Assembly (NCBI GenBank): GCA_947472765.1 | Contig: CANJCM010000055.1 | Location: forward strand, 1 to 32,534 | Length of the DNA: 32,534 nucleotides | Direction of reading: 5' to 3' | From: Opitutia bacterium | Lineage (GTDB): Bacteria; Verrucomicrobiota; Verrucomicrobiia; Opitutales; Opitutaceae | In this document: one piece after another, positions 1 to 32,534 of the stretch | Layout: each line of letters opens with the position of its first letter | Position numbering within the stretch: the stretch's first letter is position 1 | Notes under the pieces: model-generated | Told to the model about the DNA's origin: nothing | What the model saw: only the letters and a program-made list of their open reading frames with translations | The model's database searches: none | Made by a program: the position numbers and the translations under genes

Positions 1-246
1 CCCCGTAGGGATTGGACGCGAGTGATCTTCGTGCTGCTCCTGGTGCTCGCGCTGATTTGCTCCGCCATGGCGGGCTATGGCCTCGCCGCGAGCAAGACCC
101 GGAACTGGCTCCACATTCTCTGCTTTGCCGGGAGCCTGCTGCTTTCGATTTACGTCATCTTCGACCTCGAGTTTCCGCGCCGGGGATTCGTTCGCGTGGA
201 CCAATTCGACCAACTGCTCGTTCAGTTGCGCGCGACGTTGCAGTGA
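1..246 (+). CDS. DUF4239 (bestrophin-like) membrane protein, 3' end only
   Basis: The reading frame is open from the first base, so the start lies upstream of the window and about 81 C-terminal residues are visible. They hold two hydrophobic segments (VIFVLLLVLALICSAMAGYG and a second around LHILCFAGSLLLSIYVIF), followed by a tail with FPRRGFVRVDQFD. A 'DLE(F/Y)PR.G.(I/V)RVD.FD' tail after the last helix is typical of DUF4239 proteins, integral membrane proteins of unknown role that resemble bestrophin channels. The family assignment comes from recalled motifs. No function can be given. The next gene starts 251 bases downstream, so the two need not be co-transcribed. Confidence 0.7.
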   Translation, partial: PRRDWTRVIFVLLLVLALICSAMAGYGLAASKTRNWLHILCFAGSLLLSIYVIFDLEFPRRGFVRVDQFDQLLVQLRATLQ

Positions 247-497
247 TCCGGAGTTGGACAGGATGGCCGGAGGGGCCGGATTTTCTGCGCGGGGCGTTTA
301 GCTCCGGAATTTTGACCACGGAGCGCACGGAGTGGAAACAGGCCATTCCGGCTCTTCGCGTTCCCCGTGCGCCTTTGCCACTGCGCGCTTAATCCGAGGT
401 CACCGTTCCCTCTTTTCTACGCCGACGCAAATGGACCTCCGCAGGAAATTTGCTGTTCTTCCCGACTCGTTGAATCCTAGCTCTTCCTTCCCGCACC
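247..497. other. Intergenic region with two short repeat-word tracts
   Basis: No convincing gene is present. Positions 249-268 read, on the minus strand, as GCCATCCTGTCCAACTC, matching the ATCCTGTCC word tract found again near 27.1, 28.45 and 30.25 kb. Positions 315-335 hold a two-unit tract CACGGAGCG / CACGGAGTGG. A weak GGCC-rich hairpin around 263-277 followed by ATTTTCT could end transcription of the upstream gene. Confidence 0.4.
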
Positions 498-800
498 ATG
501 CACCAGCCGGCCAACCTTCAGCTTATCGGTCAGGAAGTCGCGATCGTCTGGGACGACGGCCGCGAAACCTACTTCGGCTTCGAAAAGCTCCGCGCTGCGT
601 CGCCGAGCGCCTCGAACCAGGGCGAGGGCGACATCCTCGGCAACCGCTATGGGGGTGATGGTCCGAAGACCTTCCCCGGCGTCGAGGTCGTGAGCTGGGA
701 ACGCATCGGCAACTACGCGATTCGTTTCGATTTCAGCGACGGCCACCGCACTGGACTCTACACGTTCGACTATCTCCGCCAGCTCGGCGGCATTTCCTGA
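498..800 (+). CDS. DUF971 domain protein (gamma-butyrobetaine hydroxylase-like N-terminal domain)
   Basis: A 100-residue protein consisting of one DUF971 domain. It has the pattern IVWDDGRETYFGFEKLR near residues 17-33 and ends with RFDFSDGHRTGLYTFDYLRQL, both typical of this family (the 'W.DG....l....LR' start and 'GI(Y/F)....LR.L' end). The same fold is the N-terminal domain of gamma-butyrobetaine hydroxylase; as a stand-alone protein it has no assigned reaction, although some members sit near iron-sulfur assembly genes. It lies 14 bases upstream of hisI on the same strand, so the two are probably one transcript. The ATG has no Shine-Dalgarno sequence; the preceding bases are CTTCCTTCCCGCACC. 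Confidence 0.85.
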   Translation: MHQPANLQLIGQEVAIVWDDGRETYFGFEKLRAASPSASNQGEGDILGNRYGGDGPKTFPGVEVVSWERIGNYAIRFDFSDGHRTGLYTFDYLRQLGGIS

Positions 801-814
801 CTCTCTTTGATCCC

Positions 815-1276
815 ATGAGCACCCTTTCCTTCCCTGCCCGCACGTCGACGGCCGAGATTGAACTCGGGACGCTGCTGCAACCGAAGTTCGGCCCGGACGG
901 GCTGATCCCGTGCATCACCTGCGACCACGTCACGAACGAGGTGCTGATGTTCGCGTTCATGAATGCCGAGTCGCTCGCGCACACGATCGCGACGAAGAAG
1001 GCCACGTATTGGAGCCGCTCCCGGAACAAGCTTTGGGTCAAAGGCGAGGAGTCCGGCAACACGATGCAGGTGAAGTCGCTGCGGGTCGATTGCGACCAGG
1101 ACGTGATCATGTTGCTGGTGGAGAGCGTCGGCGGTGCCGCGTGCCACAACGGCTACAAGTCGTGTTTCTATCGCGCGCTGACGGCGGAGGCGAAGGCCGG
1201 GGATCCCACGTCGATGAAGCTCGAGTTCGCGGCGCAGCGGTTGTTCGACCCGGCGACGGTGTACAAGAAGAAGTGA
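815..1276 (+). CDS. hisI: Phosphoribosyl-AMP cyclohydrolase
   Basis: The 153-residue product should open the purine ring of phosphoribosyl-AMP, the third step of histidine synthesis, in the cytoplasm. Seen in the sequence: FMNAESL (residues 48-54), WSRSRNKLWVKGEESGN (66-82), the metal site VDCDQD (91-96), and ACHNGYKSCFYR (109-120). The cysteines at 93, 110 and 117 match the zinc-binding cysteines known for the family, and the aspartates at 92, 94 and 96 the magnesium site. There is no HisE (pyrophosphohydrolase) domain, so that activity must be encoded elsewhere. It follows the DUF971 gene by 14 bases. Its 3' end faces lpxA, with a pair of palindromic repeats between them. Confidence 0.96.
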   Translation: MSTLSFPARTSTAEIELGTLLQPKFGPDGLIPCITCDHVTNEVLMFAFMNAESLAHTIATKKATYWSRSRNKLWVKGEESGNTMQVKSLRVDCDQDVIMLLVESVGGAACHNGYKSCFYRALTAEAKAGDPTSMKLEFAAQRLFDPATVYKKK

Positions 1277-1292
1277 AATCCTAGGCCTGGCC

Positions 1293-1366
1293 ATGGAGGG
1301 CGGGTGCCCACACCCGCCAAGACGCCTAAGGCAACGCCGCGGCCGGTGGGGGCACCGGCCCTCCAT
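1293..1366. repeat. Inverted pair of 26-bp palindromic elements (family 1)
   Basis: A forward copy at 1293-1318 and an inverted copy at 1341-1366. Each starts with ATGGAG and contains an 8-bp stem around a 4-nt loop. The forward stem is GGCGGGTG with CACCCGCC; the other is GGCCGGTG with CACCGGCC, so both sides of the stem changed together. The pair sits exactly between the convergent ends of hisI and lpxA and may act as a processing or termination structure for both. Confidence 0.85.
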
Positions 1367-1398
1367 CGGAAAAGCGGCGCTTCCGCCCGCCGGATTGA

Positions 1399-2187
1399 CT
1401 ACCGCGAACCGGGGGCGAGTCCGCGTTCGCTGCCGCGGGCAAACTCGAGCACGAGCTTGAACTCGGCGCTGCCGGCCTCGGCATGCGCGCCGATCTTCTC
1501 CAGCGCCTGCGTCCGGTTGAGCCCGTCGCGATACAGCACGCGGTGGAGTTGTTTCACCCGATCGATTTGATCCGCGGAAAATCCGTGCCGCTCCAATCCG
1601 ACCTTGTTGATCGCGCGCACCTCGGCCGGCGTGCCGTCCGCGATGAAGAACGGCGGCAAATCCTGCACGAGCTTGGCCGTCGCCGAGAGCATGGAATAGG
1701 CGCCCAGCCGGCAAAACTGATGCACACCGCCGTAGCCGCCGATCACGACGTGATCCGAGACGTGCACATGGCCGGCGAGCACGGCGCCGTTGCTCATGAT
1801 GATGTGACTGCCGAGCACGCAGTCATGCGCGATGTGGCAGGTTGCGAGCAGGACGTTGTCCGAGCCGACGCGCGTGACATCGCCGTCATTGGTCGCGCAA
1901 TGGACCGTGACGTATTCGCGGAAGACATTCCGGTCGCCAATGCGGAGGCCGGGGTTGCCGCCCTTGAATTTCAGGTCCTGCGTCTTCCCGCCGATGCACG
2001 CGTAAGGGAAAATCTCGCAACTGCGACCGAGGACCGTGTTGCCCTCGACCGACGCGTGATGATGGAGGCGCGTCCCCTCTCCGAGTGTAACGGCCCCGCC
2101 GACGTAGGCATAGGCGCCCACCTCGACCCCGGCGCCAAGCTGCGCGCCCGGTTCGATGATCGCCGTCGCGTGGATCTTCGCCGCCAT
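1399..2187 (-). CDS. lpxA: UDP-N-acetylglucosamine acyltransferase (lipid A synthesis)
   Basis: The 262-residue product transfers an acyl chain from acyl carrier protein to UDP-GlcNAc, the first step of lipid A synthesis. The N-terminal two thirds consists of hexapeptide repeats of the left-handed beta-helix (IHATAIIEPGAQLGAGVEVG onward). CHIAHDC at 117-123 supplies the catalytic histidine H121 (E. coli H125). The C-terminal part, with GTPAEVRAINKVGLERHGF, is the usual helical domain. Length is normal. The ATG lies 4 bases after the stop of lpxC-fabZ, so the two are co-transcribed and probably translationally coupled. It is one of the few genes here with a GAGG motif before the start. Confidence 0.97.
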   Translation of the reverse strand: MAAKIHATAIIEPGAQLGAGVEVGAYAYVGGAVTLGEGTRLHHHASVEGNTVLGRSCEIFPYACIGGKTQDLKFKGGNPGLRIGDRNVFREYVTVHCATNDGDVTRVGSDNVLLATCHIAHDCVLGSHIIMSNGAVLAGHVHVSDHVVIGGYGGVHQFCRLGAYSMLSATAKLVQDLPPFFIADGTPAEVRAINKVGLERHGFSADQIDRVKQLHRVLYRDGLNRTQALEKIGAHAEAGSAEFKLVLEFARGSERGLAPGSR

Positions 2188-2191
2188 ACCC

Positions 2192-3523
2192 TCAGTTGAC
2201 CTCGGAGTTGTCGACGAGCGCGAACATCAGGTCGGCGGAAGACGTCACCTGGCCGTTCACCGTGCACTCGCCCTCGGCCATGCCGATCTTGTTGCCCCGG
2301 CTCTTCGTCATGCGGACATGGATCATGAGCTGATCGCCGGGGCGCACGGCGCGGCGGAACTTCACCTTGTCGCAGCTCATGAAGAGGGCGGTTTTGCCCT
2401 CGGTGGACATGCGCCGCATCATGAGAACGCCGGCCGCCTGAGCCATCGCCTCGATCTGGAGCACGCCGGGCATGACGGGATTTCCCGGGTAGTGGCCTTG
2501 GAAGTAGGGTTCGTTGAACGAGACATTCTTCAACGCCGTCAATTCGTCCGCGCCCTTCAATTCGACGACGCGGTCGAGCATCAGGAATGGATAACGATGC
2601 GGCAGGGCCTCGAGGATGCCGCGAATGTCGATGGAAGTCTCCTCGACCGCCGGGTCAGCCGCGGCGCGTTCCTTCTTCTTCGGCGCGTCCTTGCGCGCCT
2701 GCAGCTTCGCGAAGAGCAGCTTCGTCAGTTCGGCGTTGATCGCGTGGCCGGGGCGCGTCGCGACGATGTGGGCCTTCAACGGCAGCCCGAGGAGCATGAC
2801 GTCCCCGATGATATCGAGCATCTTGTGCCGGACGAACTCGTCTTTGAACCGCAGCGGTTCCTTCGAGATGATCTTGTCGCCCCGGATGACAACCGCGCAG
2901 TCGAGTGAGCCGCCGCGAATCTTGCCGAGCTTCAGCAATTCCTCGATGTCCTCGTAGATCGTAAACGTCCGCGCCGCCGCGATCTCGTTGGTGTAACTCT
3001 CCGGATCGATCGTCAGGGAGAGGAACTGGGTGTGGATCCCGCGATCGTCGGCCGACGTGCACGAAATCTTAAATTCCTCGGACGGCAGCGCGATGATCGA
3101 CGAGTTGCCGCGGGTCACGGAAATCGGCGCATCGAGATGGAAGTACACCCGCTCCGCGTCCTGCTCGACCGGCTTGCCCTGCTGGATCAACGCCACGAAC
3201 GGCCGCGCCGAACCGTCCATGATCGGCGGCTCGGAGGCGTCCATCTCCACGATCACGTTGTCGACGCCGCATCCATGCAGCGCGCTGAGGACGTGTTCGA
3301 CGGTGTGAATCTTGGCGTGACCGGACTGGATGGTCGTCGCCCGGACGAGGTCCGTGACCTGGTCGACCCGCGGCCGCAATTCCGGCTCACCGCTGAGGTC
3401 CATTCGTTTGAACACGATGCCGGTGTTCGCCGGCGCGGGCTTCATGGTCAGGGTGACGGCATCTCCGGTGTGGAGGGCGCTGCCCTTGATGGAGACCTCG
3501 CGCGCGAGGGTGCGTTGTTTCAT
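2192..3523 (-). CDS. lpxC-fabZ: Bifunctional UDP-3-O-acyl-GlcNAc deacetylase / (3R)-hydroxyacyl-ACP dehydratase
   Basis: A 443-residue fusion. Residues 1-275 are LpxC, the zinc deacetylase that commits to lipid A: SALHTGD (15-21), zinc-site TVEHVLSAL (74-82, H77), HKMLD (H233, D237) and catalytic-site H260. Residues 295-443 are FabZ, which dehydrates hydroxyacyl-ACP in fatty acid elongation: [13 protein letters not shown] (307-319) and [17 protein letters not shown] with H344 and E358. A Lys/Ala-rich linker (276-292) joins them. All expected catalytic residues are present. Such fusions are known in Bacteroidota and related lineages. The frame stays open upstream to 3772 but would overlap efp; the ATG at 3523 ([14 protein letters not shown]) fits the family start. 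lpxA follows after 4 bases; lpxD is not in this cluster. Confidence 0.96.
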
Positions 3524-3614
3524 TGGCTGACCGCACTTTCGACAGCGGGCGACACCCAGCGCAAGCGCGGAGATGGGCGGAGGTGGTGGTCGCGGTTCCG
3601 AGCCAGTCTGCGGC

Positions 3615-3644
3615 TTGACACTCGCGAGGACGCTTCCCCACTCT
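3615..3644 (+). promoter_or_regulatory. Possible promoter for efp
   Basis: A perfect TTGACA at 3615-3620 is followed after 18 bases by CACTCT (3639-3644), a poor -10 match. It lies in the 168-bp gap between the divergent lpxC-fabZ and efp genes, 48 bases before the efp start. The -35 match is good but the -10 is weak, so this is only a suggestion. Confidence 0.35.
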
Positions 3645-3691
3645 GGACCCTTTCTCGCTCCAAAACAGCCAGCCCGCAACGTCCTCCTGTC

Positions 3692-4249
3692 ATGCCCGCA
3701 GCCAACGATATTCGCAAAGGCCAAGTGATTAAGTTCAACGGCGAGCCGCATCTCGTCATGGAAACCCAGCACCGCACGCCGGGAAATTTGCGGGCGTTCG
3801 TGCAGATCAAGATGCGCAATCTTCGCTACGGCAAGGCCCTCGACCAGCGCTTCGCGTCGACGGACACCATCGAAGTGCTCCCGACGGATCGTCGCACGCT
3901 CGAGTTCAGCTACGCGGATCGCGAAACTTACTCGTTCATGGATCCGGACACGTTCGAGCAGATCGACATCACGGCGACGCAGCTTGGTGACGTGACCAAC
4001 TATCTCGCCGCCGGCGGCAAAGTGGACGTCCTCTTCGTCGACGAGCGCCCGCTCTCCGTCGACCTCCCTTCCACCGTCGCGCTCAAGATCGTCGAATCCG
4101 CCGATGGCGTGAAAGGCGACACCGCGAGCAACGTGCAGAAGCCGGCCAAGCTCGAGACCGGCATGATCGTGCAGGTCCCGCTCTTCATCAAGGCCGGGGA
4201 AGTCATCAAGGTCAGCACGGTGGATGGCTCGTATCTCGGCCGCGTCTGA
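3692..4249 (+). CDS. efp: Translation elongation factor P
   Basis: The 185-residue product should relieve ribosome stalling at consecutive prolines. Three domains are visible: N-terminal KOW-like (1-63), the central OB fold, and the C-terminal OB fold with the family signature [22 protein letters not shown]. The start [17 protein letters not shown] matches family N-termini; the frame is open far upstream but only antisense to lpxC-fabZ. The tip of the domain-I loop, where E. coli carries the modified Lys34 in PGKGQAF, reads PGNLRAF, placing Asn32 at that position. It is therefore neither the Lys (EpmA) type nor the Arg (EarP) type. No modification gene is nearby. Confidence 0.96.
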
Positions 4250-4410
4250 CGCCAGCCGAACGAAGGATCGGACTCTGTCGCAACCGTCCTGCTGGCGGCT
4301 GCGAGGCTAACTGATCGTGTGATTGCCCCGTCATTTCTGAGCGCGCGCGAAGAATGATCGGCTGAGCTGACGGCGTGGCACCCGGCGCGCCCGGCTGTCC
4401 ACGCACTGGC

Positions 4411-5988
4411 TTACTTCCAAGCCCGAACGGTTGCCTCCGGATGCGTCTGGCACTTCCAGATTTTCGGGTCGTCGTCGGACCGCACCATCTTCGCATCACA
4501 TTTCGGACAGCTCGGCGTCGTGTAGTCGCCGACGGAAAATTGCTGCAGCAACTCCGCCCTGACTGGCGGCGGCAGCGCGTTCACCTTCTCCAGCAGCAGA
4601 TCGCCGGAGATCAGAGTGATGTGCTTCTCCTCGGCGAAGTCGCGAGCGGCCACGTTGAACTTGCCTGTGGTCACGACATACCCGCGACGGATGTCCTCGG
4701 TCGTGAGCACCGCGAACAACTCCTGGATGCGGGTCACGTCGACGAGTCCCATCGGATGCGCGAGGCATTGGACGAGCGCGAACGGCCGGGCCTCGCCCTT
4801 CCAGGAAATCTTGATGTGCACGGCGCTGTCCGGGCCGGCTTTGGTCCTGACCGCCACGACGCCGGTCCTGCTATAATAAGCAGCGACCAGTTCTTCGAAG
4901 CGCTTCCACTCGAGACTGGCAAGGAGCTCCGCCGGAACCATCGCACCCTCGCTGGCCGCCGGCGCGAAGCTGAAAGGGGGCCGCGAAACGGCGGAGGCGG
5001 CGAGCTCAAGCTGGCGCTGATTCCGCCGCCAAATCAAAAAGCCCGCACCCGCACCGATGATGATGGCGGCAAAGAGGTAGGTGCGTCCGGTGAAGATGAC
5101 CTCCTTGGGCTCGGGAAAATCGGGATCAGCCGACTGACGCTTGGTTGCGACCTTCTTGGCCGTGCCCTTGGCCGGCTCGGCCGTGGGCGCGACGTCAGGC
5201 CCGTCCGGACGATCAACCGGCGTCGGCTCGGCGGCGAGCGGCGACGGGGCGGATGATGCGACGGCGGTCGCCGGGGACGCGGCCGATTCCGGGACCTTGT
5301 CCACCGCTGGAGTCACGGGGTCCGCCTTCGGAGCGACCGGAGCGGTCGGGGGCGTATCGGTCGCCGCGACCGGAAAAACCGACTTCTGGGTCGGCGCACC
5401 AGCCGCGGGCGTCGCGGCCACCGGAGCTGCCGACGGCTCGCTCCTCGGAGCGGGACGTGAACCACCGGCGGAAGGAGGCCGGACCGACTTGATGGCGAGC
5501 TGCGGTTCCGCTGGCGCGGCGGGAGCGGGCGCAGCGACATCGGTCGAACCCGCGGCAACCGGGGCGGGCGCAGGAGCGCCCGCGGGGGCGACCGGTGGCG
5601 ATTGGGGCGCGACGCTCCCCGCGTTTGGTGTCGGGTCGCCCGTGACAGTCACAGGGTTCGCGGCTGACGTCGGGGCCGCGGCAGGTGCAGCCGCTGGCGC
5701 CGGGGTCGGCACCGCGGGGGGAGCCGCGCGGCGGGCCCCAAAGTCGGGTGCAACATTGTCGGCCTCGACGACAATTCCGTTGCGCAGCACCACGCGCTCG
5801 CGCGCAAAGAGAATGACCTCACGACCGCCGGCCGCGAGCTGACTCTTGGGCTCGCCCAGTTTGTCGAGCAACTGTTCACGCGTCAGCCCGAGCAGCGGCG
5901 ACTTCTCGGCTGCGAACAGGGCGGCGGCGGAGAGCAGCACCATCGCGCATCCCACCCTCACGCCTCTGGCTAACGTGTATGCCGTCAT
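4411..5988 (-). CDS. Membrane-anchored protein with degenerate Mrr-like nuclease domain and zinc ribbon
   Basis: A 525-residue protein of unusual layout. Residues 1-27 are a signal-like hydrophobic N-terminus. Residues 31-80 form a small domain with LTREQLLDKLGEP, as in SmpA/OmlA-type outer-membrane-assembly proteins. Residues 85-290 are a Pro/Ala/Thr linker. A transmembrane helix (304-320) is followed by RRNQR, which places the C-terminus in the cytoplasm. Residues 355-482 resemble the Mrr_cat restriction-endonuclease fold (FEELVAAYY, then GPDSAVHI and ALVQCL). The usual metal-binding Asp is H391 and the Lys of QxK is L409, so cleavage is unlikely. C494, C497, C513 and H516 form a zinc-ribbon-like end. 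It may sense or bind nucleic acid at the membrane; function unknown. A start at M16 is possible. Confidence 0.75.
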   Translation of the reverse strand: MTAYTLARGVRVGCAMVLLSAAALFAAEKSPLLGLTREQLLDKLGEPKSQLAAGGREVILFARERVVLRNGIVVEADNVAPDFGARRAAPPAVPTPAPAAAPAAAPTSAANPVTVTGDPTPNAGSVAPQSPPVAPAGAPAPAPVAAGSTDVAAPAPAAPAEPQLAIKSVRPPSAGGSRPAPRSEPSAAPVAATPAAGAPTQKSVFPVAATDTPPTAPVAPKADPVTPAVDKVPESAASPATAVASSAPSPLAAEPTPVDRPDGPDVAPTAEPAKGTAKKVATKRQSADPDFPEPKEVIFTGRTYLFAAIIIGAGAGFLIWRRNQRQLELAASAVSRPPFSFAPAASEGAMVPAELLASLEWKRFEELVAAYYSRTGVVAVRTKAGPDSAVHIKISWKGEARPFALVQCLAHPMGLVDVTRIQELFAVLTTEDIRRGYVVTTGKFNVAARDFAEEKHITLISGDLLLEKVNALPPPVRAELLQQFSVGDYTTPSCPKCDAKMVRSDDDPKIWKCQTHPEATVRAWK

Positions 5989-6092
5989 TCCAAAAAAATC
6001 TTTGCGGCAACGCAATCGGCACAGCAATGCCGAACTTAGCGCGCACACCTCGACAGGTGCGTTCAGGCTGGAGCTGACTGAGTCCGGCCGAT

Positions 6093-7340
6093 TCACGCGA
6101 CACGCGCCCAAAGCACCTTGAGATAACGACTCTCGAGACAGTTCGAGAACACGGGATGATCCGGTCCAGGACCGGTGCGATCGAAGAACTGCAGCCGGCG
6201 ATCCTGCCGGTGCGCCGCCTTGATCACGTGGGCCTCGAAGTCCTCGAGCGAGAGCAGGCCGGAGCACGAGCAGGTGACGAAAATCCCGCCCGGCTTCACC
6301 AGCGAGATCGCGAGCAGGTTCAAGTCCTCGTACTTCTGCCGGCCTTCCCAATTGCCGTGGGCATCGCGGGTGAAAATGAACTTTGGCGGATCGAGCACGA
6401 CGACGTCCCACTTCTCCCCGTTGCTCTGCATCTGTCGCGCATAGGCGAAGGCGTCGGCATGCACGAATTTCAGCCGGGCCTGGTTGAGGTTCGAGTTGCG
6501 CTTCGCCTGGGCGAGCGCGACCTCATCGAGATCGACGGCCGTCACCTCCTCCGTGCCACCGGTGACCTTGGCGTTGAGTGAAAAGCCGCCGGTGTAGCAG
6601 CACAGATCGAGCACCCGCGCACCCTTCGTAAACCGAGAGAGGGCGCGGCGGTTGTCGCGTTGATCGCAGAAGAACCCCGTCTTGTGACCCTCGGCGAAGT
6701 CCACCTCGTAACGGATGCCGTGCTCGGTGATCTTCACCAGCCGCGGCGCCGCCGTGTTGGTGGCGTTGAACATCGACGGCTTGATCCCTTCGAGACTGCC
6801 GAGGTCGTGATCAACATGCACCCGGGCGAACTTCGTGCCGCACAGTTCGTGCAGCAGCGGCAACCATCCAGGCAGGCGCTGCGCGATGCCGAGACTGTGG
6901 ACCTCGCACAGCAGCACGTCGCCGTACCGATCAATCATCAGGCCGCTGAGGCCGTCACCATCCGAGTTGATCAGCCGGTAGGCGTCGGTGACGGCATCGA
7001 GTTGGAAGAGATCCCGGCGCAGGGCGACGGCGCGACGGATGGCTCCTTCAAAATACGATTCCGCCACCGGCTCGGTGGAGTGGCATACGACGCGGAGCGG
7101 AATCTTCGCGCGGGGATTGAAGAGTCCGCCGCCTGCGAGGTTGCCGTTCTTGTCGTAGACGTTGACGAAGTCACCGGGACGGGCGTCGGACGAAACCTGG
7201 CCGAGCAGCCGCGGGAAGATCGCAGGCTGGAAGGTGAAATATTTCAACTGCGCCCACGGCTTGGGCCACGCGGAGCGATCGATCGGCGGCACCGGGGCGG
7301 AGGGCCGCGACGGCTGCGCGAAGGGCGTGGATTCGGTCAT
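6093..7340 (-). CDS. Class I SAM-dependent RNA methyltransferase, RlmI/YccW family
   Basis: The 415-residue product probably methylates a cytosine in 23S rRNA (RlmI makes m5C1962 in E. coli). The N-terminal part (about 30-110) is PUA-like with GDFVNVYDKNGNLAGGGLFNP; a middle domain has INSDGDGLSGLMIDRYGD. The methyltransferase domain has KTGFFCDQRDNRR, motif I VLDLCCYTGGFSLNA, an acidic AVDLDEVAL, motif IV VLDPPKF and the cysteine-bearing TCSCSG. The catalytic cysteine is within that last motif. The N-terminus carries about 25 extra residues. It follows the Mrr-like gene on the same strand with a 104-bp gap. The exact target nucleotide is inferred only from the family. Confidence 0.88.
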   Translation of the reverse strand: MTESTPFAQPSRPSAPVPPIDRSAWPKPWAQLKYFTFQPAIFPRLLGQVSSDARPGDFVNVYDKNGNLAGGGLFNPRAKIPLRVVCHSTEPVAESYFEGAIRRAVALRRDLFQLDAVTDAYRLINSDGDGLSGLMIDRYGDVLLCEVHSLGIAQRLPGWLPLLHELCGTKFARVHVDHDLGSLEGIKPSMFNATNTAAPRLVKITEHGIRYEVDFAEGHKTGFFCDQRDNRRALSRFTKGARVLDLCCYTGGFSLNAKVTGGTEEVTAVDLDEVALAQAKRNSNLNQARLKFVHADAFAYARQMQSNGEKWDVVVLDPPKFIFTRDAHGNWEGRQKYEDLNLLAISLVKPGGIFVTCSCSGLLSLEDFEAHVIKAAHRQDRRLQFFDRTGPGPDHPVFSNCLESRYLKVLWARVA

Positions 7341-7411
7341 GGCTGCACAAGGGACGAGCCCCGCGTGGCGGGCAATTTTTTTGACGTCGGGATCGAGCCG
7401 CGTACCGGGAC

Positions 7412-7438
7412 AAAAAAGGCCGGCCCAGAAGGCCGGCC
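7412..7438 (-). terminator. Intrinsic terminator after the pyrimidine phosphorylase gene
   Basis: Read on the minus strand, two GGCCGGCC blocks (7438-7431 and 7425-7418) enclose a 5-nt loop and form an 8-bp all-GC stem, followed directly by six Ts (7417-7412). It lies 37 bases beyond the stop at 7475 and upstream of the methyltransferase gene, so it separates the two transcripts. Confidence 0.88.
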
Positions 7439-7474
7439 CGAAAACTCATCCCAAGAAAATCGCGCAGCGATTTC

Positions 7475-8821
7475 CTAGGCGACGCGTTCGACAATCAGCG
7501 GCGGGGGCGTGGGCCGCTTCGGCGCCAGCCGGTAGGCGTTCTTGAAGTACTCCAAGGCCTGCTCGAGCTTCGCCTCGTCGTTGTAATGGATCATCATCAG
7601 CGGCTCGCCCTGCTTGACTTGGGTGCCGACCTTCTTGATTTCCGAGACGCCAACCGAGTGATCGATCTTGTCGTGCGCATGCTCCTTGCCGGCGCCGAGC
7701 AGGTGCACGCCGCGGGCAATCATGGCCGCGTTAATCGTGTGCACGTAGCCACGCTTCGGGGCGGGCAGCTTCCGGATGTGCCGGGCCGCCGGGAATTTCT
7801 CGGGATGATCGATGTAGGAGATGTCGCCGCCCTGGGCTTTGACGAGGTCCTTGAACTTCTCGAGCGCCGAGCCGTCGGAGAGATGTCGCTGGACGGTCTG
7901 CTTGGCCGAGAGGGTCGAACCCGCGACGCCGGCGAGCCGGACGATCTCCATGCCGAGCTTCAGGACGAGTTCCTTCATGTCCTCCGGACCCTGACCCTTG
8001 AGCAACTGGATCACTTCCTTGACCTCGAGGGACGTGCCGACGGTGTCACCGAGCGGCTGGTTCATGTCGGTGACGAGCGCGACGCAGCGACGCTTCATCG
8101 AGCGACCCACGCGGGTCATCGAGCGCGCGAGCTGCTTGGCCTGTTCAAGATCCTTGATGAAGGAGCCGTTGCCCCACTTCACATCGATCACGAGGCCCTC
8201 GGAACCCTCGGCCAGCTTCTTGGAAAGCACGCTGCCGGTGATGAGCGGAAGGCTCGGGATGGTGCCGGTGTCCTTGCGGAGCTCGTAGAACTTCGCGTCG
8301 GCGGGAGCCAGGTCCTCGGTCTGGGCGATAATCGCGCCGCCGATGCGGGCGAGTTGGGAGGAAAACTGTTCGTTGGTCTGGTTGCTCTTGAAGCCGGGAA
8401 TCGCGGCGAGCTTCTCGAGGGTGCTGATGATGTAGTCGTGTTCGACGCCACACATCATCGGCACAACGACACCCGACGCCATCGCGAGCGGCACAAGCAC
8501 GAGCGACGTCTTGTCGCCCACGCCGCCGGTCGAGTACTTGTCGATCTTCGGCTTGGCGATGTGCGAGAGGTCGATCACCTCACCAGAGAGCATCATCTCC
8601 TCGGTCAAGTCGGCCGTCTCCTGGGCCGACATGCCGGAAAAGTAGATCGCCATGGCCAGGGCCGCCAGCTGGTGCCGGGGCATTTCGCCATCGAGCGTGC
8701 TGTCGATGATGTACCGAATCTCCTCCTGGCTGAATTCACCGCCGTCGCGCTTCTTCTCAATAAGGAAGTTGAACGTCGGCTTGATGAAACGTCGCGTGGG
8801 GATGTTTCGTTTGCTCGTCAT
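7475..8821 (-). CDS. deoA: Pyrimidine-nucleoside / thymidine phosphorylase family protein with altered signature
   Basis: A 448-residue member of nucleoside phosphorylase family II, which splits pyrimidine nucleosides with phosphate. Shared features: KYSTGGVGDKTSL (95-107), QTEDLAPADAKFYELR (168-182), ITGSVLSKK (194-202), TDMNQPLGDTVG and a C-terminal domain. With a constant offset of 11 from E. coli DeoA, the phosphate residues K95, S97, S106 and T134 and base-binding R182, S197 and K201 are kept. The signature normally reading SGRGLGHTGG is CGVEHDYIIS (124-133): S113 is Cys, R115 is Val, H119 is Tyr, and the catalytic-loop H85 is Tyr96. The substrate is therefore uncertain. The ATG at 8821 fits family starts; the longer frame to 8980 does not. 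A strong terminator follows. Confidence 0.85.
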   Translation of the reverse strand: MTSKRNIPTRRFIKPTFNFLIEKKRDGGEFSQEEIRYIIDSTLDGEMPRHQLAALAMAIYFSGMSAQETADLTEEMMLSGEVIDLSHIAKPKIDKYSTGGVGDKTSLVLVPLAMASGVVVPMMCGVEHDYIISTLEKLAAIPGFKSNQTNEQFSSQLARIGGAIIAQTEDLAPADAKFYELRKDTGTIPSLPLITGSVLSKKLAEGSEGLVIDVKWGNGSFIKDLEQAKQLARSMTRVGRSMKRRCVALVTDMNQPLGDTVGTSLEVKEVIQLLKGQGPEDMKELVLKLGMEIVRLAGVAGSTLSAKQTVQRHLSDGSALEKFKDLVKAQGGDISYIDHPEKFPAARHIRKLPAPKRGYVHTINAAMIARGVHLLGAGKEHAHDKIDHSVGVSEIKKVGTQVKQGEPLMMIHYNDEAKLEQALEYFKNAYRLAPKRPTPPPLIVERVA

Positions 8822-9158
8822 AGGTGTGTGTAGGATACGCCTGCCGGGGGACGCCCCGGGCGCGGAAAAGTTTGCCAGCCAATGTGCTTCAGCGGAAAAG
8901 TCGAGCTCAAACCCGCCCGCCGCCGACCCAGTGGCCTTGCAGAAACGCGTATAATAAACCCGGTGACGCCGGCCCGCCATTGGGTGTGTACCCCGTCAGA
9001 GTGGGGCCTTCCCAACACCCGGGTCCTTCGGCGCGAGCGAGTTGCGTCAAGGCGAGACCAACGACCCCGAAGTGGCCCGCCGGCCCCGACCCGACGCGGC
9101 AGACGCCATCACGGCAAAAGCTTGCACGCGGCGCGCGCGTTCCGGTTTCCTCGCCGGG
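8822..9158. other. Divergent region between the phosphorylase gene and argS
   Basis: No gene is seen. TATAAT at 8950-8955 could be an argS -10 element, but no good -35 lies at the right spacing. Downstream, 8982-9020 can fold into a two-part hairpin: GGGTGT (8982-8987) with ACACCC (9015-9020), and inside it CCCC (8991-8994) with GGGG (9003-9006). It would lie in the argS leader, about 140 bases before the start. There is no T-run after it, so it is not an obvious attenuator. Confidence 0.3.
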
Positions 9159-10913
9159 ATGCACGTTTCGTTCGACATCGCCGCCGATCTGGATGCGACC
9201 CTTCGGGCCGCCGCCACCCGCGCCGGTCTGGAGCCGGGCTTCGATCCGGAGGTGCGCACAGCCGACCCGCGCCACGGTGACGTCCAGGCCAATGGCGTCC
9301 TCGGCTACGCCAAGGCCCGAAAGCTGAATCCGCGGGCGGTGGCCACCCAACTCCTGGCTGCCCTGCCCCCGGAACTGGCGACCGTCGCCGAGGCCTCGAT
9401 TGCCGGCCCCGGGTTCATCAACTTTCGCCTGAAGCCCGCCACCCTGCTCGCCTGGCTCCAAGCCTACGACTCGACCGAGCACCTGAAGTCGGGAGCCTCC
9501 GCTTTTTACCGCGGCCTGCGACAGGTGGTGGACTTCAGCTCCCCCAACACCGCCAAACAGCTTCATGTCGGACACGTGCGCGGCATGGTCATTGGCGAGG
9601 CCATCTGCCGGCTGCTCGAATATTGCGGGGCTGAAGTCGTGCGCGACAACCACATCGGTGACTGGGGCACGCAATTCGGCAAACTGATCTGGGGCTTCAA
9701 GCACCTGCGCAACGACGACGCCCTGGCCGCCGATCCGCTCGAGGAACTGGAGCGGCTCTACAAGGCCGCCGACGCCGCGGCCAAGGAGGACCCGGCGAAA
9801 CTCGATGCAGCCCGCGCCGAGCTGGTGAAGCTGCAGGCCGGCGACGCCGAAAACCTCGCCCTCTGGAACAGGATCAACGCGATCAGCGCCACCGCGTTCG
9901 CCGAGATCTACCGGCAGCTCGACATCCGCTTCGACGTCCAGCTCGGGGAAAGCTTCTACAACGACAAGCTCCAGCAGGTCTACGATGAGCTCACCGCGGC
10001 CGCGCTGGCCGAGGAATCCCAGGGTGCGCTCGTCGTATTCCATCCCGAGCATCCCCGGTTCAAGACCCAGCCGTTCATCATCCGCAAATCCGACGGCGCC
10101 TCGAACTACGCGTCGACCGACCTCGCGACGATGTTGTACCGGACGGAGCATTTTAAGGCCGACGTCATCGCGATCCTCACCGACACCCGCCAGAGCGATC
10201 ACTTCGAGCAGCTCTGGCTCACCACGCAGAAGTGGTTCGCCAAAACCGGGCGCAAGCTGCCGCGCTTCGAACACGTCACCTTCGGTTCCATTCTCGGCGA
10301 GGACGGCAAGGCGATCAAGACGCGCTCCGGCGACCCGATTAAACTGAAGGCCCTGCTCGCCGAGGCCGTCGACCGGGCGTTCACCCTCGTCACGGAGAAG
10401 TCCCCCGAACTGCCCGAGGCGGAACGACGAGACATCGCCCAGGCGGTCGGCATCGGTGCCGTGCGCTACGCGGATCTCTCGCAGAACCGGAGCAGCGACT
10501 ACATCTTCGCGTGGGACAAGATCCTCTCGTTCGAGGGCAACACGGCGCCGTACCTCTTGTACGCCGTGACCCGGATCCACTCGATCTTCCGCAAGCTCGG
10601 CGTGGCGCCGTTCGACGCCGCCGCGATCGCGGGAGCCAGTGCCCCCGAGACCGACGCCGAGCTGGCCCTGGCCCGCAAGCTGACCGGCTTCGCGCCGGCG
10701 CTCCGGCTGACGACCGCGCAGCTTCGGCCGCATTTTCTGTGCCTGTATCTGTATGAACTCGCCGGGGAATTCAGCACCTTCTACGTCGCGGACAAGGTGC
10801 TGGTGGACGATCCGGCCGTGCGGGCCCGGCGTCTTCTCCTCTGCGCCCGCACGCTGCTGATCCTCGAAACAGGCCTGCAACTGCTCGGACTGCGCACGTT
10901 GACCCGGATGTAA
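9159..10913 (+). CDS. argS: Arginyl-tRNA synthetase
   Basis: The 584-residue cytoplasmic enzyme charges tRNA-Arg. In order: an N-terminal Add-1 domain for tRNA D-loop recognition (1-115), the catalytic core with DFSSPNTAKQLHVGHVRG where HVGH at 136-139 is the class I HIGH motif, DNHIGDWGTQFG, SNYASTDLATMLYR, the class-typical KTRSGDPIKL in place of KMSKS, and a C-terminal DALR anticodon-binding domain ending LGLRTLTRM. The frame is open back to 9042, but the ATG at 9159 (MHVSFDIAADLD) begins at the family N-terminus; the upstream codons look non-coding. The upstream gene is divergent. A GYF_2 gene begins 62 bases after the stop. Confidence 0.97.
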   Translation: MHVSFDIAADLDATLRAAATRAGLEPGFDPEVRTADPRHGDVQANGVLGYAKARKLNPRAVATQLLAALPPELATVAEASIAGPGFINFRLKPATLLAWLQAYDSTEHLKSGASAFYRGLRQVVDFSSPNTAKQLHVGHVRGMVIGEAICRLLEYCGAEVVRDNHIGDWGTQFGKLIWGFKHLRNDDALAADPLEELERLYKAADAAAKEDPAKLDAARAELVKLQAGDAENLALWNRINAISATAFAEIYRQLDIRFDVQLGESFYNDKLQQVYDELTAAALAEESQGALVVFHPEHPRFKTQPFIIRKSDGASNYASTDLATMLYRTEHFKADVIAILTDTRQSDHFEQLWLTTQKWFAKTGRKLPRFEHVTFGSILGEDGKAIKTRSGDPIKLKALLAEAVDRAFTLVTEKSPELPEAERRDIAQAVGIGAVRYADLSQNRSSDYIFAWDKILSFEGNTAPYLLYAVTRIHSIFRKLGVAPFDAAAIAGASAPETDAELALARKLTGFAPALRLTTAQLRPHFLCLYLYELAGEFSTFYVADKVLVDDPAVRARRLLLCARTLLILETGLQLLGLRTLTRM

Positions 10914-10975
10914 CCGGACGGCGCGGCGAAACAAAACGCTCTTGCCGCACCTGCGGCGGCTGCCAGCCTCCGCGC

Positions 10976-11725
10976 ATGGCCACGCAGGAACTGTACATCC
11001 GGAACGCGAACGAGACCGAGGCCCGCGGGCCCTTCAGTGTCGACCAGGTGTCCTCCCTCGCCGAGGCAGGACAGGTCACGGCCGAGACGCTCGTCTACGA
11101 TGCCGGCACCGAGCAGTGGGTCGCGTTGAGCGCGAACGCCGAGCTCATGGCCGCCGTTTATCCGGAGAAGAAGAAGCTCATCCTCAAGCCCAAGGAGATC
11201 AAGACGCTCAACAAGCCGGACGAGAACGCGAAGGCGATCACCGTCAATGACATGCTCGCCGCGGCCGAGGGCCGGACCGACGAGACCAAGGACAAATCCG
11301 ATCCGCAGATCGCGATGATGAAGGCGGCGAAGATCGGCATGATCGGCGCGACGGTCACAGTTCTCCTTGCGGCGGCTGGGGAAATTCTCCCTTCGACGGA
11401 CGTGCTGCTCTCGGGAGATCCGCTCAAGATCGTCGGCAGCCCGCTGGTGGTTCTCGGCGTGCTCGACGTTTTCCTGACCATCATGCTCGGACTCGGCATG
11501 GCCACGATCTACCCGTTCGTTCGCTTCCGCGCGGCCCTCGGCTTCGGTCTGGCTGGATTCATTTTCTACGCCCAAGGACTGGGCCTGCCACTGATGCAGG
11601 TCGCGATTGGGTCGGCTGGGCTGTATCTCTGCACCGTCTTCGTCAGTATCGTTCCGGCCGTCGTGGCCGCCGCGGCTGGCATCGGCGGCATGGGAACGCT
11701 CGCCTGGTATTTCCTGTCTCACTGA
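10976..11725 (+). CDS. GYF_2-domain membrane protein
   Basis: A 249-residue protein. The first 65 residues look like a GYF_2 (DUF4339) domain: LYIRNANETEARGPFSVDQVSSLAEAGQVTAETLVYDAGTEQWVAL, with the typical 'GP.s..ql..l...G.i...tlv...g...W..l' pattern. A charged linker (70-110) follows, then four predicted membrane helices from about 118 to 245 with Gly/Ala-rich turns. GYF_2 domains are thought to bind peptides and are common on membrane proteins of planctomycetes and verrucomicrobia. No enzymatic motif is seen. It overlaps nothing, and the next gene begins within 5 bases of its stop, suggesting coupling with the YihY-like protein. Confidence 0.75.
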   Translation: MATQELYIRNANETEARGPFSVDQVSSLAEAGQVTAETLVYDAGTEQWVALSANAELMAAVYPEKKKLILKPKEIKTLNKPDENAKAITVNDMLAAAEGRTDETKDKSDPQIAMMKAAKIGMIGATVTVLLAAAGEILPSTDVLLSGDPLKIVGSPLVVLGVLDVFLTIMLGLGMATIYPFVRFRAALGFGLAGFIFYAQGLGLPLMQVAIGSAGLYLCTVFVSIVPAVVAAAAGIGGMGTLAWYFLSH

Positions 11726-11729
11726 TGCT

Positions 11730-13229
11730 GTGGCCCACGCGGCGCAACCTTCCCCCACTCATCGCCGGCGGCTGGCGGACGGCTGGGCGCGGTTCGTCCA
11801 CGTTTACCAGAAGCAGATTTGGCAGACGGCCCTCCTGAAGGATCGTTCGATCAAGGGCCGCTGTTTCGCGGTCCTGCGGGTCTTATCGATCACCCTCACG
11901 GTCTGTCGGGAAACGCGCGTCTTCTCCCGCGCCGCAGCCCTCGGTTTCAGTTCACTGCTCGGCATCGGCCCGCTGATCGCGATCGCCGTGCTGGTGGCCG
12001 GCTTTGCCCTCGGGAAGAACGACCCGAATCTCGTCGCCGACACGCTCAGCAAAATGATCAAGGTCGTCGCGCCGCAGCTCGAGCAGTACGAGTCGATCAC
12101 CGCCAGCCAGGCGACGGTCAATCCGACCATCGTCGACACGATTAACAACATCATCAGCGCCTCGCAGTCCGGCTCAATGGGCGCGCTGGGCGTGTTCTCC
12201 CTGCTTCTGATCGTGCTGATGATGTTCAAGGAGGTGGAGGACACCTTCAACGACATCTGGGGCGTCCGGCAGGGCCGCTCCGTCCTCATGCGCGTCGTCC
12301 TCTATTGGACCGTCCTGACCTTGGGCGCGGTCCTGTTCTTCACCGCCGTGGCCCTGCTCGGCGCCGGCACCTTCGTGAACGTCTTCCGCGAAAACCTGCC
12401 GGTCGGCTACGGCCTGATGCAGTCACTGAGCTGGTCGCTCCCCGTGCTGTCGTTCGCCCTGCTCGCGCTGCTGCTGATGCTCTTCTACCGGGTCATCCCC
12501 AACACCCGGGTCTTCTGGTGGCCCGCCTTCGTCGGCGCGCTGGTGGTGACCTTCCTGCTCGCCCTGAATAACTTCGCCGCGTTCCTTTACGTGAAGCGCG
12601 TCGTGCTGGAGAAAAACCTCTACGGCAGCCTCGCCCTGCCGCTCGTGCTGCTGTCGGTCCTGTATATCTTCTGGCTCTGCGTTTTGATCGGGGGGATCGT
12701 GAGCTACGCGATCCAGAACGTGCACTTCCGCAACAGCCAGGCGGCCTGGAGCACGCTGACCGAGTCGATGCGCGAGCGGTTGTCGCTGGTCGTTTTCCTG
12801 ACGATCTGCCGCCGGTTTTCCGAGTGCCTGCCGCCGGTTTCCGCGTCCGACCTCAGCACGATGCTCAAGGTCCCGACCCAGTTGCTCAACGAGTGCGTGA
12901 ACCGGCTCGTCCAGCTCAAGCTGGTCACCACGGTGCGGCCCGAGGCCGACGCGACTTCGTCGTCCGACTATCTTTACCAGCCCGCCCGTCCCCTGAATCG
13001 GATCACGCTGTTCGAATTCAAGACTCTCGACGACAACCTCGGCGAGAATCCGATCGGGAACCTGCTGGAGCACATCGACCCACTCGTCTCTCAATACGAC
13101 ACCGCGCTGAACCGGCTGGGCGAGCAGGACTTTTTTCAGAAGAACCTCGACCAGTTGTTCACCGAGCACCCGTTCGACGAGTCGCGGCCCACTTTCGCGC
13201 TGGGCATGCGCCGGCTGAAGCCGCTCTGA
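11730..13229 (+). CDS. YihY/BrkB-family inner-membrane protein
   Basis: About 499 residues. An N-terminal cytoplasmic stretch is followed by the family pattern RAAALGFSSLLGIGPLIAIAVLVAGFAL, FKEVEDTFNDIWGVRQGRSVLMRV and FYRVIPNTRVFWWPAFVGALV, spread over six membrane helices up to about residue 345. A cytoplasmic C-terminal part has a winged-helix look (SASDLSTMLKVPTQLLNECVNRLVQLKLV). The family was once misnamed RNase BN; its role is not settled. The frame is open from 11607, but those codons overlap the GYF_2 gene in another frame. I choose the GTG at 11730, just after the GYF_2 stop; there is no Shine-Dalgarno sequence, so the start is uncertain by tens of codons. Confidence 0.82.
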   Translation: MAHAAQPSPTHRRRLADGWARFVHVYQKQIWQTALLKDRSIKGRCFAVLRVLSITLTVCRETRVFSRAAALGFSSLLGIGPLIAIAVLVAGFALGKNDPNLVADTLSKMIKVVAPQLEQYESITASQATVNPTIVDTINNIISASQSGSMGALGVFSLLLIVLMMFKEVEDTFNDIWGVRQGRSVLMRVVLYWTVLTLGAVLFFTAVALLGAGTFVNVFRENLPVGYGLMQSLSWSLPVLSFALLALLLMLFYRVIPNTRVFWWPAFVGALVVTFLLALNNFAAFLYVKRVVLEKNLYGSLALPLVLLSVLYIFWLCVLIGGIVSYAIQNVHFRNSQAAWSTLTESMRERLSLVVFLTICRRFSECLPPVSASDLSTMLKVPTQLLNECVNRLVQLKLVTTVRPEADATSSSDYLYQPARPLNRITLFEFKTLDDNLGENPIGNLLEHIDPLVSQYDTALNRLGEQDFFQKNLDQLFTEHPFDESRPTFALGMRRLKPL

Positions 13230-13427
13230 GGTACGACGCAGGGGACCCTCACTGCGGGTTGTCGCGGCTTGAGTGTAGCCCTGCCAGGCTCTCACGCTGC
13301 GGGCTAAGTTCCTTCGGCGGCCATGCCAGAGCGCATTTGCCACGCTTCGTTAGCGCCGCCGTCCTCCCCCGACCTACTTCACCCTTGCCACCCACGGGGC
13401 TCAACCTAGCTTGCGGCGTTTCGACCC

Positions 13428-15101
13428 ATGATTTCCTGGATCCAGAAGTACTTTCAGCACCATTTCCGCACGATTTTCGCGGTACTGCTGGCCGTCGTCA
13501 TCATCTCTTTCGTCTTCACCATCGGTGCCGCCCCCGGCATCGGTCAAGGCGACCGCCGCGTGCGCGAACGCCAGTTCTTCTCGTACAATCTGAACCAGGC
13601 CGAGGATCAGCAGCGGCTCGTTGGTGATGCCAGCATCAGTGCCGACCTCCAACTCGGCGGCTTCTCCGGCCTGAACGCGGATCAGCTCCAAAACTACGCC
13701 TTCCAGCGCGCCGCCACCCTCCACCTCGCCAGCCAGTGGCACATCCCGGCTGCGACCACCGCCGAAATTACCGACGCCATCAAGGGTCTGCGGATGTTCA
13801 TGAGCCAGACCGGCGGCTTCGACGCCTCGGCCTATGAAAAATTTCGCGACGGCCTGAAGACCAATCCCCGCGGCGTGACCGAGGCTGATATTGCCCGCGT
13901 CCTGGGCGACGACGTCCGCGCCGAGAAGGTCAACAAGCTGCTGGGCGGACCCGGCTACGTCCTTCCCGTCGACATCAAGAATCAGGTTATCCGGGCGGAC
14001 ACGCAGTGGACCCTCGCCGTCGCCAGCGCCGACTACTCGATCTACGCGCCCGACATCAAACCGACCGACGCCGAATTGACGCAGTTCTTCGAGCAGGCCG
14101 GTGGGCGCTACGACATCCAGCCGCAGGTGATTGGGACCTTCGTCGACTTCCCGGCCCTCGCCCACCTTCCGACCGTCACGGTCACGGACGCCGAGGTTCG
14201 CGCTTACTACGACGCCAACCCGGCGCGTTTCCCGAAGCCCGCCGATGCCAAGCCGGCCGACCCGAAGGCGCCTGCGACGCCCGATGCCGACTTCGCGCTC
14301 GTGCGCGGTTCCGTGGAGGCGATGCTCAAGTTCGACCGCGCGAAGCAGCTCGCCGTGAAGACCGCCAGCGATGCGGCCCTCGAACTCTACAACCAGAAGA
14401 TCAGCGATGGTCCCGCCCTCGAAAAGTTTCTCGCCGACCGCAAGCTGACCATGCGTCCGCTCTCCCCCTTCACCCGCGAGTCCGGTCCCGCCGAACTCGG
14501 TGGCTCGCAGGAAATCACGAACGAGGCCTTCCGTTTGAACGACAGCCGCAAGGTTTCCGACGCGCTCTCCACGCCGACCGGCGCACTCATCCTCTTCTGG
14601 AAGGAAACCCGCCCGACCCGCAAACCGCTCTTCACCGAGGTGCGCGACCGCGTGTCCAGCGACTACATCGAGAACGAAAAGCGCCGCCGCTTCGTGGATC
14701 TCGGCAAGGCCGCGAAGTCCCAGCTCGAGGCCCGGCTCAAGGCCGGGGATTCCTTCGAGGCCGCCGCCGCTGCCGCCAGCAGCGCCACCAGCCTCAAGCT
14801 CGAGGTCAAGACACTCCCGGCCTTCTCCCTCCGTGAACCGCCCCAGGATGCCGATCGTTCCCTGTTCGGGGCCCTCGAGCAGCTCGAGAAGGGCCAGGTT
14901 TCGGACATGGTTCTCAACCCTGACAAGGGCCACTTCGTATACGCTGCGGAAAAGAAATTGCCGGACGTGAGCGAGACCAGCACCCGCTACATCGACGCCC
15001 GGGGACAGCTCGCGAATTTCGGCACGCGCCTCGGCGCCTCCGCCTACGTCGCCGAGCTCGTGGAGCAGGAACTGAAGCGCAGCGAGCCGAAGGTGAACTG
15101 A
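13428..15101 (+). CDS. PpiD/SurA-like periplasmic folding protein lacking a parvulin domain
   Basis: A 557-residue protein anchored by one N-terminal helix (FAVLLAVVIISFVFTIGAA, residues 18-36) after a short basic cytoplasmic end, the topology of PpiD. The SurA_N-like chaperone part follows (about 45-190), with repeated helices such as GFDASAYEKFRDGL and GVTEADIARVLGDDVRAEKVNKLL. The remaining 350 residues include an EVRAYYDANPARF segment and a C-terminal half where a parvulin rotamase would be expected, but the conserved parvulin pattern (xSHIL and GGdLG) is absent. It probably helps outer-membrane proteins fold without isomerase activity, which fits the TolC-like gene next to it. Confidence 0.75.
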   Translation: MISWIQKYFQHHFRTIFAVLLAVVIISFVFTIGAAPGIGQGDRRVRERQFFSYNLNQAEDQQRLVGDASISADLQLGGFSGLNADQLQNYAFQRAATLHLASQWHIPAATTAEITDAIKGLRMFMSQTGGFDASAYEKFRDGLKTNPRGVTEADIARVLGDDVRAEKVNKLLGGPGYVLPVDIKNQVIRADTQWTLAVASADYSIYAPDIKPTDAELTQFFEQAGGRYDIQPQVIGTFVDFPALAHLPTVTVTDAEVRAYYDANPARFPKPADAKPADPKAPATPDADFALVRGSVEAMLKFDRAKQLAVKTASDAALELYNQKISDGPALEKFLADRKLTMRPLSPFTRESGPAELGGSQEITNEAFRLNDSRKVSDALSTPTGALILFWKETRPTRKPLFTEVRDRVSSDYIENEKRRRFVDLGKAAKSQLEARLKAGDSFEAAAAAASSATSLKLEVKTLPAFSLREPPQDADRSLFGALEQLEKGQVSDMVLNPDKGHFVYAAEKKLPDVSETSTRYIDARGQLANFGTRLGASAYVAELVEQELKRSEPKVN

Positions 15102-15105
15102 GACG

Positions 15106-15136
15106 GGCTCCGGCCTCGCGCCGGGCCGATCGCATT
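15106..15136 (+). terminator. Possible terminator after the PpiD-like gene
   Basis: A GC-rich hairpin (GGCTCCGGC pairing imperfectly with GCCGGGCC around a CTCGC loop) starts a few bases after the stop at 15101, and ATTTTTC follows about eight bases after the stem. The distance from stem to T-run is long, so the call is weak. Confidence 0.35.
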
Positions 15137-15344
15137 TTTCCCGACGGCCCCGACGCCGCGGGGTTGGGCGGCCGAGAGGCCCGCCGATTCCATGCATCCT
15201 TCCGGGGTGCTTTCCGTCTCGCTCGCCAGTCCGGCCGGCTTCAACGTCACGTCGGGTTCTGGAGGCGGAAACAAGGGAAGTAACTTTCCCTCGTAACCGG
15301 TGTTCTCTCCTGCACGTCCAGCCCCCGGTCTCAATCCCTCCCTC

Positions 15345-16871
15345 ATGTCCCGCTTCTCCGCCCGCGTCCTCTTCGCCCTGCTCGCGTTCTCCTCTCTCGC
15401 CCGGGCCCAGAATCAAGCCGACGCCGCCAGCTCCGCGATTGTGATCGCGCCCGACCGCCCGCTCGCCGTCGAGGAGGCCATCGCTCTTGCGCTGCAAAAG
15501 AGCTTCAACCTGCGGATCCAAGCCCTGAGCCTGGAGAACACCCGCGAGAATGTCGTCATCCAGGAGGCGGTGTACGATCCGACCTTCACTGCCGGCCTCA
15601 CCCGGTCGCTCACGCAGGCCGCGTCGACCACGAACCGGCTCGACGGCACCGCCTCCGAGGGTCCCCGCAACGACAATACGACCGCCCGCTTCGGCGCCAC
15701 CCTGCCGCGGATCACGGCCACCAACGGCGTCGTTTCCATCAACGCGAACGTCTCCCGGGCCGGCACCAATTCCACCAATTCGCTGCTCAACCCGAGCTAC
15801 GGCAACACCGTTTCCGCCACGCTGAATCAGCCCCTGATGCGCGACTTCGGCCGCCAGGCCGCACTCGCCGCCATCCAGCAGGCGCAACTCAGCCTCGCCA
15901 TCGCCAACATCGGCTACAAGAGCGCCGTCCTCGGCGTCATCGCCGACACCGAGAACGCCTATTACTCGCTCGTCGCCGCCCGGCAGGCGCTCCGCATCCG
16001 TGAGCTCACCTTGGAAGGCGCCCGCCGGCTCTTCGACGAAACGAGTGCCCGGCGCAACAGCGGCGTCGCCACCGATCTCGATGTGCTCAGCGCCGAGGTC
16101 CAGGTCGAGAACGGCCGCCGCGCCGTCGTCCAGCAGGAGCAGACGGTTCGAAACGCCGAGGAACGCCTGCTCAGCCTGATCAACGTGCCCACCTTCGAGG
16201 TCCGGCCCGGCCCGGTCGCCTTCGACACCTACCGTGAAGGAGCGCCGAACTTCGCCCAGTCCTACAAGCTCGCCCGCGACTTCTACCCCGACACCCTCAC
16301 CGCCGAGCAGCTCATCAAGCAGGCCGAGCTGAATCTCGACACCGCCAGGCGGAATACGAAGCCCGACCTGAACCTGCAGGCCACCCTCGGCTACACCGCG
16401 CGTCCGACCGACGTGAGCTACGTCGAGACCATCAGCAACCTGCCCCACGACCACGGCAACAACTGGTCCCTGAATCTCAACTACACGCTACCCTGGGGCC
16501 GCCGCGCCGATCAGGCCCGCTATCGCCAGGCCACCAATTCGCTGATGTCGCAGAAAATCCGGCTCGAGCAGGTCGAACAGCAGCTCGTCGTGAGTGTCCG
16601 CACCGCCGTGCGCGCCGTGGAAACCAATCGCACCGCCGCCGACATCGCCGCCAAGGCCACCGAGCTCGCCGCACGCCAGTACGACCAGCAAAAGGCCCGC
16701 TACGACGCCGGCCTCTCCACCAGCCGCGTGCTGCTCCAGTTTCAAGACGATCTCGAGAACGCCCGCTTCAACGAACTCAGCGCCCAGCTCGCCCTTCGCC
16801 AGGCCGTCGCCGAATTGCGCCGGCTCGAGGGGACTTCGCTGGCCCGCTTCCGCGTCGACCTGCCGAAGTAA
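15345..16871 (+). CDS. TolC-family outer-membrane efflux protein
   Basis: A 508-residue outer-membrane factor, probably the exit duct of a tripartite efflux or type I secretion system. It has a clear signal peptide (MSRFSARVLFALLAFSSLARA before QNQ) and two OEP repeats of long helices: one around LAVEEAIALALQKSFNLRIQALSLE through RLFDETSARRNSGVATDLDVLSAEVQVENGRR, and one around LRNTKPDLNLQATLGY to ARQYDQQKARYDAGLSTSRVLLQFQDDLENAR. The 'G..t..dvL.ae......r' and 'Y.aGl.s...ll..q..l..ar' patterns are diagnostic. The frame extends upstream to 15300, but the ATG at 15345 starts the signal peptide. No membrane-fusion or pump gene adjoins it. Confidence 0.9.
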   Translation: MSRFSARVLFALLAFSSLARAQNQADAASSAIVIAPDRPLAVEEAIALALQKSFNLRIQALSLENTRENVVIQEAVYDPTFTAGLTRSLTQAASTTNRLDGTASEGPRNDNTTARFGATLPRITATNGVVSINANVSRAGTNSTNSLLNPSYGNTVSATLNQPLMRDFGRQAALAAIQQAQLSLAIANIGYKSAVLGVIADTENAYYSLVAARQALRIRELTLEGARRLFDETSARRNSGVATDLDVLSAEVQVENGRRAVVQQEQTVRNAEERLLSLINVPTFEVRPGPVAFDTYREGAPNFAQSYKLARDFYPDTLTAEQLIKQAELNLDTARRNTKPDLNLQATLGYTARPTDVSYVETISNLPHDHGNNWSLNLNYTLPWGRRADQARYRQATNSLMSQKIRLEQVEQQLVVSVRTAVRAVETNRTAADIAAKATELAARQYDQQKARYDAGLSTSRVLLQFQDDLENARFNELSAQLALRQAVAELRRLEGTSLARFRVDLPK

Positions 16872-16894
16872 GGGTCTCTCGCGCGCGCCAAAAA

Positions 16895-16920
16895 ATGGAG
16901 GGCGGGTGTCCACACCCGCC
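16895..16920. repeat. Family 1 palindromic element, single forward copy
   Basis: It starts with ATGGAG and has stem arms GGCGGGTG and CACCCGCC around a TCCA loop. It fills most of the 67-bp gap between the convergent ends of the TolC-like gene and miaA. Confidence 0.85.
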
Positions 16921-16938
16921 ATGTCGTACCGCCCGTCG

Positions 16939-17853
16939 TCAGCCCGCAAAAAGCGACCCGACGTCCGCCAAGTCCGCCGCCGCCACCACGCGGTGCTCCG
17001 GCAACTGCGTGCGAAACCACGTCCGCTGCTTCTTCACCAGCGCCCGCGTGTTCTGGGTGATCGCCGCTGCCAGTCCTGATTCCGGCAGCGTCCCGTCGAG
17101 CATGGCCAGCACCTCCCGATAGCCGATCGCCCGCGCCGCGCTCGGATTGGCATCGAGACCCTGCGGACGCATCCGCTTCACTTCTTCCACGAGTCCGTCC
17201 CGCAACATCGCCGCCACGCGCGCCTCTATCCGCCGCGCGAGCTCGTCCGGATCGCGGTCCAATCGCACCAGTTCCACGGCGTAATCCGCAAACGGCCCGG
17301 GCTGCGCCGCGAACTCCTTCGCCAGCTCCCCGAGCGTACGGCCCGACGCCAGACAGCGCTCCAACGCCCGGGAGACCCGCCGCGGGTTGTCGACATCGAG
17401 TTCGCCGAGTCCCGCCGGATTCAGACGGTGCAGCTCGGCGATCGCCTCCGGCAGTGACGACTGCGTCACCTGTGCCCTCAGCTCCTCCGGAACTTCGACC
17501 GCATCCGCCACCGGCGCGAAGAACGCCTTCAGATAGAAGCCGCTGCCGCCCACGACCAGCACCCGACGCCCGCGCCCGCAAATTTCTTCCACGGCCCGCC
17601 GCGCCTGGCGAACGTACTCCGTGATGTCCATCCGCGCGCCCACTTCGCACAGGTCAATCAGGTGATGCGGCACCCGGCGCTGCTCCTCCGCCGTGGGTTT
17701 CGCCGTGCCGATGTCCAGGCCGCGATAGAACAGCAGCGAGTCACACGACACGATTTCCGCGCCGTGCCGCTCCGCCCAGCGCAGCGCCCACTCCGTCTTG
17801 CCCACCGCCGTCGGCCCGGTGAGCACGTGCAATCGGCGCGGTAAATCGGTCAC
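16939..17853 (-). CDS. miaA: tRNA dimethylallyltransferase
   Basis: The 304-residue enzyme adds a dimethylallyl group to A37 of tRNAs reading UNN codons. Seen: the P-loop TGPTAVGKTEW (12-22), SCDSLLFYRGLDIGTAKP, HHLIDL, GGSGFYLKAFF, DNPRRVSRALERCL, RARAIGYREVL-type segment AARAIGYREVLAMLDG and the final KKQRTWFR. All are family hallmarks and length is normal. The reading frame is open to 18984, antisense to the lipid kinase gene, so the start is the GTG at 17853 (MTDLPRRLHVLTGPTAVGK); a TTG seven codons later is a weaker option. A second-family REP pair lies directly upstream and would be in the leader or promoter. The C-terminal end faces the TolC-like gene. Confidence 0.95.
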   Translation of the reverse strand: MTDLPRRLHVLTGPTAVGKTEWALRWAERHGAEIVSCDSLLFYRGLDIGTAKPTAEEQRRVPHHLIDLCEVGARMDITEYVRQARRAVEEICGRGRRVLVVGGSGFYLKAFFAPVADAVEVPEELRAQVTQSSLPEAIAELHRLNPAGLGELDVDNPRRVSRALERCLASGRTLGELAKEFAAQPGPFADYAVELVRLDRDPDELARRIEARVAAMLRDGLVEEVKRMRPQGLDANPSAARAIGYREVLAMLDGTLPESGLAAAITQNTRALVKKQRTWFRTQLPEHRVVAAADLADVGSLFAG

Positions 17854-17867
17854 GGGGCGCCAGAAAG

Positions 17868-17935
17868 TAGCGCCGGTCTCTGACCGGCGAAGTTCAGATC
17901 GACTCCCGTTTTTCGCCGGTTGGAGACCGGCGCGA
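17868..17935. repeat. REP-like inverted pair (family 2, GTAG-tagged)
   Basis: The left arm at 17868-17891 starts with GTAG and holds CGCCGGT, a CTCTG loop and ACCGGCG. The right arm at 17911-17933 is its inverse, matching at about 20 of 22 positions. The layout, a GTAG tetranucleotide beside a palindrome in an inverted pair, is that of bacterial REP/BIME elements. It lies between the divergent miaA and lipid kinase starts. Confidence 0.75.
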
Positions 17936-17955
17936 TTTGCGCCGCCCCGGGCCGG

Positions 17956-18867
17956 GTGCAGTTTCGGGTTTTCTTCATCGTCGCGGTACCGTTGGGTTCC
18001 TGCACGCCACTGAAAACCCGATTCATCGTCAACCTCCGCTCCGGCCGCGCCCGGAAGATCCTGCCCGCCGTGCGCGCGTTCGCGGCCACCCTGCCCGCGG
18101 AGGTTCGGCTGACCGAGTACGCCCGGCACGCGGCCATCCTCGCCGCGGAAGCCGTGGCCGAGGGTTGTGAACTCGTCGTCGCCGTCGGCGGCGACGGCAC
18201 GATGAACGAGGTCGCCGGTGCGCTGGTGCACACGCCCGCCACGCTCGGGCTCGTCCCGTCCGGCTCGGGCGACGGACTCGGCCGGCACCTCGGGATCCAC
18301 GGTTCGCTCCGCCACGTCTTCCACACCCTGCAATCGGGCACGCCGCGGTTGATCGACAGCGGACTCGCCGACGGCCATCCGTTCTTCAGCGTTGCCGGAC
18401 TCGGTCTTGAGGCGGACATCGCCTCCCGCTTCAACCGCCTCACGCGCCGCGGCCTGCCCGGTTACCTGCGGGTGGGCGCGGTCGCCTGGTGGCACTCCCA
18501 GCCGATCGATTACGTCATCTGTCACGACGGCCACCGCGAGGCGTTCCGCACGCTTACCCTCGCCGTCGCCAACGCCAGCCAGTACGGCAACAACACTCGC
18601 GTGGCTCCAGCCGCCTCCGTCGAGGACGGCCAGCTCGATCTTGTCGCCATCCCGCCGCTTTCCCTCGGCAATTCCCTGCCGCTGCTCGGCCGGCTCGGCG
18701 CGGGCACGTTCACGGACGCCGCCGCCGTGCGTCACCTGCGCGGCACCCGGTTCGTCATCGAACGCGCCACACCCGGATTGCTGCAGACGGACGGCGAGGT
18801 CCACGAAGCGGGCCGCAGCGTCGAATTCGTTGTCCGCCCTGCCAGCCTCCGAATCATGACGCCTTAG
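17956..18867 (+). CDS. Diacylglycerol-kinase-family lipid kinase
   Basis: About 303 residues, resembling YegS/BmrU/DgkB and sphingosine kinases, which phosphorylate lipid hydroxyl groups at the inner face of the membrane. Seen: FIVNLRSGRARK near the N-terminus, ELVVAVGGDGTMNEVAGAL with GGDGT at 78-82, LVPSGSGDGLGRHLGI (the nucleotide-site glycine loop), VAGLGLEADIASRFN, VANASQYGNNTRVAPAASVEDGQLDLV and QTDGEVHEA near the end. The start is unclear: a TTG at 17920 lies inside the REP arm, a GTG at 17956 is chosen here, and a TTG at 17992 is closest to the usual family start. The TAG stop lies inside a 24-bp inverted repeat shared with the next gene. Confidence 0.88.
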   Translation: MQFRVFFIVAVPLGSCTPLKTRFIVNLRSGRARKILPAVRAFAATLPAEVRLTEYARHAAILAAEAVAEGCELVVAVGGDGTMNEVAGALVHTPATLGLVPSGSGDGLGRHLGIHGSLRHVFHTLQSGTPRLIDSGLADGHPFFSVAGLGLEADIASRFNRLTRRGLPGYLRVGAVAWWHSQPIDYVICHDGHREAFRTLTLAVANASQYGNNTRVAPAASVEDGQLDLVAIPPLSLGNSLPLLGRLGAGTFTDAAAVRHLRGTRFVIERATPGLLQTDGEVHEAGRSVEFVVRPASLRIMTP

Positions 18868-18992
18868 GGAATGCCGATTGCCGAATTCCGAGTGCCGAAT
18901 TGAGGCGGGACATTGCGGACGGCCGCACGCCGCGCCCCTTGGTGTTCTTCCGCCACTCGGCAATCGCCATTCGGCAATCGGCATTCCCTAAG
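18863..18992. repeat. 24-bp perfect inverted repeat joining two convergent genes
   Basis: The arm 18863-18886 (starting CTTAGGGAATGCCGATT) is repeated exactly and inverted at 18969-18992. The TAG in each arm is the stop codon of the gene entering it: the lipid kinase from the left and the GGDEF regulator from the right. The 82-bp interior continues with further diverged copies of the GAATGCCGA word. No T-run follows either arm. Confidence 0.92.
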
Positions 18993-19890
18993 CCTGTCCG
19001 AAAGCGACCGCGCGATCCCGTCCACCGACCTTCGCCGCGTAAAGCGCTTTGTCGGCGCGGCTCAGCAGCCCGGCCTCGTCGGGCGCATCAATTGGCAGAA
19101 TCGCCACGCCGGCGCTGATCGTGATGTTCAGCGGGAGCGTTTCGCCGGCGAGAATCGGGTCGCGCCGCACCGCCACGCACAGCTTGTTCGCCACCTCGAG
19201 CGCGGCGGCGCGATCCGCATGCACGAGAATCACACCGAACTCCTCGCCGCCAAAGCGCGCGACGCGGTCAACCGTGCGCACCTGGCTGGCCAGCCGCCGC
19301 GCGACCTCGCGGAGCACGACGTCACCGACCGGATGGCCGTGCGTGTCGTTGACCGACTTGAAGTGATCGATGTCGACCATGATCAACGCGACGGTGTGGC
19401 CGAACCGCACCGCCCGCTCGCGTTCCTCCTCGATAATGCGGTCGAACTCGCGCCGGTTGAGCAGACCCGTGAGTTTATCGCGCGTCGCCAGCCGGCGCAG
19501 CGCCTCGAGCGTCTCACCGAGCTTCAACGCATACCGCAGCGAACGCTCGACCATCCGCGGGGTGATTTCCCCTTTCACCAAATAATCGAGCGCACCCGCG
19601 TTCATCGCCTCGATGTCCACGCGCTGGGCACTCTCGGCGGTGAGGAAGACAATCGGCGTCCGGCAGCCCGCGGCCATCGCCTCGCGGATCAGTTGCAAAC
19701 CGTCACGCTCGCCGAGTTGGTAATCGAGCAGGCAGGCCGAGTAATCGCCGGAAAGCAGCTTGGGCAGTCCTTCCTCGTAGGTCGCCGCCCACTCGAGATC
19801 ATAACGCTCCCCTTGGAACACGTTGAAGTGCGCCTGCGTCACCCGGTACTGCAGCCGGTCATCGTCGATCAGCAGGATTTTTCGCGCCAT
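18988..19890 (-). CDS. Response regulator with GGDEF diguanylate cyclase domain
   Basis: A 300-residue PleD/WspR-type protein that should make c-di-GMP when phosphorylated. Residues 1-125 are a receiver domain with D9-D11, phosphoacceptor D56 (ACLLDYQLGERDG) and K106. Residues 135-298 are the GGDEF domain: RDKLTGLLNRREFD, MVDIDHFKSVNDTHGHPVGD, and the intact active site ARFGGEEFGV (GGEEF 214-218). RTVD at 205-208 is a complete inhibitory I-site (RxxD), so product feedback is likely. No histidine kinase adjoins it. The ATG at 19890 fits; the longer frame to 20097 runs into trpA. GAGGG lies just upstream, one of the few ribosome-binding sites in the window. Confidence 0.93.
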   Translation of the reverse strand: MARKILLIDDDRLQYRVTQAHFNVFQGERYDLEWAATYEEGLPKLLSGDYSACLLDYQLGERDGLQLIREAMAAGCRTPIVFLTAESAQRVDIEAMNAGALDYLVKGEITPRMVERSLRYALKLGETLEALRRLATRDKLTGLLNRREFDRIIEEERERAVRFGHTVALIMVDIDHFKSVNDTHGHPVGDVVLREVARRLASQVRTVDRVARFGGEEFGVILVHADRAAALEVANKLCVAVRRDPILAGETLPLNITISAGVAILPIDAPDEAGLLSRADKALYAAKVGGRDRAVAFGQA

Positions 19891-19947
19891 GAGCCCTCGC
19901 AAATCCACGGCCACGCCCAGCCATCGCAAGGCCAAAGTCCGCCTTGG

Positions 19948-19982
19948 AGATTTTCGATTTTGGACTCTCGATTTTCGATTGG
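19948..19982. repeat. Heptanucleotide word tract (GATTTTC-type)
   Basis: Five tandem 7-bp units, GATTTTC, GATTTTG, GACTCTC, GATTTTC and GATTGGC, lie between trpA and the GGDEF gene, upstream of the latter. The region is AT-rich compared with its surroundings. Confidence 0.7.
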
Positions 19983-20003
19983 CTGACGGCAGTCGCGCGC
20001 GGG

Positions 20004-20807
20004 TTAAACCCGCGTCGTCCCCGCCACCAAGTCGCGGGTCCGTGCCGCCAGGGCCGCCGGAATTTTCGCGCGATCCGCCAGCCCATCCCGAATGCAATTC
20101 ACGAGCGCGCTGCCCACCACGACACCATCCGCATGGGCCGCGACTTCATGCACCTGTGCGCGGGTGCCGATGCCGAAGCCCACGACGAGCGGAAGCGTCG
20201 TCTTCGCGCGGATCCGCGCGACGGCTTCGGGAATGTTCGCCGCCACCTGATCGCGAACTCCGGTCACACCTTCGCGAGAGACGTAGTACAGAAACCCGGT
20301 CGTCACCCCCGCGATCGCCGCAATCCGCGAATCCGGCGTCGTCGGCGCGATGATGAACACCGTCTCGAGCCCGTGCTTCCGACAGGCCGCGGTGACATCG
20401 CCCGCTTCCTCGGGCGGCAAATCGAGTGTGAGAATCCCGTCGACGCCCGCGGCCTTGGCCGCTGCGACGTAAGCGTCCACGCCATTCGCAAACACGAGAT
20501 TATAGTAGGTGTAGAAAACGATCGGGGCTTCGCTGAACTTGCGGATCTCCGCCACGAGTTCGAACACCCGCGCGGCCGTCATGCCGCCCTCGAGGGCTCG
20601 CTGCGCCGCGAGCTGGTTCGTCAGCCCGTCCGCCAGCGGATCGGAGAACGGCACGCCGAGCTCGAGGATGTCCACCCCGCTCTCGAGCAGCGCGCGGCAC
20701 GCCGCCACCGATGTGCTGAAATCAGGATCTCCGGCGCACACATAGGCGACGAACGCGGCACGGTTGCCGGCACGGGCGCGGGCGAAAGCTTGGGCGAGAC
20801 GGGACAT
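20004..20807 (-). CDS. trpA: Tryptophan synthase alpha subunit
   Basis: The 267-residue TIM barrel splits indole-3-glycerol phosphate to indole and glyceraldehyde-3-phosphate, and normally passes indole to TrpB. E49 and D60 of LELGVPFSDPLADG fall at the catalytic positions known from Salmonella. Also seen are FYTYYNLVFANG, the loop region TTGFLYYVSREGVTGVR, and the phosphate-binding GFGIGTRAQV and GVVVGSALV. Length is normal. trpB is not adjacent: upstream is a divergent gene and downstream a GGDEF regulator, so the subunits are encoded apart or trpB lies beyond the window. A 10-bp-stem hairpin lies 49 bases upstream of the start. Confidence 0.96.
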   Translation of the reverse strand: MSRLAQAFARARAGNRAAFVAYVCAGDPDFSTSVAACRALLESGVDILELGVPFSDPLADGLTNQLAAQRALEGGMTAARVFELVAEIRKFSEAPIVFYTYYNLVFANGVDAYVAAAKAAGVDGILTLDLPPEEAGDVTAACRKHGLETVFIIAPTTPDSRIAAIAGVTTGFLYYVSREGVTGVRDQVAANIPEAVARIRAKTTLPLVVGFGIGTRAQVHEVAAHADGVVVGSALVNCIRDGLADRAKIPAALAARTRDLVAGTTRV

Positions 20808-20856
20808 GGAACGGGATATGTCAGCGACCCGGTCGCCGCTGGCGAAACTATTTTCC

Positions 20857-20879
20857 GGGTTCGCCGGTTCGGCGAACCC
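20857..20879. repeat. Perfect 10-bp hairpin upstream of trpA
   Basis: GGGTTCGCCG (20857-20866), a GTT loop, then CGGCGAACCC (20870-20879). It lies between divergent trpA and the phosphatase-fold gene. No T-run follows on the trpA strand, so it is not a simple attenuator; it could be an operator or another repeat element. A GC palindrome around 20951-20972 lies nearby. Confidence 0.5.
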
Positions 20880-21025
20880 TGGATTTGAAGGCTGCGGCTC
20901 AGTATCCGGCCCGAATTGAGAGGGGCTTGCACGCCCGCCCCAAAAACCAGGCGGCGCGCGTTGCGCGCGGCGCCCCGCTTTGCTCTTTGCGCCTCCGCCG
21001 CCACGGTGCTTTCTTCACGGTCCAC

Positions 21026-21796
21026 ATGCCGCGCGTCCGCCTCGTCACCTTCAACATCGCACATGGCCGCGGTTTGAATCCGATTCAGGGCACCACCACC
21101 CAGGGCAGGTTGCGCTCCAATCTCCGCCGGATCGCCGCCCTGCTCGACCGGCTCGCCCCCGATGTTGTAGCCCTGCAGGAAATCGACGAGCGCTCCCGCT
21201 GGGCGGGTAACTTCGACCACCTCGACTACCTCCGGGTCCACACCCGGTTCACGCATTCGGTCTTCGGCATCAACAACCGCCGCACCGGCCTGCTGAATCT
21301 CAGCTACGGCAACGCCATCCTCTCACGTTTCCCGATCCGGGCCGCCGAGACGGTGGTTTTCGGCCGCCGGAAACTCGGGGAGAAAGGTTTTCTCTACGTC
21401 GAGGTCGAGGTCGACGGCCGCTGCCTGCCATTCGTTAACCTGCACCTTCACTTTGGTTCGCGCACCCAGCGGCTCCGGCAACTGGAGCTGCTCCTCGAGT
21501 GGCTGCGTGAAAAGCACCAGCTCCACGCCTCCCGCTGGGCGGTGCCCCCGGTCATCTGCGGCGACTTCAACAACCCCGGCACCCGCGACGATGCCACCGC
21601 GACCCTGCTCAGCCATCTTTCGGTGTACTGCGAATATGCACTCCATCCCGCGGCTGGCCTGACCTTCCCCTCGCCTCTGCCGCAACGTGCCCTCGATTTC
21701 ATTTTTCTGCCGGCGGGGTGCACAATGGCCCGCTGCGACGTTGTCCGATCGATGCTCTCGGATCACCTGCCCGTCGCGGTCGATTTCGACTTCTGA
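21026..21796 (+). CDS. Endonuclease/exonuclease/phosphatase-fold hydrolase
   Basis: A 256-residue member of the EEP superfamily, metal-dependent phosphodiester or phosphomonoester hydrolases. The whole catalytic set is present: TFNIAHG with N10, VALQEID with E52, NLHLHF with H140, ICGDFNNPGT with D180 and N182, LDFIF with D224, and the final SDHLPVAV with D246 and H247. No signal peptide is seen from the chosen ATG, so it is probably cytoplasmic. The substrate cannot be told from these motifs; DNA, inositol phosphates or lipids are all possible. The frame is open upstream to 20885, but the ATG at 21026 (MPRVRLVTFNIAHG) begins the domain directly. It is divergent from trpA. Confidence 0.88.
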   Translation: MPRVRLVTFNIAHGRGLNPIQGTTTQGRLRSNLRRIAALLDRLAPDVVALQEIDERSRWAGNFDHLDYLRVHTRFTHSVFGINNRRTGLLNLSYGNAILSRFPIRAAETVVFGRRKLGEKGFLYVEVEVDGRCLPFVNLHLHFGSRTQRLRQLELLLEWLREKHQLHASRWAVPPVICGDFNNPGTRDDATATLLSHLSVYCEYALHPAAGLTFPSPLPQRALDFIFLPAGCTMARCDVVRSMLSDHLPVAVDFDF

Positions 21797-22266
21797 GCGC
21801 AAGGACGCGAGAGCGCGAACCAGAGCAGTCATCCCGGTCAGCACACCCCGGCGCTCTTCGACTAGCTCAGAGCCTTTACTTTAGGCGAACGTCAGGCCGT
21901 GAGCCTGTCGAACGGCTGCGCGCCAACCCTCTGGAGCCGGAACGATGCAGTGGAAGGAAATCGGCGGGTGTGGGCACCCGCCCTCCATGGCAGGGGGATT
22001 GTTCAGACTTCCGTTCGCTCTCCTCTCAAAGAGCAATCCATGGAGGGACGGTGCCCTCACCGTCCACGATCTCCTTACGTCGGACGGGGCGTTCACCGTT
22101 TGGTGTCGGGCCGGCTCGAGAGGGGATGGCTCGCACCTCGCCTCGGGGTCTTCGCGCTTTATCGCGGCGCTCGGCATTGGCGCGGGCTGTTGTCTTGAAC
22201 GCGCTGCGCCCGAACGTAACGTCGCCCAATCCCCGCCGGTTCGCGCCGGTTCACCCCTCGAGCCCC
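21797..22266. other. 470-bp intergenic region packed with repeats
   Basis: No gene is recognised. After a tract of GCGCAAGGACGCGAGAGCG type (about 21798-21817), an inverted repeat with arms around TTCGACTAGCTCAGAG (21854-21874) and GTGAGCCTGTCGAA (21895-21915) follows. Two family 1 palindromes come next, inverted at 21963-21988 and forward at 22040-22065. The last 200 bases are GC-rich and unremarkable. Confidence 0.6.
21963..22065. repeat. Two family 1 palindromic elements pointing outward
   Basis: The inverted copy 21963-21988 is identical, after reversal, to the forward copy at 1293-1318. The forward copy 22040-22065 has the third stem version, GGACGGTG with CACCGTCC. Their order is opposite to that of the other pairs, with 51 bases between them. 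Confidence 0.85.
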
Positions 22267-23388
22267 ATGCCCGCCTCCCCGACCCGTGTCCCGGCGACTT
22301 TTGATCGCCGCGCTTTCCTCCAAAAATCCCTCGGCGCCACCGCGCTCGCCCTCTGGCCGGGGTCGCTTTCGGCCGTCGCCGCCGCGAACGCGAAGGCCGC
22401 GATCGATGAGTTCGCCAGCTCCAACACCCGCATCGCCCACCGGCTCACGGTCAGGAATCTGACCGACGACGATCTGCTCTTCCTCCAGCAAATCGGGCTG
22501 CGTTGGGCGCGACTCGAATGGGACGCCGCGCCCGTCTCATTCGACGAACTCCGCAAAACCCAGGAGCGGTTTGCCCGCTTCGGCATGAAGGTGTTCTCGG
22601 GCGTTCACGCGTCGTATCGCTCGCTCAAGATCCAACTCGGCCAGCCGGGCCGCGATGCCGACATCGAGACCTACCGCACCTTCCTGCGGAATCTCGGCAA
22701 ACTCGAAATCCCGGTCGCGTCCTACGATTTCCACCCCGCGAACACCTACACCACCGCGATGGTCCAGCGCCGCGGCTACACCGCGCGTGAGTTCAGCACC
22801 GACGACTTCCGGAAGAAGGTCGAGAAGCAGGCCTTTGATCGCGAGTACTCGGCCGACGACATCTGGGCCAACTACACCTATTTCTTCAAAGCCGTGCTTC
22901 CGGTCGCCGAGGAAGCCGGCGTCACGCTGGCGCTGCATCCCGACGATCCGCCGCTCGCGAAGATGAACGGCGTCGCGAAGTTGTTCACCCACTACGACGG
23001 CTACCACCGCGCCGAGCAGCTCGCCGGCAACAGCAAGCATTGGGGCCTCACCTTCTGCGTCGGCACCTGGTCCGAGGGCGGCACGAACATGGGCAAGGAT
23101 GTGTTCGAGATGATCCGCGACTTCGGCGCCCGCGGCAAAATCGCCGAAGTCCACTTCCGCAATGTCACCTCGCCGTTGCCGCACTTCGTCGAGACGTTTC
23201 CCGACGACGGCTACATGGACATGTACCAGGTGATGAAAGCGCTCCGCGAGGTCCGCTTCACCGGCGCCGCTGAACCCGATCACGTCCCCCAACTCGCCGG
23301 CGACACCGGCCTCCGCCGCGCCGGCACCGCGTACATCATCGCCCACATGCGTTCGCTGCTCCGCCGCGCCAACGAAGAAGTCGGCTAG
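22267..23388 (+). CDS. Exported UxuA-like (mannonate dehydratase family) protein
   Basis: A 373-residue TIM-barrel protein related to D-mannonate dehydratase, which removes water from mannonate in glucuronate breakdown. LALHPDDPP (221-229) is the UxuA signature. H224, C264 (TFCVGTWSEGG), H297 (EVHFRNV) and D338 (EPDHVP) match the four metal-binding residues known in the family, so the site looks intact. The N-terminus FDRRAFLQKSLGATALALW is a twin-arginine signal, so the protein should be exported folded. UxuA is normally cytoplasmic, which makes the location odd; the real substrate may differ. Its neighbour is a secreted beta-helix protein. The ATG at 22267 starts the signal; no Shine-Dalgarno is present. 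Confidence 0.82.
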   Translation: MPASPTRVPATFDRRAFLQKSLGATALALWPGSLSAVAAANAKAAIDEFASSNTRIAHRLTVRNLTDDDLLFLQQIGLRWARLEWDAAPVSFDELRKTQERFARFGMKVFSGVHASYRSLKIQLGQPGRDADIETYRTFLRNLGKLEIPVASYDFHPANTYTTAMVQRRGYTAREFSTDDFRKKVEKQAFDREYSADDIWANYTYFFKAVLPVAEEAGVTLALHPDDPPLAKMNGVAKLFTHYDGYHRAEQLAGNSKHWGLTFCVGTWSEGGTNMGKDVFEMIRDFGARGKIAEVHFRNVTSPLPHFVETFPDDGYMDMYQVMKALREVRFTGAAEPDHVPQLAGDTGLRRAGTAYIIAHMRSLLRRANEEVG

Positions 23389-23502
23389 AGCGGCCACGAA
23401 ATTGCGTTCTCAATTCGGGCGTGGACGAGCCCCGCCCCTACACGGAAATTTCACCGTTCATCGTCTGTAGTCTGTAGTCGGCCATCCCCTCTCCTCCCCT
23501 TC

Positions 23503-25455
23503 ATGTCCACCTCCTTGCTTCGCCTCCTCGGCCTCGGGCTGCTGGCCTTCGGCTCCCTCCAAGCGCAAAACGCCGTCACCGCCGGCAAGTTCACGGTCGA
23601 GCATCCGACGCTGCTCAACCTCGGCTTCGAGTGGGAAATCTCCGGTGACGCCAATCGCAACGCGACCGTCTCTGTCCAGTTTCGCGCCGTCGGCGAACCC
23701 GCCTGGCGCACTGCGCTCCCGCTCGTCCGAATCGGCGGCGAACGCGTTTTCCGGGCGGTGGAGCATCTCGACTACACCGTCCCCGACGGCTTCGCCGGCA
23801 GCATCCTCAACCTGCAACCGGGCACCGAATACGAGTGCCAGTTCCAGCTCGCCGATCCCGATGGAGCGTCCGGCACCGTCAGCCAGTCCGTGCGCGTGAA
23901 GACCCGCACCGAGCCCCAGCCTTACAAGGGCGGCCGCACCCTGCACGTCTACGCCCCCGATTACAAAGGCGAGAAGCTCGAGCCAAGTTTCAGCAGCCTG
24001 CTCGAGGCTTACTACGGCGCGGGCCTCGGCGACTGGAGCGTCGTCTGGGAGCGCCGCGCCCAGCCCGGCGACACGATCCTGTTGCACGCCGGACTCTACA
24101 AACCTGATCGGCTGAACTACGTCGACCCGATGATGGCGCCGTTCGACGGCACGATGTCGCTGACGTTGAAAGGCACCGCCGAGAAGCCGATCACGATCAA
24201 ATCCGCCGGCGACGGCGAGGTCATCATCGACGGCGCGGGCAACCACAACCTGTTCGAGGTCTCCGCCTCGGCGCACCACATCTTCGAGGGCCTCACGCTT
24301 CGCAACACCGACGTCGGCTTCGCGGCCGGCCAGAAGGAAGTGATCGGCGCCGTCGCCCTCACGGTGAAGAACTGCCGCCTCGAGAGCGTCGGCTTCGGCG
24401 TCTGGACCGAGTTCGCGGGCTCGAGCGATTTTTACATCGCGGACAATCTCATCCTCGGCCGCGACGATCGCTTCCGGCTCATCGGCTGGACCGGGCCGCG
24501 CTGGGCCAGTGCCGGCGCCTACGGTTCGCATCTGATGGTCAGTTACTACGCCATCAAGATCTACGGACCCGGCCACGTCATCGCCCGCAACGCCATCGCC
24601 TACTTCCACGACGGCATCGGCATCTCGACCTACGGCACGCCGGAAAAGGATCCGGACCGCCGCGCATCGTCGATCGATATTTACGGGAACGACATTCACA
24701 TGTCCAACGACGACTTCGTCGAGACCGACGGCGGCGTGCACAACGTCCGTGTCTTCGGCAACCGCGGCGTGAATGCGGCCCAAGGTGGCTACAGTGCGCA
24801 GCCTTCCTTCGGCGGCCCGATCTATTTTTTCCGCAACCTGCTCTACAACGTCCCGACGGGCGTCGCCTTCAAATTCTCCGCCAAGGCCGCCGGGCTCTTC
24901 GTCTGGCACAACACGATCATCAGCGAGCACCGGGCGAAGGACCCGTACGCCAATGCGCATTATCGCAACAACCTCTTCCTCGGCCGCGACGCCCCCGACC
25001 GCGGGGTGATGGTGTGGGCGAATGCCACAAGCGCGTTCAGCAGCGACTACAACGGCTACCGGCCCAACCGCGGCGTCAGCGCGCAGTACGAGTGGCTCGC
25101 CCCGGAAAAAGCCGGCGGCAACACCTACACCGCGAAGCCCGACGCGTGGGTCGCGTACGGCACGCTCGAGGAATTACGCACCGCGACCGGCCAGGAAAAG
25201 CACGGCCGGGAAGTCGACTACAACATCTTCGAACGCCTCGTCGCGCCGTCCCAGAATCGTCACGACGTCTATCACGCGATGGATCTGAATTTCCGACTGA
25301 AGGCCGGCAGCGCGGCCGTCGATGCGGGGGTACCGATTCCCACGGTCAACGAAGGCTTCCTCGGTAAAGCCCCGGATCTCGGCGCCCTCGAGTCCGGCGC
25401 CCCCGAGCCCCACTACGGCCCGACGTGGCTGAAGTGGCAGCCGTTTTATCGCTGA
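23503..25455 (+). CDS. Secreted right-handed parallel beta-helix protein
   Basis: A 650-residue exported protein with a signal peptide (MSTSLLRLLGLGLLAFGSLQA). Residues 28-145 look like a fibronectin type III-like domain (FRAVGEPAWR, LQPGTEYECQFQL). From about 180 there are beta-helix repeats: PGDTILLHAGLYKPD, KPITIKSAGDGEVIIDGAGNHNLFEV, HHIFEGLTLRNTDVGF, VKNCRLESVGFGV, IDIYGNDIHMSNDDFVETDGG, RVFGNRGVN and HNTIISEHRA. The end has the AAVDAGVPIP ... LGALE pattern common on such proteins. The fold is shared by pectate and alginate lyases and polysaccharide epimerases, so it probably binds or cuts a polysaccharide, but no catalytic residue can be assigned. It starts 114 bases after the UxuA-like gene on the same strand, possibly in one transcript. 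Confidence 0.82.
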   Translation: MSTSLLRLLGLGLLAFGSLQAQNAVTAGKFTVEHPTLLNLGFEWEISGDANRNATVSVQFRAVGEPAWRTALPLVRIGGERVFRAVEHLDYTVPDGFAGSILNLQPGTEYECQFQLADPDGASGTVSQSVRVKTRTEPQPYKGGRTLHVYAPDYKGEKLEPSFSSLLEAYYGAGLGDWSVVWERRAQPGDTILLHAGLYKPDRLNYVDPMMAPFDGTMSLTLKGTAEKPITIKSAGDGEVIIDGAGNHNLFEVSASAHHIFEGLTLRNTDVGFAAGQKEVIGAVALTVKNCRLESVGFGVWTEFAGSSDFYIADNLILGRDDRFRLIGWTGPRWASAGAYGSHLMVSYYAIKIYGPGHVIARNAIAYFHDGIGISTYGTPEKDPDRRASSIDIYGNDIHMSNDDFVETDGGVHNVRVFGNRGVNAAQGGYSAQPSFGGPIYFFRNLLYNVPTGVAFKFSAKAAGLFVWHNTIISEHRAKDPYANAHYRNNLFLGRDAPDRGVMVWANATSAFSSDYNGYRPNRGVSAQYEWLAPEKAGGNTYTAKPDAWVAYGTLEELRTATGQEKHGREVDYNIFERLVAPSQNRHDVYHAMDLNFRLKAGSAAVDAGVPIPTVNEGFLGKAPDLGALESGAPEPHYGPTWLKWQPFYR

Positions 25456-25917
25456 CAGCGCAATCAATGGAGGGACGGTGCTCTCACCGTCCATGACGGC
25501 AGAATGTCCGCCTGAACGTTAACCATCTGTGCTGCGTCGGCGCTAGTCGCCGAGCCACGTTCATCATTCGTGAACCGGCGTGCCGGCGAGCGGCGGCATT
25601 ACATTCTCCTCCATCGTTCCGACCGGAGACGGCTGGCGCGCAGCGCCGGGGTGTGTTGGCCCAGGCCGGACAGCAATCCCAGTCCAAGTCCTCCGCGCCC
25701 TCCGTCCACCTCCGCGTCCTCTGCGTTAAAAAAATCCGCACCCGTCCTCCCCCAACTCCTTCGCTGCAATTTTCATTTCCCTTCCCGGCCGAATTCCCAT
25801 TCGCTCCGCTCCTCCGTCAGCCGCCCCTACCCCTTTCGTCTCCGACTTCCGGCATCCGTCCTCCGCCGTCCGACGTCCGCCGCTCCTACTTTCGTCCCTC
25901 CGAATCCGCTAACCCCC
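25456..25917. other. Intergenic region with a long pyrimidine-rich stretch
   Basis: No gene is supported. It begins with a family 1 palindrome (25467-25492), followed by a small hairpin CGGCG/CGCCG near 25537-25552. At 25689-25726 there is a word tract of CCTCCGCGC, CCTCCGTCCA, CCTCCGCGT and CCTCTGCGTT units. From about 25740 to the creatininase-like start the plus strand is mostly C and T, with further TCCG/GTCC words. No Shine-Dalgarno or clear promoter is visible. Confidence 0.5.
25467..25492. repeat. Family 1 palindromic element, single forward copy
   Basis: ATGGAG tag, then stem arms GGACGGTG and CACCGTCC around a CTCT loop. It begins 12 bases after the stop of the beta-helix gene and could form the 3' end of its transcript. 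Confidence 0.85.
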
Positions 25918-26856
25918 ATGTACTCACCTCGCTCCTCCTCCTGGTTCCGCGCCGCCGGGCTCGTCCTGGCCGGCTGTCTCGTGGCCGCTGCTCCGCTGCA
26001 GGCCCAAGTCCGCAAGCTCCACACTCGTGATTTCACCCGGCTCAGCCAGGTCCAGGTCACGGAACAACTCAAACAGAGCGACGTCATCTTCATTCCGATT
26101 GGTTCGGTCGAGACCAACGGCACCCAGCCGAGCGATCGCGACTGGGTCGCTGGCCTCGGCTTCGCCATCGCGATGGCCGATGAAGTCGGCGGCCTCTACA
26201 TGCCCGGCCTCATGTGGTCCTACCCGGGCACGACGCTGATCGCGACGGCGACGATCAACATCTCGCCGACGCAGGGTATCGACTTCCTCAAGGCCACGTG
26301 CGAGTCGCTGATTCGCGCCGGTTTCCGCCGCATCGTCTTCGTTTCGTCGGGCCACGGCCCGGCGCCAATGACGGCGGGCGTGGTGCTGCGCGAACTCTTC
26401 GACAAGTTCCGTACCCCGCTGCTCTACCTCGAAATGGGTGAGCAGATGGCGCGGCTGAAGATCGCCGGGGACGCCCGCAACAAGCTCCTTTACGGCTCTC
26501 ACCACCTCGCAGGCCGGATGATCGACCTCGCGCTCAAAGGTGAGTATGGCGATGGCCCGACCGACGCCATCCCGGTGAATCCCGGCATGGAAGAACTCGG
26601 CAAGCTCGGCGTCACGGGCAGCCTGGCCGTCGGCTCGTGGATCACCGACTACCGCGGCCACGGTCCTCGCAGCCAGGTCCTCCCGGCCACCGACGCGGAG
26701 CGCGAAAAGTGGGGTCAGGAAGGCGAGGCCCAGATCCGCGACGTCGTGAAGAAGCTCAACATCAAGGCCGTCGTCGAGGCGCAGAAGAAGCACGACGAGT
26801 TCACGAACAAGGTTCTCGTTCCGAAGTACCAGTCGATCCTGCCGCCGCAGCCGTAA
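25918..26856 (+). CDS. Exported creatininase-family protein with altered metal ligands
   Basis: A 312-residue protein. The N-terminus (SSSWFRAAGLVLAGCLVAAAPLQAQ) is a signal peptide; LAGC at 17-20 is also a lipobox, so it could be a lipoprotein, although the stretch after it suggests ordinary cleavage after LQA. The remainder follows the creatininase fold: IFIPIGSVETNGTQPSDRDW (58-76), PGLMWSYPGTT, RRIVFVSSGHGPAPMTAG (138-153) and SHHLAGRM. Family enzymes bind zinc or manganese through an E-x-H motif, a nearby Asp and a later His and Glu. Here E65 is kept but the next ligand is N67, and HxxE reads as HHLAG without Glu. It may use another metal site or be inactive. A clear terminator follows. 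Confidence 0.8.
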   Translation: MYSPRSSSWFRAAGLVLAGCLVAAAPLQAQVRKLHTRDFTRLSQVQVTEQLKQSDVIFIPIGSVETNGTQPSDRDWVAGLGFAIAMADEVGGLYMPGLMWSYPGTTLIATATINISPTQGIDFLKATCESLIRAGFRRIVFVSSGHGPAPMTAGVVLRELFDKFRTPLLYLEMGEQMARLKIAGDARNKLLYGSHHLAGRMIDLALKGEYGDGPTDAIPVNPGMEELGKLGVTGSLAVGSWITDYRGHGPRSQVLPATDAEREKWGQEGEAQIRDVVKKLNIKAVVEAQKKHDEFTNKVLVPKYQSILPPQP

Positions 26857-26881
26857 GGCCGCCGATCCGGATTTCACTCTC

Positions 26882-26910
26882 AAGCCGCTTCATCATGAAG
26901 CGGCTTTTTT
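26882..26910 (+). terminator. Intrinsic terminator after the creatininase-like gene
   Basis: A perfect 10-bp stem, AAGCCGCTTC (26882-26891) with GAAGCGGCTT (26897-26906), around an ATCAT loop, runs into six Ts (26905-26910). It starts 26 bases after the stop at 26856. Confidence 0.93.
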
Positions 26911-26936
26911 GTGGGCCGACACCAAGCGCCATACCC

Positions 26937-27010
26937 TGGAAGGCCGGTGCCCCCACCGGCCACTTCAAGAACGTAAAGGCATCTCGCCGGGTGAGGACAC
27001 CCACCCTCCA
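26937..27010. repeat. Inverted pair of family 1 elements with shared spacer
   Basis: The forward copy (26937-26961, arms GGCCGGTG and CACCGGCC) is intact. The inverted copy (26986-27010) has mismatched arms and is the only degenerate member seen. The spacer, with AAGAACGTAAAGGCATCTC, resembles that of the pair at 30424-30499 (TTTGAACGTTAAAACTTTTC), so both pairs seem to derive from one composite element. Confidence 0.8.
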
Positions 27011-27028
27011 GCCGGAACGATGCGGTGG

Positions 27029-27134
27029 GGCGGAAATGCCGATGTCCGAATGGCGAATGTCGAATTTCCGCCCCCCCCCAGCCCGTATCCTGCCCATCCT
27101 GCCATCCTGTCCAAACTCCGAAGCGATCCTGTCC
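27029..27134. repeat. Two word tracts upstream of a membrane protein gene
   Basis: 27029-27072 has GGCGGAAAT and its inverse ATTTCCGCC at the ends, with ATGCCGATGTCCGAATGG-type units between them, related to the repeat at 18863-18992. 27087-27112 has ATCCTGCCC, ATCCTGCC and ATCCTGTCC in tandem, with one more unit at 27125-27134. Confidence 0.65.
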
Positions 27135-27199
27135 CCGATGGTGCCGCGTGTCTCGGTTCTCGCCTCCCACCATGACCCCGGCAGTGTTCCCGTCTCACC

Positions 27200-28330
27200 A
27201 TGTGGGTCCTCGCGCGCTTCGGTTTTGCCGCACTCGTTTTTCTCTTCCGCGCGCTCTGGCGTCGGCAGGGCCTGGACCAGTCGGTGATCTACCGTGACAC
27301 CCAGCGCGTCACGCTGGCCAGGCATAAGACGATCGGCCCCCGCCACGATCGCCAGCGGGTAATCTCAAAGATCTATTGGGGTCTCGCACTGCGCACGCCG
27401 CTGGTTTTTGCGCTCACCCGCGAGGGCTGGTGGGACCGCATCTGCACGTTCCTCGGCATCTCCCAGGAACTGCAGACCGGCGACGCCCAATTCGACCGCA
27501 AGATTTACGTGGCCGGCGATCACCCCGCGCTTCACGCGCTGCTCACCGAAGATCCTCAACTCCGGGAACGAATCCTGCGCTTGTTCGAAAAGGGTGCCGT
27601 GCGGATTTTTTGCGACGGCCGGCACCTCTGGGTGGAGTCGGAGGATCTGGCCTATCCCTCCGACCAGGCCTTGGACACGCTCCATGGCATCTATCTCGCG
27701 CTCAAGCACGGCGGTCCAACCCGCGGTCACTGGCTCCTCGATCGGTTCCTGTGGAAGGCGATCCTCGTCGAGGCGCTGGTCTGGTCACTCGCGCTCTACG
27801 GGGCGCCGGCCTTCGTGGAGTCACTCTACCGCGAATACGTGCGGGGAGAAAGCCAGCGCTACCTCGACCTCTGGGCCCTGGCCCGGCCGGCACTCCAGGT
27901 CGCAGCAGCAACCTTTGTCGCGATCTTTGGGCTGGTGATCCTGATCCTGCACGGCTCTTCGCGCGGGCACCGCATCCTGTTGGAGAGTTTCCTGGTCCTC
28001 GCGATCGGTCTGCCGCTCTCCGCCATGGAAGTGGTCTCGGACATCAACCTCAGCGCCAACACCTCGGCGCCGCAGACGTATGACTACCGCGTGGTCAGCC
28101 GCTGGGACACAGACACGAAAAGGACCGACCGCCGCCGTGGTCTGGTCAGCCACTTCCTGCGGCTCGCGCCCGCCACACCCGGTGCGCCCCGCGCGTGGCC
28201 CTACCTCCAGGTCCCCGCTGGACTCTACCACCAAACCAAAACGAACAGCCTCGTGAAGGTGACATTGCAGACCGGCCGGCTCGGCATCCCTTGGATTGTC
28301 CGGGTGGACGCCGTGACATCGATCCCCTGA
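27200..28330 (+). CDS. Unknown inner-membrane protein
   Basis: A 376-residue protein that I cannot assign to a characterised family. One hydrophobic helix is at the N-terminus (about 2-20, ARFGFAALVFLFRALW). A soluble domain (about 30-170) has TGDAQFDRKIYVAGDHPALHALL, followed by RILRLFEKGAVRIFCDGRHLWVES; this 'FD..y.v..D.p.....ll' pattern resembles domains found in DUF3137-like membrane proteins. Three more helices lie at about 187-213, 232-252 and 259-280. A polar C-terminal domain of about 95 residues ends at VRVDAVTSIP. No catalytic motif is seen. It stands alone between repeat-rich gaps, downstream of a terminator, so it has its own promoter. Confidence 0.65.
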   Translation: MWVLARFGFAALVFLFRALWRRQGLDQSVIYRDTQRVTLARHKTIGPRHDRQRVISKIYWGLALRTPLVFALTREGWWDRICTFLGISQELQTGDAQFDRKIYVAGDHPALHALLTEDPQLRERILRLFEKGAVRIFCDGRHLWVESEDLAYPSDQALDTLHGIYLALKHGGPTRGHWLLDRFLWKAILVEALVWSLALYGAPAFVESLYREYVRGESQRYLDLWALARPALQVAAATFVAIFGLVILILHGSSRGHRILLESFLVLAIGLPLSAMEVVSDINLSANTSAPQTYDYRVVSRWDTDTKRTDRRRGLVSHFLRLAPATPGAPRAWPYLQVPAGLYHQTKTNSLVKVTLQTGRLGIPWIVRVDAVTSIP

Positions 28331-28429
28331 GTTAAGCGCGAGGTCGCCAAGGCGCGAAGAAGGCGAATTTCCGCTGCCAGGCAGCACCGGCTGCGCGGAG
28401 AGCCCCTTCCTAGGACCGCCGCAAGGGTT

Positions 28430-28530
28430 CATCGGCTGGGGCTCTGAATCCTGCCCATCCTGTCATCCTGTCCAAATGCCTTGGTTGGATCTCGGTCTTC
28501 CTCGGTTCGCCTCCTGTTCAACCGCTCGGG
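28430..28530. repeat. 100-bp direct repeat, copy A (left of sulfatase)
   Basis: From CATCGGCTGG to about CAACCGCTCGG this segment matches 30225-30321 in the same orientation, with about seven mismatches and a 3-base gap. It includes the tract ATCCTGCCC, ATCCTGTC, ATCCTGTCC (28448-28473). A GCGCTTTCGTGTCTTTG-type tract (28548-28580) then leads to the sulfatase start. Confidence 0.85.
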
Positions 28531-28590
28531 AACGCCGCAAGGGGCTTTCCTTTGCGCTTTCGTGTCTTTGTGGTTCTCAGTCTCGCCGTC

Positions 28591-29961
28591 ATGCGCCTGT
28601 TTCCTGCCTTGCTGCTGTCCCTCGTTCTTTCGGTGTCGACGCTCGTGGCGCAGGCCGCGGGCGAGCCGCCCCTCAACATCGTCGTCCTGCTCGCTGACGA
28701 CTGGCGCCACGACACCCTCGGGATTGCCGGCCATCCCGTGCTCAAGACTCCGCACCTCGATCAACTCGCGCGCGAGGGCGTGCGGTTCACGGAAAATTGC
28801 GTGACCACGTCGATCTGCTGGGTCAGCCGCGCCAGTCTTTTCACGGGCCAGTGGCTGTCGCGCAACGGGTGTGCACCGGCGGGCCCGTTCGCGACTCCCT
28901 GGGACGAGACCTACCCCGGACTGCTCCGCGCCCGCGGCTACTACACCGGCCACGTGGGCAAGTGGCACAACGGCACGTTTCCCGCCGAGCGCTTCGACTA
29001 CGGCGCCGGCCGCATCACCCCGATGCGCCACTGGCTCAAGCAGCCCGACGGCACCGAGATTCACGTCACGAAGAAGAACGAGGATGACGCGATGGAGTTC
29101 CTGCGCACGAGGCCGCGGGAGAAGCCCTTCGTGCTCACCCTCGCGTTTGTCGCGACCCACGCCGAGGACGAGCATCCACAGCAGTTCCGGCCGCAGCCCG
29201 GGAGCATGGCGCTCTACCAGGACGTGACGGTTCCCGTGCCCAAGACCGCGACCGACGACCATTTTCGCCGGCTGCCGCCCTTCATCGCCAACGAGAAGAA
29301 CGAGGGGCGCAACCGCTGGAGGTGGCGCTTCGACACGCCCGCGCGCTACCAGGAGTACATGAAGAACTATTACCGCATGGCGACCGAGCTCGATGCGGTG
29401 TGCGGTCGCGTGCTCGCCGAGCTCAAGGCCCAGGGTGTGCTCGATCGCACGCTGGTCATCTTCACCGGTGACAACGGCTACTTCCACGCCGAGCACGGAC
29501 TCGCCGACAAATGGTATCCCTACCAGGAGAGCATCCGCGTCCCGCTCATCGTGCGGGATCCGCGGCTTCCGCCCGCGCAGCGCGGCACGACGAACGATGC
29601 CTTCACGCTCAACGTCGATCTCGCCCCCACGATCCTCGCCGCCACGGGCACGCCCGCACCCGCCCGCATGCAGGGCCGCGACATTGCACCGCTGTACCTC
29701 GACCCAAAGCCACCGAAATGGCGCGACGAGTTTTTCTACGAGCATGCCACCGTCCGCAGCATCGATTTCATCCCGTCGTCCGAGGCCCTGGTGCGCAAGG
29801 ACGTAAAGTACATCTATTGGCCGGACTTCAAGTACGAGGAGCTCTTCGACCTCCGCGCTGATCCCCTCGAGGAAAACAACCTCGCCGCCGCCCCCGGTCG
29901 CGCCGCCCAGCTCGCCGCGCTCCGCGCCCGCTTTGCCGAGCTCAAAGCCGCCACGAAATGA
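28591..29961 (+). CDS. Secreted sulfatase with non-canonical active-site motif
   Basis: A 456-residue exported sulfatase (signal peptide [22 protein letters not shown]). [17 protein letters not shown] (28-44) gives the metal-binding D36 and D37. [15 protein letters not shown] (74-88) holds C76, which would become formylglycine; the motif is C-W-V-S-R rather than the usual C-x-P-x-[48 protein letters not shown] and the tail [18 protein letters not shown] are typical of S1-family sulfatases of marine and soil Planctomycetota and Verrucomicrobiota, which remove sulfate from polysaccharides. The substrate is not predictable. An anaerobic- or aerobic-type maturase must be elsewhere. The start at 28591 is the ATG before the signal peptide. 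Direct repeats flank the gene. Confidence 0.92.
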
Positions 29962-30035
29962 GGATCCCTGATTCCAAGAAGGACCGGACCAACAGCCGAT
30001 GATTATTCCTAGTTTCCTGGCTTCAGGCTCAAATC

Positions 30036-30086
30036 ACTGAGATTGCCTCGATTTCGTGGACACGGAGTCGAGGCAATCTCAGTTTT
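30036..30086. terminator. 16-bp perfect inverted repeat after the sulfatase gene
   Basis: ACTGAGATTGCCTCGA (30036-30051) is repeated inverted at 30068-30083 around a 16-nt loop that can itself pair CGTG with CACG. TTTT (30083-30086) overlaps the end. It starts 75 bases after the sulfatase stop. It may be a strong terminator, but the stem is longer and less GC-rich than usual, so another role is possible. Confidence 0.55.
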
Positions 30087-30201
30087 CATATTGGAATGGC
30101 AGTGCGAGTAAACGAGAGGACCAGCGGGCTCAAACCAAGGATGCCACTGCGGTTGAACGAAACAAAGCGAACTCCGAGTGCTGCGCTTAAATTTCAGCCA
30201 T

Positions 30202-30227
30202 GGCCGGTGGGGACACCGGCCCTCCAT
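30202..30227. repeat. Family 1 palindromic element, inverted copy
   Basis: Reverse of an ATGGAG-tagged copy with arms GGCCGGTG and CACCGGCC. Its end runs directly into copy B of the 100-bp repeat. Confidence 0.85.
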
Positions 30228-30321
30228 CGGCTGGCGGTTTGAATCCTGCCCATCCTGTCATCCTGTCCAAATGCCTTGGTTGGATCTCGGTCTTCCCCGG
30301 TTCACCTGTTCAACCGATCGG
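30225..30321. repeat. 100-bp direct repeat, copy B (right of sulfatase)
   Basis: Matches 28430-28530 in the same orientation at about 90%, including the ATCCTG tract at 30243-30268 and the shared core AAATGCCTTGGTTGGATCTC. The two copies lie about 1.8 kb apart and enclose the sulfatase gene. Confidence 0.85.
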
Positions 30322-30423
30322 AGGCAGCCGTGGATCCACACTGTTCGATCCAAACCTCCCATCGCTTTTGAACGCGGAGACAATCCGAGGCAAACCGAGG
30401 GACCGGAACGACAAACTTCTCCC

Positions 30424-30499
30424 ATGGAGGGCCGGTGCCCTCACCGGCCACATTTTGAACGTTAAAACTTTTCGGCCGGTGAGGGCACCGGCCCTCCAT
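30424..30499. repeat. Perfect inverted pair of family 1 elements
   Basis: The forward copy 30424-30449 and the inverted copy 30474-30499 are identical over all 26 bases, with a 24-bp spacer. The pair sits 17 bases from the stop of the ThuA gene, between convergent transcripts. Confidence 0.9.
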
Positions 30500-30515
30500 G
30501 AGGCGCGAGTACCGA

Positions 30516-31433
30516 TCATTTTTTCGGCGGTGTGGGCTTGGAATCGAGGTTGGCCGCCATGTCGGCGTCGGTCACGGTCGAGACCACGCCGTTCGCAGGC
30601 ACTTCGACTTTCGCGAGCCACACGATCGCATTGAGGACGAGTTTGCGCTGATCGGCTTGTTGCCAGCCCGTGTGAAAGTGTCCTCCGGTAAATCCGAAGC
30701 CGCGGCTACCATTGGCGTTTTCGGCCACCCACATCACGTGCTGCGGCATTCCTTTGGCCACCTGCTCGCGCACGGCGGGGTTGCCCTCGCGCAGGCCTTC
30801 GCCCCGGGTCATGGTTTCGGCGGGCGGCACCGCGGAGAGGATCGGAGTCACGCCCTTCATGCCCTCGCGAAAGCGCATGTTGAAATACCACTCGTCCCGC
30901 GCCGAGAAGGGCTTCACGCCACGCGTAATGGCGTGCCGGGGCAGTTGCCTGAAATGGCCGTCCCAGTGCGGATTCACCGACCAGTTGACCTCGAACGCCC
31001 CGCCGATCCATTCGACGAACTGCGCCTGGCCTTTCTCCTTCGTCGGTTCGACAGCGTAGTGGATCGCGCCGAAACCCGCGCCGCGCCGCATCTGTCGGTC
31101 GATGACGTTGAGCCGGTCGCCCATCAACGCCGGGTGACTGGCCGCGCCGTCACTGTAGAGAACGATGGCATCCGCATCCGCGAGCGCAGCGTCGTCGTCC
31201 ACGACCTGCCCGTCGACCTGCTTCGTCGGCCACCCGCCGTCGTAGACGATGACTTTCACGCCGGGAAAACCGGCGAGACATTTCTGCAAAAGGAGGCAGC
31301 CCGCGCGGTGTTCGTGCTCCCCCGGCTTGTGGCTCGGGCGGCCGGCGATCAGGACAATTTTTTTATCCGCGGCGAAGAGTCCGAGCGGCAGGGCAAAGAG
31401 GGCGAGCAGAGCGAGGCGCGTGATGAATTTCAT
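30516..31433 (-). CDS. Secreted ThuA-domain protein
   Basis: A 305-residue exported protein (signal peptide MKFITRLALLALFALPLGLFA before ADKK). The rest is one ThuA domain of glutamine-amidotransferase-like fold: KIVLIAGRPSHKPGEHEHRAGCLLLQKCL, ADAIVLYSDG, GAGFGAIHYAVEP, a FEVNWSVNPHWDGHF stretch, HAITRGVKPF and FGFTGGHFHTGWQQADQRKLVLNAIVWLA. ThuA was named after a trehalose-utilisation gene, but its reaction is poorly known; a role in sugar oxidation to 3-keto sugars has been proposed. In Planctomycetota and Verrucomicrobiota such proteins often sit beside large haem-binding dehydrogenase-like proteins, as here. The start is the ATG at 31433; codons farther upstream lack signal features. Confidence 0.88.
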   Translation of the reverse strand: MKFITRLALLALFALPLGLFAADKKIVLIAGRPSHKPGEHEHRAGCLLLQKCLAGFPGVKVIVYDGGWPTKQVDGQVVDDDAALADADAIVLYSDGAASHPALMGDRLNVIDRQMRRGAGFGAIHYAVEPTKEKGQAQFVEWIGGAFEVNWSVNPHWDGHFRQLPRHAITRGVKPFSARDEWYFNMRFREGMKGVTPILSAVPPAETMTRGEGLREGNPAVREQVAKGMPQHVMWVAENANGSRGFGFTGGHFHTGWQQADQRKLVLNAIVWLAKVEVPANGVVSTVTDADMAANLDSKPTPPKK

Positions 31434-31556
31434 GGGCGGGGTGAATTGGGAAAAACTTGAGCGTGAGTCGAAGTTGGCCGCGCAAATGCCTCCACGCCGC
31501 AGAGGCAAAGCACATCGCGCGGCGAAGCCGCAACCAATGGGACCAAACCGAAGCGA

Positions 31557-31623
31557 ACAGGAAGGTCGGGGAGAGCGGAAAGACGTGCAGTCGATCGCTT
31601 CCCGAACTCCCCGGCCTTCCTGT
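31557..31623. repeat. 17-bp inverted repeat between the haem protein and ThuA genes
   Basis: ACAGGAAGGTCGGGGAG (31557-31573) is repeated inverted at 31607-31623 with one difference that still allows a G-T pair. The 33-nt interior can pair further (GCGGAAAG and CGCTTCCCG). A separate small hairpin (AAAGC...GCTTT, 31647-31666) lies nearer the stop of the haem protein. Together they could end its transcript. Confidence 0.6.
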
Positions 31624-31670
31624 CTAAAATCTTCGTCGACGTGATCAAAGCAGCCTTGGGGGCTTTGCGC

Positions 31671-32534
31671 TTACTGCGTCTTCAAGTAGGCCACGATATC
31701 CGCGACGTCGGTCGGCGTGAGGCCCAGCTGTTCGGCACTCAACATGAGCGAGCGGCCCAGCGGCGTGCGACTCCGGATCCGGTCGGCAGGAATCATCTGG
31801 GTTACGCCGCCCATCGACTGAACCACCAGCGGATCCCCGAGACCGATGACCAGCCCGTGAACCACGGTGCCATCGCGCAGCGAGATTTCTGATCCATCAT
31901 AACCATGGGCGATCTCCGACGAGGGATTCACGATCGCGTTGATGACGACCTGAGCGGCCTGAGTCCGCGCAAAGCCCGTGAGCGCGGGCGCATAGTCGGT
32001 GCCCTTGTCGCCGATGCGGTGGCAGAGCAGGCAGGCTTGGGCCCGTTCGGCGCCGCGAGCCGCGTCACCCCGGAGAGTGGCGATCTCGGCCACAGGCGGA
32101 AACTTCGAGGGCGCGGCTGGAGGGACGACGCTCGGCGCCACGGTGACGGCCGCGGCATCGTAGAGGCCCCGTTCCTTGAGCGCGGCATCGATCCCGAAAT
32201 CCTTCCAGCGGAGATTGCGATAATTCAGCAGCCACCAAAGGGCGTTATCCTTCACGCGGCCCGTGCCGCGCTGCGCGAGGCCGAGCAACGCGCTGGCTGA
32301 TTCGCGGGTCGGGATGAAGCCGAGCGCCGTGACCGCCGCGATCCGATCAGCCTCGGGGAGGCTGGACGCGAGGGCGCGAGCCGCGAACGCCGGTTCGGCG
32401 CCCGCGGGGGTGAGTCGCCAGATGAGATTCGCATAGGACGCCGGCCATTTCGCCGGGTCGCGATCAGGCGCGGCGGCCGCCAAGGCGGCGTAGATGGCCG
32501 CTTCCTTGCCGGTGCAACCCGTGCCCCACGCCTC
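31671..32534 (-). CDS. PVC-type haem-binding protein, C-terminal part
   Basis: Only the last 287 codons are in the window; the frame stays open to the right edge. The visible part starts with HEAT-like helices (AADRIAAVTALGFIPTRESASALLGLAQRG; VKDNALWWLLNYRNLRWKDFG). It continues into a cytochrome c domain of about 135 residues with the haem motif CLLCH, then NAIVNPSSEIAHGYDGSEISLRDGTVVHGLVIG, a likely methionine ligand in SLMLSAEQLGLT and the final DVADIVAYLKTQ. This pattern is the Planctomycetota/Verrucomicrobiota 'putative haem-binding domain' usually found at the end of large periplasmic dehydrogenase-like proteins. It probably passes electrons from oxidation of a sugar or alcohol. It is on the same strand as the ThuA gene, 237 bases upstream. 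Confidence 0.85.
   Translation of the reverse strand, partial: EAWGTGCTGKEAAIYAALAAAAPDRDPAKWPASYANLIWRLTPAGAEPAFAARALASSLPEADRIAAVTALGFIPTRESASALLGLAQRGTGRVKDNALWWLLNYRNLRWKDFGIDAALKERGLYDAAAVTVAPSVVPPAAPSKFPPVAEIATLRGDAARGAERAQACLLCHRIGDKGTDYAPALTGFARTQAAQVVINAIVNPSSEIAHGYDGSEISLRDGTVVHGLVIGLGDPLVVQSMGGVTQMIPADRIRSRTPLGRSLMLSAEQLGLTPTDVADIVAYLKTQ

Follow-up and report, generated by a model that had tools for sequence, protein, structure and literature searches.

A 26-bp repeat in the window

The window, that is the whole stretch of 32,534 nucleotides analysed here, contains 11 copies of a 26-bp unit made up of the tag ATGGAG, an 8-bp stem and a 4-nt loop. An earlier note, made from the sequence alone, had listed such copies, and one is present at every position it gave, with two in the last range (30424-30499). 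All 11 lie between long reading frames taken as genes, as judged by eye and for the window only. A relaxed pattern, composed after the copies had been seen, matched 11 times in the window and never in 200 second-order Markov simulations. The copies (called REP copies below) and the larger element that holds two of them are as follows.

1293..1318, plus strand: REP copy with stem A (GGCGGGTG), in a tags-out doublet with the copy at 1341..1366
1341..1366, minus strand: REP copy with stem B (GGCCGGTG)
16895..16920, plus strand: REP copy with stem A, single
21924..22126, plus strand: larger repeated element, short form, with a tags-in A/C doublet (the ends are approximate, with end cores at 21934-21955 on the left and 22109-22125 on the right)
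21963..21988, minus strand: REP copy with stem A, within the larger element
22040..22065, plus strand: REP copy with stem C (GGACGGTG), within the larger element
25452..25529, plus strand: probably a remnant of the larger element's right part, around the 25467 copy (73% identity to 22025-22102)
25467..25492, plus strand: REP copy with stem C
26937..26961, plus strand: REP copy with stem B, tag altered to TGGAAG
26986..27010, minus strand: REP copy with broken stem (6/8 pairs), in a tags-out doublet with the copy at 26937..26961
30202..30227, minus strand: REP copy with stem B
30424..30449, plus strand: REP copy with stem B, in a tags-out doublet with the copy at 30474..30499
30474..30499, minus strand: REP copy with stem B

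The 1293/1341 doublet sits between a hisI-like and an lpxA-like gene (names given by eye from the translations). The stem is a perfect 8 bp in 10 of the 11 copies, the copy at 26986 being the only imperfect one, as the earlier note had stated; in the 26937 copy TGGAAG replaces TGGAGG. The window also holds other repeats. ATCCTGCCCATCCTGTCATCCTGTCCAAA occurs three times (27087-27115, 28448-28476 and 30243-30271), two of these falling inside an 83-bp repeat whose copies at 28430-28512 and 30225-30307 are 94% identical, and a GCCGA(A)T-rich repeat occurs twice (18867-18901 and 27032-27066, 80% identity).

Distribution in the genome and in relatives

In the whole genome (157 contigs, 4.97 Mb) the strict pattern matches 391 times, 195 and 196 times on the two strands, and the reversed pattern 0 times. 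At 26 bp and with this number of copies, the unit falls within the usual description of a REP (a palindrome of 20-40 bp present in many copies), and a recent local duplication, the origin that the earlier note had named as fatal to its reading, is ruled out by the genome-wide strict copies. A sample of 1.62 Mb that includes the window and covers 33% of the genome gave 165 copies when up to three mismatches were allowed at the 18 fixed positions; the same sample reversed gave 1. The genome is also home to several REP families whose tags differ. In the genome sample L046-L125, with one mismatch counted, several further tagged hairpin families are abundant, for example GTAGGGGCGCGCC with 83 matches (reversed control 11), GTGGCACGGGTC with 70 (17), GTRGCCCTGTCC with 88 (13) and GTAGGGCCGGCGC with 91 (30).

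Strict copies are rare elsewhere. They occurred in 3 of the 56 other genomes of the first relatives search, all of the same genus and with 5, 2 and 1 copies, which corresponds to 3 of 26 same-genus genomes. G151, from another genus of the same family, has six copies with stem A. The spacer between hisI and lpxA (10-135 nt) contained no copy in seven same-genus genomes, these being the 7 of 11 other same-genus loci at which both the hisI-like and the lpxA-like ends could be placed.

Stem subfamilies and conservation of the hairpin

Two stem pairs were left free in the sample search, and its 165 copies are distributed over CG-CG (stem A, 58), AC-GT (stem C, 47), CC-GG (stem B, 44) and other combinations (16). 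Among the copies with no more than 2 mismatches, both free pairs are Watson-Crick in 147 of 154, so that arms varying independently, which would have contradicted the earlier note, were not encountered. Its statement that both sides always change together is correct insofar as the paired changes are real; they fall into three discrete subfamilies and do not amount to a large number of compensated changes that arose independently. Subfamilies of this kind are already described for REPs, and stems A, B and C were probably copied from different sources. Free variation of the loop, also claimed earlier, does not hold, as CCCC, CCCT or CCCA makes up the loop in 57 of 69 strict copies of a first 0.82-Mb sample.

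The maintenance of the fold was assessed in copies of the larger element that were located by its 50-nt spacer alone, so that the hairpin played no part in their choice. This search returned 28 matches, 27 of them full length. The counts leave out one right REP with a 1-nt loop deletion, one spacer of different length and three left REPs, of which one lies at the end of a contig and two have indels or are truncated. Deviating positions amount to 6/800 in the stem, 7/200 in the loop, 12/300 in the six-letter tag and 92/1300 in the spacer. For stem against spacer this gives a Fisher p of 1.6e-13, a naive value since the copies share ancestry, and for loop against spacer p is 0.07. Only 5 of 400 stem pairs are altered: three remain G-T on the tag strand (two of these being a single change found in two similar copies), in one a double change to another Watson-Crick pair turns C into B, and the last is broken. 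The hairpin is thus conserved far better than the spacer, in agreement with the earlier proposal of a maintained fold; the means may be use, arm-to-arm correction or conversion.

Doublets and a larger repeated element

The sample copies form 99 clusters: 42 singlets, 51 doublets and 6 larger groups. Single B copies account for 20 clusters. In 11 tags-out A/B doublets neither flanks nor spacers are shared and conservation stops at the tags; such doublets look like REPINs, and their mobility as a unit is putative. The commonest doublet, found in 23 clusters, has an A copy on the minus strand and a C copy on the plus strand separated by 77 nt, with the tags pointing inward. Altogether 27 A/C doublets, holding 54 of the 165 sample copies, are located in the larger repeated element, and their alignment reveals conservation extending tens of bases past both hairpins. 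The left end of this element (CACCCCTCTCGAGCCGGAACGATGCAGTGGAA) reappears as its reverse complement at the right of many copies, and a long form additionally holds a GTAG-tagged doublet of another family.

A search with the end core yielded 55 matches, 36 of which lack an inward partner, and 10 inward pairs (one spurious, one without the repeat). The ends are accordingly not sharply defined, and a MITE with terminal inverted repeats is a candidate reading of the element. With three mismatches allowed, 152 occurrences of the end core were counted in the genome. No clear target-site duplication was seen in the flanks examined, and the end core is absent within 900 nt of all seven Y1 genes of the genome. 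It is repeated in G016, a genome with the strict repeat, and also in same-genus genomes that lack any strict copy (37 occurrences in G023, 15 in G018, 11 in G010). Because of the latter, the larger element seems to be older than the repeat and to have captured it. In itself it looks like a mobile element with a longer history in the genus. The copies within it have probably spread as its passengers, and part of the spread of the family may therefore be due to this element, which suggests a second route of dispersal for a REP, carried along by some other mobile element.

The associated transposase gene

A RAYT-type (Y1) gene, which the earlier note had proposed to look for, is present. Among the seven Y1 genes of the genome, only one lies within 900 nt of A, B or C copies:

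Contig C32, about 35378-35830, minus strand: RAYT gene L036 (start approximate)

Eight copies flank it, five on one side and three on the other, with A and C alternating and two of the eight pairing at 7/8; one further partial copy adjoins. Its product scores 99.6 bits against NF047646 (REP_Tyr_transpos), above the cut-off of 80, and matches PDB 4er8, 'TnpArep', at E 9.9e-9; the other six Y1 proteins remain below the RAYT cut-off (51.7-74.9 bits). L036 thus has the features by which a RAYT or REPtron is recognised, namely a REP-associated Y1 transposase of HUH type whose gene has members of one REP family on either side. The resemblance to REP elements suggested in the earlier note is thereby confirmed by the tag at the hairpin foot, the number of copies and the flanked RAYT. 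Its remark that the tag differs from GTAG is true of the letters, GGAG not being GTAG, and needs correction in that GGAG is a one-letter variant in the same place and not an unrelated tag. Of the remaining Y1 genes, L033 has one GGAG hairpin nearby with a different stem, and L037 is surrounded by a GTGG-tagged family. The longest RAYT reading frame (L036:1420-2046, minus strand) opens with the ATG inside a REP tag, a start whose use is putative.

Homologous RAYTs occur in 98 of 150 genomes of the family, its own genome included. The closest one found (61% identity) is carried by G151. Of the three same-genus genomes with the strict repeat, G003 has one homologue at E 1e-15 or better (46% identical), and none was found at E 1e-15 in G016 and G004.

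Tag letter 2 and two transposase residues

Tags could be read by hand in 45 of 70 RAYT loci of relatives and were GTAG, GTGG, GGAG or GGGG. In an alignment of 42 rows, residue 108 of the transposase splits the second tag letter completely, with 25 T (L/V/I/R) and 17 G (F/Q/Y). In 80 later loci, which partly repeat earlier species (10 of 92 rows were removed at 95% identity), a first automatic caller returned 31 T (L/V/I/A), 14 G (F/Y/Q), 1 A and 1 C, with 33 uncalled. As 4 of the 45 hand-read loci disagreed or were uncallable, this caller was replaced by a stricter one that requires 2 or more hairpins with the tag at the foot, 7 or more pairs and no more than 1 wobble, and agreement of two thirds. 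It called 102 of 150 loci (65 T, 36 G, 1 A; 48 uncalled). All 65 T loci have D-H followed by L/V/I/A/R, and all but one of the 36 G loci and the single A locus do not.

Residue 108 alone was rejected as a rule because five loci do not follow it under the final caller (L150, L175, L176, L179 and L246), and a two-residue rule was adopted instead: T if residue 107 is H and residue 108 is not F/Y/Q/W, otherwise G or A. Written after L150 and L246 had been seen, it fits 101 of the 102 callable loci of this first set. For L175, the sole exception under automatic calling, a reading by hand gives a GTAG hairpin in a different register. At L220 the call of A is doubtful, as the same hairpins on the other strand show TGGAG one base off the stem. 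The translated motif of L037, D-H-L, is in line with the rule and its GTGG-tagged family. L150 and L246 both have regular arrays of two alternating GGAG hairpins, with one wobble each, on both sides of a D-R-V RAYT.

With the rule fixed beforehand, all 35 callable fresh loci agreed with it (23 T, 12 G; 25 of 60 uncalled). These 60 remained of 71 after removal of 11 with at least 90% identity to earlier ones; 40 fresh loci were fetched by region, outside the family and in order of E-value, their motifs not having been viewed beforehand, and three fresh loci with an internal stop were skipped. A RAYT-motif pattern search of 288 genomes was too narrow and contributes no result.

Residues 107 and 108 align with H101 and A102 of the E. 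coli TnpAREP, and E100, H101 and R104 are counted among the guide-interacting residues in the part of PMC6006769 drawn on here. From the co-variation across species, the two residues likely set tag letter 2 as T or G. A fuller reading, to which we give somewhat better than even odds, would be that they form a switch beside the known tag contacts, selecting T with D-H and a residue other than F/Y/Q/W and G with, for example, D-H-F, D-R-F/Y or D-T-Q. RAYT and tag would change together and REP populations be re-founded with the new tag, giving the GTAG, GTGG, GGAG and GGGG families in Verrucomicrobiota and in some records of other phyla. With two residues predicting the tag letter in unused loci, tag reading becomes accessible to a simple substitution experiment.

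Interpretation and alternatives

The copy number, the flanked RAYT, the tag-hairpin anatomy, the kept stems, the tags-out doublets, the copy-free hisI-lpxA spacers, the tagged RAYT flanks of relatives and the agreement of tag letter 2 with the residue rule together argue for a REP family with the guide tag GGAG that is spread by its own RAYT (probability roughly 0.88). By analogy with other TnpAREP enzymes, the RAYT would bind the folded single strand, use the tag as guide and cut at a nearby dinucleotide. Under the published guide model, letters A3 and G4 of GGAG would still choose CT as the cut, and residues 107-108 would, judging from the co-variation across species, decide whether letter 2 is T or G. 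Tag-hairpin units could spread through such cutting, part of the copies having probably spread inside the larger element. Counting against this reading, no transposition event, cleavage or base-exact empty site was observed. Further points against it are the rarity of the strict repeat in other genomes of the genus, the two genomes with the repeat, G016 and G004, in which the RAYT homologue was not found at E 1e-15, the possible share of the larger element in the spread and, for the tag rule, the uncalled loci and L175. Perhaps the copies are instead RNA elements, terminators or stabilisers of 3' ends, with stems selected on the transcript and the RAYT incidental. Each window copy lies downstream of at least one gene (by eye), and RNA roles have been proposed for many REPs in the part of PMC3733652 drawn on here; the copies on either side of the RAYT gene, the fixed tag and the tags that track RAYT residues are left unexplained by such a role, which is improbable as the main account. 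A known RNA family was ruled out for the window, where Rfam gave no match at gathering score. A secondary RNA role beside RAYT spread is possible. Still less probable is that the family is mere cargo of the larger element and not moved by the RAYT. The 27 A/C doublets inside that element and the abundance of its end core agree with such a role; the single B copies and the tags-out A/B doublets lie outside it, and they rule it out as carrier of all copies.

Two further alternatives concern parts of the reading based on RAYT spread. The stems might stay perfect without any use, through arm-to-arm correction by template switching or through conversion by other copies. One copy of the larger element with B in place of the usual C and intact pairing, as well as the discreteness of A, B and C with few intermediates, would be expected from such processes; we consider them rather unlikely, as the six-letter tag, which pairing cannot correct, also deviates somewhat less than the spacer, and they address the upkeep of the stems, not the identity of the family. 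A somewhat stronger, though still doubtful, alternative is that tag and residues are linked by shared ancestry, RAYT clades differing in both and neither reading the other. On a tree of 119 rows, with the motif columns removed and L175 omitted, there are three changes of the tag and three of the residues, which coincide, with one independent pair on well-supported branches; an earlier tree of 82 rows has four changes and likewise one such pair. With only three switches on the tree, a code is likely and unproven, and with one well-supported independent pair a sign test has no power and shared ancestry must be taken seriously as a rival. Against ancestry stand the position of both sites next to residues named as guide contacts and the change of the residues at each tag change, including H107R in the single row L150. 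This locus, which combines D-R-V with GGAG, is placed among D-H-L/V rows at a fork of modest support (SH-aLRT 81-90), and it belonged to the loci that shaped the rule.

Comparison with known systems

The closest counterparts are the GTAG REPs of Di Nocera et al. (2013, PMC3733652), among them those of the verrucomicrobium Opitutus terrae. As far as the portions of that paper used here describe them, they share the short hairpin with a tetranucleotide at its foot, the many copies, the singlets and head-to-head or tail-to-tail dimers, the stem subfamilies and the REP-flanked RAYT genes. Most GTAG families have subfamilies with alternative complementary stem residues, and dimer spacers follow a rule of thumb (variable in tail-to-tail, conserved in head-to-head dimers), which the GGAG doublet spacers fit. 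The tags given there are GTAG, GYAG, GYRG, GTRG, GTMG and GTGG, whereas the tag here is GGAG, a string absent from the main text of PMC3733652; by this one letter the present family falls outside the GTAG superfamily, whose members have GTAG or one of its described variants at the foot. The REPINs of Bertels and Rainey (2011, PMC3116915, in the sections consulted) resemble our family in their scattered inverted REP doublets and linked RAYT. They differ in that the tags-out spacers are unconserved here and the most frequent doublet has its tags inward and belongs to a larger element.

The group 3 REPtrons of Corneloup et al. (2021, PMC8266576) have a comparably short RAYT, a perfect 8-bp palindrome and a foot tag able to guide the cut site. 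According to the sections of that work used here, the guide model was tested for one group 3 enzyme, with letters 3-4 (A, G) choosing the CT cut; the tag studied was GTAG with its mutants, in contrast to the present one, and GGAG is absent from the main text. How group 3 RAYTs read the tag is left partly open there, and the residue pair described above bears on this question. The TnpAY1 classification of Quentin et al. (2018), in the portions of PMC6006769 consulted, describes the same WQ....D[H/R]..R region, and its section 14 gives D at position 100 and reports an occasional R in place of H101 in subclasses 2.5 and 2.7, without a stated link to another tag letter. Its automatic REP search used the tags GTAG and GTGG, other structures being handled by hand, and searches based on these two tags would miss GGAG and GGGG families. 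In PMC2817692 the string GGAG occurs 16 times and, in the covered part of one table, lies inside REPs with other tags; among the titles and abstract openings listed by literature searches (for one search 25 of 169), none named a GGAG-tagged REP. A REP family with its cognate RAYT is thus of a known kind, and what is new, as far as these searches show, is that the tag is GGAG and that it co-varies with two residues of the RAYT.
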